From: Aphrocallistes beatrix | Taxonomy: Eukaryota > Porifera > Hexactinellida > Sceptrulophora > Aphrocallistidae | NCBI GenBank assembly: GCA_963281255.1 | Contig: OY725493.1 | Coordinates: 1,239,550-1,303,549, forward strand | Direction: 5' to 3' | DNA: 64,000 nucleotides | Part shown: positions 1 through 64,000 of the stretch, one piece after another | Layout: every line of letters begins with the position of its first letter | Numbering within the stretch: position 1 is the stretch's first letter | Program-made: the position numbers and the translations under genes | Notes under the pieces: model-generated | Database searches by the model: none | Seen by the model: only the letters and a program-made list of their open reading frames with translations | What the model was told of the DNA's origin: nothing

Positions 1-3000
1 ACGCTCCCGGGTATTCTGCTAATACAAGTGAGTTTGTTTCATTGTAATCTATACTTAAGTTTGAATAACTTTGATATTTATACTGTCTTTAGCCTCAAAA
101 TCTCCTCAGCTAGCGGCTGATATTGGAGATGATTCGAGTGAAAAGATTGGTATTTAACTTATTACATTAAATCTTAGGGACCGTTCAACCGTTACGTAAC
201 GCTTCCAATGGGGTACGGGGGTAGCAAAGTGTGACAACCCTATCATTGTTGTATTACAAGGTGGTCAAAAACATGAATAGGGAGGGGAGTGTCTAAAATC
301 AGAGAATTTTGCGTTACGTATAACATTTGAACGTCCCCTTAGTGTTTTGTACCAGGAGTTGTGCTATGATTTGAGGAGGCAGGCATTTGTATTACTAAGT
401 AGATTTAATTTTAATTTTAAAGTTTTGCTGACTTTGCGCAGTATATACGCGGACACTGCCCGTTATGACTATCCTAATTTTATTCAATAAAAATAATACA
501 CAAATATTTACCCTAGAATTATCTTGCAATTGTGAAGGGTTTTGACATGTGATGTGGTATCATGTTAGATTTGTTCACATTCCTAGGATGTCAGTTTTTC
601 TATCTTTTTTTTAGTTTTCAATAGGTAAAATTTACAAAAATCATTAATTTTAAAATGTAGATTGGGAGAATCTCGAGTTCAAGCGGACTGACTGGGGAGC
701 AGATGAAGAGGGAGATACAACAGTGAATCATCACTTAGATGAAGAGTATGACGAGGACAAGCGTATTGAGGTATTGTATTGCTTCGGTTATAACGCGAAG
801 TTCTATCGCTGTGAAATATTCTGATTCTATATTGTTAGACCATCCTGACAGAAGGACTGGAAATTTGCAATTCTAACTATGATCCAGATCTTCAGTCGGA
901 CGTCCCAGTGAACCCTGCCTCTACAACGAATATGACAGAATCAAAGAGGCAAAATATTATATAATGAATTGCGATTATTAGAAATCTTATTTTACTAGAA
1001 AATATTACTGCATTATTTTCTTTTTAGTGACTCAACATTGTCACCACAAACAGTCCAACCAAAAAGCAATGGGATCTCGTATCCAATATTATCACCACAG
1101 ACCACCTCCCTTCCTACTCCTTCTGCCTCCATTCCTGAGTCAAGGTCCCATTCGCACCATCAAGCTATGGGAGAGGTGCTGACCCGAGTGGACAAGATGA
1201 ATCTCAAGAGAAAAGTTCGATCTAAAGTAAGATTTGTCAATATCATAATAACAAGCGATTGGCGCACTGGCGTAGCAAGCATTTCGTGTCGGCAGAGTCG
1301 CCGTACGGGCGCCTGGGGAATTAAAAATACCTATTATTGACTAATTTCACCGACCCATTTCGAAATTTTGTAAAATATATCTATATATTTTAAACAAAAC
1401 TGAAGGTGACCACAAAGTATCAGAAATATACAAGTGGGAATCTACACCTCTAATAAACACAGGTCAAACTGTTGAAAGCTAATTCCTAGCATATTTTGGA
1501 GATTTTTTTAACAAACAACAATATTTCCTTTAAAACTAAATAATTCACTTCTATTCTACTTAGATCCCTCAAGCACCTGTCGAACTTCCTAAAAAGGTCA
1601 TAGATAGTCTAGACATGCTCGTGCAGGTTTGTTATCTGTTCTCTATCAGGTGTACATTGAGTATTAGCTGATCTATCTTCAAGTGCTAATACCGAGTTTG
1701 TGTTCATAGTTTGGCAATCTGGACAATCTCGATCATATCACAGCAGAACACGAGGTAACCAAGCATCTCAGTGACATAATTATACATTTATAAATTGATT
1801 TATCTCTGTTTTCATCTCAAAGGAGCCTGAAACGAATTCGCTGCTCCCCGAAGTTGCGAGGTAATTCCAGGGCATATACTGGCTTGCATGTTATTATACG
1901 TACATATTAGTGTAATACTGAAATCTAACCGGTTAGTTCTACTGATCAAGTGGATGCTGATTCGAAGCCAGCCCTTCAAGAGATTAACAAACAACCTTCA
2001 ATCGATGATAGTGTTCCAATCAAGACTGAAACCGCTTCGCCCCCAACCTCGCCTCCTCCCAAGAGTTCCTCCTCTCCCCTTCGATCCCCTCTTCCTGAGC
2101 CACAGCCCCTCCCCGATCCTCCCTCTTCCCTCTCCTCGGCCCCCCCTCACACCACAGCTCCTGCAATGCAGCCGCACACACAGTACCAGCAACACATGAA
2201 TAGGCAAGGAGAGAAGAAGGGATACTCAGACAACAGTGGGAAAATGCACCACCACGGAGTGATGGCTGGAAACTCCAGCGCAGCTAAAATGCAACACCAA
2301 CAGATGGCAGCTCCGCCTGTAAGTTTTTCTATAGGCCCATAACATAATATATTTTATCAGTTATTTTTCAGATGAACTCCACCGAACAACCAGCCGCTAT
2401 GCCATTCTTAATGGCTGGTCCAATGGGAGTAGCTAACCACAACGTTCCGAATTCTCTCCCATCAAACATCCCTAACATTCCCAGAGGTGAGATATATGAC
2501 AAAATTACTTATATATATAATTACGCATACATAGGGAATTGATTAATATGAACTGTTGTAGGCACTAAGAACTACCCCATGATATACAACACTCAGGGAG
2601 TGCCGCAATTCTCCATGATGGTTAGTTGCTATCAATATGTGTTATTTTCGCGTTTCTAACCAATTGATTTTATCTTAATTCTTATAGTTTAATTTTATTG
2701 TTTTTACACATTTGTTAGCCCAATTTCTATGTCGATCAAGAAATGATGCGAATGGTAAGTTTTGTTAACATTAAACTGCGTTTACACATAAGAATAACTA
2801 TTCATTGCATTCTCTACACAGATGACATCGCAAGCTAATGCTGCGCCCAATATGATGAAGGACCAGAATACCAATCCTGGATTCCCAAGTAGTTTATATG
2901 ATCCCTTTTCAATGTACGTACATTGCTGTGATGATTTATGATCTTCTGTTCCACTAGACAACGATTCTAAGTTTCATGAACCGACATCTCCTGGAAATCC

Positions 3001-3873
3001 CCAGAGTTAGTGTTACAAATAGTATGTATATTTGCTCAGTTATCATCAATATTTATCATATCTCTCTATTAGGTGGAATTCCGGCTTATGTGAACTTCCC
3101 TATCCATGGATATCTTCCAAACTTCTTCCCTAATTTCTTTCCCATGGTAATTATATTGCTTGAAGTTCTATTATTTCTGAATACTATCTTCTGCAAAATC
3201 TTATACTGTACTGTTCCTCTTTAGATGCCGAAAGGAAATCCCGTTACTCCGACAGGAGGACAAACTCCCTTCCAGACTCAACCCCCTATTCCAGCCAACA
3301 TGTCAGCCATGCCCGAGCACACCGAATATAAGGCGAACTACCCATCTGTGCAGCAGAAACCAGGTAATCGCCTCCTGTTTCAAGCATTTCGATTTTTTGA
3401 AAAGTAACATTATCAATACTTCGTCTGTTGTTAGGTATCCCTCAACAGAATGACATCGCGAACATGTACAAGGTAGGCTGGGATATAAAAATGAAGGAGT
3501 TTGATTGAGTTTATGGTTTTATTCATTGTTCTCTCAGCCTTTCGATCAGAAGACTGGGTATCCTTTCAACTTCGGCTACCCCATGGCTCCTTACGTGACT
3601 CCACAGATGGTGCCTCAAGCAATGTCACAGCAGCAGCAACCGCAGTACTCGGCCATGACCCCGAACGTGGTAATATACCGTTACTCCCTTCAATACTGTG
3701 GTTAATACTGCCTCAGATTTTGTCGTTGGGAAATTGAGTGCATTAATTGGACCTTTTATAGTTCAGCTTTAACTTCAGCACTTTCAGTGTATAATCCATT
3801 CATTCATGTTATTTGCAACCTTTCTTTTTAGCTGCATCAACAGAACATCGATACACAGAGACAGAAGTGGTAG
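1..3873 (+). CDS. UBAP2/UBAP2L (Lingerer)-like protein, 5' end outside window
   Basis: Multi-exon gene entering from the left edge. Frame-consistent exons: 1-27, 93-149, 661-770, 839-948, 1028-1226, 1564-1626, 1710-1754, 1823-1860, 1937-2318, 2372-2486, 2562-2620, 2719-2754, 2822-2888, 3073-3146, 3225-3363, 3435-3472, 3538-3669, 3832-3873 (TAG). The exons at 1564-1754 encode a segment (IPQAPVELP, then VQFGNLDNL) that resembles the conserved IP-x-x-x-VE(M/L)P...VQFG block of UBAP2/UBAP2L/Lingerer (DUF3697). It is preceded by an acidic Trp-containing stretch (DWENLEF, TDWGADEEG) and followed by a Pro/Ser-rich and Gln/Met/Pro-rich tail with PNF, YPM and FPM motifs, also typical of that family. 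These RNA-associated cytoplasmic proteins act in stress granules and translation; the UBA domain would lie upstream of the window. The intron at 949-1027 appears to be GC-AG. The family call rests on one short motif plus composition, so it is moderate; the gene structure is firmer. Confidence 0.55.
1252..1515. repeat. Dispersed repeat family copy (inside a UBAP2-like intron)
   Basis: GC core (GGCGCACTGGCGTAGCAAGC, GGCAGAGTCGCCGTACGGGC, GCCTGGGG) followed by the AT module ('atctacacctctaataaaca', 'caaactgttgaaagctaatt', 'ctagcatattttgga'). It fills most of the 337-bp intron 1227-1563, the second-longest intron of the visible gene. Confidence 0.7.
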
Positions 3874-4268
3874 GATGCACAGAAGAGATCATCCTCTCTA
3901 GCACTGATTACACCCCACATATTACATTAAGTATATTTACTAGTTCATAGCCCCCTTTGCACCAGATCTATGTACTTAGTCTTTAAATGGTAGTCTTAAA
4001 TCGCTTCATTTTTGGTTTAGCATTTTTAGAACTGTAATCTTGCTTTTCGTGCGAATTTCACAAATCTGCAATCACTATGAATGATTATGTATTCTTTTCA
4101 TGTATAGTAGAATTTGAGTCAGTTCAGATTTCCAGACTTGTTCTTATAGATGCAGTCTGTATTCATTCATGCAGAGTTATATGAATCAAAATACTTTATG
4201 CGAATTATTTGTAGAGTTTACAACATCTCCGGTGGTTACTGTGATGGGGCGAGTTTCAGTTTAAAATT

Positions 4269-4274
4269 AATAAA
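4269..4274 (+). promoter_or_regulatory. Poly(A) signal AATAAA for the UBAP2-like gene
   Basis: Canonical AATAAA about 395 bp after the stop codon at 3873. It is the first clear hexamer seen downstream and would give a 3' UTR of about 400 nt. There is no transcript evidence. Confidence 0.4.
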
Positions 4275-4998
4275 TGCAGTCTAAACCGATCTTTTCTCTA
4301 TATCTTACAGGTTACAGGCAACAATAAGAATAGAAGATAGAATTTGATTAGATTTGGAATTTCTGACACATAAATAGTGAGAAATAATAAGAAAAACTCG
4401 GTATTGACTGTACCATATAATAAATACATATGCGTACATCTGTATTCATAATAACAGCTTTTTATTCGAATTATATAATATAGTAAACTGGATTTTACTT
4501 GAATGCTTTTCGAGTGCGGTAGAAGCTCTGTGGATGGAATACGATTAGTGAGCTAAGTTCGGATCAATTTGGATTGTAATAAACCAATCAAGTTTGGTAT
4601 CCTAGAGGGGGGTGATAATAATGAAACATTAAAGTCTACTGGAAACTAGTTTGAAGGAATAGTTATTGTTAATACTTCCTATTTGGATATAAAGCTTTTT
4701 GTTATTTTGATGTGAGAGTTTGATCCACCGCACAGCTAGGTGATCCATATTATGTTAAAAGATGAAATTTGAATGATTGCCAACATGTTGATTTTCTATC
4801 ACGGAATATTTACTTCCATATTGTTTATATTCACAATTTTCTTGAGGTGCTAATTGTCGAACGCAAAAAGTACGCCGCTTATTTCCATTATGAATAGCAA
4901 TTAATTTCCCTCACGATATAATTCTCTCAATAATATTCAACTTTTTTATCAATCTAGTACAGTGTATTTTCAAACCAACAGCATTGAATCTAGTTCCA
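4275..4998. other. AT-rich intergenic spacer
   Basis: No coding exon, RNA gene or repeat was recognised here. It should hold the end of the UBAP2-like transcript and the promoter and 5' UTR of the ankyrin gene. Confidence 0.5.
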
Positions 4999-7900
4999 AT
5001 GCTATCATCACTATTTAAATCATTTAATCAAGCTGATAGTGTAAAAGGTGAGTAGTTGTAGATGACACCGAACTAACTAGCTGTATGTAATGCTCCTCTC
5101 TTGTATCTCCATTAGATGCTGAAGCGAGAGAAATGATACTCCAGCAAGGGCAGCTTTTTATCCACCTCACTACAAACTGGTTTTATGGAGATAGTTTCAA
5201 GCCCTGTTTAGCTGTTCCTTCTATCGACCATCAAAAGCAGGTAATCATGCTTGAAAACAATCCAAAAGTTACAAAGATTGCCGTAAATGCGAAGAGTATA
5301 ATCTTCTCAAGCATGAATACCATCGATAAGGCAAGGGATGTTCTTGTCCAAGAGATACAATCAGCATATCAATTAGAAGATCGACGTTTCTTAGAAAGGA
5401 TATTTGAGACGCCTTGGGTTAAGAGAGAAAAAATTGAGTCATTTACCTCTACAACGGATATGTTGCTGTATACTCTATCACATCCTTCCAGTCTGAATGT
5501 ATTAGACTGGGTTTTATTACAGAAAGAGATCAAATGGGAACACAGGGATCCTGAAAATAATACACTCTTACATTTAGCGCTCAAAAATTTCGATGATGTA
5601 GAAAAGATCGTCTATGTGATGGATAGTGTATATAATGCCAAGCCTGAGTTGATTAATCAACTCAACACTGCTCAGGTTACGCCTTTAGAGCTCAGCATCC
5701 AATTGAATAAACTCAATTCCAGATTATTGGACTGCTTCCAAACGAACAAAGCTAAAATATTTCATATACAACAAGACGGGACTTATACGATCCTACTGGA
5801 CAGATTTGAGGTTGGTATCCTGGATACAGAACTCGTCGTTTCTTCTGAAAGTTTTAACGACTCAAAATGGAGAATTTGTTCTCCCATATTTGGTCCTTAC
5901 CATTGCGTAATGTGCCGGGCTGAAGAATTTCAGTGTCTAACATCTGCTGAATTTACTGTTGATTGTCAAGCGAAGATGTATTCCTTTCCATGCATACAGC
6001 TAATCTCCTTTCTCACGAGTAATAGAATACTGATGGATTTGCATATCGCAGCGAGATATTCTTGTGCCATTAACCTGCCCCACTTATTCAATCAACAAAC
6101 GTATCTGAAATTGATTGACAAGAATGGAAACAATTTACTACATTCGTCACTCTTAGCTGCAGAGTTGAATAATTTCACACATTTGCTAGTCCTTCATAGA
6201 GATATTGAGACAAAGATTGACTTACTTATGATGCCAAACTCTGAAAGTTTAACCCCGATACATATTCTGATTGACAAGCACGAATATGGCCTAATTAGCA
6301 GTTTTCTAGCTTACAGAACAATCAATGGCAATAATCTCTGTCATATCGCGATGGCAGCTAATGACATCCGACTCCTTAGAGTGATACTGGAAGAAACTGG
6401 ATGTCTGGATCTGTGTAACGAACTGAATGGTCAGGGCGAATCTCCTCTGATTCTTGGTATAAATAGAGAGTCTACACAGGCAGTTGAACACCTGTTAGAA
6501 AAAGTCCGCGGCTGTAAGTTGGAACAAGAAGATGACCAAGGACGCAACTGCCTCCACATCTCCATAATGAATTATAATGAAGATATATTTGCTCTACTGT
6601 TATCTGCTGTAGTCGAGTATGACCCTAACCATGACGTCATCAATTCCAAACTCGACGGGTTGACTCCGTTTCTGCTAAGTTTGAAAGAGCACAGACCAGA
6701 TGCTGCCATTAAACTAGTGCAATCGAGTGCCTTCATTGGTAGAGGACAAGATTTATTTCCTCACATTATGGACTACTACAACAACTCTCTTAGCTTAAAG
6801 GAGCTCATTACCTTACCATTAAATCAGGGAAACGTAGGCAACGATTTCAATCCATCTAAGGTAGCTTCCATTCTAGATTTGAGAGATGAGCAACAAAACT
6901 CTCTTTTACACTACTCCCTTAAATCGGGTATAGTCACAGGTTTTCAAAATATTCTGAAAGAAAGTCCTCTGAGTATAATCTTAACTCTTGACAATGAGAA
7001 TAACCATATATTACTCACCGCACTAAAACTGGAGCTAATCGATCAATGCAACAACATTGTAGACGCAGTAGTAGACCAAGCGGATTCTGCTAACTGCGAT
7101 GCTTTTGTAAATCAGAAGAATATTTATGGAGAGTGTCCCATTTCTCTCTCAGTCATCAGAGGCTATACTTATGTAATCACGGGGCTCATCAGATTGAAAA
7201 CTCGTCTTGACGTGGTGGATGGCAAAAACAACAATATTTTTCACATCTTATTAGAGCAACCAAGTTCTCCGGCTGTCTTCGGAACATTCAAATTTCTTAT
7301 GGAAGAAACTCATCTACGTCATCTCCTCACGCAAACCAATGATCTGAAAGAGAATCCATTGCATTTAGTGGTGAAGAATAGTCACGTCAATATTATTCCC
7401 CTTCTAATCAAGGAAGATATGATAGCTGGGTTCAAAGAGCCCGATGGATCGACTCTACTGCACTATGCTGTAATTTGTGATTCTTCGGCGAATCAGGAAA
7501 GTGTTATCCAGGAGATTTTGAAGCATAAAGACATTTTGAATACTCCCGACTTTTCAGGACAAACCCCACTCTTCTACGCCATCATTCGAATGAAGCTTGC
7601 AATCGTAAAATTGCTGTTAGAGAAACGTCCCAACTTGTCCGCTACTGATAACTCAGGTCAAGACGTCCTGCATTACGCAATAGCTGGGTTGGATTGCTTG
7701 ATATTCCAAACTGTAATGCTAGCTTTTAATCAGAGTAAGTTGATTGATTATGGCAACTATCTCCTTTTTTGCATCAAACGAGGAAACTTGATTTATCTGA
7801 AAGAGATGCTAGTTCTAAACCCAAGCATTAATCAGAAAGATGACCAAGGTTCCACTCTATTACATCACATGGCCAGTCGCAGAGATAGAGCTAAAATGCT

Positions 7901-10900
7901 CCAATCACTGGTGACCCATATTGATGGTTCTTCCAATGAGGAATACTACGCCCAATGTGACAATGAAGGTAAGACTCCATTACACATAACAATAGAAAAT
8001 GGTAATTTCGATGCTTTCAAGCTGATGTTCCATAGCACCTGCCATATCTACGTTAGAGATAAGCAGGGAGATACTCTGCTGCACTCAGCTGCCAGAAGCA
8101 GCGATTTGGAGATTGTGAATGATCTTCTAAGATTATTGTGTGCTACCTTGAAAAGAAAAGAATTCGATTCATTTCTTCATATACAGAATACAAGAAGTTT
8201 GAGTGCATTACATCTGGCTATTAAGCTCAGAAGAGATTACTGTGTCCAGTGCTTGATTGATGCCCGAGCTACTCTCTCTTCTGCTTCTAGAACAGGAGGA
8301 GTTTCTCTTTCCGGAGGCAGCGAAGATCTAACACTGAATATCTATTCTACAACTCCCACTCACAATATCAGTAGTGTAAGCCAAGAATTAGGTAACCTTC
8401 CTTCTACAATGTATGCTGGCTACAGTATTGATTCGGATGATAGTTTGTTTATTGTAGCGGAGTTGCCTGAGCTAAATGTTACTCAGGTCAAAGAGAGCCA
8501 CGAAATATTTCCTGTAACTTCTATGGCAGAGAAATCCTTGAAACTTCTCCTCAAATCTCCGAGTGCCGAACCCCTGAGATTCGCAGTTAAAAACAAACTG
8601 ATTGATCCTACGAAAGACCTTTTCAAGTCAGGAAGTATAAGCGATATTATATCTGAGGAGATAAGCCTTCAGGTTTCAGGGTATTTAGTGGAGATAGATA
8701 CTTCTGACAGATCACAGCACTTTAAAGCATGTTCCAATCTTGCCAATACTGTAACAGACTCTATTGACTGTCTCCATTCCCAGTTGAAGTTATTATCAGA
8801 GTGTGAGGAACTGAACTTGAGAAATGATGAGCAAGTCTTTAAGAAATATCTCATATGGAAAGCTGTGTTGTCTAGCCTCGAGAAGCTTACGCCCGAGGCT
8901 CTGAAACTGTTCTTATCCTACGATCTTTTGAGGTTTGATTACCACTATTGCTTCTATAAGAAATCCCTTCTTCACTACGCCATAGAGAGGGGAAAACCAG
9001 TTAATTTTATACTTTGTATCCTAAAGTATATTCAGGAACTAGAGGTTAGTTGTCCTGAGAAAACAAAATTGAATGGAGACCGGTTTATCGATGTTTCTAA
9101 CTCGCAAGGTAAAACCGCACTCCATCTTTGTATTGAGGAGAAGCAGATCGATGTATTGAAGACATTGCTTGATTTCTCGCCTGACATAACTAAACCAGAC
9201 TCAAATAGAAACACACCTCTACACCTAGCAGTCAGCAGCCTCAGTGCAGAAATGGTGAAACATATAATAACGTATGTACTCAAGCAGTCAACTCCCCGCA
9301 GGATACTCCATCTGCAGAATTCTGATCGCCTAACACCTCTGCAGCTAGCTGTTGATCTTGGCAGCTTGCCAGTTCTAACTTGTTTGCTATCAAACGAATG
9401 TTCTACTTACCTTTTGGATCTCTGTTTTCGCAACAGAAAAGCAGACCTCTTGAATCTCTTGCTGAAGGCTGGGGCTGGATTAGATATCAGGGATTCTTTC
9501 GGGAATTCCGTGTTGCATCTAGCTGTGATACACGAGGACATAAGTACTATGCAGGATCTGATTGCTACCGTTAAAAGAAAATACGATTTATGTTCATTTC
9601 TCTCAAAGACTAATGACATGGGGATCACTCCACTTCATGCCGCAATAAAATGCGACAACCTCCAAGCTGTGAAGATACTAGTGTCTGTAGGAGCGCAGCT
9701 GGTCAATAACGAAAAGTTCGGTGAGCACACTAATACCCGTTTTGAATTCATGAAGAAGTTAAAATTTGTTAGCATGAAAACGGATCCTGGGAGCCTGTAT
9801 CTAGGATTCAAATTGTCTCCTTTTTACTGTATTGTCACATGTCTGCCAGAAATGAAGAAAACTGAGCTAATTAAGGGCTCTTCTCAAAACTTGAACATTT
9901 TGACAGAGATGAACGTAATATCCATTTGCTGTTGCGAATCTTCCATACCATTAGATCTCGCAATAGGTGAGAAATTAATCCGAGAGGGCACTTCACTCTT
10001 AGATGGTTCCCCGATTTCGAATCTGATTTCAAAAGTCGGGTCAGTGGCTGTCGTGGAGATCTTCTTAGCGAGATTTTCGGGGTTTACCACTTATCTTCGT
10101 CGAGGTTGGAATATGTCTATGATCGAGTCAGCAGTATATAATCCTGAACTTGAAGTACTTAAGTTGCTGTTGGACAAGTTACCTCCATCCGTGCCTAAGA
10201 GCGAAAGAATAAAGATCAGTTATTGTCTATCAAGCTCTCTTAAGTTGAGTGTCGAAAATGAATTAATCGGTGCATTTGATCTACTATTGGACAAGCAGGC
10301 AGATGTCTACTCCACCTTTGGGATTAATAGCGATACATTACTTCATTTGATGGTGATTAATGACACGAGTAGTGCGTTCATTTCATCCGCAATGAAGAGA
10401 ATTAGTTTAGTAGAAGATAAGCACAGTGCTGGATTGCGTTTTATTAACTATCAAAATTCGAATGGACGAACTGCATTACATTCTAGCACCGATCTCAAGA
10501 AAGAGCAGATGGTAGAGTGTCTGCTTACCTGGAGTCCTGACCTATCCATCAGAGATTCACAAGGCAATACTGTCCTTCATCTAGCTGTGCAGTCGAATAA
10601 CATTAAGCTTGTTCGTATGCTAATAACTGCTCTTAAGAATGCACCAGATACTACTCAATCCCCTCTCGATTCCCCAAACAAGATTGGCTGTAGACCTTTA
10701 CATCTCGCAGTGCTAGGAGGGAATGTCTCCATTACTGAGCTACTGTTAGAGACGGAGTGCGCTTATAGCAGCACTCAAGACAGGTTTGGAGACACGTTTC
10801 TGCACTACGCTGTCTGTAGTAAGAAGAGTCAACTGATGCTTGTTAAACTGCTAATCAAGTTTAATCAAACTCTGCACAGTAAAAAGAGAATGTTGAATAC

Positions 10901-11441
10901 TCGGGATAGGCGAGGGAACACTCCGTTGCTTCTCGCTGAGACGCTTGAGCGAGAAGAAATCGCGGAATGTATCAGAACGTCATCTGGTACAGCCGACGAA
11001 CCGAACTCCCAGGCGCTACACTCTGGTCCGAATAGAATATCTTATCAGCTGGTACGCATTCTCGCAGAGCAAACTGACGTCGGATACATACCAAGGGAGA
11101 TCAGCCAGGAACTGGGAATACATTCTCATTTCTTGTCCACTCCAAACTCTCAAGCGTCTATCACAGGCTGCTACTGGTGTGGAGACAGTTCCAATGAGAT
11201 GGATGGGTTAACATGTTCTACCGCTTGCTTCTTCCGCCTACACACCTGGTGCTTGGAAAAAGCTGAACAGTTTTGCGGCGTATTGCTATGCAGTCTGCCA
11301 GGTTGCAGTAGCGAGGTGATGGGTGGCACTCACGGGTGCTGCTGTGGAGCACATCTGAAGGTGTTGCTTGCTCTAAGAGGAAAAGACTTGAAATGTGGAG
11401 ATAAGACTTGTCCTCATTGGTACGAGGAAATGCCTCCATAA
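4999..11441 (+). CDS. Giant ankyrin-repeat protein with C-terminal Cys-rich (putative zinc-binding) module
   Basis: Two exons, 4999-5047 and 5116-11441, give 2124 residues. The short first exon has an ATG, ends in GTGAGT with phase 1, and joins in frame upstream of Met 5133, so it is preferred over an in-exon start. The body has many ankyrin repeats, recognisable by TLLHLA, TPLHLA and HLAV patterns. They are broken by non-ankyrin linkers near residues 1050-1290 and 1540-1700. About 130 N-terminal residues match no domain I know. The last ~110 residues are rich in Cys and His (CYWC, TCSTACFF, HTWC, LPGC, CCCGAH, CGDKTC), suggesting a cross-braced zinc fold of PHD/RING/ZZ type, but the spacing fits no one class cleanly. 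There is no FYVE, BTB, VPS9 or kinase signature, so Rabankyrin and VARP are unlikely. It is probably a cytoplasmic scaffold or ubiquitin-related adaptor; function unknown. The almost intronless 6.3-kb coding exon is unusual for such a repeat protein. Confidence 0.85.
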
Positions 11442-11724
11442 ATTGAGTTAAAATGAAGAATACCTGACAATCATGGCGATTCTAGATTTTTCAATAATTC
11501 GAAATTTATTTTACAACTGCATTGTACAAATTATATCCGTGTGGTTTTATGTGTTGATTAACTGATTGTCTGGTGTGCCTAATCTTGTAACTGTCAAATG
11601 TTTGTATATGATAGTATATATTTTTTTAAAACTTGGAAACTGATAATGAATTATTTCAGAAGTAAAAGCAGCTAAATTTAACTTGATTTTGCATCCAGGT
11701 AAGTAGGTAAGTACGGTTTGGGGA

Positions 11725-12432
11725 ATGATTTCTCGCCTTATGTTCTCACGGGTTCTTCCTCGTGCTCGCCCCCTGCTGGCCAGGTCGCCGGTTAGTCGCT
11801 TCTCCACCGCCGCCTCCTTAGACCCAGAAGCTGAGCCGGTCCCTGAGACCAACCCTAAGCGCGTTATTCAGAAATACCTGCAGCCGAGCCTCGGCGTCAC
11901 GGGGGTTTGGACCCTAGGGTTGGGGATACTGACCACTCTCATCTCCAAGGAGTACTTCATCCTCCACGCAGAGACCCCGATCGTTGCGGTGGACCTTGGC
12001 ATTATTATATTTTTCTATCGCCGCTTCGGGAAGCAAATCGCAGCATATTTTGATAAAGGGATCGATGAGCTCACCGCGCTCTTCTACAAAGAGAGACGCG
12101 ACCAAGTGACGAGTCTGGAAGATAAGATCAGTACAGAGGAGCAGACAGAGGACATGCTGAGTGTGCGGCACGACCTGTACGAGCTGGAGAAGGAGACCAA
12201 TCAGCTGGCGCTGCAGGTGGAGTACGAGCGGAGACAGGAGATGGTGAAGAAGGAGGTGAAGAACAGATTGGAGTACCATCTGGAGTTGGAGCGCCTCAAC
12301 AGGCGCTTGGAGCATGAGATGCTGGTTGAGTGGTTGAACGGGGAAGTGATCGCCTCGATAACTCCAGAGCAGCAGCGAACGACTCTTACACAGTGCATCT
12401 CTACACTCAAAGGCATCGCACAACCTTTATAA
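11725..12432 (+). CDS. ATP5PB: ATP synthase F0 subunit b, mitochondrial
   Basis: Single exon, 235 residues, ATG at 11725. The first ~28 residues are Arg/Ser/Leu-rich and lack acidic residues, as in a matrix-targeting presequence. Two hydrophobic stretches follow: around residues 56-78 (GVWTLGLGILTTLI) and 84-98 (IVAVDLGIIIFFY). A long charged helical region (residues ~110-220) then fits the peripheral stalk that reaches from the membrane to F1. The stretch KEYFILHAE followed by YRRFGKQI is typical of animal subunit b. Length is close to the human ~256-residue precursor. It is a component of Complex V in the inner mitochondrial membrane, holding the alpha3beta3 head static during rotation. It starts 284 bp after the ankyrin gene on the same strand. 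Confidence 0.92.
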   Translation: MISRLMFSRVLPRARPLLARSPVSRFSTAASLDPEAEPVPETNPKRVIQKYLQPSLGVTGVWTLGLGILTTLISKEYFILHAETPIVAVDLGIIIFFYRRFGKQIAAYFDKGIDELTALFYKERRDQVTSLEDKISTEEQTEDMLSVRHDLYELEKETNQLALQVEYERRQEMVKKEVKNRLEYHLELERLNRRLEHEMLVEWLNGEVIASITPEQQRTTLTQCISTLKGIAQPL

Positions 12433-12798
12433 TAACGAATTTGAGTTGGAAGCTCGCTGAATGAGCTCCAATACTGTATGATTCAAGTTACTTATGCGTG
12501 TGATGATATTACATAGGTTCTGTGTATGGTTCTGTGTTGTGTTACGATATGACGATATGAGTAGTAATCACTACAGCCATTTAGTACATCTAATTACAAC
12601 CCCAGGGTTCCAATTCGGTCATGGACCTAACTCCTTAACTGTGTTAATTGGGAATGGGTTGATATCTCCCGTGAATTGACCATATTTGGCGTCATTGAGT
12701 TGTCTACAGAAACTGATCTATTTTCGAGAACTACCTACCTATTAATATGTACTATATTGCTATACTATAAACCTATAAACTTGGTGCTTTAGCATTGA
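12433..12798. other. Intergenic spacer, ATP5PB to TMEM245
   Basis: About 366 bp. It contains a 61-codon open frame with no recognisable similarity, which I treat as chance. No repeat or RNA gene was seen. Confidence 0.5.
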
Positions 12799-15516
12799 AT
12801 GGAAGATGAAGAAAATCGCAGTGAGAGAGAGAGACAGAGACCGCGCGGCCTTTCGCTCTCCAGTTTCGTCCTGAACCGCTACTTCCAGGGGGACAGCATT
12901 ACGTTTGAGCCGCCCCACGAGGTGAAGCAAGCCTTCTACAATGCAGCCGCCATCTTCTTCGTCCTCCTCCTCTGCGCCATGGGTCTCTACGTGATGGAGA
13001 TATTCAAAGCCTTCATCCGCCCGCTCCTATGGGCGCTATTGTGCGGTACGTTCCTGTTCCCGTTCAAGAAGACCGCCTACGAATTCATGCGCGCAAAACT
13101 CAACCACTCCCGGGCAGTAGGGCTTCCGATCACTTTCTACCTCTCTCTCCTGCCGATCTGGCTCCTGAGCGACGCTGGAGATCTCATTGTGCGGATTTTC
13201 CAGCGGCACTGGATCCTCCTCTTGCTGACAGGTGTCTGCATGGCACTCTTGGGCTGGTTTAGCCAGGCCACCGTTATTCTAATCACAAACCTACTCAGCT
13301 TTGTGCTGGAATCGTCACAGTACGTGCTAGAAACCGCAGAAGAGCACCAGACACTGCTGATCTGGCTGCTAGTCGTCTACTTCCTCACTTTTCTCTTCCT
13401 ACCCTTCATTTCCCAGAGCGACCTCCTCGCTTCCTCCCTGTCAGCACTGCTGCTCCCCATCTGGATGCTAGCGGCCACGCTGCTCGTGTTGTACGTGCAG
13501 GTAGCGCAGGTGCCGCTATTTATACTGCTGCAGAGCGTGCTGGTGTGCGCCACTCTCTTCATACAGGTCGAGAAGCGAAGAGGCAGTCTCCTCTCAGATC
13601 TCGACGCCAGCATCTCCACCTACAAGTCAGACCTCAGCACCACCAGCATCGGAGAGACGATGGAGCATGTCATAAGCCCGGTACACCCCGTCTCTGAGGA
13701 CCGGCACTTAGAGCCAGACCCGGAGTTGTCAGTGTCCGGATCAGACGCCACTCCACCTCCTCACACCGGTGATACCTCACATGTGTCTGTGTCCACCACT
13801 CACTCCAGTCCTGAGGAGCAGAAGCGCTCACCTCAAGACGACCTGACAGCTGGACAGTCCAGGTGGAAACAAATCGGGAGTTTAGTCCGGAGCAAGCAAG
13901 AGGTGCCGCACCATTCCTTGTCACGGCATGCCATCGGGAAGGATCGTGGGGCGATACAGTCCTTTGAGAACCGGACCTCACGAGACCGGCTGTTCTACCT
14001 GCTCTTCTGGGCCTGCTTCCTCTACAAGCTCTACAACAACTTCTGGCTGCTCCTCCTCCTCCTGCTCCCCTTGCCTTGGATAGGACTAAAGAGGATCCTC
14101 TCGCTTCACACCTCTCAACAGCTGTTCTTTAGACTCAGTTCTGTCTCCTCGCGCATGCACAACCTCTGCCCCGAGGCCCTAACCCGGGCCTACTTCTTCT
14201 TCCTCAAGGTGGACGATAAGCTCTTCGAGTGGCTGGAGGCGAGTCTGGATAAGCTCGTCACCATCTTCATCATGTGCATGCTGTGCATCGTCACGTGTCT
14301 GGTGGTGGCGCTCACTGTGATGCAGTTCAGGCAGGAATCCTTCCAGATCGTGATGATGGGCTCTCACGCGTGGAACCGAACAGCTGAGTACTCCCTCAAC
14401 GCCATCAACCAGCTCATGAACTCCACTGTCTACGAGGACCAGAACGTCAGCTCCCTCCTCTCGGACAAGCTGGGGGACTGGTCCGGGCAGATCTACTTCT
14501 CCAGCAGACACTGGCTCGCGGGTGAGATCAGGGAGCTGCTCAGCGATGAGGATGAAGACGGGAATGAAGAGAGTAGAGCGAAGATGGAACAGCAGCTGGT
14601 CGACACGCTGGATCAGCTGTTCGCAGCTTTTAAGGCGCTGCAAAATTCCAGTGGAACGTTTGCACTCACGACCGCTGTCAACGCGAATGCGACCCTCCCA
14701 GAAATGGCGCTCGAATTCGTCTCTTCCCATTTCACATCACTCTCAATGGGGAACATCGCGAAACTTGTCAAGTCAAACTTGTCTGTGATTATCAACGTGT
14801 TCCGCTCATTGGGAGAACTCGTCCTCACTAATTTCGGTGTCATATTCTTACTGTCAGGGAAGCTAGTCTCTCTCTTGTTAGGAGGCGGCACTGCCCTCAT
14901 TAACTTCTTCTTCGCATTCATCATATTCTTCACGTCTCTGTTCTACCTCATGCTCTACTCCAAGTCAGACTACTTCCCGATGCGCCGCATCCTCGAGTTC
15001 ATCCCCATGTCCAACGCGGCAGGAGGCACAAACGTATCTAAAGAGATAGAACTGGCACTGTCAGAAGCAATCGTGTCTGTGTTCGACGCCTCTCTACGCA
15101 TGGCACTCTTCTACGGAGTGTACACCTGGCTCATTCACTCGGTGTTTGGTGTGTCCATCACTTTTATTCCGGCTGCTTTCGCAGCGGTCGCAGGGGTCGT
15201 TCCCTTCGTGGGGTCCTACTGGGGGTGTCTAGCCGGGGCGCTAGAACTCTGGCTTATGCGCGGAGAATCTCTCTACGCCCTTCTCTTCTTCCTCCTCCAC
15301 ATGCTCCCCTCCTATGTCGTCGACCAGGCCATCTACTCAGAGGTTAAGGGGGGAGCGCACCCCTACCTCACAGGACTGGCTGTGGCTGGCGGTGTGTACT
15401 TTAGCGGGATAGAAGGGGCTATGATCGGTCCGATAATCCTCTGCTGTCTTCTCGCAGGAACTAACATGTACCGACTGTTCATTGGTAGAAAAGAAGCAGA
15501 TATCTCCGTTAGTTAA
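12799..15516 (+). CDS. TMEM245: TMEM245-like multipass membrane protein (AI-2E transporter superfamily)
   Basis: Single exon, 905 residues, ATG at 12799. A basic, Ser-rich cytosolic N-terminus precedes clustered hydrophobic helices (roughly residues 48-70, 75-95, 110-260). A hydrophilic loop of about 130 residues (~260-395) follows, then more helices (~395-425, 480-505). A large luminal or extracellular segment with several N-x-S/T sites (around 525-660) leads into a C-terminal hydrophobic block (~665-895). That block carries the Gly-rich 'FVGSYWG', 'GLAVAGGVYFSGIEGAMIGPI' style signature of the AI-2E/UPF0118 fold. Length and layout match animal TMEM245 (about 880 residues). Human TMEM245 is poorly characterised; bacterial relatives are exporters or antiporters, so substrate and direction are unknown. 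GC content is visibly higher than in the flanking spacers. Confidence 0.85.
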   Translation: MEDEENRSERERQRPRGLSLSSFVLNRYFQGDSITFEPPHEVKQAFYNAAAIFFVLLLCAMGLYVMEIFKAFIRPLLWALLCGTFLFPFKKTAYEFMRAKLNHSRAVGLPITFYLSLLPIWLLSDAGDLIVRIFQRHWILLLLTGVCMALLGWFSQATVILITNLLSFVLESSQYVLETAEEHQTLLIWLLVVYFLTFLFLPFISQSDLLASSLSALLLPIWMLAATLLVLYVQVAQVPLFILLQSVLVCATLFIQVEKRRGSLLSDLDASISTYKSDLSTTSIGETMEHVISPVHPVSEDRHLEPDPELSVSGSDATPPPHTGDTSHVSVSTTHSSPEEQKRSPQDDLTAGQSRWKQIGSLVRSKQEVPHHSLSRHAIGKDRGAIQSFENRTSRDRLFYLLFWACFLYKLYNNFWLLLLLLLPLPWIGLKRILSLHTSQQLFFRLSSVSSRMHNLCPEALTRAYFFFLKVDDKLFEWLEASLDKLVTIFIMCMLCIVTCLVVALTVMQFRQESFQIVMMGSHAWNRTAEYSLNAINQLMNSTVYEDQNVSSLLSDKLGDWSGQIYFSSRHWLAGEIRELLSDEDEDGNEESRAKMEQQLVDTLDQLFAAFKALQNSSGTFALTTAVNANATLPEMALEFVSSHFTSLSMGNIAKLVKSNLSVIINVFRSLGELVLTNFGVIFLLSGKLVSLLLGGGTALINFFFAFIIFFTSLFYLMLYSKSDYFPMRRILEFIPMSNAAGGTNVSKEIELALSEAIVSVFDASLRMALFYGVYTWLIHSVFGVSITFIPAAFAAVAGVVPFVGSYWGCLAGALELWLMRGESLYALLFFLLHMLPSYVVDQAIYSEVKGGAHPYLTGLAVAGGVYFSGIEGAMIGPIILCCLLAGTNMYRLFIGRKEADISVS

Positions 15517-15884
15517 GCAGATGGTTTATTCATTGATTATCGTCTCTCTCCTGATGATTAAATGTCTGATGTTAATATTCTAATTATCTAATTCTAATAT
15601 TCTTAACCTTTTGTCATTTCTATACAAGATATTGATCTTGGATAGTCTTATAAACAAGTCTCTATGTTTCAATCGTACTAGGTCAAACAATGCATCATAG
15701 AACACATAATTCGTGGATTCAAAGCTACGTAATACAAATTTTTAGATCATTTAAAACCCTCGAGTGACCAGTCTAGTCACTCAAGGTTGCAAAACCAATT
15801 CCAGTAAACCCCCATTAGACCGTAGTTACATGAACGAATCTTCAATATAATGCCTCCCCGATATACGTATATATATGTATATAC

Positions 15885-16250
15885 AAGCGCGCTTCGCTTG
15901 CTTGCGCTGCGAGCACCTGGAGTTACTCAGTCTAGCCTATTTTCGGGATTTTTTTACTTTATAAAAATATTGTAAACAAAAGTTAACGAATAATTTCTCA
16001 TATGGATCCGAAATATTATATTCTAAATCAACACCCCTGAAACCCCCATGTCAACCGTTGAAAACAAGTTTCTAGCATATTTTTGACATTTGTTTACTTT
16101 ATGTATCTAATGTAAACAAAAGTAAACAAATAATTTATCATATATATCTGAAAATATGATATTCGAAATCTACACCCCTAAAAACCCCATGTTGCCCGTT
16201 GGAAGCTAGTCTCTAGCATATTTTTCAAAAATTCGTCAAATGGTGTGAAA
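15885..16250. repeat. Dispersed repeat family copy (GC core plus two AT-rich modules)
   Basis: Starts with a GC-rich core (about 15888-15930, CGCGCTTCGCTTGC) followed by two tandem, diverged copies of an AT-rich module. Each module carries '(a)tctacacccc...aaa.ccc', 'gttgaaa..(a)agt' and 'tctagcatatttt'. The same arrangement recurs near 1255-1500, 43484-43725 and, inverted, 55330-55545. No coding capacity was seen. Confidence 0.7.
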
Positions 16251-16363
16251 ATATGTAGATAAAGGTGTAAAAATTGTTTTTCACTTTTTTGCAGAGGTCT
16301 GAAAATATATAATAATTATACAATAATTATATAATAATTATATAATTATTATATAATTATTAT

Positions 16364-16992
16364 CAAGGTTGAAACCGCTTCAACCAAATACCATTTTAAC
16401 CGAATAATGGTCAGACCAAATAATTTGGTTAACCGAATAATGGTCAAACCGAATAATTTGGTTAACCGAATAATGGTCAGACCAAATAATTTGGTTAACC
16501 GAATAATGGTTAAACCGAATAATTTGGTCAACCGAATATTTGGTCGACCAAATAATTTGCTGAACCAAATAATACTTTTTGCATAAATTTTTATATATTA
16601 TATAAATATTTATACAAAAATATAATCAAGTATAAGTAAGCCTATTAGATTTATTTGTGTTCGGACCACCTCATGTAAGAACGTGTGATTGTATTAGGAA
16701 AGCATGCAAATTATTTGTTTGACCAAATTATTCGGTTGACCAAATATTTGGTTGACCAAATTATTCGGTTGACCAAATTATTCGGTTGACCAAATTATTT
16801 GGTTGACCAAATATTCGGTTGACCAAATTATTCGGTTGACCAAATATTCGGTTGACCAAATTATTCGGTTGACCAAATTATTTGGTTCTCAACCGAATAC
16901 CAAATAATGATATTTGGTTACAAACCAAATATCAATTATTTGCAAATAATATTTGGTTAAACCGAATAATCAACTATTCGGTTTCAACCCTG
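16364..16992. mobile_element. hAT-like non-autonomous foldback element (629 bp)
   Basis: Terminal inverted repeats CAAGGTTGAAACCG (left) and CGGTTTCAACCCTG (right) bound an interior of short repeats built from 'accaaataatttggtt' and 'aaccgaataatggtc' type units. These lie in opposite orientation in the two halves, so the whole element can fold back. Both ends are flanked by the identical octamer ATTATTAT (16356-16363 and 16993-17000), the 8-bp target duplication expected of hAT transposons. The flanks are themselves AT repeats, so the duplication could be partly coincidental. A non-repetitive ~150 bp spacer sits in the middle (about 16570-16720). No transposase is encoded. Confidence 0.7.
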
Positions 16993-17084
16993 ATTATTAT
17001 ATAATAATTATATAATTATTATATAATAATTGCAAAATAAGGGCAGCCCGCAAAATAATTATTAAAAAAAAAGCAAATTTTGAA

Positions 17085-17220
17085 ATTGATTAGTGGAAAT
17101 GATCAATATTTGGCACCCGTAGAGACTTCTGAATTTGTCGACATTCCCAGGCGCCCGCAGGGCGACTCTGCAAAAGCAAAGTGTTCGCTAGCCGCGCTAC
17201 GCAAGTGCGGTTGTATCCAT
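17085..17220. repeat. Dispersed repeat family copy (inverted orientation)
   Basis: Contains 'atcaatatttggcacccgta' and then the GC core read on the minus strand (GGGCGACTCTGC, GCTAGCCGCGCTACGCAAG). The reverse complement of the first motif is present next to the core at about 43555-43580, which supports family membership. Confidence 0.7.
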
Positions 17221-17438
17221 TAATTGGCAGTACCTACTTGTCTTCCTTGTTAATAACCCTAGAATCCTAGATGCACAGTTCTGAAAAGTGTTACTGCAAT
17301 CCCAGATATAATGTCCCTCCCTTATTGCAGCGGAGTTAGTGATAAATAATTTCATATAAAATTGAGAAATGAATCACACCTGATGAACTTTTATGATTAG
17401 AATTAGTTACTTCATTTGTATTCTTGTATTACACACAC

Positions 17439-19106
17439 ATGTCCCGAAACAAAGGTATTTCTGCTAGCTCTGCAATTTGTGATTATGATCGCCAGGAACG
17501 AATTATTGAAGAAAAAAGGAATATTTTTCTAGCAAAGAAGGCAGGATTAATTCCTCCAATTCAACTCAAACCAAAATCAACAACCACTTCACCTTCTAAC
17601 CAATCCAATGTGCATCCCCAGGCACCCCATCAACCTGATAGATCTAATTTACCATTCGCAAATGATGGAAGTTTCTTTGAGCAGTTTATGAAAATCCAAA
17701 CACCTCTACCTGACACTAGCTCTTCTCTATCACACTCACGTCTTCACCCGGTATCACTACGTTCAATTCGCTCCCCTCCGCCCCTCACACCTACCATTTC
17801 TCCATCTCAGATTTTGGAACAAAAACCTCCTCTCCCGTCAACACCATCCCCTGCACCTCCTTGCTCCAAGAAACACCCCCCACTACCCCCGCCTATCCCT
17901 TCCATAGCAATCAAGGCGGAATCTCCTCACCTCCCACCGTCCCACCCTATGTCTCCACATAATCTCAAACCGTCAGAAAGCGCACCTCCACTCCCTTCCA
18001 CAAGTTTTAAGCCTCCCCCACTCCCCCCCGTCACCCTGAAGCTACAGCCCCTCAGACAGACGGACCAGCTGGTCACAGCTCCGATCCCCATCTTCCGGTC
18101 AGAGGAGGCGCACGAGGAGCCCCACGACCCGGACGAGGGAGACATGGTGTCTGAGTTTGAGATCGCGGAGAAGATGGCCAGACAGCTGGCTCTGGATGGG
18201 GAACAGGCGATCAAGGAATTCAAGAGAGTGAACAAGAAGGACGGGCCCTACTCTTTCCTCTGCGATTCCTCCAACCCCGTTGCTCTATACTTCAGTCAGA
18301 AGCTGTCAGAATACCAACACTCCAACGATCCAATCACATCTCCCCCTCCCCCCGTTCCTCCCCCAGTGCCCCCTACTCCCCCTGAGCAGACCCCCAGGCG
18401 TAAGACGAGATGGTCCGATGAAGGAGAGGCAGTGAAGATCCCGCCCAGTGTGGTCTCCGCCATCAACGCCGCCGGCTCCCAGCACAAGCAAGCTGAGGTA
18501 CAGCGCGCACTGAATCGATTGGCTAACAGCATCAGGGGCGCGAGGGGACAGGGTGCGAGGGGGCAGGGAAGGGGGAGGGGGATGAAGAGATTCTGTGGGA
18601 TCAAGTATGAGTATGATAGCGATGAGGAGAACGAGTATGGGACATGGGAGCACAAGCGCCGAGCTGTCGAGATGCAGAAGACGAGTGACACAGCCAATCA
18701 GCTGACTGAACAGGCACACGGGAAGCACCACCTGTCCGACTACCTCCCTGGGGAGGAGTACTTGCGGTTCATGGCACAGGTGGAGAAAGCGAGAGGAGGC
18801 GACGTCGCGAAAACGGAATATTCAGATTATAAAGATCACGAAATTAAGCAGGACAACATCGGATATCAGATGCTGCAGAGGGCTGGATGGCACGAGGGGC
18901 AGGGACTAGGTGCACAGCTGCAGGGGATCACCACCCCAGTGAACAAGGGGCGTAGTTCTCTCGACTCGACAGGTGTCGGGAGCGGGAAGGTAGCCGATGT
19001 GAAATGTGAAGACGACGAATTCTCTCTCTATAGGAAGAGAATGATGCTCGCTTACAAGTTCAGACCCAATCCTCTAAACAACCCGCGGAGACCGTACTAC
19101 GACTGA
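17439..19106 (+). CDS. SUGP1: SUGP1-like SURP and G-patch splicing factor
   Basis: Single exon, 555 residues from ATG 17439; the open frame extends 15 nt further only through a TTG. Order: an N-terminal segment with SxSxICDYDRQERIIEEKR; a long Pro/Ser-rich linker; one SURP module at residues ~237-289 (EIAEKMARQLALDGEQAI, GPYSFLCD, ALYFSQKL); an RG-rich stretch (~365-385); and a G-patch at ~470-508 (NIGYQMLQRAGWHEGQGLG). This order fits SUGP1, a U2 snRNP-associated factor that links SF3B1 branch-site recognition to DHX15 through its G-patch. The usual family has two SURP modules; only one is obvious here, the first being absent or too diverged. The protein should be nuclear. It ends 218 bp before the TPD52 gene on the same strand. 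Confidence 0.85.
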   Translation: MSRNKGISASSAICDYDRQERIIEEKRNIFLAKKAGLIPPIQLKPKSTTTSPSNQSNVHPQAPHQPDRSNLPFANDGSFFEQFMKIQTPLPDTSSSLSHSRLHPVSLRSIRSPPPLTPTISPSQILEQKPPLPSTPSPAPPCSKKHPPLPPPIPSIAIKAESPHLPPSHPMSPHNLKPSESAPPLPSTSFKPPPLPPVTLKLQPLRQTDQLVTAPIPIFRSEEAHEEPHDPDEGDMVSEFEIAEKMARQLALDGEQAIKEFKRVNKKDGPYSFLCDSSNPVALYFSQKLSEYQHSNDPITSPPPPVPPPVPPTPPEQTPRRKTRWSDEGEAVKIPPSVVSAINAAGSQHKQAEVQRALNRLANSIRGARGQGARGQGRGRGMKRFCGIKYEYDSDEENEYGTWEHKRRAVEMQKTSDTANQLTEQAHGKHHLSDYLPGEEYLRFMAQVEKARGGDVAKTEYSDYKDHEIKQDNIGYQMLQRAGWHEGQGLGAQLQGITTPVNKGRSSLDSTGVGSGKVADVKCEDDEFSLYRKRMMLAYKFRPNPLNNPRRPYYD

Positions 19107-19324
19107 CTTAAGAATATTAAAGAGTTCTGTGGTTGGAACGTGAGAATTGATTCTCATTTGTTTATGTGGTGCGATGAGAACTCATGTATTAATGTGGTTA
19201 ATTAACATTTAATTATTTCCATAATTGCATTTCTGCTGTACAAGTATATTCACATCTACTGCATATTCTACGTAGTATATAATACATCTCACGTGCGATA
19301 GAATATTAGCTATCTTGATTGAGA

Positions 19325-19957
19325 ATGGCAGAAGCGAATGTGAAACCAGTTCTAACCGAGACAGACACAACAGCTGAAGTGAAACCCGGGGAGAATGAGG
19401 CCACAGCCCCTCCGAAGCCCACTTTCCCGCCCACTGGAGATCCCGAACTAGAGCCGTCGATGGACGAGCTACGCTTGGAGAATTTGAAGAAGAAGCACAT
19501 GCAACTGAACGATGAGGTGAATGAGCTCAAGACGAAGCTCTTCTACAAAGAGAGGGAGCTGAATGGAGTGAGGCAGGAGCTTGGAATAACTCCGTTCAAC
19601 GAGGTGAAGGAAAACCTTAACGCGAGTCTCCGTGTCATGAACGAGAAGTGGCAACAGGTGAAAGAGTCCGAGCGGTACAAGAAGACGGGGGAGGCTTTCA
19701 GCAAGTGGAAGGAGAACATGACCGCCAGTGACGGGTACAAGAAGGCGTCCACCGGCATATCTACTGCCGGAACTAGGACCAGCGAGGCTTTCAAGAAGGC
19801 TGGGGACGCGATCAAAGAGAACGAGTCGATACAGAGTGCTTGGGGGCGAATGCGCAGTGCAACCATCAATCTCCGCGAGAACCTCTCGAAGCCGAATGTA
19901 GAGCAGCAGGGGGGAAGGCCCGACCGAGAAGACTTCGTCCCTGACGAGCCCAAGTAA
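19325..19957 (+). CDS. TPD52: Tumour protein D52 (TPD52/TPD54) family protein
   Basis: Single exon, 210 residues from ATG 19325; the TTG-initiated extension upstream is ignored. After an acidic, Pro-rich N-terminus, residues ~45-90 form a coiled coil (LRLENLKKKHMQLNDEVNEL, LFYKERELNGVRQELG), the dimerisation region of the family. The following stretch (SERYKKTGEAFSKWKE, YKKASTGISTAGTRTSEAFK, ESIQSAWGRMRSA) is the characteristic D52 repeat-like region with amphipathic helices. TPD54-type proteins bind small transport vesicles by curvature sensing through these helices. Length (about 185-225 in animals) fits. An AATAAA lies ~215 bp downstream. Confidence 0.93.
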   Translation: MAEANVKPVLTETDTTAEVKPGENEATAPPKPTFPPTGDPELEPSMDELRLENLKKKHMQLNDEVNELKTKLFYKERELNGVRQELGITPFNEVKENLNASLRVMNEKWQQVKESERYKKTGEAFSKWKENMTASDGYKKASTGISTAGTRTSEAFKKAGDAIKENESIQSAWGRMRSATINLRENLSKPNVEQQGGRPDREDFVPDEPK

Positions 19958-20170
19958 TGCGGCACTAGTTGCATGCGTACGTTTCTCCCTTTCGTTTTGC
20001 TCGTTTTTGAACTGATAATTTGAGAGCTTTTTGTGTGGTTTATATCCTAGATCAGAAAATATATTATATTTGTTTGCTTTGTACGGTTTTATTATTTCTA
20101 TTATAAATGTACCACTTCTAACTATTGTTGTTCTCAGATTTGTCAGTTCCAGTTTTGATGCATTAGGTTT

Positions 20171-20176
20171 AATAAA
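20171..20176 (+). promoter_or_regulatory. Poly(A) signal AATAAA for TPD52
   Basis: Canonical hexamer about 214 bp past the TPD52 stop, in an AT-rich stretch with no other gene before the NADAR gene. Position is plausible for a short 3' UTR. Confidence 0.4.
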
Positions 20177-20635
20177 TCAAGTGTAGCTCATATCTGACGT
20201 TAAAATGTGTTTATCTTAGTGAATTGTCGCGAGTAGGAGCAGCTGGTTTAAACCTCTAATAATAATAATATCAGCAGAAATCAGGTTCTAGTACTTATTG
20301 CAATATACCTTCAAATCATTAATGTGTGGGGGATGACCGTGCAATGAACTGTGTGATCTTTGATATAAGTACCAGACAGACTACTGATCTAGCAACAAGA
20401 TAAGTGAGAAGGAGGCTGCTATAGGAAGGTTTATTAGATGAGTTCTTGAAATCATTCCATGCACTCGCTCCACTTGTCACGAGAATGGTACTAGACGCGA
20501 GGACAAATTTTCTAGTAATAATTTTAATAAGCTAGATCGAATATCCTTGTTTAGGAATTCATAATGATATTATTCAGGTTTAAAAGTTATTCCATTTGAT
20601 TCAAGTATAACTAGCATTACTAAAGTCGAGCTGGT
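20177..20635. other. Intergenic spacer before the NADAR gene
   Basis: About 460 bp of AT-rich sequence with no recognised exon, RNA gene or family repeat. Confidence 0.45.
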
Positions 20636-21838
20636 ATGAGTGATAGCATCCCACACTTCTCAAGTGATAAGCTATTCACTCTTTCACGTAGCAAGCATAA
20701 CTATGAAGAACTTCTGGACACCTTTACCTACTACGTGATAACCGACTCAAGTCCCCTCTCTCCCAAGTCTGAAGAATCCCCCTTCCTGTGCCAGGGACTG
20801 TTCTGGCAGTCCTTCACACACCTCTACCACTCCCTACTGCTCCCCCAGCATAGCGAGTACATCCGCTCTCTGATGGGGGCGGACTCAGTGCTGTATATGG
20901 TGCGTAGGCTCCTTCATCAGGAACACGGACCTCAGCTGTCCTTAGGGGGAGAGAAGGCGTTGCTCAGTGCTCTCTCCTCTGTCTTCAACCTCCGAAACAA
21001 CCCAGAGTTGACCAAATTTCTACTCGCTACTGGCCATAAAAAGTTAGTCTACCACAGCAACATAGATAAGATCCTATCCGATGGGCTAGATGGATTTGGT
21101 AGCAATTTGTATGGTAAGATGCTGACTCAGATTCGGAATGAGTTGAAACTGCTAGCTCTGATTGAGAATTGCTACGGCAGCAGTGGCTCCACAGGAACTC
21201 TCCATTCTAACCTCAATGAGGAAAACCTGAATGAAGACTTTAATACTAGTATCAGGAATGGAGAAATTTATCCAGCAAAGAAAACACATATCAATGGTGA
21301 GAGCTCTGAATTATCAATGTTATTGCCATCCAGTCTTGAAGCATTTTCATACGGAGAGTACCGTTGGCCATCCGTTGAGCACTTCTATCAGGCGAAAAAG
21401 TATAAATTTATGGATGAGTTCTTAAGTCAGCAATCAACTTTACCCAAACTGAGAAAGATTGTCTATGAAGATAAAGTTATGAAGAGTTTTGTACGGAAAA
21501 GCTTCAGGGAAGAGAGGATAGGCATAATGTATACTGGACTGAAGATGAAACTCGAAGAATACCCTGAAACGAAGCGATGTCTGCTCGCTACTAAGAATGA
21601 TGTCCTCATGTACAGTAATCAAGATGAGACGTATTGGGGTTGTGGTAAGACAGAGAGAGGTGAAAATTTCATTGGAAAAATCTTAATGTTCCTTAGAAAA
21701 GAGTTCAGATTTGAGGAAAGGAAGTTGGATACTTATGATTATCCCAGTCTGAACTTCCCTATCAAATCGAATGTCAACTTTCCGAAAGAGTATTTTGATT
21801 CACTTCTACTCAGATCTCTCCACTCCACTTCTAAGTAA
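20636..21838 (+). CDS. Tandem NADAR (YbiA-like) domain protein, N-terminal copy degenerate
   Basis: Single exon, 400 residues, ATG at 20636. The C-terminal half (~residues 235-365) is a good NADAR domain: YRWPSVEHFYQAKKY with the conserved Trp and Glu-His, then LLATKNDVLMYSNQDETYWG, CGKTERGENFIGKILMFLR. The N-terminal half (~40-180) follows the same order in weaker form: FWQSFTHLYHSLLL where WPSVEHFYQ is expected, FLLATGHKKLVYHS matching the LLAT...Y motif, and GSNLYGKMLTQIRNELK matching GENFIGKILMFLRKEF. It therefore appears to be an internal duplication in which the first copy lost the Glu-His and the YWG motif. NADAR proteins are N-glycosidases acting on ADP-ribosylated guanosine or NAD-related and riboflavin-intermediate substrates; the substrate here is unknown. 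I infer the first copy is structural or regulatory. Confidence 0.8.
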   Translation: MSDSIPHFSSDKLFTLSRSKHNYEELLDTFTYYVITDSSPLSPKSEESPFLCQGLFWQSFTHLYHSLLLPQHSEYIRSLMGADSVLYMVRRLLHQEHGPQLSLGGEKALLSALSSVFNLRNNPELTKFLLATGHKKLVYHSNIDKILSDGLDGFGSNLYGKMLTQIRNELKLLALIENCYGSSGSTGTLHSNLNEENLNEDFNTSIRNGEIYPAKKTHINGESSELSMLLPSSLEAFSYGEYRWPSVEHFYQAKKYKFMDEFLSQQSTLPKLRKIVYEDKVMKSFVRKSFREERIGIMYTGLKMKLEEYPETKRCLLATKNDVLMYSNQDETYWGCGKTERGENFIGKILMFLRKEFRFEERKLDTYDYPSLNFPIKSNVNFPKEYFDSLLLRSLHSTSK

Positions 21839-21954
21839 ACATCGAATATCTGATCTACACAGTAATTAATCAAGACTAATTTTATCATCACTCATGACAC
21901 ACATCAATACGATTAGCTGTTTAATTTCTTAGAGGTTAGATAGCGAGTATGAGT

Positions 21955-22020
21955 ACGTTGTGAAGGGCGCTCCGCAGACTTCGCTGCGCGGCGGCAAACA
22001 CTGCGTCCGCATAAATGCAT
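21955..22020. repeat. Dispersed repeat family copy (partial GC core)
   Basis: Short GC-rich island (GGGCGCTCCGCAGACTTCGC, GGCAAACACTGCGTCCGC) in AT-rich DNA. It shares the order of cgc/gcg blocks and 'caaacact' with the other cores but is more diverged. Confidence 0.45.
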
Positions 22021-22374
22021 ATAAAACTATTTAAAAATCTTATCTATTAAAACTTAAAGGTTTTTTGTTTGTTTGTTCAAGTTGATTGAAGAACTGAGGT
22101 GCTAGAAATGTGAAAAAGAACTATTTGTGATTGAAATTTATTGGTTCATGTGAGAACCAATCAAGTATCAGGCTTTTATAGATATATAAAGTAAATAAAG
22201 CTCAAAAATATGCTCGATACTTCCTTAGAACTTTTACATTTGTTTTTTAGGTGTGTAGATTTAAAATTATTTTGATCATTGACCTAATTTTTATTTTCCA
22301 GTTCTTATTTCATAATTCACGGGAGATGAATGACGTTTTTTAGTAGAGTTTGAAGAAAACAATCAATCGTTTCT

Positions 22375-22455
22375 TTGATAGCCCGCAGGGCGACTCTGCA
22401 AACAAGCAGTGCCCGCAAGCTGCCCAGCGCAAGCAAGCGAAGCGCACTTGATATT
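22375..22455. repeat. Dispersed repeat family copy (inverted GC core)
   Basis: Contains GCCCGCAGGGCGACTCTGCA followed by 'aagcagtgcccgcaagctgc' and 'aagcaagcgaagcgcacttg'. It matches the cores at 17150-17215 and 55490-55535 in the same orientation. It lies in the 868-bp gap between the NADAR and CCDC34-like genes, about 355 bp from the partial copy upstream. Confidence 0.65.
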
Positions 22456-22706
22456 TCATAGTTACGTATTTAAAATAAAGCCAAAGAGGAACCGAAAGGT
22501 AAATAATGTGACACGAATCCAAAAGTGTTATTTTCTAATAAAAATTGTTTCTCAGCACATAAAAGTATATATCCACTGTAAACCCAGATTATGCACTAAT
22601 GCAACACTTGAGTTTAATAATATAGATATTATTCTAAAATAATAATGCTCGCATCGATGTACTTCAATTCCCGTTGACTGGCCACTAATTATATCTCATA
22701 GTTAGG

Positions 22707-23225
22707 ATGAGTGAGAGTAGTGGTACTGAGGATCCTTGGGAGAAGTGGATTTTGAAAAAAATATTACAAGAGCATAGAAATCAGATGAAGCAGGAAGAGG
22801 AACTCAGAGTGAGAAAGGAACAGGAGAACCTCCGTTTAGAGAAGGACAGAGTTAAAGATCAAAAGAATAGGGAGGTGTATGCCAGATGGATGCTGGAGAA
22901 GAAGCGGCTCCGTGGTGTTGAGGTAGCGGAGAGACAAAGACGAGAGAATGAAAGGAGGATCGAGCGTGAACAAAAAGATAGAGTTGTGAAAGAGAGAGCA
23001 AGTGAGAATTTCCGTAGCTGGAAGATGATAAAGAAAGAAGAGTCCGAAAAGCATGCTCAGGATAGATGTCAGAGGGAAGAAGAGAGGATGGTGAGTAAGA
23101 AAATGGACAGATTGCGTGCAGCTGAAGCGTATGAGCAGTGGCTGATAAACCACCCTTTCCAAATTCTCCCCCAGTCCGCTTTTGTTAACCCTAATCCTTG
23201 GATTGACAACGAAGATCAAGACTGA
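22707..23225 (+). CDS. CCDC34-like coiled-coil protein
   Basis: Single exon, 172 residues, ATG at 22707. The protein is almost wholly charged helix (Glu/Lys/Arg heptads, residues ~12-140), with repeated Trp-containing units (PWEKWILKK, VYARWMLEKK, NFRSWKMIKK, AYEQWLINH). It ends in a short Pro/Asn segment with FVNPNPWID. The repeated 'x-x-W-(L/M)-x-x-K-K' pattern plus a C-terminal N-P-x-P-W motif resembles the CCDC34 family (DUF4207), linked to cilia and sperm flagella, but the protein is shorter than human CCDC34. MAP9-like proteins share similar Trp units and are the main alternative. Function not shown by the sequence. Confidence 0.6.
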   Translation: MSESSGTEDPWEKWILKKILQEHRNQMKQEEELRVRKEQENLRLEKDRVKDQKNREVYARWMLEKKRLRGVEVAERQRRENERRIEREQKDRVVKERASENFRSWKMIKKEESEKHAQDRCQREEERMVSKKMDRLRAAEAYEQWLINHPFQILPQSAFVNPNPWIDNEDQD

Positions 23226-24040
23226 AACGAAAATTATTTATAACCTACTATGCCATTGGAATGTTGGCTAAAAGAGTATCTGTTTCATATCTTCAATCCC
23301 TATGCTTCATTACCAGCTACAGCTACATGTGCACTTACATTTTTGTCTCGTTTCCTATATCCCCTTTTCTCTATTAAAACCATATTTCCTGGTCGACATA
23401 AGCATTCTCAGAATTGAATAAATACCTACACTGAAATTACTTTTCATTCGCCTTTATCCTTTCCAATTTCTCCTCAAGTTACCCAGTTGTTATTATTTCC
23501 ACTCCGCAACCTACACATCTTTATAAGCTGTTTCTTATGAGTGGTTTAACTCATTGGATTGTGATTAAGTTTTGGTTGAAATATTATTTTATATTATTCG
23601 ACGGATAGAAAGCATTTTCGTATGATAATGATAATCATCTTTATACTACGTACTAGCTTGATTACCTAAAGAATTAAGTTAGAAAAATCGCGGTTAAACA
23701 GCAAAAGTTAACAGGATCAAAGGGGACTACCTCAGTTCGATTAATGTTCTACTGCTCACCGAAAGATTGGAGATAGCTTTTTCCTCAAGAGATGAATACT
23801 CGAAAAGTTTATTCAAAATTGCTATCAAAACTGAGCAGAATATTCTGTCTACTTTCCAGGTAAATAATTAATTTAAATTCGAGTTACTAGAATGCGATAT
23901 CAGTACTCACAATATTAATTCTATCAATTCTATTATTTAATTGATCAGACAATTCAGCGAATATTTAGTTTGACGATATTCCCTGATTGCTTATTTGACC
24001 AATACAATCAATCACAAATAAATTGAATTGATTGTCAGTT
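23226..24040. other. Intergenic spacer, no feature recognised
   Basis: AT-rich. A 70-nt open frame at about 23791-23860 ends at a GTAAAT donor-like site, but no acceptor joins it in frame to the downstream gene, so it is not called as an exon. Confidence 0.4.
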
Positions 24041-24044
24041 CATT

Positions 24045-24215
24045 GTTTAGTATTATATAAAACAAATTTATTTCTATATAAAACAAATTTATTTCTATAT
24101 AAAACAAATTTATTTCTATATAAAACAAATTTATTTCTATATAAAACAAATTTATTTCTATATAAAACAAATTTATTTCTATATAAAGCAATACTATTTC
24201 TATATAAAACAATTT
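24045..24215. repeat. 21-bp tandem repeat (minisatellite)
   Basis: Head-to-tail copies of a 21-bp unit (ataaaacaaatttatttcta plus t). About six are identical, followed by one or two diverged ones. Because 21 is a multiple of three, both strands stay open and produce artificial 7-residue repeat frames, which I do not call as genes. No spacer/repeat alternation, so not CRISPR-like. Confidence 0.9.
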
Positions 24216-24532
24216 ATAACTGCATCACTACTGCCTGCCATAATGAATTGATATATTCTACAATAGAAACTCGTCCGCGAACTAAAAACTGTCTCAGATA
24301 TTTGGAATTTTCTGTCTTTCGGAAGGGGGAATGATTTTATTTTTAGATACTTAAAGTTAAGCCTGGGTCAAAATTGAAAAATTTCTCGTACGGGAAATAG
24401 GCTGAAATTTGTTGTTTTATACCAAAGGCCCCACCAAGCACCTTTATAAACATAAACAATCCTCAATTTTGTATACAAATTCTGAATCTTTGATATCTTT
24501 ATTTTATTGATCTCTAATAGTAGGTAGCCGAC

Positions 24533-26125
24533 ATGGCCGAGATATCACCTTATTATAACGAACAGCCAGCTGAAATAAATATTGACACCTACCCCCGTCT
24601 CCGAGCTAACACGGTGAGATCAACTCCCTCGATATCTGACTCCTCTCTCCCCGTGTCTAACACTACAATACAGGGAAAAGAAATGAAGAAAATGTTTAAT
24701 TTTCTTATGAGAAGGTTGCAAGAAAAAGAAGATGCTATTTTGGCGATGCTAGAATCACACGAGAATACAGCTGAAATGGAAAAGATCCAGCAACTACAAC
24801 AGCTCTATGATAGTAAGAACAGTCTCAAGGAAAGCATGAAGAACCCCATGCTCGATTCCGGGCTTCAGTTAGCTTTAGAGAATATCCAGGATCAGATAAA
24901 TAAGCTTGAGAAGCAGTTGAATATCACGAAATACTTTGTGTGGAATTTGACTGAGTGCGAGAGAGCAATCGACAACGTCTGCTTATTCGTGGAGCATGGC
25001 AGCTTCATAGATGCGTATCGAAGGAAGAGAAGACTCCTGTGGCAGAGTGTGACGAACGGATCTGAGAGGACACAGGTACTGGGTCCTTCCGGAATGGCCG
25101 TTCAGCCCTACACAGACCACATTTATGTAGGAGACCCCGGTAACCGACGTATTCAGACCTACAACAGGGAAGGCAAACACCTCTCTTCTCTCCGTCTGGA
25201 AAAAGACTTTCACATCTTCCATCTCGAGTTTTTTGGAGAGTCACTCATTCTTCTTGGTAAGTTCAATAAATATAAGTAATTTATTTGGTGGGGATCAGTT
25301 TATTGATTGAAATACATTTATTTAGGTACAATTGAAAAGGTTTTTCATCTGGTCAGAATTAACCCAACGAATGGTCAGCTGTTTCGTGGAGTACTCTCCA
25401 ACCTCGATCACATTGAATTCAATGAGCAAGATAGACCAGAGTCACATATCGTCTTTTGCTTGAACAAATCAAATCTTGCCATTCAGGTCTGCGTTTATCT
25501 TCCTAACCATCTGATACTGATTCAAGCCTTTTCATTCGAGACGTGTGAACCAATCAAGAACAACGGCGTTAATGTAGTGCACCTAAAATCTCCTTATATT
25601 GAAGATGCTACACAAGCTGTCAGACTGAACGCAGAAGGAGAATCGCTGGATACTATGCAATTCCATGTTTTATACCAGAATAGTCCGTTCATTTTGCAAA
25701 GTTTTAACTTGAAAGGAGACCTTACTAAAAACATCATAACGCCCAGTGTTATCTCCCCCACGCCAAGGTTAACTCAATTTCTGCTCGATAAAGATGGCAA
25801 CGTTATTATTTGTCAGGTTAGACACGTGACTAAACTGAATAGAGCGACTGAGTCGATAGAGCTTGTAGATGTCATTTATACTTTCCATGTGTTTTCTGAT
25901 TCTGGAAAGCTGGAACATAAATGGATATATAAAAGCTCGAAGCGTAGCTCGTTTGCCAATGTCTGTATTCCTAAACGTTTCCAGAAATCGCCTCAACCAC
26001 CCTTCCCTAAACTTCCATTAGCTGAAGATCATGATTCCCTCCAGCTGTTTGCAAGCCTCAACTCTAATCAGGATATCGTGGTGTTGCATTCCGCAGAACC
26101 TTCGTTGTTACTCAGAGCTTTTTAA
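24533..26125 (+). CDS. Coiled-coil / NHL-like beta-propeller protein, paralog A
   Basis: Two exons, 24533-25256 and 25326-26125 (phase-1 intron of 69 bp), give 507 residues. Residues ~45-140 are a coiled coil (KKMFNFLMRRLQEKEDAIL, LQQLYDSKNSLKESMKNP). A family motif follows (YFVWNLTECERAIDNVC), then a propeller-like C-terminal half whose first blade has GPSGMAVQPYTDHIYVGDPG and RRIQTYNREGKHL, the NHL/TRIM32-type strand pattern. Paralog B (53296-55049) shares the coiled coil, the VWN...C..AID.VC motif, the first blade and the intron position; paralog C (41800-43098) is more distant. There is no RING or B-box, so it is not a canonical TRIM protein. No signal peptide or membrane segment is visible. 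Function unknown; the propeller suggests protein or RNA binding. Confidence 0.8.
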
Positions 26126-26670
26126 TACACCAAGTTAACACTATTAATTAAAGACTATTAACTACAATTTTGTGGGGATTTACTCTGTATCAATTTTATA
26201 TATCTTCGAGTTTAATTTTCCTCAAATAATTAATATGCCTTATACATATTTTATCAAATCAAAGCAACCTTCTTGTTCTCTATCAATTTTGTTTACCGAC
26301 TATACTACAATAGTAGAACTTTTAACATACTCTGTTGCCTACTCCCTACCAAAGGTAATTCGTACACCCCATTATTTTTCATCCAAATAGTTGTATTTCT
26401 AATCTATTTCTAACACTTGCTGTAATAAGATAATCGTTTAATTATACACACAAGACTCCTAAATATAACTCTGTACCAAGCATAATCTCTTTGCATTAGT
26501 AATTAACTTCTGGTTTTGTTAAATTAATTAATTAATTAATCTTCAATCTCGGTTATATATTTATGAACTCAATAACATTTAGTCAGTAATTTGTGGAAAT
26601 ATTCTAATAAGTAAAGTTCACAAAAGGAGAGAAAACACGCCCTACACTTTTGTATATAGGCTGAACAATT
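26126..26670. other. 3' flank of paralog A, no further gene seen
   Basis: AT-rich, with a short (TTAA)n-like run near 26520-26540. A 72-codon frame at 26172-26390 lacks any recognisable motif and has UTR-like composition. Confidence 0.45.
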
Positions 26671-26844
26671 CTAAGTGGGCAGTCACTCAGCTCAGGGGTA
26701 AAGGTTGTCTTATGCGTTTTGGGACCATCTTCGAATCCAGGGGGTTTGAGCCCGGTTCGGCGCCTATGTACTCACTAAACCGGGGTGGGTACGTGTCCAC
26801 CGAAAGTGGCCCTAGTTGTGGCCATGATGGGCACAAAGAGTAAA
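26671..26844 (+). mobile_element. tRNA-derived SINE
   Basis: Begins with a pol III A-box-like segment (CTCAGCTCAGGGGTAAAGG) and a B-box-like segment (CTTCGAATCC) at tRNA-like spacing, followed by a GC-rich body unlike the AT-rich flanks. It is bracketed by an imperfect 10-bp direct repeat, CTGAACAATT (26661-26670) and CTGAACATTT (26845-26854), as expected for an LINE-mobilised insertion. The acceptor-stem half of a real tRNA is missing, so it is not a functional tRNA gene. Confidence 0.65.
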
Positions 26845-26854
26845 CTGAACATTT

Positions 26855-27204
26855 TCATAAAAAATATATACGTATGTAGTGGCGATCTAGTGCTGCCACT
26901 CAATCAGTTTTCCCCGCGTTGAACCAAATCTTAGTAAAATCTAAATAACGCAACACATACAGAGCTTGTGTGAAACTTCCCAAGTATCTAAAATTTGACC
27001 GAAACCTTAGATTCTAAGAAGCATACTAAAAATAACTCTGTATCTAATAATAGCACGCTGTACATATACTCGTATATCTGATATTGAGACGAGTGGTATA
27101 AATTGATTTCACTGCAATTCTATCTACCTTTATTGAAACTCCTAGATTAGATTTACTCGCTGCAATTTCAAGACTAAAAGAGAGAGAAACTACTTGTAAT
27201 ACTG
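26855..27204. other. Spacer between the SINE and FAU
   Basis: About 350 bp, AT-rich, no gene recognised. It should hold the FAU promoter. Confidence 0.4.
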
Positions 27205-27609
27205 ATGCAATTGTTTGTACAGACAGAGGAAGGTACACATGTGATCGATATTAGTAAGGACGCCCCTGTTTCAGATCTGCTGGAGCTGATCTCACAGGAG
27301 ACCGGCATTCTGGAGGAGCAGCTCGCCCTCTTTTATGGCGGCAGTCCCCTGAGTTCCGGCCTGCTGGGGGATCATGGGATCAGCCATGAGAGCAACGTCC
27401 AGCTGTGCGTAAAGGTCCCAGGAGGTAAGGTGCACGGGTCTCTGACTCGTGCGGGGAGGGTGAAGAACGCCACGCCTAAAGTGGAGAAGCAGGACAAGCA
27501 GAAAGCGAAGACTGGACGTGCGAAACGACGCGAGCAGTACAAGCGCCGCTTCCAGCAACAAGTACCAGGGAGAGTTGGACGTCCGAAGGGACCGAACTCC
27601 AACAGCTAA
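27205..27609 (+). CDS. FAU: FAU: ubiquitin-like (FUBI) / ribosomal protein eS30 fusion
   Basis: Single exon, 134 residues, ATG at 27205. Residues 1-73 are a ubiquitin-like domain ([17 protein letters not shown]...[11 protein letters not shown]) ending in Gly-Gly. The mature eS30 follows directly ([34 protein letters not shown]). The diglycine before KVHG is where the precursor is cleaved to release the 40S subunit protein. The eS30 part is Lys/Arg-rich and of usual length (about 60 residues). Compared with ubiquitin, the FUBI part keeps the fold length but lacks most surface lysines, as is normal. The protein is cytosolic and nucleolar, in 40S assembly. Confidence 0.97.
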
Positions 27610-27859
27610 ACAGCTAACTAGGAGTTACTAGGAGTATTGTCTGTGTGTGAACGGCATTGTGTCTGCTGCTAGTTTTAGATGAATCTTATCATAGAATGCC
27701 TGTAGACTTGAGATCTCTATTCTTGGATTCTTACTGTGTTGTAAATCCCTTCCCGAGATTATTTGTTGAATTTGGTGTTGATTTAGTCTCGTTCTACCAA
27801 CTTTTCCCAGTAAAATTTCTCTGTAGTTTTTCAGGGGTGAGAATAATATCTATTACCGC

Positions 27860-28031
27860 TAGGGTTGCCGTGGGAATGGAATTTCAATACCCAATCCCAC
27901 AGGATTTCTGTGGGAATACCCACCAAAAAAACAAAACCCCACAGAAAAACCCACAGGAATACCCATAGGCTTAAAGTCATTCCCATTCCATATGGGAATA
28001 CCCACAGATTCACATTCCCACGGCAACCCTG
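27860..28031. mobile_element. Short hAT-like MITE (172 bp)
   Basis: Near-perfect terminal inverted repeats (left AGGGTTGCCGTGGGAATG, right its reverse complement) enclose an A/C-rich interior with further internal inverted 'cccacag/ctgtggg' pairs. Flanks are ATTACCGC (27852-27859) and ATTAGCGC (28032-28039), an 8-bp target duplication with one mismatch. Ends fit the CAGGGTTG consensus of the larger element at 16364-16992. No coding capacity. Confidence 0.75.
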
Positions 28032-28039
28032 ATTAGCGC

Positions 28040-28326
28040 ATATATTAGATACAGACATCTTTATGATCTAAGTACATCCATTTTCAGAAGCCAGTTCTGT
28101 ACGAAAACCGACATCTTCCGAATTCTATCTCGACCCTATAATACTATAAACTTCTCAGAAACATGTCGTGTTTCTTGTCGATTGGTTATTGAATCATTCA
28201 ATTCTGAGATTCCTAGCATAGAGTGGTCATGAGTAATGTAGATTCAGACCAACAATAGCGCTACGTACTACGTACATAAATATACTCAATTTAAGGATAA
28301 CTGAGTTTGTCTAATGGGGGACTAGA
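28040..28326. other. Spacer upstream of CDC16
   Basis: No gene or repeat recognised; expected to hold the CDC16 promoter. Confidence 0.35.
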
Positions 28327-30492
28327 ATGAGCAGGAGAGAGGTGACGCTAACACTGAAGCACTTGAGAAAAGCAGTCCAGGACTACCTGTACAAGCACAT
28401 GTACTCCTCAGCCACTTTCTGGGCGGACAAAGCGGTCAGTCTGAGTGCAGACTCACCGGAGGACGTGTACAACTTCATTCAGTGTCTGCTGCACTCCGGG
28501 GAGTACCAGCGAGTGGTGGACCTGCTCTCCAGGGGGAAGTGGCGGGACCTGGGCAAGGAGCACCTGGTGTTCGTCTACCTCACTGCCAGGGCTCACTCCA
28601 GTTGCTCCCAATGGAACGAAGTGAGTTCCTGGAGCAATCACATATGAATACATCTCTTCATAAATGCACCTCATAGGTAATCTCGCTCCTGGAAGTCCCT
28701 GTAACGGAGGACTTCCCTCCCAACCACTATCCGAACACGGATCCGTGGAAAGGGTGTCCGCTAGTGGACCTCAGATCTGAGTGCCACCTCCTCTACGGAA
28801 TGGCCCTGGAGAAGATTGAGAACTACGACAGTGCAGTGCTGCACTACCGCAAAGCTCTGCTCTGCAATCCCCTCTGCCACGAAGCGCTGGAGAACCTGAA
28901 CAGACACGAGGCCAGTAGCGAGAGGAAGGCGGGTAACACATAATAGCACTCATTAAACTGCATTCCTGTAGTGTAATGTGTAACTAGGCATATTTTTCTC
29001 AAGTACGATGCTAGCCCTCTTTCATTAATCAAATTTTTTGAGTGATCACAATTGAATTTTTTTCAAAAATCATATTGAATTTTTTTTCAAAAATCATAAT
29101 TTTCACGTCAGGCAGATATGGAGAAGTCCCTCAACGCCTCACTCCAGAAGCTGCCCTCGAAGGAGCTGAGAAACCTCGTGTACGCTGTGCTCCTCACTCA
29201 GATCCGCTCTCCAGCGATCGACACGCTTCCCGAACACTTCCCCGCCCTCAAGGAGAACGCAGACCTGCTGGTCGTGAAGGCGGAGCGGCTCTCCAACCTC
29301 TACGAGTTCGAGGAATCGTACTGCATCACCTCTGGGATTCTCCAAGATGACCCTTTCCACTCGAGAGCTCTCCTCATCCACCTGGCCTCCTCGGTGCACT
29401 TGAAGAAGAAGCCGGAGCTCTACCGGATCGGACACCGGTTGGTGGAGGCGTGTCCTGAGTCCGCGCTCTCGTGGTACGCGGCCGGGTGCTACTACTACTG
29501 CGTGGGGAAGCAGGAGGAGGCGAGGAGGATGTTCAATAAGTCCAATTCGATAGATAAGCAGTTCGGACATGCACTGCTCGCGTGCGGACAGTCCCTGGCC
29601 GTGGAAGGACAGAGAGACCACGCCATAGCGGTCTACTCCATCGCCGCTACGGTCATGGAGGGATGCCACCTCCCTCGGATGTACATCGGACTGGAGTACA
29701 TTCTGATTGGGAATTTCAATTACGCGGCTGTTTCACTGGAGCGAGCTAAGTGCATAGCTCCTTACGACCCAGTGCTCCTGCAAGAGATAGGAGTACTCAA
29801 CTATAGTTTAGGTATGTATACTTCTTTCTTGGTAGAGCGAGTATATTATGAATCTGCTTTTCTATTCGAAAAGTTGATGGTTATATAATGGCTGTGTACT
29901 CTTGCATCAGCACACATTCATTCGTCTACTTCAAAACACAATCTGTGTATGCAATGTTTGTCAGTACTATTCACATTTATTGACCTATTTATATTATGTA
30001 CCAATACAATTATGTGCGTCTGTTTTTCCAGGTAATTACACGGTCGCAGAGAAATTCTTCACGATGGCCCTCCACAAGTCTCCGCTGGCCAGTGGGAGCC
30101 AGTGCAGCAGAGAGTGGGAGGTGATCCTCTTCAACCTGGGACAGACCTATAAAAGACTTGGTGTCTACGACCAGGCCTTGTCGTGTTATAAGCGAGCGCT
30201 GAAGATCAACCCTGACACTCCTTCCACACTCAGCTCCATAGCACACGTGTACCTACTGCAGGAGGAGTACCAGGAGGTGACCATCCTCTGCGAGCGCATC
30301 CTCGAGCTCAACAGCAACGACCAGTTCACCTGCCTCATGCTCAACTACGCCATCGAGGAGTTGCAGCACCAGTCCCTCCCCTTCGGCGGCCCTCCTAGCC
30401 TTGCTGGCACTCAGGTTGTCGACGCCACGGGTACCGTCAACACCTCGAATACCTCCGAAGACATAAGCCTCGATCTCTTGGAACACACTTAG
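28327..30492 (+). CDS. CDC16: CDC16 / APC6, TPR subunit of the anaphase-promoting complex
   Basis: Four exons join in frame: 28327-28620, 28677-28932, 29116-29811, 30032-30492, giving 568 residues. The third acceptor is taken at GCAG 29115 so that phase 1 is kept. N-terminal LRKAVQDYLYKHMYSSATFWADKAV, then FIQCLLHSGEYQRVVDLL, is the start of the CDC16 superhelix. Later TPR units include ALSWYAAGCYYYCVGKQEEARRMFNKSNSID, HALLACGQSLAVEGQRDHAI and ILFNLGQTYKRLGVYDQALSCYKRALKINP. The C-terminal NTSNTSEDISLDLL tail is short. Human CDC16 is 620 residues. The protein homodimerises in the TPR arm of APC/C, the ubiquitin ligase that triggers anaphase and mitotic exit. Confidence 0.92.
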
Positions 30493-30833
30493 TGGAGTAT
30501 ATACGCGATGTCATACGTGAATTAGAATTCTTTCAAACCTCAGAAATCGTCGCTACAGTAATTCTCATTCGTTTAGACTTGCTGTAACCACACTACAGAA
30601 TTCAATCATTGTGTCACCTAATCTAATGCGCATAGTGTATGGATTGGTGGTGTATGTACGGGGATACGAGAGAGGTAAAACTATCCTGTGTTAGAGCTAC
30701 ATTATTTAAACTTAGCTTTATGCATAAGGATACTAGACGCATTGTTTGATAGAATATAAGTTAAATTCGTTAGTAGAGTTTTCACTTAAACCTAACTGGT
30801 TTGGTTCCTAACACGTCTCATTTTAGTACTAGG
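30493..30833. other. Spacer / 5' region of the EB1 gene
   Basis: About 340 bp, no gene recognised. A pyrimidine-rich ...CTCATTTTAG just upstream of the EB1 ATG looks like a splice acceptor, suggesting a 5' UTR intron. Confidence 0.35.
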
Positions 30834-31763
30834 ATGTCCTATAGCGTCGTTAATATAGCGGGTGTCTCTGCATCGGGTTTAGGCCGAACTGAGTACCTAG
30901 AATGGATCAACAGTTCACTCCAACTCGGCTTCAAGAAGATAGAGGAGATGTGCACAGGAGCAGCTTATTGTCAGTTATTTGATATGATGTTCCCCAGGGC
31001 TTTAAGTTTAAAAAAGGTAAAATTTAACTCGCGTCAAGAATATGAACATATCCAGAACTTCAAAATACTCCAAGCAGGATTCACCGCACTCAAGGTAGAG
31101 AAGACAATTCCTGTAGAGAAATTGGTCAAAGGGAAGTTCCAGGACAATTTCGAATTCCTTCAATGGTTCAAGGAATTCTACTACCAGAACTATGACCCTG
31201 AACGCATTGGTGATAGCTACGATCCAGTGAAGGAACGTTCCTCCTCATCAGCAGGCAAAAAGAAAGTCATTCCTTCTACAGGCACTAAGGCAAAAATACA
31301 GGCCCCGGTTCTAAGGACCACACCTATCAAAGCTACGACAGCGCAAAAGAAAATCCCTGCAAAATCGCCCCAGGACCTTCATAAATCTAACTCGGCTAGT
31401 TCCCGTCCTGATTCAGTGAATAGTGAGCTGGAGAAGCAACTAGAAGACGCACAAGTTCAGCTGGCGGATTACGAGCAAAAGCTTCAGGAATACGATGTGT
31501 ATACTAAGAATTCCCAATTAGACTTGGAACAGGCGACGAAAGAGCGAGAATTCTACTTCACAAAGTTAAGAAGGATAGAAGTGATTACTCAAGAGTATTA
31601 TCAAGAGGGGGATAAAGTCCTAGAGGCTATCCAGGCAGTTCTGTACGAGACAGAGGAAGGGTTCACACTTCCTGAAGACGAAGGCAACCAACAGGACATA
31701 TCCGGCGATATCCTGCCGGAAGTAGGAAACTTGAATGTTGATGAACCACAGGAAACGTACTAA
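30834..31763 (+). CDS. MAPRE: EB1-type microtubule plus-end-binding protein (MAPRE family)
   Basis: Single coding exon, 309 residues from ATG 30834. The upstream extension uses only TTG and is probably spliced out at TTTTAG 30820s. Residues ~10-130 form the calponin-homology domain ([71 protein letters not shown]). A basic Ser/Lys/Ala linker (~140-200) is followed by the EB-homology coiled coil (~205-270, [38 protein letters not shown]), which binds SxIP proteins. An acidic tail ends in ETY, close to the EEY/F motif recognised by CAP-Gly domains. It tracks growing microtubule ends. Confidence 0.94.
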
Positions 31764-32369
31764 CACTGCCTGCACGGTGGCAATAGGCTTACTATGTGTA
31801 CTATTTATTCTAAATTGATACCAGACTTTTGAAGGATTTGATTATCGGTATGGTATTGTTGCATTATCCCAAACAACTGTGTACCTTTCCTAGCTCTAGA
31901 CACATTGATGTACTGAATTATTGATCTAGTATGTTATTTGGACTTCATTAGCAACTAAATGTTAATTAATAATCTTAAGACAGAATTTTCAATTTACCTA
32001 TAAGCTTATGTTGAAATGTTATGGCACACTTCAAAACTGTATCAACACAATAGTTCAAATACAAAACGAGATTTGTTCAAATGGGTCAATCCAAGGGTAG
32101 ATAGTTCTACATGACACTACTACTGTCAGATTTCTATTTTGGATATCAGAAGTAGGGTACCTGTCATAACTTGAGTAGATTGCCTACCACGAATATATTC
32201 GCTAGAACCATTCATGATCAAAAACTTTGTGGCGTCAAATGCCTTTGCCAGGCAGTGCAATACATACCACGTACCTAGGACAAACACTATAATGTGGATA
32301 TAATTCTATTCGATTTGAATATGTGAATTACGCTCATAAATTCACGTAAATTACATCTTGCATCAATTG
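31764..32369. other. Convergent spacer between EB1 (+) and kintoun (-)
   Basis: AT-rich 3' flanking DNA of both genes. No exon, RNA gene or family repeat recognised. Confidence 0.45.
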
Positions 32370-32375
32370 TTTATT
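32370..32375 (-). promoter_or_regulatory. Poly(A) signal AATAAA for kintoun
   Basis: TTTATT on the given strand, i.e. AATAAA in the gene's direction, 126 bp past its stop codon. Confidence 0.4.
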
Positions 32376-32501
32376 AGTTGTAAACGCATATCGAATAGAC
32401 CAGTAAGCTGAATATATTTGAGAGTGCTTCGACACCTAAACCTAACTAATAAGTGCTACTACGTAAAGTTATCAATGTGACTATGTTTGTCTGTGGCAGC
32501 A

Positions 32502-34472
32502 TCAATCATTCAACTCGTAGATGAGGTCGTTGCAGAGTCCAGTGCTTAGCTCGGCAACCCCCGTTTCAGAGGTCACTTGCTCATCCTCTCTAGACTCAGA
32601 CGGCGGAGAGGGAGTACCAGGTGTCAGGTTATCCGATGAAATCTCGCCAGGTTGACACTTTCTTTGCTCTTCGTTCTTGGCAAAACTCTGCTCAGAATGT
32701 TTCATGTCTAAATAAACCTGTAGCGGGGCTTCATCTTGGCTTACTTTGATAGTTAGAGGAGGATTTGAACTCTCCTCACTCCATGGATCTCCGAATTCTT
32801 CCACCTCCCTCAAAATGTTTGATTCCGTCAAAAATCTCTTTTCTACCATCTTACCGTCCCCACAACCAATCCTGAAAGTATCCCACATCTTATTCCCACT
32901 CCCTAATTTACCAATTTTGAGTAAAACGCCATTCTCACTGAGCTTGCAGGTCGAAGTTTGAGCGTTGATAGTGCATTCAGTTGGTAACCGAATGCTAACT
33001 TTATAGAACAACGAATCGTCTTCGAATGACAAATCCACTTCATTGGACCTGTATAATGTAGAGATGGTGCTGGGGATTATATCAGGTAGAGTGAAGCTGA
33101 AATAGAATTGCTTGAAAGTCTGCTTGTACTGGAGTGTTGGGAGGTCACCTGGTTGTTTTGGTGCTGGATTACTGTCACTACTTACAGACTGCTGTGCTAC
33201 TACACTCGCTAACGTATCAGTTTCATTCTTAATTTGTTTTTTCTTGTTCTTCTCACCTGTTTCACCGCCAAGGTCATCATCTGACATGACATCATCCGAG
33301 TCATTGTTATTAGACTGTGATACCTTCTCACTCAGCATCAATTCAACTTTACGTTGCAGATTTTCTGTTTCCTCATCTCCAGAATAATCTTGTTTGTCTT
33401 CACCAAGCTTTGTACCTATCTCCTCTTCATCTACGAGGGTGGGTGGTATCTCTCTTGGGGGTGGTGTAGGCTGGATCTTGTGGACTATCGGCAGCTCCAC
33501 TATCAGTTGTTTGATGTCCTGCACAAACTTAGCCTGTGCTTTGTTGAAATCTACGTTGTAAGAGAAAGGGATGTTTAGCTGGTAGCGAGGAAAGTTGTGG
33601 AAAAGATTCAGCTCTCTCTCCTTCACATCCAGTTTCAAATCTTTGATTGATTCCAGTTTAGGCAAAGTAATGCTTACAACGGTTTCCTTCGGCACTCCCT
33701 TTGTCCCCTGAGGGTCCACTGTGTAATCCTGCATATCGAAATACCCCCTGTACTTGACTGTGTACTCAGGGAGGGTGGAGTCAGACTTAGGAACGGACTT
33801 CTCAGCAGGAATATCGCTACAAATTAGTTTCCGGATGGGATCAGATTCAACCTTCTCCTCGAATCCTTCTACTTCACTTTCATTCGTTTTCCGTATCACA
33901 GTTGGATTCGGCACTCCTTTGTATTTAGATTTCGGATATTTCAAGTTACTTCTTTCTAAGATAGCTTGAAACTGTTTCTCGATACCATCCAGTGCTGTGG
34001 TTACCATTAACTCTTTGAATTTAGAATTATTCATTCCTTGAGCATATGTGTCTGGACTGAAAATGCTATCATAAATCGTATATTTTTGCTTCTTCGCATC
34101 GACACCCTCTTTGGCCGGAACGAGCGAGTAGGGAATAGACCAAGTCTTCCCTACTTCTCCGTTGGGAAGCTTTTGCAGGGGACCAGGCGTGGCTGGTTTG
34201 ATTTCGCTATTAGTAGCGATGTTGATGAAAACTTTCTTTCCCCCATCTTTGAATTTAGTCTTCACGACAAAACCAGGAGTTGGGTTGAGGAATTTGACAT
34301 CATATCCCCTTTCTCTCTCCATCTGGGTGATTTCATCCTCGTATCTTTTCCTGTTCTCAGGGTCTGATATTTCATTCGCGTATTCGACTAAAAGTTTTCT
34401 GAATTCTTCTTTCTTGAGAGCTTCTTCCAGCTTTTTGACTTCATCGCTTGTAATTTCAAATTCCTCAGACAT
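32502..34472 (-). CDS. DNAAF2: Kintoun / DNAAF2, PIH1-domain dynein assembly factor
   Basis: Single exon, 656 residues, ATG at 34472. The N-terminal half is a PIH1 domain: RGYDVKFLNPTPGFVVKT, KKVFINIATNSEIKPA, WSIPYSLVPAKEGVDAKKQK, YTIYDSIFSPDTY, LMVTTALDGIEKQF (about residues 50-170), the arrangement seen in kintoun. A CS/p23-like beta sandwich region (PEYTVKYRGYFDMQDYT..., ~230-340) follows, then a low-complexity acidic linker and a second beta-rich stretch (~430-560). Kintoun acts with HSP90/HSP70 co-chaperones in the cytoplasm to preassemble axonemal dynein arms, so its presence implies motile cilia or flagella in this organism. It is divergent to AMT with 270 bp between start codons. Confidence 0.88.
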   Translation of the reverse strand: MSEEFEITSDEVKKLEEALKKEEFRKLLVEYANEISDPENRKRYEDEITQMERERGYDVKFLNPTPGFVVKTKFKDGGKKVFINIATNSEIKPATPGPLQKLPNGEVGKTWSIPYSLVPAKEGVDAKKQKYTIYDSIFSPDTYAQGMNNSKFKELMVTTALDGIEKQFQAILERSNLKYPKSKYKGVPNPTVIRKTNESEVEGFEEKVESDPIRKLICSDIPAEKSVPKSDSTLPEYTVKYRGYFDMQDYTVDPQGTKGVPKETVVSITLPKLESIKDLKLDVKERELNLFHNFPRYQLNIPFSYNVDFNKAQAKFVQDIKQLIVELPIVHKIQPTPPPREIPPTLVDEEEIGTKLGEDKQDYSGDEETENLQRKVELMLSEKVSQSNNNDSDDVMSDDDLGGETGEKNKKKQIKNETDTLASVVAQQSVSSDSNPAPKQPGDLPTLQYKQTFKQFYFSFTLPDIIPSTISTLYRSNEVDLSFEDDSLFYKVSIRLPTECTINAQTSTCKLSENGVLLKIGKLGSGNKMWDTFRIGCGDGKMVEKRFLTESNILREVEEFGDPWSEESSNPPLTIKVSQDEAPLQVYLDMKHSEQSFAKNEEQRKCQPGEISSDNLTPGTPSPPSESREDEQVTSETGVAELSTGLCNDLIYELND

Positions 34473-34742
34473 TCTAATTTTACAAAATTACAGTATAATA
34501 ATAGTATGGGTACGTATGTACGTATATGTTAATTAGACGGGGGAATTGATATATTCGTTCATGAATAGTCTTTTGTCATAATTGTCTAAGATCATTGAAC
34601 AATCTTTTTGTATATTTTAATTTGTGATTTGAAAACAATTCTGAGTTTAATTACACTTGAATAATAACATATGTACAGTAGTACAGTCTAAGATGTCAAT
34701 TGCTTCCTTCGCTAATGTTTGACCAGGATATTCATTTCAGGT
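34473..34742. promoter_or_regulatory. Likely bidirectional promoter, kintoun (-) / AMT (+)
   Basis: 270 bp separates the two divergent start codons. ...TTCATTTCAG directly before the AMT ATG resembles a splice acceptor, so the AMT 5' UTR may contain an intron here. No core promoter motif can be named with confidence. Confidence 0.45.
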
Positions 34743-35966
34743 ATGTTGCGGTTAGCGAGAGCATCTGCTCTCCTAACCAACTTATTCTCCATCCCTACTC
34801 ATTCCTCATCATGCCGTCAAGCCTCCACAGAAACCTTGAAACGTACACCACTCTATGACTTCCACATTGAACATGGTGGAAAAATGGTTCCTTTCGCTGG
34901 TTACGCAATGCCAGTGCAGTATAAGATGGGGATCACCGATTCAGTTCACCACACAAGGAACTCTGTTTCCCTGTTTGATGTATCCCACATGCTTCAATTC
35001 CATGTCACCGGTCCGAATGCAGCCGACTTTATGGAACGAGTTGTAGTCGGAGATATCCATGGTCTGAAACCGGGACAGAGCATTCTCAGCCTCTTGACCA
35101 ACAAGAAAGGAGGAATCATCGATGATTGCATCGTGAATAAAACCAAGGAAGGTTATATCTATGTCGTCTCGAATGCTGGTAACACTGAAAAGGACTCCAC
35201 TCACTTGACACAGCAACTTGAAGATTTCAAGACAGGTGGTGCTAGCATTGAGTTTGAACAAGAGAGGTCTCTCATTGCTTTGCAAGGACCCAAAATGCCC
35301 AGCGTCCTGCAAGCCGGATTGGTGGATAACTTAGAAAAGTTGTATTTCATGAATAGTGTCCACACTCCAGTGTTCAGTATCCCGGAATGTCGAGTGAGCA
35401 GGTGCGGCTACACTGGGGAAGATGGCGTAGAGATATCCGTGCCATCTCAGAGGGTGGTGGAGTTGGTTGAGCGCCTCTTAGAGCAGCCTGTCCCTAGTGG
35501 AGGACGGGTGGAGCTGGCGGGGTTAGGGACTCGTGACACCTTACGACTAGAAGCAGGACTTTGTTTGTACGGAAACGACATTTCGGAAGAGACAAGCCCT
35601 ATCGAAGCAGGTCTCACTTGGTGTATTGGACAACGCAGGAGAAAAGAAGCGGGATTCCTAGGCGCAGATGTCATTCTTCCTCAGATACCTGGAAAAACGG
35701 AGAATGTGAGGGTTGGTCTCACCTCTTCTGGTCCCCCTGCTCGCCCTGAGACAATAGTGCTCAGTCAAAAGAGTGAAGAAGTCGGTTGGATAACATCAGG
35801 CGGCCCCTCCCCTACATTGAAGAAAAATATTGCCATGGCCTACGTTCCGAGATCCTATGCAAAGGTTGGGAGCGTTTTACTCCTCAAAGTGAGAAAGAAT
35901 CTTGTAGAAGCGACCGTCACCAAGATGCCATTCGTACCGACTAGATATTACTTAGAACCCAAGTAA
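34743..35966 (+). CDS. AMT: Aminomethyltransferase, glycine cleavage T protein, mitochondrial
   Basis: Single exon, 407 residues from ATG 34743; an upstream frame extension begins at TTG and crosses an acceptor-like TTTCAG. The first ~30 residues (LRLARASALLTNLF, SCRQAS) look like a mitochondrial presequence. The GCV_T fold follows: TPLYDFHIEHGGKMVPFAGY, SLFDVSHMLQFHVTG, GGIIDDCIVNK, YIYVVSNAGNTEKD, ALQGPKMPSVLQ, RCGYTGEDGVEISVP, LGTRDTLRLEAGLCLYGNDI, IGQRRRKEAGFLGAD, PARPETIV and GWITSGGPSPTLKKNIAMAY. It transfers the aminomethyl carbon to tetrahydrofolate, forming 5,10-methylene-THF and releasing ammonia, in the glycine cleavage system. Length matches animal AMT (about 403). Its 3' end converges with SCAP. 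Confidence 0.96.
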   Translation: MLRLARASALLTNLFSIPTHSSSCRQASTETLKRTPLYDFHIEHGGKMVPFAGYAMPVQYKMGITDSVHHTRNSVSLFDVSHMLQFHVTGPNAADFMERVVVGDIHGLKPGQSILSLLTNKKGGIIDDCIVNKTKEGYIYVVSNAGNTEKDSTHLTQQLEDFKTGGASIEFEQERSLIALQGPKMPSVLQAGLVDNLEKLYFMNSVHTPVFSIPECRVSRCGYTGEDGVEISVPSQRVVELVERLLEQPVPSGGRVELAGLGTRDTLRLEAGLCLYGNDISEETSPIEAGLTWCIGQRRRKEAGFLGADVILPQIPGKTENVRVGLTSSGPPARPETIVLSQKSEEVGWITSGGPSPTLKKNIAMAYVPRSYAKVGSVLLLKVRKNLVEATVTKMPFVPTRYYLEPK

Positions 35967-36193
35967 TCACTTCTTCGCTATTAATTATATTGCATTGTGT
36001 TTATTTTAGACTTTTAAAATTTTAACTCAGGCCCATGGTTTCTTTAGTCACCCCACCCCCTGAGGAGAGGGAAGTAAAAATGTCTCACTTATTTTGAAAA
36101 TACCCCAAAGGTTGGGACTCACTGACTTAAACACGTTTCATTCACAAGCTAAAATTACTGAAATTTAGAAAATACAATCGGTTCTGAGTCCAT

Positions 36194-39100
36194 TCAATCA
36201 GTTTTCTCTTTCTTTGAAATTCCCCACGAGAGCATGTAGATGTATTTTCTTGTCGTACAAGCGAACACTGATGTCGTTATTTTTAGAATTTTAGACACGT
36301 GGTCCATTTCCTTGCCCTCTCTCAGTTGTATCACCTTTGGCTCTAGCATGTCATACGTGAGGTTGTACAGGACTGCGCACCCCTTGCACCCCACTACTAG
36401 GAGGTTCTCTGTCAGCAGACACATGGATCTCGCCATTGAATCTGGTTGTATCTTCTTCACCATCTCGCCACTCCTCCTCTCTCTCATCCTTACCATTCTG
36501 TCCATGGCGAGAGATATTACCAAAGAAGTAGTTGTGAGGATGGATATTATTTTATGTTGAGTTTCCTGGAAGTTTCTGACACAAGTCCCTGTCTCTAGGT
36601 CCCAACTGCAGACCATTCCTTTTTTGCACCCAGTGGCGCATCCCAGGAGAGGATTGTTGTCTATGCAAATACAGGTGATATAGCCTGGATGTCTCAGTAA
36701 GGTGAAGAGCTCAGTCATTCGGTCTACTCTGTACACACGGAGTGCACACTCGAAATTCGACACTACCACTCTATTGTGTGCATACTCGATGTGAGTAGCC
36801 ATATTGTCACTGATTTTTAACTTCTGCACGAGAGAAGGGTTGCTGATTGGTATCTTAACGATAAACCCATCCACGGTACCATAAAGGATGAGGTTATAGG
36901 GACGCGGGATAATCTTAATGCAGGTTACTCCGGTAGAAGTAGGCTGCAGCTGTAGCACTAATTGGCTGGAGTGAATGTTCCAGAGTGTGATAAGCCCGTT
37001 CTGGAAACCAGCAGCTAGCCACGAGTCATAGCACTCAATGCACCATAAGATAGGGTCGTTAATATCGAAAAGAGGAATTCTCTTCTGTCTCTCAGGCAGT
37101 GTTGATCTCAAACTGTCTAGATGTGGTGCTAGGAAGTTGAAGTGTTTAGGGAATTCGTATCCTCGAATGAGGGAAGAGTTCTCCTCACCCTTACTGCTCG
37201 AATCAGAATCACTCCCGTTAACAGTCCCGCGAAGTTCTAAGTCAGAGCTCTCCGGGTGCATATTCTCTGCGAGGTTAATCTGTCTCCATTGATTAATTGA
37301 GAAATTGTTCTGCTTGGGTGATATGTTCCATAGCTGTAGTCTCATGTCTCGGAGTCTTGTCGCTATGAAGTTGTTGTTGTTGTACAGGACATACTCGAGT
37401 GGCTGGATAACCTGGCTTCCATCGTACAGAGTGCCGAGTATCTGGTATCTAATGTTTGCATTGTGTAAATCTGAATTACTCGGCATTCCTTTATGCAGTG
37501 TAAGATTGAAAACGAGCTGGTTGGTAACGGATAGGACAAGAGATATGGTGAAAAGGGATCCGATTATCATTAACAGGAAGTCCAGTCCGAACTCTGGGGG
37601 CCGCAAGTATCCAGCATGTCCGACATGAGTGACATCGTTCGGAGGGACCTCTCTATTTCCAACAGCTCTCAGATAGATCGGAGGAAGCAGAGTGATGTAC
37701 TCGCCGACTAGACTAATGTCATAGTAAGCGAATAAGTTCGGGAGATGGTACTTGATGAGTTCTGTCCAGCACGGGTTAGCACCACACAGTGCAATGTTCG
37801 AGTCGTTGGAGGGTTGTAGCGTGAAGGAGTAGTGCTGATCATGCACGTATTGCCTGTCCGAGATTATGTTCTCGTGGAGCTCTTGGAAATAGGGGTTGCT
37901 TTCCTCTTGGCTAACTTGTCCCATGGTTGTGTCTTCTGCTGTGCTATCTGTACCGATCATTGATGAGATTGTGTGACGTAGTTTTTCCGCGTCGTCAATT
38001 CCCATTTCTTGCATGAGCATCTGGAGAGAACTGCGGCTGGTGAGGAGCCACCAGGCCAGGAGGACACAGAGCAGGAACGTGAATATCTTCTGAAGAATCC
38101 TCACTTCTTCCAGTTTGTGTATTATCTTCAGATATATCGGATTCTTGCCCGAATCTTTTTGTCTGTGATTATTCGTGTCGGAGTTTTGTATAAATTCTGT
38201 ATGTCTCATATCGGATAATTCGAGTCTCTTGAGATCTATTGAGAGGATGGGAATGAAAAACGCCATTAGTAGCAAAAAGTTGTTTAGCAGACCGAGGATG
38301 GAGATGATGCAGAACTCTTGAATCGCAGGATTGAAGGTTAGGTAGGCCAGTAGCAGTAACGAGATCTGTGTAGCCAATGAGCGAGTAATGGCTACTCCCT
38401 GCTGTCCCAGGCCCTTAGCAATCCTCAGGGGTGCGTCTAGTTCTCTAGGAGTCGAGATGACGCAGTTCGTCACGAGTAGAATGTTTTCTAGTCCAATCAC
38501 GACTATAATGAAAGGGACAACATCTCTACCGTCTAGCGTAGCTCGCAGTCCGAACAAAATGCACATTCCAACTGAGATGCACACAGAGCCAAACAGTGTG
38601 AGGATAGCGGCACAGGCTAACCCCACGCGAGATTTGACTTCCTCAATCTTACTGACGGAGATAGAGATGTATAGGAATACAACGGAATACAGGAAGATAA
38701 GGGGAAATAGTTCTACCAGCTCCTCGTCTCGAGGGTAGAATATGTGTAACCATTCAGTCTGTTTCACCCCGAAGTTGAAGTTCCTTCGTAGAATTTTTAC
38801 AAATTCTGATTGTTCTGTCTGGATGTGTTGAGAAGAAGTGTTGAGAAAGAGTGTAAGTGAGAATGTCAGCTGGTCAGAAGTATCAACTAGACCCAACCCT
38901 AAGATAGAGGACCAGTGGGTCCAGAAACCCCCGAAGAGTAGTTCCTTTACAGAGGAGGAGGGGTTCCGCAACTGGCTGTCATTGGACAGGGTATGGGGTG
39001 CGTAGGGATCTAGAATTTTGCTCGGTTTCTCATGGAATATATTCAGAATGATTGGTATTGGGGATAGGACGAGACACTTGGGTTCAGGATAGATGGAATC

Positions 39101-39613
39101 ATCGAGAAAGCTTGATTCCACTTGGTAGCAAATGTATTCAGAGGAACTCTTGTTGAACTCTCGAAAACTCTTGTCAATCACACTGAACAGATGTTCTGAG
39201 ATCTTCTGTGCGTTCCTGAGGATGTTTCCGATTGGTTGGCGGTAGGAGGAGAAAGATACGACAATCTGTTGCAAGGATAGAGCTGGAGCTCCGTTCAACC
39301 AGTATGGCGGCATATCATTGCATTGATCTGGATTCAGAATGCAGTGGAAGTAAGAACTAGTCACAGAGGAATCTACCCGCGCGTCGCCCGAGCTGGACGC
39401 TGGGCTCTGCGCGCTCGATGACCAGTAGCGCGGGCTTAACGTCAGCTTGTCGAACAGAGACCACATGAGGATGGGGGAGGCGAGGACGGGAATGGCAACA
39501 CATAGCAAGATGAGTAGAGACTTTGGGTAGTGCGCTACGAGGAGCCCGTGCTGGTAAAAGAGGCGGGATAGGGTCGGCCTTATACCGGAATGCGTGAAGT
39601 CCCACGTTCTCAT
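36194..39613 (-). CDS. SCAP: SCAP, SREBP cleavage-activating protein
   Basis: Single exon, 1139 residues, ATG at 39613. Order: first membrane helix (~30-52, SLLILLCVAIPVLASPILM); a luminal loop; a sterol-sensing domain of several helices (~305-455, with FLYSVVFLYISISVSKIEEVKS, VCISVGMCILFGLRATL, FIIVVIGLENILLVTN, PAIQEFCIISILGLLNNFLLL); then ILSIDLKRLELSDM at ~457-468, matching the Asp and COPII-sorting hexapeptide of vertebrate SCAP. A second luminal loop, a last helix near ~680, and a C-terminal WD40 propeller (~850-1130, LWCIECYDSWLAAGFQNG, GCATGCKKGMVCSWDLETG) follow. The family escorts SREBP from ER to Golgi when sterols are low. Length is near human (1279). Being intronless is unusual for so large a gene. 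Divergent to GMPPA. Confidence 0.9.
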   Translation of the reverse strand: MRTWDFTHSGIRPTLSRLFYQHGLLVAHYPKSLLILLCVAIPVLASPILMWSLFDKLTLSPRYWSSSAQSPASSSGDARVDSSVTSSYFHCILNPDQCNDMPPYWLNGAPALSLQQIVVSFSSYRQPIGNILRNAQKISEHLFSVIDKSFREFNKSSSEYICYQVESSFLDDSIYPEPKCLVLSPIPIILNIFHEKPSKILDPYAPHTLSNDSQLRNPSSSVKELLFGGFWTHWSSILGLGLVDTSDQLTFSLTLFLNTSSQHIQTEQSEFVKILRRNFNFGVKQTEWLHIFYPRDEELVELFPLIFLYSVVFLYISISVSKIEEVKSRVGLACAAILTLFGSVCISVGMCILFGLRATLDGRDVVPFIIVVIGLENILLVTNCVISTPRELDAPLRIAKGLGQQGVAITRSLATQISLLLLAYLTFNPAIQEFCIISILGLLNNFLLLMAFFIPILSIDLKRLELSDMRHTEFIQNSDTNNHRQKDSGKNPIYLKIIHKLEEVRILQKIFTFLLCVLLAWWLLTSRSSLQMLMQEMGIDDAEKLRHTISSMIGTDSTAEDTTMGQVSQEESNPYFQELHENIISDRQYVHDQHYSFTLQPSNDSNIALCGANPCWTELIKYHLPNLFAYYDISLVGEYITLLPPIYLRAVGNREVPPNDVTHVGHAGYLRPPEFGLDFLLMIIGSLFTISLVLSVTNQLVFNLTLHKGMPSNSDLHNANIRYQILGTLYDGSQVIQPLEYVLYNNNNFIATRLRDMRLQLWNISPKQNNFSINQWRQINLAENMHPESSDLELRGTVNGSDSDSSSKGEENSSLIRGYEFPKHFNFLAPHLDSLRSTLPERQKRIPLFDINDPILWCIECYDSWLAAGFQNGLITLWNIHSSQLVLQLQPTSTGVTCIKIIPRPYNLILYGTVDGFIVKIPISNPSLVQKLKISDNMATHIEYAHNRVVVSNFECALRVYRVDRMTELFTLLRHPGYITCICIDNNPLLGCATGCKKGMVCSWDLETGTCVRNFQETQHKIISILTTTSLVISLAMDRMVRMRERRSGEMVKKIQPDSMARSMCLLTENLLVVGCKGCAVLYNLTYDMLEPKVIQLREGKEMDHVSKILKITTSVFACTTRKYIYMLSWGISKKEKTD

Positions 39614-39823
39614 AACAGATAGACGTGCTTCAGTGAATCATTACTAAATATGTCAACTGTAAATATTTTATCATTCTTATATAGTTTCTGATCGTTATGA
39701 GAGGGTTTGCTAGTTCTAAGAATATATTCGGTTTCATGCCTAATGCGTGATTTACCACTATATTGTATAAGCTACTATAGAGAATATAATTTGATCAGCT
39801 AACTCGGTAGTAATCAAACCTTC
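39614..39823. promoter_or_regulatory. Likely bidirectional promoter, SCAP (-) / GMPPA (+)
   Basis: Only 210 bp separates the two divergent start codons, so both promoters and 5' UTRs must fit or overlap here. No sterol-response element or other site could be named with confidence. Confidence 0.5.
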
Positions 39824-41234
39824 ATGTCGTACAAAGTGGTTATCCTGATAGGGGGACAGCAGCACCAACAGGGGAGTATATTCCGCCCCCTCTCCCTTGA
39901 CCTCCCCACCCCCCTCTTTCCAGTGGCAGGACGACCACTGGTGCAGCATCAGATTGAGTCTTGTCTCAAGGTGCCCTCTATCACAGAGGTTTTGTTGATC
40001 GGCTGTTATAACCAGGGCGACGCTCTCGACCAGTTTATAACGAGCCTCCAGGGGAAGTATCCCTTCCATGTGCGCTACCTACAGGAGTACACGCCCATGG
40101 GCCTGGGTACCGGGGGAGGGCTGTACCACTTCAGGGACCACATTCTCGCAACCGGACCCAGAGGTGTGTTTGTATTGAATTGTGATGTCTGCTGTGATTT
40201 TCCGCTCAAAGAAATGATCGAGTTTTACGAGTCGAAGGTCCCGTCCCCTCATCTCATTCTCGGCACCACTGTCAATGAGAAACAGTCCTCACACTACGGC
40301 TGTATCGTCAAGGATGCATCTACGCATCAAGTGAGTTAGCAGTGCAGTATCTTATACCAGAGGAGTGGAGTAATTGCGAATATTCTAATTAGCCTACTTG
40401 TACTAGGTAATGCATTACGTGGAGAAACCAGAGACGTTTGTTTCTAACTTGATCAATACAGGCATCTACTTGTTTGCCCCTACCGACTTCTTTTCACACC
40501 TCAGTTCTGTGTTCCAATCACGCTGCATCCCTCGAGCGGATCGTTCTAACAACGGAGAGGGGAACTGGGAGGAGAGAGGGAGTCCCCTAGACTCGATGAG
40601 TCTAGAACACGACTTCCTAGCTAAGACCGCCGGATCAGGGAATCTCTACTCCATCGAGTTAGCACGCGATAGATTCTGGAGTCAGATCAAGACGGCTGGC
40701 TGTGCGATCTACGCCAGTCGCTTCTACCTATCCACGTACCGTATTGCCAACCCGGAGATGCTCTCCCCGGCCTCAGGCCTAGCTCCAATCCCTAGCTCCG
40801 AGGGCGGGCCCTGCATCACCGGGAACGTGTGGATACACTCCTCTGCCCGCGTGGACAGCTCCGCGCGCCTGGGGCCTAACGTGAGTATCGGCGCTAATGT
40901 GACGATAGCCGCGGGGGTGCGAGTGCGGGAGAGCATCATCCTGGACGGCGCCCGCTTAGAGAGACATTCCTGTGTGCTCTACTCGGTGGTGGGGTGGAAC
41001 TGCCGTGTAGGCGCTTGGTCGCGAGTTGAGGGTCTACCGAACAATCCGGATGCGGACGATCCTCACGCTCGCCCCAACGCGGACGCTCTATTCGATTCAG
41101 AGGGGCGACTGCTCCCCTCCAGCACCATTCTGGGCCAGGGCGTGTCCCTAGCCTCTGAGAAGATGCTCCTCAACTGCATTGTTCTGCCACACAAGTCTCT
41201 CTCTGCCACTTACAAACACCAAATCATATTATGA
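39824..41234 (+). CDS. GMPPA: GMPPA, mannose-1-phosphate guanylyltransferase regulatory subunit alpha
   Basis: Two exons, 39824-40330 and 40407-41234 (76-bp phase-0 intron), give 444 residues. The nucleotidyltransferase-like domain starts VVILIGGQQHQQG, IFRPLSLDLPTPLFPVAGRP and continues EVLLIGCYN, VRYLQEYTPMGLGTGGGLYH, VFVLNCDVCCDFP, VMHYVEKPETFVSNLINTGIYLF. A C-terminal left-handed beta-helix (SARVDSSARLGPNVSIGANV, GVRVRESIILDGARLE) follows. The N-terminal loop is that of GMPPA rather than the catalytic GMPPB (it lacks the intact GxGTRLRPLT), so this is the allosteric partner that senses GDP-mannose and restrains GMPPB. Human GMPPA is 420 residues. The AATAAA at 41317 lies just upstream of the next gene's ATG. 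Confidence 0.93.
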
Positions 41235-41316
41235 GCTGTATCTTGTTTGATTAAGTTTATTCCTGAATTAGATTAGTAAGAGATATTTGATAATTACTTT
41301 TGTCACCACTCGTTTA

Positions 41317-41322
41317 AATAAA
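41317..41322 (+). promoter_or_regulatory. Poly(A) signal AATAAA for GMPPA, within the KDM7 5' region
   Basis: 83 bp past the GMPPA stop and 18 bp before the KDM7 ATG at 41341. If used, cleavage would fall at or inside the KDM7 start region. Confidence 0.45.
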
Positions 41323-41340
41323 AATGTAGATTCACTTACA

Positions 41341-47391
<6,051 letters not shown>

Positions 47392-47811
47392 ATAAATCCC
47401 AGAGTTAAACGAGTCTTAGTCTTGCTCGGATCTATTTATTTAGTTATCTGCTCGAAAATCTGCCTTATATTAAAATTAATATGTGTTACGAATTAGTTAT
47501 GTTAGTGTTTCAAGCTTCTATGATAGACTTATTATACATTTATTAAATATTTTATTTATATGCTCTCCCAATTCTTGGGGAAAATACGCTAATAAACGTG
47601 GAGGAGAATGAATGGCAGATGTGAGACAATACTATTAGACTCGCTCCCCACAGTTCCTACTACCACCTCCGAAGTATACTTTAATATAGCATTTCATATC
47701 AGCATTAACAATATCCTATTGTTCCACTATTTCAATTGGAATATACAATTTCCTAAATATCCTTTTATCGAGCTGGTGCTGCTAGAGCCAAGTGAGTTGA
47801 GTCCCTCTCTC

Positions 47812-49561
47812 TCATTCCAAGAGCCTTGACTTGCTAATGAAAGCGAACCACATTATGCCCACCAGAAATATTACGAAGAATGATTCGATTGGGATCGTGG
47901 GTTTCGGAGATCGCGCTCCCTAAACAGAAATAGTTACAGAGCAAAATTGAAACGACGAAATAGAGATTTGTAAGTAAGCTGACTCACTGGATGGTTGATT
48001 TCTATCTCGAACATTGGTGTAGTACTAATTTCTTCCGATCCTGACCTCTGAACCTGAGAACAATAAAATTTTAAAATCAGATTACCCAAAAAATTAGTTT
48101 CACTTTTAAACGTTCCCCCAGCGAATAATTTCCTTCGCAATCAATATTCTTCCTTAGACGAGAATCACGTAGGATGATCTAAGTTTATTAACAATATGTT
48201 AAATGCAATTCCTCAACAAGATAACCAATTTAATATGACCTAGAATTAACAGATGGAATTTCGTCCCTCGAAATGTCTTTTTGGAAAATTTTTCATGGAA
48301 ATTTAGGTTCTTTGAATTGGTAAACGGATGTTTTGTTGCTGATATCTCTTCGAATGGAATTACAAATTGTTGGGAAACATGAATTTGTTCTAAAGCTGAA
48401 TGGGATTAATAGGATAGTGAGAGTGAGCATTTTAGAGAGTTTTATGTATAAGAGCAAAGAAAGTGGGCATTTTCGGTTTGAAATAATATCAAATGGCACG
48501 CGAGAGTGCGAGTGGTATTTTTATTTCGTGAGGGGGTAGGTGATTGTCATTTATTATTTGTTAGAATGAATGGGAGAATGAAAGAGGATTCAATAATTTC
48601 ATTCAAAGAAATATCAGCGACGAAACATTCTCCATTCCTTTGAATTCCATAATTTGATACCTCGAATTGATTTTCTTCATAGTAGTAGTATTTTGAAGAT
48701 TTTGAATTGTCACAGTTATATCATAGCAGTAAAGTGTTGAAATGCTAATTTTGGCTAGCAGTGAAAATTTGTGTAATAATGCACCATATCCTGTGTTGGG
48801 AAAAATGTATTTTATTTAGTAGTGAAGAAGCGTTTTTTCGCTTGATCGCTCGCATTTTTTTGATGTCTTCAAATACTGCTCATCTCGAAAAAAGGTTGAG
48901 CATGCTCAACTTTTCAGTTCATTGTAAATTCAATGAAACAAAATTTCTTGAAAAGAAAGTTCTGTTTCTGATGTTAGATAATTATCTCTTACTTTTCTAA
49001 ACATTGCGAATCCTTCTTCATCATATATGTTGAGCACATACTTCCCTGAACTTGCTACTGCATGCTTATCCGTCCAACTCGCCTTCAATCAAGAATTAAA
49101 TACATAAAATACCACATACATAATCAGTTTGTAAATAATTGAGAATTCCACCTGGTACTTTTCAACCCCTTTTGCTAGTTCCACTACCCTCCCATTCACT
49201 TCAGCGTAGAGATGACCAGTCTTCTCCTACAATGTACTATGATGATAATTGTTATTTATGCTTGAATCACCGTCTTAAACTAACATTTCCCAGGAATATT
49301 GAACTCAAAATCGTCATTCCAAATGGAACGCTATGGTCATACCTTGTCACAGTCGATAGAGAACTCAGCTAAGAATACCGTCTGGGAGGAGAGGTTTATG
49401 TCAGAGGTCGAGTAGGTTGTGACATCCCCTTCTCTGCAGGCACCTGTGCAATTAACCACACGACTTAACCTAATTAAATTTAATTGAGTTGATAGGAGGG
49501 GTAGCTTACCATTGACCAACTGGAAAGAGAGTATCATGGTTAGCAGGAGTACAAGTTTCAT
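47812..49561 (-). CDS. SSR4: TRAP-delta, translocon-associated protein subunit delta
   Basis: Six exons on the minus strand: 49510-49561, 49343-49443, 49152-49226, 48993-49082, 47988-48053, 47812-47919, giving 163 residues; every junction keeps frame and GT-AG. The signal peptide is residues 1-17 (MKLVLLLTMILSFQLVN). The luminal domain has CREGDVTTYSTSDINLSSQT, VFLAEFSIDC, LYAEVNGRVVELAKGVEKYQ, ASWTDKHAVASSGKYVLNIY DEEGFAMFRK. A C-terminal membrane helix (~135-155, FFVIFLVGIMWFAFI) and a short cytosolic tail follow. This matches animal TRAP-delta (human 173 residues), part of the ER complex that aids co-translational translocation and glycosylation. The 5' splice of exon 2 is placed at the CACAG acceptor; the other nearby acceptor would introduce a stop. 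Intron 4 is 939 bp, long for this region. Confidence 0.9.
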
Positions 49562-49976
49562 TGCTGATTCAATATCTAAAGTATACTGCTTTTCTACCCA
49601 AGTACGCACTAAGAAAATTATTAATTAAACTATATATATAATGATGATGATACAATGTGTACTATAGGTCGGCGAACTTGACGAGGTCTGAGTTACTTTA
49701 AATTTAGTAAGACTGTTCTAGATACATTATATAGTGATTGAAGCTATAAATCCAAATTATATTTACGTGCCAATATGTAGTGCTGTTCGCCGAATATTGA
49801 AAATTTTGTGTTACACAGCCTGTTCGACTATTGCTTACAATATCCTGAATTAAACACATTATTCTTGTCGAACAAAATGTGTTTTCTCGGCGGCTGATTG
49901 AACTAAGTTGGATCAATGGAAGAACTAAAATTATATTTACATTACACTATTTGAAGGTTCGCATACTACAATCCTG

Positions 49977-52693
49977 CTATTTCTGTTTGCTTTGAAGAAG
50001 AGTTTGCAACAGTTTCGCACACTCGGAAACCTTTGGAACTTCTTCATAAGCTGCAAGTGACTGGACGACCACAAACACATTAGCATTCGTAATCAGGTCC
50101 ATAATGGCCTCAGGAGCTAGTGCGGCGAGGTGTCCAAACGCGACGAGAGCTCGGAACTGAGTTTCGGGGTTGTTCGCGGTTGAGAGCAGCTCCCGGACCA
50201 GTGCGCCGCAGAGAGAGTAGAGCTGCTCGTTCTTCACGGCGGTGGCCATGAAGCAGTAGTTCAGACAGATCGTGCTGACGCCTATGTGCACCTTAGCTGC
50301 CGACTGCTCGTAGATCAGCTGTATCAGCCTGGGAATGACCTGGTCGAACGTGTGCTCCATCAGGTACTGCCCCGGCCGGTGTGCGAATAGGTTATTCACG
50401 ATATTGACTCCGATCCAGAGGAAGCCGCACATTTCTCCGGCTGCGGGTAGGGAGTAGAGGGAGAAATGCAACAAGCCCTCCCCCTCCTCTTCTGCGTAGA
50501 ACTTGTTCCCGGACAGGTCCAGCAGGGCTATGCGGATGGTGTCCAGGGCGATGAATGATTTCTGCGGAGGCCAGGATAGCAGCTTAATCAGGACGCGGAG
50601 CTTCCAAGGCTCGATGTCTCTGTCAGTGAGGACTGAGTTCACATCAGCCAAGTCCTGAGCCGAGAGAATCCCATCCGTGTTGAACTCCCGGAGCTTGTCC
50701 ATCATCTTGGCAGGATCCTTCGCTGGGAAGAGTTGGAAGTCTCGCTTGGGGTAGAACTTGTTGTCCGCAGGGGAGGCGGGCGGGGGGCGGAGGCTGTTGG
50801 TGGGGGTTATTCTGGACTTGCGCGTGTAGTGAGCGGGGAGGCTGGTGGGGATGTGTCTGAGAGGTGTGGAATCTGGGGGAGGAGTGGAAATGGGGGTCGG
50901 GGCGTAGCCAGAGAATCGAGTGATAGGAGGGTCAGGAGGGATCGAAATGTAAGTCTCAACCTTCTGTTGGGGAGCAGCAGCACCAGGGATGTACCTGCCA
51001 GCCCCGCTGAGCGGGTCTCCCTGTGTCTGAGGGGGAGCAGGGTTGGCAGGCGTGGTGGAGGTGCCAGGAATGTAGCGGTTAGCGCCGCTGTAAGGATCTG
51101 AGAACGCAGACACATCTGTGCTGACACCGGAGAGCTTCTGATTCTCGGCTATGAACTGGGCAATCTGGTCCAGAAAGAGCTGAGATAAGCCGTGCTTCCA
51201 CATGAATTTCTGTGCTGTCATCCACGGATCGTCATTGTAGTTGAAGCCCAGTTTGAGCGGGTTCTGATCCTCCCTCACGTCTACATCAATCACCTACAAG
51301 GCGCTGTGTCAACATCTGCTAGATGACAAACAATCTATTTATCTACCTGGTCAAATTCCTCTCCATCTAACACCATCTTATTGCTGCCACCAATCGTGGG
51401 CTTGTGCTCAGTGGCGGGACCTGTTCCTCCTATAGAGGACCCCACCGCCTCTCCCATCTTCTTCCACTCCCCCTCTTTCTCATACCACTGATACACCTCT
51501 GCCAGTCCCTGATTGTTCACCAACTTGTTCTCGTGGTCGAATTTGCCGGGCGTGGCCAGCGCCTGGAGGCCGGGCAGTTCGTTGGGGTCTATCTTGTCCA
51601 TGGTGGCGGAGGACTGGCACAGCTCCTGGTACATCTCCAGGATGTCCGCGGGCGCCTTTCTCTCGGGATCTCGCGAGAAGACACGCACCACTCCGTCGCT
51701 GCTGCCTGTCGCGATGTCCCCGTTAGGCAGGACAGTCACCGCCCACACAGACATGGCTGGGTGCCTCGTGGTCTCAATCGGGGAGGTTTTCTCGTAGTTC
51801 CAAATTCTGAGAGACTTGTCCTCTCCGACGGAGACAAACCCTTCACCCCCTGGGAGAGGGTACAGCTGATAGATGAGCGACTCGTGTCCCAGGAAGCTCT
51901 TCATTCTGTCTCCGGAGTGCAGGTTCCATTGAATGATGACACTATCGTTACTGGCAGAGAGGAATGAGTTCTGGTCGATTGGTAGGATACTCCTGACCGC
52001 GTCCTGGTGTCCCTCGTACTTCAGCCGAGCTACTCCCTAACAAAGCCACAGACATGAACAGTGGTCCCTTAGACCAATACTGGAGACTAGAAATGATTAC
52101 AAGTATATATTATAATTAATGAAGAAAAGTAGAAACAAACGCACCTGCATGTCCCACAGACGCAGACTCCTGTCTCCGGATGCACTGAGCAGGTACTCCG
52201 TGTCAGGCACCCCCACCACACACCAGACAGTGCTGGTATGCCCCTTCAGTTCCACGAACGAGTTCACACCCTTCCAGACTCTGCAGGTGCCGTCCCACGA
52301 ACTGGAGAGGAGGGCTCCCCTGTGGTAGTTCAAGCAGCACACCGCATTCGTGTGTCCCTTGAACGCTGCTATGGGGTTGAGGAGGGTTTCGTCTGTGTCT
52401 AGAGCGTATAGGTTGATAAGATGGTCGTTACTCCCAGTGGCTATCAGGTCTGTGCGTGCGAAAGTGCCAATCACTTCTGCGAAATCTTTCGGGAGAGCAC
52501 ACACTGCTATGATGTAGCGGGAATGTCCTTGTAGAGTCTTGTTCGTTTCGTAGTCACGCGGAGATCTGTCAGACCTCTGCCACAGACGGCAGGTGACGTC
52601 ACGTGAGGTGCTCACTATCTGACCGTCAGAGGTGTGAGAAAGTGCCCTCACATCTGCTGTGTGGCCTTCTAGCTGAGAACTCAGGCTATACAT
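49977..52693 (-). CDS. PLAA: PLAA / Ufd3, phospholipase A2-activating protein
   Basis: Three exons on the minus strand: 52145-52693, 51347-52036, 49977-51293, phase 0 at both junctions; 851 residues. The start is Met 52693 (MYSLSSQLEGHTADVRALSH); the longer open frame to 52774 runs into a transposon. Residues ~1-300 are a WD40 propeller with GH...WD repeats (LKGHTSTVWCVVGVP, LLSASGDRSLRLWDMQ, YEGHQDAVRSILP, NGDIATGSSDGVVRVFS). A PFU domain (~370-480, GLAEVYQWYEKEGEWKKMGE, VIDVDVREDQNPLKLGFNYN DDPW) follows, then a Pro-rich linker and a PUL domain (~560-850, armadillo-like). This is the order of PLAA/Ufd3/Doa1, a ubiquitin-binding cofactor of p97/Cdc48 in ubiquitin recycling and lysosomal sorting. 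Confidence 0.92.
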
Positions 52694-52732
52694 ACCACAC
52701 TGTTCTACGCAAGCAACAAGAAATGCCAAATA

Positions 52733-52898
52733 CAGTCGACTCCGCTTAATAGGGCCACATCGGTCAGAGGACATTTTGCCCCGATTAAGGACCCTATTAA
52801 CCGAAAATATTTTGTATTAGCTTCTATGTGTGAGAGCTATTCCGGTCCTGCCAAAAGTGTCCCGATTAAACAGTGGCCCTATTAAGCGGAGTCGACTG
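52733..52898. mobile_element. Tigger/pogo-like MITE (166 bp)
   Basis: Perfect ~26-bp terminal inverted repeats (CAGTCGACTCCGCTTAATAG, then GGCC...) flanked by TA on both sides (52731-52732, 52899-52900), the target duplication of Tc1/mariner-class elements. The CAGTCGA...TTAA start and an internal 'cctattaaccgaaaat' resemble Tigger/pogo ends. No transposase; interior is short with secondary inverted segments (cccgattaa). Confidence 0.85.
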
Positions 52899-52900
52899 TA

Positions 52901-53295
52901 TTTGAAATAAATTAGGATTCCAGCTTCCTACATCATACTTAGAGTTATGGGCTCGGCCAACCTTTTTCCTTCGCCTACTAAATTTCAATAGTGTGCCGAA
53001 TGTAGGAATTTCAAAATTGTGAGATTTCTCTTTTGTTTCAAACATTTTATAAATTAACCTTTGTTTATTGAACAAAAGCACCACCAACGTTTGATATCGT
53101 GAGATCATGACATTTTGTTAGAAATCATTAGAGTTGAGAGTCCTACTGGTGTTACATATCCTGGATAAATCAAGTACCAAAACAAAGTACAAAAACATGA
53201 AATCGTTTACAAATACTCCTATTTATAAACATAAAGTCAGTTCACATAACCATACACCCAAATAAAAAGTTTGCTATCGTTATATAATACATCAA
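52901..53295. other. Spacer between the MITE and paralog B
   Basis: AT-rich 3' flank of paralog B; an 80-codon open frame here (52866-53108, minus) overlaps the MITE and has no similarity I recognise. Confidence 0.4.
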
Positions 53296-55049
53296 TTAAA
53301 TTATCTGCAGGATATTGTTATCTTGATGCGAGTTCAGAAGGATTAGTTTATATATAGAACTCACGCAGAGAAACAACTTCTCAACACAGTTTTTCGAACT
53401 ACTAGTGGTGCCTTGAGTTGAATACTTAATTACTTGTTGCAACTCTCCTGAATTAGAGTAGATATCCATCGTCGTATTTGAACTGATGCTAACGGAAGAG
53501 GAAAGGGAATGGAATGAAGAGCATTTCTGATTAGGAGGTTCTACTTTAACCTGACATATAATAATGTTCTTATCCTTGTCAATGGCAAAGGAACTAAGAG
53601 GACTTGAGAGTTCTAGCTGTATTACAGCTCTTACTAATACTCCTTTATCGTTGAATATCTGAACACAGTATTCACTCCCTCTGAGCAGTAAATAGAGATC
53701 AGTTTTACTCGTAGACCCAGAATAGTAGTCACTTTTTTTTACATGTACTACTACCTTCATACTGATAACCGTAGTATTATCCTTGATATGAGGCGACTTT
53801 AAAATACAAATGAAGTTTTTTGCATTGCTTCCTTTATTACCACTAAAAATTTGTTTGGTCAAAATAAAATTCAACAACTTATGGTAGATGTAGATGGTGA
53901 TTCGTTGTTCATTCCACCGCTGATCATCCTCCCGCACAATGGCATATATCGATAAAGCATTAATGTTGATGCTGGATTGATAAAAGAGATCGCAAGATCG
54001 TATATAATCAAGAATATCCAAACTTTGGAATTTAGTCTCTCCGTTTACTGGATTGATTTTAATAATACAAATATCTTCGTCTTTTTTGCCTAAAGATTAC
54101 ATAGATTCAGCATAAAATACAAATATTAAAAAAGTAGTTTTTACAAATTAACTAAACATACGAAAAATTAAAAAGTCGCTCAACAGACCAAGAATGCAGA
54201 TTAGTGACTAGAATTGAAGGACACGAAATATGAATATTCTTATGTAATATATCGGGAAATATCCATCTTAGAGCTTTCTACACAGTGAAATTCTCAATAG
54301 CTTAAGTTCTGGCCACGCCAATGTCTGTCATCAACGTTTTATTGCTAGCCAAGTTACAATATTAATTTCGAGGTACGATAATCACCTGCAACATAAATGT
54401 ATCCCTCCTCATAGGTTAAATAATCGAGATTCGAGTCTTTGAAAACTGGCAGTGGAAACTTGTACATACGTCGGCCTTTTTTATCGTAGAAATGTACAAA
54501 TCTATCGTCTAGTATGTAAATGTTATTTGCTGCTGGGTCTATTGCAAGGCTCTTAGGTTGAGACACATCATCACTACCGGTTCCGATCTTTACTCCACTG
54601 AACAGCGGTTGATCTGTTGAGTTGTACTTTGAATCGGTCTTCACCTGACATACCTTATCAATTGCTGATTTACATGCCTCAACATTCCATACTAAGCTTA
54701 CTTCTGGATTCAGTATCTCCTCTATCTTTTTGATATCTTGATTGAGAGAATCTAGACTTTGTTGAAGTGTGCGTGATATTTTGGACAGATTAGGATCTCG
54801 CATGGTTTGTTCTAATCCTTCTTTACTGGCATACAATTTCTGGAGTTGTGTATTGAGCCGATCATACTCAGAACCAGTAGAAGGTGCATACTTACTCTCC
54901 AAGCTTGATATAATGCTGACTTGTTTTTCTTGCAGTTTCGTATGTAAGGAATCGAATTGTTTGTTTATTTCTTTTTTCTTTAAATCAAGAGAGGTCTGGG
55001 GCGCTAATAGATCTGATGGGGGACGTGGATTCACGGGAGAAGAGGACAT
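53296..55049 (-). CDS. Coiled-coil / NHL-like beta-propeller protein, paralog B
   Basis: Two exons on the minus strand, 54386-55049 and 53296-54089 (296-bp intron, phase 1), give 485 residues. Layout equals paralog A: coiled coil (~25-130, DLKKKEINKQFDSLHTKLQE, LYASKEGLEQTMRDPN), motif SLVWNVEACKSAIDKVC, and a first blade (PKSLAIDPAANNIYILDD, RFVHFYDKKGRRMYKF) followed by a beta-rich C-terminal half. Exon 2 begins GKKDEDICIIKINPVNGET, aligning with GTIEKVFHLVRINPTNGQ of paralog A, so the intron sits at the same residue and phase. This shows common descent by gene duplication rather than convergence. No RING or B-box, signal peptide or membrane helix. Function unknown. Confidence 0.8.
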
Positions 55050-55329
55050 TTGATCTAATTATAACTAAGATATATGTCAAAATGCAGCAATCGGGTAGAT
55101 ATCGTAATTTGATTATGATGGGAAATTAGCATTATGATCAATTCAGGAATTGCCTTTGACAAAATTCACCTGGTAGGTTCTACGTAAGCTTTAAACGGAT
55201 ACGAAATCTGTTATTAATAATAGAAAAATTGCCATACTTCAAAGTTCGAAGCAGTAACTTATTAACATAATCTTAATTTCCTCATTGTGCATAGCATTAA
55301 AAATATTATTTGTATATTTTCACATCTTG

Positions 55330-55545
55330 TTAAATATGCTATAGACTAACTTTCAACGGTTGACCTGGGGGTTTCAGGGTTGTAGATTCCAAATATTGCA
55401 TTTTCGAAACTATGCGCTCAACATTTTATCTGTTTCCGTTTACAATTGATACATAAAGTAGGCATATCATCTCCCCAGTTACCCACAGGGCAACTCTGCG
55501 GACAAAAAGTGTTGGCTAGCCGTGCTACGCAAGTTATGTTATCGA
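55330..55545. repeat. Dispersed repeat family copy (inverted)
   Basis: Read on the minus strand it gives the GC core (CTTGCGTAGCACGGCTAGCC, GCAGAGTTGCCCTGTGGG) then the AT module (inverted 'gttgacctgggggtttcag', 'gtagattccaaatattgc'). It is a near-complete copy, in the opposite orientation to the 43484 copy. Confidence 0.7.
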
Positions 55546-55787
55546 CTGTATTTATAGAAAGGTTAACAAACTGAGTGTTGTATGAACCAAACTAGATCTG
55601 TTCAATTATCAAAATTTCATTCAAATTCACTAACAAACGATCAGTACAAAACTTTGAATTCCGAAGAGAGAAGTTGTTAATGATAATAGGAAGTTATGGA
55701 TAGTGTCTAAGTACAAATATTCAGTGTAATTCTCACCCACTTCATTAAACAAGAAACCTTCACAGCTGGAAACACCTGTTCATCAGA

Positions 55788-57269
55788 TCAAACCGTTTCA
55801 GATAACACATCGTCTAGAGTATTAGGTAGATTCTTGCTCGAGAGTTGTCTGTGCTTCTTTTTAAACTCACTAATAATTTCTTTACATCGGTAGAGAAGAT
55901 AAACACTCCGAGCGGCATTTTCTAGAGTATATGGTTCCTCGATATTGATGTACCCCTTGTAGCCCCTGCCAGCCTCCCAACTGGGTCTCTCATGGAGACA
56001 CCCAGTGCGGATAGAGATCAGTTTATCCCGGAGGTCTATCTTGGCGTAGAACTCAAAGAATCGAACGAGAAGTTCCCCTACGGACATATTGTTATCCGCC
56101 TTCCATGAGTGGCACACCTCCTTGATATCCACCATTTTGATCTGGTCTATGGTGTGGTAGGCGTTGTACTTATCGGGGTACATCCGCTGGAGGGAGGGCA
56201 GCACCTGGGGGGAGACGGCGTGCTGCAGGAAGAATAGGACCATCAGGTTGAGTGCGTAGCTGGACAGGAGCCCGGACTTGGAGTTGCACACGTTATTATG
56301 CTTAGCCCACTCTTTAACCACGACCACAAGCGGGCGCACACGGGGATCCATTCGCGAGTAGGTGCGGAGAAGGAACGTGTTCCTGATCCCTGAATGGTTG
56401 TTGAGGCTGATGTCAATCTCTAGACCGTACTTCACATCCTCAAACATTACAATGGGGACTTTAGCTGTAATCAGCTGGCAGTTCCGAATCTGTGAGGAAT
56501 GCCTACGCAGACACTTGTACAGCTTTCTAAGCGGGTTAGTGTAGAGTTCGTCTCCCTGCACGATCAGTGTGATGTCTAGGTCGCTGGAGCGAGTTGAGAA
56601 TCCGTTGAGACTGGAGCCGAATACGATAAAGCGCGGATTGTAGATAGAGCGCTGAACCTGGTGAACCAGGTACTCGCAATAGTCTAGTTTAATTTCGGTG
56701 AGTTGGTCGGAAGGAGAGTTGTCTCTGTCATATTCCAGGATCTCGGAGGTCAATCTCCTGAACGCCGGGCTAACAGGATGTAAGGAGGCGGGGGTGTCAT
56801 CGATACTTTCAGCGCCTATAAATATGACTGAGGAGGAAGGGCTGGTTTCTTTATTCTTTGATTCGTGTGTTGAGATTCTAGCTCGTTTCGTATCAGTTTT
56901 ATGAGACTCGTTTGGGGATATTATTTTGTCCTCAGGACGTTTTCTTTTCCCTCTTATAGGCTGCTCTTGATGAAGCCGCCTATTCGATTGAATCGAGTCT
57001 GTGACGATGATGGATTTGCGTGATGCATAGGAATGCCTATAATTTGGAGATGGGTTGGAATATACCTTCTTTTCAAAAGTGACAACGTTTCTGTAATCTC
57101 TCGTTCGGGATCTTGTGGAATGGTGACTGGGGGAGATATGAGGAGGAGAAAAGTGAATTGGCCCCTGATCCCAGGGGGGAGGGTGTTCGTAGTGGTACCC
57201 AAAGTTCTGAGTTGGTCTACCTCTGAAAGAACGAGGGAAATCTCGACGCTGGTCGTATGGCATATGCAT
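55788..57269 (-). CDS. TENT2: GLD2/TENT2-like cytoplasmic poly(A) polymerase
   Basis: Single exon, 493 residues, ATG at 57269. An Arg/Ser/Pro-rich, disordered N-terminus (~1-170) precedes a nucleotidyltransferase core. FGSSLNGFSTRSSDLDITLI (~217-236) carries the Gly-Ser and the catalytic D-x-D pair; GLEIDISLNN (~285) supplies the third Asp. KEWAKHNNVCNSKSGLLSSY ALNLMVLFFLQ and the PAP-associated region (LLVRFFEFYAKIDLRDKLIS, INIEEPYTLENAARSV) follow. There is no RNA-binding domain, as in GLD2. Family members extend poly(A) tails of selected mRNAs and monoadenylate miRNAs, recruited by RNA-binding partners. MTPAP or TUT-type enzymes are less likely because a mitochondrial presequence and zinc fingers are missing. 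Confidence 0.83.
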   Translation of the reverse strand: MHMPYDQRRDFPRSFRGRPTQNFGYHYEHPPPWDQGPIHFSPPHISPSHHSTRSRTRDYRNVVTFEKKVYSNPSPNYRHSYASRKSIIVTDSIQSNRRLHQEQPIRGKRKRPEDKIISPNESHKTDTKRARISTHESKNKETSPSSSVIFIGAESIDDTPASLHPVSPAFRRLTSEILEYDRDNSPSDQLTEIKLDYCEYLVHQVQRSIYNPRFIVFGSSLNGFSTRSSDLDITLIVQGDELYTNPLRKLYKCLRRHSSQIRNCQLITAKVPIVMFEDVKYGLEIDISLNNHSGIRNTFLLRTYSRMDPRVRPLVVVVKEWAKHNNVCNSKSGLLSSYALNLMVLFFLQHAVSPQVLPSLQRMYPDKYNAYHTIDQIKMVDIKEVCHSWKADNNMSVGELLVRFFEFYAKIDLRDKLISIRTGCLHERPSWEAGRGYKGYINIEEPYTLENAARSVYLLYRCKEIISEFKKKHRQLSSKNLPNTLDDVLSETV

Positions 57270-57580
57270 CCTGTGGAGTACTATGTACTAAGTATGAAAT
57301 ACATTATTCATTAGAAAGTTTATTGCTGATAGAACAGATAACAAGTCATACATTAACTAGAATTTAAATTTGAAACCATGACAATTGACAATGCTGGAGA
57401 GATGATAATCGTATCCCAGTGCTTCAATAGTGTTCTCATTATTGAGATTAGAATTTGGTAATACAAGAGAGTTCTTGCCAGTCCCAGATCTCTTCCTCCA
57501 ATCAAGAAATAGCGAAATGATCGGGGCGGGATTCAGAATGGAGTTTACTGGCCTGTGTGTTTCGAGGTAGGAAAGAAGAA
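57270..57580. other. Spacer between MIER-like and TENT2-like genes
   Basis: About 311 bp between two minus-strand genes. No gene or repeat recognised. Confidence 0.4.
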
Positions 57581-58264
57581 TTAGGCATGCGACTGCTCCC
57601 GATCTAACCCAGCGTCTCCCTCCTCTCTGCCCTGTGACACACCTCCCTTCTTCTTCCTGCTACGCTGCAGGAAGCACTCATACCTCTCACTCTTCTTCCA
57701 GAAATAATAGAACTCAACCACTTCCTGTAACTTCCGGTGTGGCAGCATTATCCTCTGGACCTCGTAGAAGTTCTTCCAGTAGCGCCTCAGACCTGCCTCG
57801 AACTTCTCACACTCCTCCGCCCCCCAACAGTCCGCCTGCCTGAAGAATCCGTCCGGGTCCAGGCCCTCCTCTAACCGCGAGCAGCTGCGTATCTCCTTCA
57901 GCGCCTTCGCGCTCTTGTGTCCCGTCTTGTTGAGGTGGTACAGTGCTAGCTCATCGTCCCGACACTGCTTCCCCAGCGGCAGCACCTCCCTGCCACACTC
58001 TCCCAGCACTAGACAAGCGCTGTAGAGGTAGTCTCGAACGGTTTCCTCGTCTAGCTGGTTTGGCGCCCATAGCAGCAGCGTGTTATCTGGCTGTGAGGTG
58101 GTATTAGCCGTGCTGTAAGGTGGGATGTCCGCTTGGTACTCCCTCCCCACTCTCACCTCTTTCTGCTGGCTGTCCTTGCCTCGTGTGAGGTAGAACTTGG
58201 CAGCCTTGATACTGCTTCTCAACTGCATGAACCCGTCCATGCTATCCTCGTTGCACGAGTCCAT
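57581..58264 (-). CDS. MIER: MIER-like ELM2-SANT corepressor protein
   Basis: Single exon, 227 residues, ATG at 58264. Residues ~38-95 fit an ELM2 domain (VRVGREYQADIPPY, NTLLLWAPNQLDEETVRDYL), the HDAC1/2-binding element of the family. A helical link (LALYHLNKTGHKSAKALKEI) leads into a SANT domain at ~145-195 (WGAEECEKFEAGLRRYWKNF, VVEFYYFWKKSERYE), ending in basic residues. The ELM2-SANT spacing and the FYYFWKKSERY ending are those of MIER1-3; RCOR and MTA differ in flanking domains. It lacks the long acidic N-terminus and C-terminal extension of vertebrate MIERs, so it is shorter (MIER1 ~512). An upstream exon encoding an N-terminus cannot be excluded. It is a nuclear corepressor scaffold. 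Confidence 0.83.
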   Translation of the reverse strand: MDSCNEDSMDGFMQLRSSIKAAKFYLTRGKDSQQKEVRVGREYQADIPPYSTANTTSQPDNTLLLWAPNQLDEETVRDYLYSACLVLGECGREVLPLGKQCRDDELALYHLNKTGHKSAKALKEIRSCSRLEEGLDPDGFFRQADCWGAEECEKFEAGLRRYWKNFYEVQRIMLPHRKLQEVVEFYYFWKKSERYECFLQRSRKKKGGVSQGREEGDAGLDREQSHA

Positions 58265-58649
58265 CCTACTAGTCTATCAACCACATAACTGATGGAGTTA
58301 ATTACGCAACTAGCTTAGAAAGTTGCCTACATGTAGTTATTCTTGGTGATCCTTTTGTAATAATATATAGAGCATTTTCTTCATTCCTAGTTTGACTTGG
58401 TACATTTAAATTTTAGTATAACGCGATCCCTCAATTTCCCTAGGTAAGTGAACTAGAACGAAGCGTGATTTTAATTAATAAGCTAAAATGATTTGAACCA
58501 CCAAGACATACAATAAACGGACATAACATTACACAGTTGCATTATCGGATAGGCTGGAGGTGATTAAAATGTCTCTGAAACGGCTCGAGACCTGAGATGT
58601 ACCGCATCTTTCCGGTGTTAGTCTCCATTCGGAACTGAGTGACCGCCGA
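58265..58649. other. Spacer between SETD1 and MIER-like genes
   Basis: About 385 bp, AT-rich, no gene recognised; expected to hold the SETD1 3' UTR and MIER promoter. Confidence 0.4.
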
Positions 58650-61600
58650 TCAATTTAAAGAGCCCCGACACGCCGTCGCCCCACAGTAACAGGGGATTTT
58701 CTCGTCTTCTAAGGGGAATTTGTAGTCGTAAGTGATCTCTTCGTTCACTTCGATATCTCGCTTGGAGTAGATGGCGATTCTCTTCTCTGTGCCGACTGGG
58801 ATTATTTTGGCGTAGCAGTTAGGGTCGCAGCTATGGTTGATAAACCGCGCAAGATTTCCCTTCTTTGTCGCGTCTATGATGTAGTCGGAGTCCACTCGGA
58901 ACATGTAGGAGCAGCCGATCCCCACTTCCTGGTACCGCCGCTCCCTCACGTCTCCGATGGAGGACCGGATGCACTCCCCGATGTACTCGATCACCAGTTC
59001 GTCCACGGCGATCGGCTCTAGCGTGAACAGGCCCCAGTTATGAATCGTGGATTTGGCGAAGCAGAGCATTTTCTTCCGCGTTCTGAGGAGGTTTTTGGCG
59101 AAATCGCTGTTGATGTCCGCCCAACCCAGCTCGGTAGCCAGCCGCCTCTGAGTGGCCCTGGAGTCCCTGGAGGTTTGGATAACATCGAAGTTCTCCTTCC
59201 ATCCCCTGAGACGCTCCGTGTTCCCGAGTTTCCCGCGCTGGATCAACTTCTCCTGCAGACTCAGCCGGTAGAAGCCCTCCGTGCGGACGGAGCCGGACAG
59301 GTGCTCCCGTGACGTCACATGTGGCGCGGTCTTGTGGCTCCTCTTCCTCTTGAGGAAGGGCAGCCCCTCCTCGAGGGAGGGGGCGGGTCGGGCCACTTCA
59401 GGTCGGAGAGGGTGGTATGCATAGTTCACATTCCTGAGCAGGATGGAGCTGTCGGTCTTCATCCTGACATAGGCGTACTGCAGCATCTTAGTGTCCTCCT
59501 CGTCGAACCCCCCCTCCTCCAGGAAGTGGTCGCGCACGCGGATCTGCTCCCACGGGTGTCTCTTGGGGAAGCGTCTGGTCTGGGGCGGCTGTTGTCTCCG
59601 CAGGGCGGGCGCGTATTTCCTGAGGAAGGCGGGGTCCTTGCTCCAGGAGGCGGGGTCATTGGCGGAGAACCAGCCCGGAGTCTTCTCCTCCCCACTCAGC
59701 GTCCAGGAGTAGGCCCCGTCCGTCTGAGCGGGAGGAGGGGGGCTGTAGATCGCCCCCAGGTCAGAGTCAGAATCCTCGTGGGGAGAACTTCTCTGGTTAA
59801 CTATAAGTGGGGGCGAGGAAGGGACATGGGACACGGGACTCTGTCTCGCACCTTCTAACAGGGCTTCAGTTTGTTGGCTGTTCGGGGTGACCATTTTGAT
59901 CGATTTCTCGTCCCTCTCTGTCCTGTGAGGGGGAGAGGGGGAGGGAGAGGGAGAGAGAGAGAGAGGGGGAGAGGGTCGGACAGAAGCACGCTCTGAATCG
60001 GAGTTAGAAGAGTACTCTGAGCTGCTGGAACAGCTGCTGCTGCAACTGCTACTCGACGAAGCGGCGGAGAATTTCGCGGAACTTGGCACCTCTAACTTCT
60101 CGTCCCCAGTCAGAACCTGATCCGTCTCCAGCTCTGGAGAGGATGAGATCAGCCGCTTCACAGTGGACTTCCTCTTCCCCTTCTTCCTCCCAGGGGACGA
60201 ATCGTTGCTGGACACGCTCCGGTTCCTCTCTACCCTCTGCTCCCTCTCCCGCCCCCTCTGTCTCATTCCCCCTGTCCCTCCCCCGGCCCCTCCCCTGCTG
60301 TCCTGACGCCGGCCTCGGTTCATGTTGCTCAGACTGCGTCTAGCTAGCAGCGGGATCTTAAACCTGGCGGGGGGCTGCGTCCGAGAGGAGGAGACATTCG
60401 AGCCCGTCCCCCCGCTCCCCCTGTGCTTGCTGCTGGCGCCCTCGCTCTTGACAGGACTCTGGAGTTCCTGGCTCTTGGACCCCGAGCTGGAGCCTCCCTT
60501 CCTGGCCAGGGGGCCGTAGATGTCCAGTCGGGTGTCCTGCGACTCCCAATACTTGTCCAGTCCCTTGTACGCCGCCTGCTCGATCAGCCTCTTGCTGATG
60601 TCCTTGCACAGGACAGTGCGCAGCTCCTGCACCAGACAGAAGAGCACACGGTTGCTCAGGTCCTCTGAGAAGGTCTTGGGGACAGGGTGCATGGGTCCCA
60701 ACTGTCTCCTCCTCCACCCTCCGGGGAGGGTGACGGGTCCCGGGGGCAGCTGCTGCTGCAGCAGTTCCGACAGCTCCCCCGGCTCCAGGTTCTGGTAGGT
60801 GTTGGGACGGGGGCTGGCGGGGGGAGGAGGGGCGGGAGAGGGAGAGGGAGGGGGGTAGGAGGGAGCGGGCTGTATCTGCTGTGAGGTGTTGAGAGCCGCG
60901 AGAGCTGCGGCGAGTGGCAGGTTGTTGTTGATGAGCGTCTGCAGATACAGCTGAAGGATGTTCTGCTGCAGATCCAGCTGCTGCTTCTGCTGCTGCGGTT
61001 GGAACATCTCGATGACTGGCGCGCCCTCGCTCCCGTCCGTGTCCAGCTCCATGTCTACCTCCCCCGCCGGGGCGCTCTGCTCGCGGCTGACGTGCTCGGA
61101 GGTGTGAGATTTCGCGGATTTGCTGTTCTCGTCGTCAGAGGAGACGTCCGAGATGGGATGGTAGCCGGAGCTGGTGTCGTTCTTGGAGGGTGTGGAGTGG
61201 TGCGAGGAGTGGTTGAGGTGGCGCTTATGCGAGTGTGTCTTCTTGTGGCTGGGTGCTAGGATGGACGCGTGGGAGAGGAGAGGGCTGCGGCGGATGTTGA
61301 AGGATGCGTGGCTCATTGGAGGGTAGCCGTGGGACCTCTTCGAGGCTTGTCTGTGCGAGGAGGGGCTGGGGCTGTTTCTCCTGTACCTGTCTCTGTCCTC
61401 TCGGCCTCTGTTATGACCGCGATCTCTCTCCCGGGACTTGTACCTACTGCTGTCCCGCTCCTTGTCTCGACTCTTCACTCTATCTCGTCCCCTGTCCCTA
61501 TCTCTGTCCTTGTCCCTCTCTCTGTCCTTGTCTCTCTCTCTGTCCCTCTCCCTGTCCGTGTGTCGGTGTCTGTGCGTGGTGTGCGGGGAAGTCGGGGAGT

Positions 61601-62916
61601 GGCGCTTGCTCTTGGCAGGATGCTTCTGGCCGCTGGCAGTTCTGGACCGGTCCCTGCCTTCCGGAGTGTCCGGTTTGTGCTTGGCAGGAGGCGGGGTTGT
61701 TTTCTTCTTTGACTTGGGGAGGGGAGGAAGCGGGACGGGAGGAGAGGAGGCAGGAGGTGGGGGAGGGGGGATGTTGAGGAGGAGAGGAGGGGGTGTCAGG
61801 AAATTGAATGCAGGAGGAGGGGGCGGGGGAGGGGACAGGTTTAGGGGGACGGGGAACACGCCTTGCACCTTGAGCTTCTCGAGACGTTCTTCTAAGCTGC
61901 TCGGCTGGTACTCGGAGGGTTGCAGACTCACTTTCTCCTGTGTCTGAGGCGCTGCCACCGAGGCGAGAATAGCCGCGGGGAGCAGTGGGTTGACCTTCAT
62001 GAAGGTGGCGAGCAGCTCTGCGGGGGGCAGCAAGGGGGTGGGAGGCTGTGGAGGGAGAGGCGCCGAGACAGGGTTCGCAGTCACGGCAGACCGGGGGTCG
62101 CTAGGTCTCCTCTGACTCGACTCGGTGCTGGCAAGCGTCGGCTGAGTGGCGGACAGTTTGCTCTTCTTGTAGTCGGACGCTATCTCGCCGCTATCGTCTA
62201 CCTGCACCTAGAGTAGGCCGGCAGGATGAGCCACACTGTACATACTGTTTTCTAATACAACCAACTAATTGGTACTGGAGCTAGCTAGTGTGTACGACCT
62301 TACTATACATACACTATACGCACAAATCTATGAAGCTAGGATCGAGTATCAATTTCCATTGGATTAGCGTGGTGTAGGTGGGGTATTTCATTTTTCTCAC
62401 CTGCAGACACTGCCCCATCACCTTCTTACCGCTGAGTTCCTCCTTCACTCTCAACGCAACCGAGCTCTTCAGGAAGCAGACTGTAGCTGCTCCGAGATGG
62501 GCCTTCCTCTCAGGATGGTAGTACACCTCCACTGAGTGCACCTCCCCGATCTTCTGGCACATTTTCATGATGTCGTCCTCGCGCAGGTTGTCGTTTATAC
62601 CGGAAATGAACAGGTCCCGTTGGGGTGGGTCTCCTTTCGAGAACTTGTCGTACACAAAACGGGGAACCGGGAATTCTTTAGCTCCTAGCACGAATCGTCC
62701 TCCCCTTGATCGCGGGTCGACAGGGTCCGCAATAGGACTGTGTCCAGACATAGCCCCTTCAAACCGGTAGCTCCTCTCAGAGAAGCTAGGGTCGATGTAA
62801 GGGTCTGCGATCAGTTTGTAATTGCGCCGAGGTCGAGTGGAGTTCCCGTTGGAGTGGGAGGAATGGCTCCCCTCTCTGCTTCGGTGTGAATGGTGTCTGT
62901 GTCTCTGATCGCTCAT
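58650..62916 (-). CDS. SETD1: SETD1 (Set1/COMPASS) H3K4 methyltransferase
   Basis: Two exons on the minus strand, 62401-62916 and 58650-62207 (193-bp phase-0 intron), give 1357 residues. Residues ~96-170 are an RRM (RDLFISGINDNLREDDIMKM, GAATVCFLKSSVALRVKEEL). A very long disordered region is Pro-rich, then Arg/Asp/Glu-Arg dipeptide-rich (~residues 385-430), then Ser-rich. The N-SET region (~1040-1140) includes KMLQYAYVRMKTDSSILLRN and the WDR5-binding Win motif GSVRTEGFY (~1141). The SET domain (~1195-1345) has WGLFTLEPIAVDELVIEYIG, RFINHSCDPNCYAKI and EEITYDYKF, with a post-SET CYCGATACRG at the end. The catalytic NHSCDPN and the post-SET cysteines are intact. It methylates H3K4 within the COMPASS complex. 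Size is between yeast Set1 (1080) and human SETD1A (1707). Confidence 0.95.
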
Positions 62917-64000
62917 CTCATCTGCTACACAATCAACTAGTCAGATACCACATATTAGAACTGGAATTAATAAAATGATTTTGTTCGTTCTCATCGGCTA
63001 ATTACTAGGAAAAGCATTTTCTAAGAAATAAAACAGAAAGATTTATTGAATGCTAGAAGTAGCAATGGTTTTGTTTATACAATATTAGAATAATCACAAG
63101 TTTGAAAAGGTGTGACACAATTGTCATTCATCTCGATTCCATACTCGCCATCCTTAGCAACGACTGAAGAAGAAAGGCATGCAATCTAGGACATTGTAGA
63201 GAGGTCAATGTGGCGAAGCGGTAAAAATCTGGGAAAACAATTGGGAATAGTTTTAGAATCCAACTCAGACCTCACACGTGTCTAGCTAGTGTCTCAATTG
63301 TCCAGTTCTGGCGATGCCACCAAAACAATCCCAAGATCCCAGCAGCAGGGAGAGAAAAGTGATGCTCGGGAACAGGACCAATGTGGCATTTTGTGACACG
63401 TGCCGTGACAGCGGTGTTGCTTCTTCGGAGGATTACGATTGCGCCGTCCAGACACAGTTCAGACATGGCACATACAGTACGATGGAGAGCTTTCCATTGC
63501 TCCACACGGCATATCGCTGATGGAAAATACACAAGAAAAAGTTCTCTAAATAGTTTAGGACGGGCGGTGGAAAGATTCCAGGGAATGCGGTATCAAAAAT
63601 TTACTGTCCAGAGATAACGGTTGTCAATGATTTTCAGGACAAATTGTCAATTCAGTTCGATAAAAATATTTTGAAACATGCAATGTCATGTAGTGATGTA
63701 ATAATCTTACCTGTGTGAATAAGAATCTACTCTCGATCTGCAAGTGATAATACGAATAGTATAAATTATCATATACAATGTTAATTAACTGAGATATTGA
63801 TACAAATCCTTTGTTAGATAGTCTAGCTGAATACGATACAATCAAGTCCTATATACTCTTCTATTCCTATATAGATCTGTGATAGCTGATATTACTATAC
63901 TTAGTCGAGATATAGTTATGTGAAGGTACTCTCCAGTAATTAGTTGTCATAACACAAATTGAGGTTTTTGATGTCAAGTAACACAGAAAATAATCATTCA
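62917..64000. other. SETD1 upstream region; mostly unassigned
   Basis: Should contain the SETD1 promoter. A GC-richer island at about 63180-63560 holds an A-box-like tRNA motif (TGGCGAAGCGGT) and short open frames on both strands that match nothing I know; it may be a SINE-like insertion. The rest is AT-rich with no gene recognised. Confidence 0.4.

Follow-up and report, generated by a model that had tools for sequence, protein, structure and literature searches.

What kind of element is the two-part repeat that recurs, in both orientations, across a 64,000-nucleotide stretch of the genome of the glass sponge Aphrocallistes beatrix (the window, as we call the whole stretch analysed here)? A preliminary description had recorded a GC-rich core and an AT-rich module at seven places (1252-1515, 15885-16250, 17085-17220, 21955-22020, 22375-22455, 43484-43725 and 55330-55545), and judged them to fit neither SINE nor MITE. 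Our analysis leaves little doubt that they belong to a high-copy, mostly non-autonomous family of Helitrons, i.e., rolling-circle transposons. The evidence comprises sharply defined TC...CTTG ends placed between A and T, thousands of such ends in the genome, and a coding (RepHel) partner that combines an HUH-Y2 Rep with a PIF1 domain. On the other side stand a 3′ CTTG in place of CTRR, a main terminal stem that folds no better than shuffled sequence, and one copy, at 22038, that is followed by A. The dispersal, the high copy number and the proposal to look for Helitron ends were sound in that first reading, which missed the 5′ end and the coding partner; the repeat looked unclassifiable because the GC-rich end had been seen and these two had not.

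The repeat itself is real. Each of the seven intervals was aligned locally to one complete genomic copy (L022:1625-2406), with 200 dinucleotide shuffles per interval. In the above order, the scores are 68, 267, 41, 23, 54, 71 and 78, against shuffle maxima of 20, 25.5, 15, 16.5, 18.5, 23 and 21.5, and 0 of 200 shuffles reached the real score at any interval. Shared order, as opposed to mere base composition, is likewise borne out: the order of core and AT module is constant wherever both align (1252, 15885, 43484, and 22375 together with its upstream part), and the shuffles never match. At 55330 the alignment spans the AT part, the core being known from a separate comparison, and at 17085 and 21955 the core alone aligns. 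Independently, a BLAST library of 15 element sequences recovered 7 clusters totalling 1,941 bp, or about 3% of the window, and had 0 matches in the reversed window; the cluster edges are approximate because two of the 15 queries (L009+ and L010+) span nested copies. These 7 clusters differ from the original seven intervals in lacking 21955-22020 and in adding 48458-48552. The copies in the window, which are more diverged and mostly incomplete, are as follows (a slash marks the boundary between element and host):

1252..1510, minus strand: 3′ part of a Helitron copy, 5′ part missing; 1264-1510 aligns to element positions 530-762, and the 3′ terminus ...CGCTTG lies at 1252, followed by host T.
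15884..16347, minus strand: best preserved copy, aligning to element positions 270-782, its 3′ end with 0 mismatches; two AT modules of ~140 bp each; the 3′ end, ...GCAAGCAAGCGAAGCGCGCTTG/T at 15884, is intact, the core bears an internal deletion, and the 5′ part is interrupted near 16300-16350.
17066..17213, plus strand: 3′ part of another copy, core 17147-17205 (0/200 shuffles); probable terminus GGTTG at 17213, then T; 17066-17128 pairs with 43553-43615 (83%).
21963..22011, minus strand: short degraded 3′ core fragment; it scores 23 (best shuffle, 16.5) and was missed by the 15-sequence BLAST.
22038..22450, plus strand: nearly complete 413-bp copy; 22178-22450 aligns to element positions 516-782, its 3′ end with 1 mismatch; 5′ end A/TCTTATCTATTAAAACTTAAAGG..., aligning to position 1 of the RepHel copy RH62; 3′ end ...GCAAGCAAGCGAAGCGCACTTG, with A instead of T as the next base.
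43485..43742, minus strand: 3′ part of a copy that aligns to the element; 3′ terminus ...GCGCACTTG/T at 43485, with the palindrome AAGTGCGC-TTT-GCGCACTT; hairpin z -3.79.
48458..48552, plus strand: piece akin to a second Helitron family, matching the L057 element at 75% (E 2e-11).
55228..55533, plus strand: copy without a second AT module (0/200 shuffles for 55330-55545); internal part 55228-55467, core 55481-55533, terminal hairpin not recognisable.

Some of the original intervals thus change their standing. The piece at 21955-22020 is genuine but, at 49 bp and a score of 23, the weakest of all, its strand being opposite to that of its neighbour; that at 22375-22455 is genuine but just the 3′ end of the copy at 22038-22450. 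The pieces at 15885 and 17085 are two oppositely oriented copies with an AT-rich fold-back between them. The palindrome reported in the core is present, but AAGTGCGC/GCGCACTT is part of the 43485 copy, whose terminus is rare, with 5 places in the genome; the CTACGC...GCGCACTTG end was accordingly rejected as a signature of the family.

The anatomy of the element emerges from places elsewhere in the genome, 20 of the best 21, taken with 2-kb flanks and aligned in one orientation. In most of the copies listed, similarity ends at the same two points, a few being without one end. Read in the transposon orientation, opposite to that of the 15884 copy, the element begins with TCTTATATATTAAAATGCTAGGA, continues through a T/G-rich and an AT-rich part with a ~140-bp tandem module into the GC-rich core, and ends in GCAAGCAAGCGAAGCGCGCTTG; complete copies lie between a host A and a host T (A/TCTTATATATTAAAATGCTAGGA...GCAAGCAAGCGAAGCGCGCTTG/T), with no target duplication. 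The dispersed two-part repeat first described is hence confirmed with its parts reassigned: the GC-rich core is roughly the last 75 bp, i.e., the terminal sequence, and the AT module is part of the ~140-bp tandem unit upstream of it. What recurs in the window is thus the 3′ end region of a Helitron family.

The flanking bases were read in L009-L028, which were chosen by internal similarity, and in the RepHel loci L062-L067. An A immediately precedes the 5′ end in 22/23 cases, the exception being a G that probably reflects a head-to-tail joint after RH62, and a T immediately follows the 3′ end in 36/37 (the exception, C); as background, A accounts for about a third of bases and T likewise. A wider set of loci gave similar figures, on which we do not rely because its L041-L060 had been selected by patterns that already contained the flanking A or T, and because overlapping patterns count some ends twice. 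Uninterrupted counterparts of the insertion sites were sought by joining the flanks. Among the joint matches listed, many are AT-rich simple sequence and prove nothing, and two insertions have clear empty counterparts, in which the flanks meet at A/T with no duplicated bases. One is that of RH63, whose counterpart in L009 reads ...ATATGTA/TATATACATATG...; the other is a minus-strand element in L058, with counterparts in L017, L067, L061 and others (...CTGTTA/TAATC...), some homologues having A or C for the T. RH64 compared with L047 gives a precise joint too, but with A for T just after the joint. The inspection of copy ends for target duplications, as the preliminary description had advised, thus found none at the two uninterrupted sites, and insertion between A and T.

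Its guess of thousands of copies is also upheld. Across the 100.5-Mb genome (28 contigs, the window being on contig 7), and allowing ≤3 mismatches, we counted 8,944 3′ ends (4,419 + 4,525 by strand), or one per 11 kb, and 1,532 5′ ends (793 + 739 by strand); the reversed-pattern controls gave 0 in the whole genome for both. With 15885-16250 as the genome query there were 2,542 first-look candidates, and scoring 40 of these yielded at least 74 matches, its own place included. Nearly all of ~100 places listed were on the plus strand on contig 1, an apparent strand bias that we rejected as an artefact of the listing, because a perfect minus-strand copy in L058 went unlisted and the strand totals are 4,419 versus 4,525. 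This 5′ end is about six times rarer than the 3′ end, probably on account of a second family that has another 5′ end but the same 3′ end, and probably also of the loss of 5′ parts, as in the copies of the window. Such a second Helitron family, with the 5′ end TCCTTACTATTAAAACTCG and the 3′ end of the first, is seen in L053, L056, L057, L058 and L045.

The search for a parental autonomous element, another suggestion of the preliminary description, was answered by three RepHel copies with nearly the same ends in the same genome. Pfam Helitron_like_N has 106 genome matches, including open frames of 1,947, 1,959 and 1,970 aa. The three copies RH62, RH63 and RH64 (9,510, 9,587 and 9,949 bp) were each read to both ends, TCTTATATATTAAAACTCTAGG...GCAAGCAAGCGAAGCGCACTTG, and their termini are nearly the same as those of the short elements: a short element compared with RH62 is identical at 234/305 aligned positions over the first 313 bp and at 73/82 over the last 82 bp. 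The RepHel frame is open in two of the three (1,947 and 1,970 aa) and split in RH64 (1,531 + 452 aa). The 1,947-aa protein contains Helitron_like_N (2.7e-59), PIF1 (1.1e-78), OTU (8.7e-7) and Pif1_2B domains, and its best PDB match is Helraiser (7lcc; 1,053 bits over residues 219-1674). It displays HUH at 741-743, the tyrosine pair Y876/Y880 and a Walker A motif at 1236; mutating the corresponding residues of Helraiser is described as abolishing transposition (PMC4778049). A fourth RepHel locus, L061, codes for a diverged protein. The RepHel frame at L062:3226-9066 (minus strand) has a C-terminal OTU-like domain and 69-bp tandem repeats near its N-terminus.

On these sequence grounds, the RepHel copies are the likely source enzyme, or autonomous partner, of the short copies. 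The protein would nick at the 5′ A/TC and peel off one strand up to the GC-rich 3′ terminus, where peeling would stop, and the ends would then be joined to an AT target; short copies sharing these ends could thus spread in trans. The RepHel copies are mutually 97.5-98.9% identical over stretches of 6.9-7.7 kb, and such near-identity together with open frames suggests recent activity. In sixteen short copies, 13 of which had been chosen because they closely resemble the window copy, the mean divergence from the majority sequence is 10.1% (range 4.8-37.2%).

The 5′ TC of Helitrons (Helitron1) is present, and the 3′ terminus is CTTG in RepHel and short copies alike, so that the proposed check for Helitron-like ends returned CTTG instead of the strict CTRR. 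Stems are predicted, with folding z of -0.09 for the main family, +0.06 for the RepHel end and -3.79 for the rare 43485 end, and the predicted stem abuts the 3′ terminus, as against the about 10-12 nt upstream that is expected. A CTTG 3′ end is on record for HELPO2 of Pleurotus ostreatus (PMC4289320), and CTTG ends are said to occur in maize (PMC4778049); going by these accounts, we regard CTTG as a Helitron variant and do not take the strict CTRR as a defining feature.

Of the known systems, Helraiser/Helibat1 of bats, with HelibatN, is described as sharing the 5′ TC, insertion between A and T, a RepHel with HUH, two tyrosines and Walker A, abundant short relatives, and precise head-to-tail end junctions, there in circles (PMC4778049). 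It differs in the 3′ end (CTAG there, CTTG here), in a 19-bp palindrome placed 11 nt from the end, whereas the predicted stem here abuts it, and in a frame of 1,496 aa, as opposed to 1,947 aa with a C-terminal OTU domain here (PMC4778049). HELPO2, as reported, has the same CTTG 3′ end, AT insertion and single-frame RepHel, but is a fungal family and is likened to ours by description, not by sequence (PMC4289320). A literature search on Helitrons in glass sponges and in sponges (Porifera) yielded nothing on this family, which is weak evidence as to published work. We regard it as a probably new family of a known kind.

Among other readings, a Helentron or HINE (Helitron2-type, DINE-1-like) element with internal tandem repeats fares best, and is still very improbable. 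HINEs are built of internal tandem repeats and a GC-rich, partly palindromic end, an anatomy that the ~140-bp internal tandem modules and the GC-rich, partly palindromic end of our element resemble. Against this speak the 5′ TC and A/T insertion, Helraiser as the best PDB match, and the Pfam scan of two RepHel proteins, which found no endonuclease family. Helentrons and HINEs are defined, in the account cited, by a partner endonuclease domain and an asymmetric terminal inverted repeat (PMC5148889); the termini here, compared by eye, are unlike.

More improbable still is a MITE, or a fold-back element bounded by terminal inverted repeats. It would draw on 15884-17213, where an AT-rich inverted repeat is flanked by two GC-rich cores of opposite orientation; we rejected this reading of the locus, as it consists of two copies side by side and complete copies are single-cored. 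Elsewhere these have the GC-rich core at one end and TCTTATATATT at the other, the termini are unlike by eye, and no target duplication is found at the two uninterrupted sites. The intervening fold-back itself, at 16301-17040, is AT-rich, with inverted ATAATTATTAT-type arms around arrays of a ~17-bp unit (GGTTGACCAAATTATTC and complements), and sits between the two oppositely oriented Helitron pieces. A SINE or other retroposed RNA gene, equally implausible, would account for a short, dispersed, non-coding repeat with a GC-rich head and an AT-rich body, but not for 0 tRNAs in a scan of the window, fixed ends on both sides without target duplication, or RepHel copies carrying nearly the same ends. 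The initial verdict of neither SINE nor MITE consequently holds, the target duplication of either being absent at the two uninterrupted sites.

The window has further features beside the Helitron copies. At 52727-52904 lies a perfect 32-bp inverted repeat, CAAATACAGTCGACTCCGCTTAATAGGGCCAC, with its arms 114 nt apart, part of which also adjoins Helitron copies in L016, L028 and L042; it looks like a separate inverted-repeat element. A tandem array of a 21-bp unit, TTTATTTCTATATAAAACAAA, occupies 24025-24234. Three open frames (24533-26125, 41800-43098 and 53296-55049) appear by eye to be one local gene family with a coiled-coil-like start and a propeller-like end; of the three, 41800-43098 alone has an NHL match above the Pfam cut-off.

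The Helitron family also shows an arrangement that we consider mildly unusual, namely 38 head-to-tail joints against 0 inverted ones. Immediately after RH62 comes a second element, of 618 bp, and no A separates the two (CTTG-TCTTAT). The direct CTTG-TC joint pattern occurs at 38 places (22 + 16; ≤3 mismatches, 8 perfect), and a shorter one at 59 (≤2 mismatches, 21 perfect), counts that depend on the mismatch thresholds. The host A is absent in 36/38 joints, 2/38 reading TTA/TC. For the inverted, 5′-to-5′ joint the count is 0, although this form, being a long palindrome, may have been lost. Were insertion at those A/T sites blind, it should yield 5′-to-5′ inverted joints as often as head-to-tail ones. 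With 8,944 insertions, 1,532 resident 5′ ends and AT dinucleotides at 9.6% of the fetched bases, blind insertion predicts about one or two joint events in all, half of them head-to-tail. We tentatively raise the possibility, which is on the whole doubtful, that the transposase targets the A/TC start of resident copies or that the family often integrates as multimers. At the one joint of the 38 that was read on both sides, the partners are unlike, one being a RepHel copy of 9.5 kb and the other a copy of 618 bp, and thus targeting fits that joint better than copying round a circle. Head-to-tail Helitron junctions are known from bats and maize, and both multimers and insertion at a resident A/T have been proposed in print (PMC2267711, PMC5876387). 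The adjacent maize Helitrons, as reported, likewise form a head-to-tail pair with a G/T joint without host A, but as one such pair, against the tens of joints counted here (PMC2267711).

Thus, a repeat that had stood as unclassified, and that is otherwise ordinary, receives a named mechanism and, within its own genome, a likely source enzyme, and its tens of head-to-tail joints provide material for deciding between circles and insertion at resident ends as the origin of such pairs.
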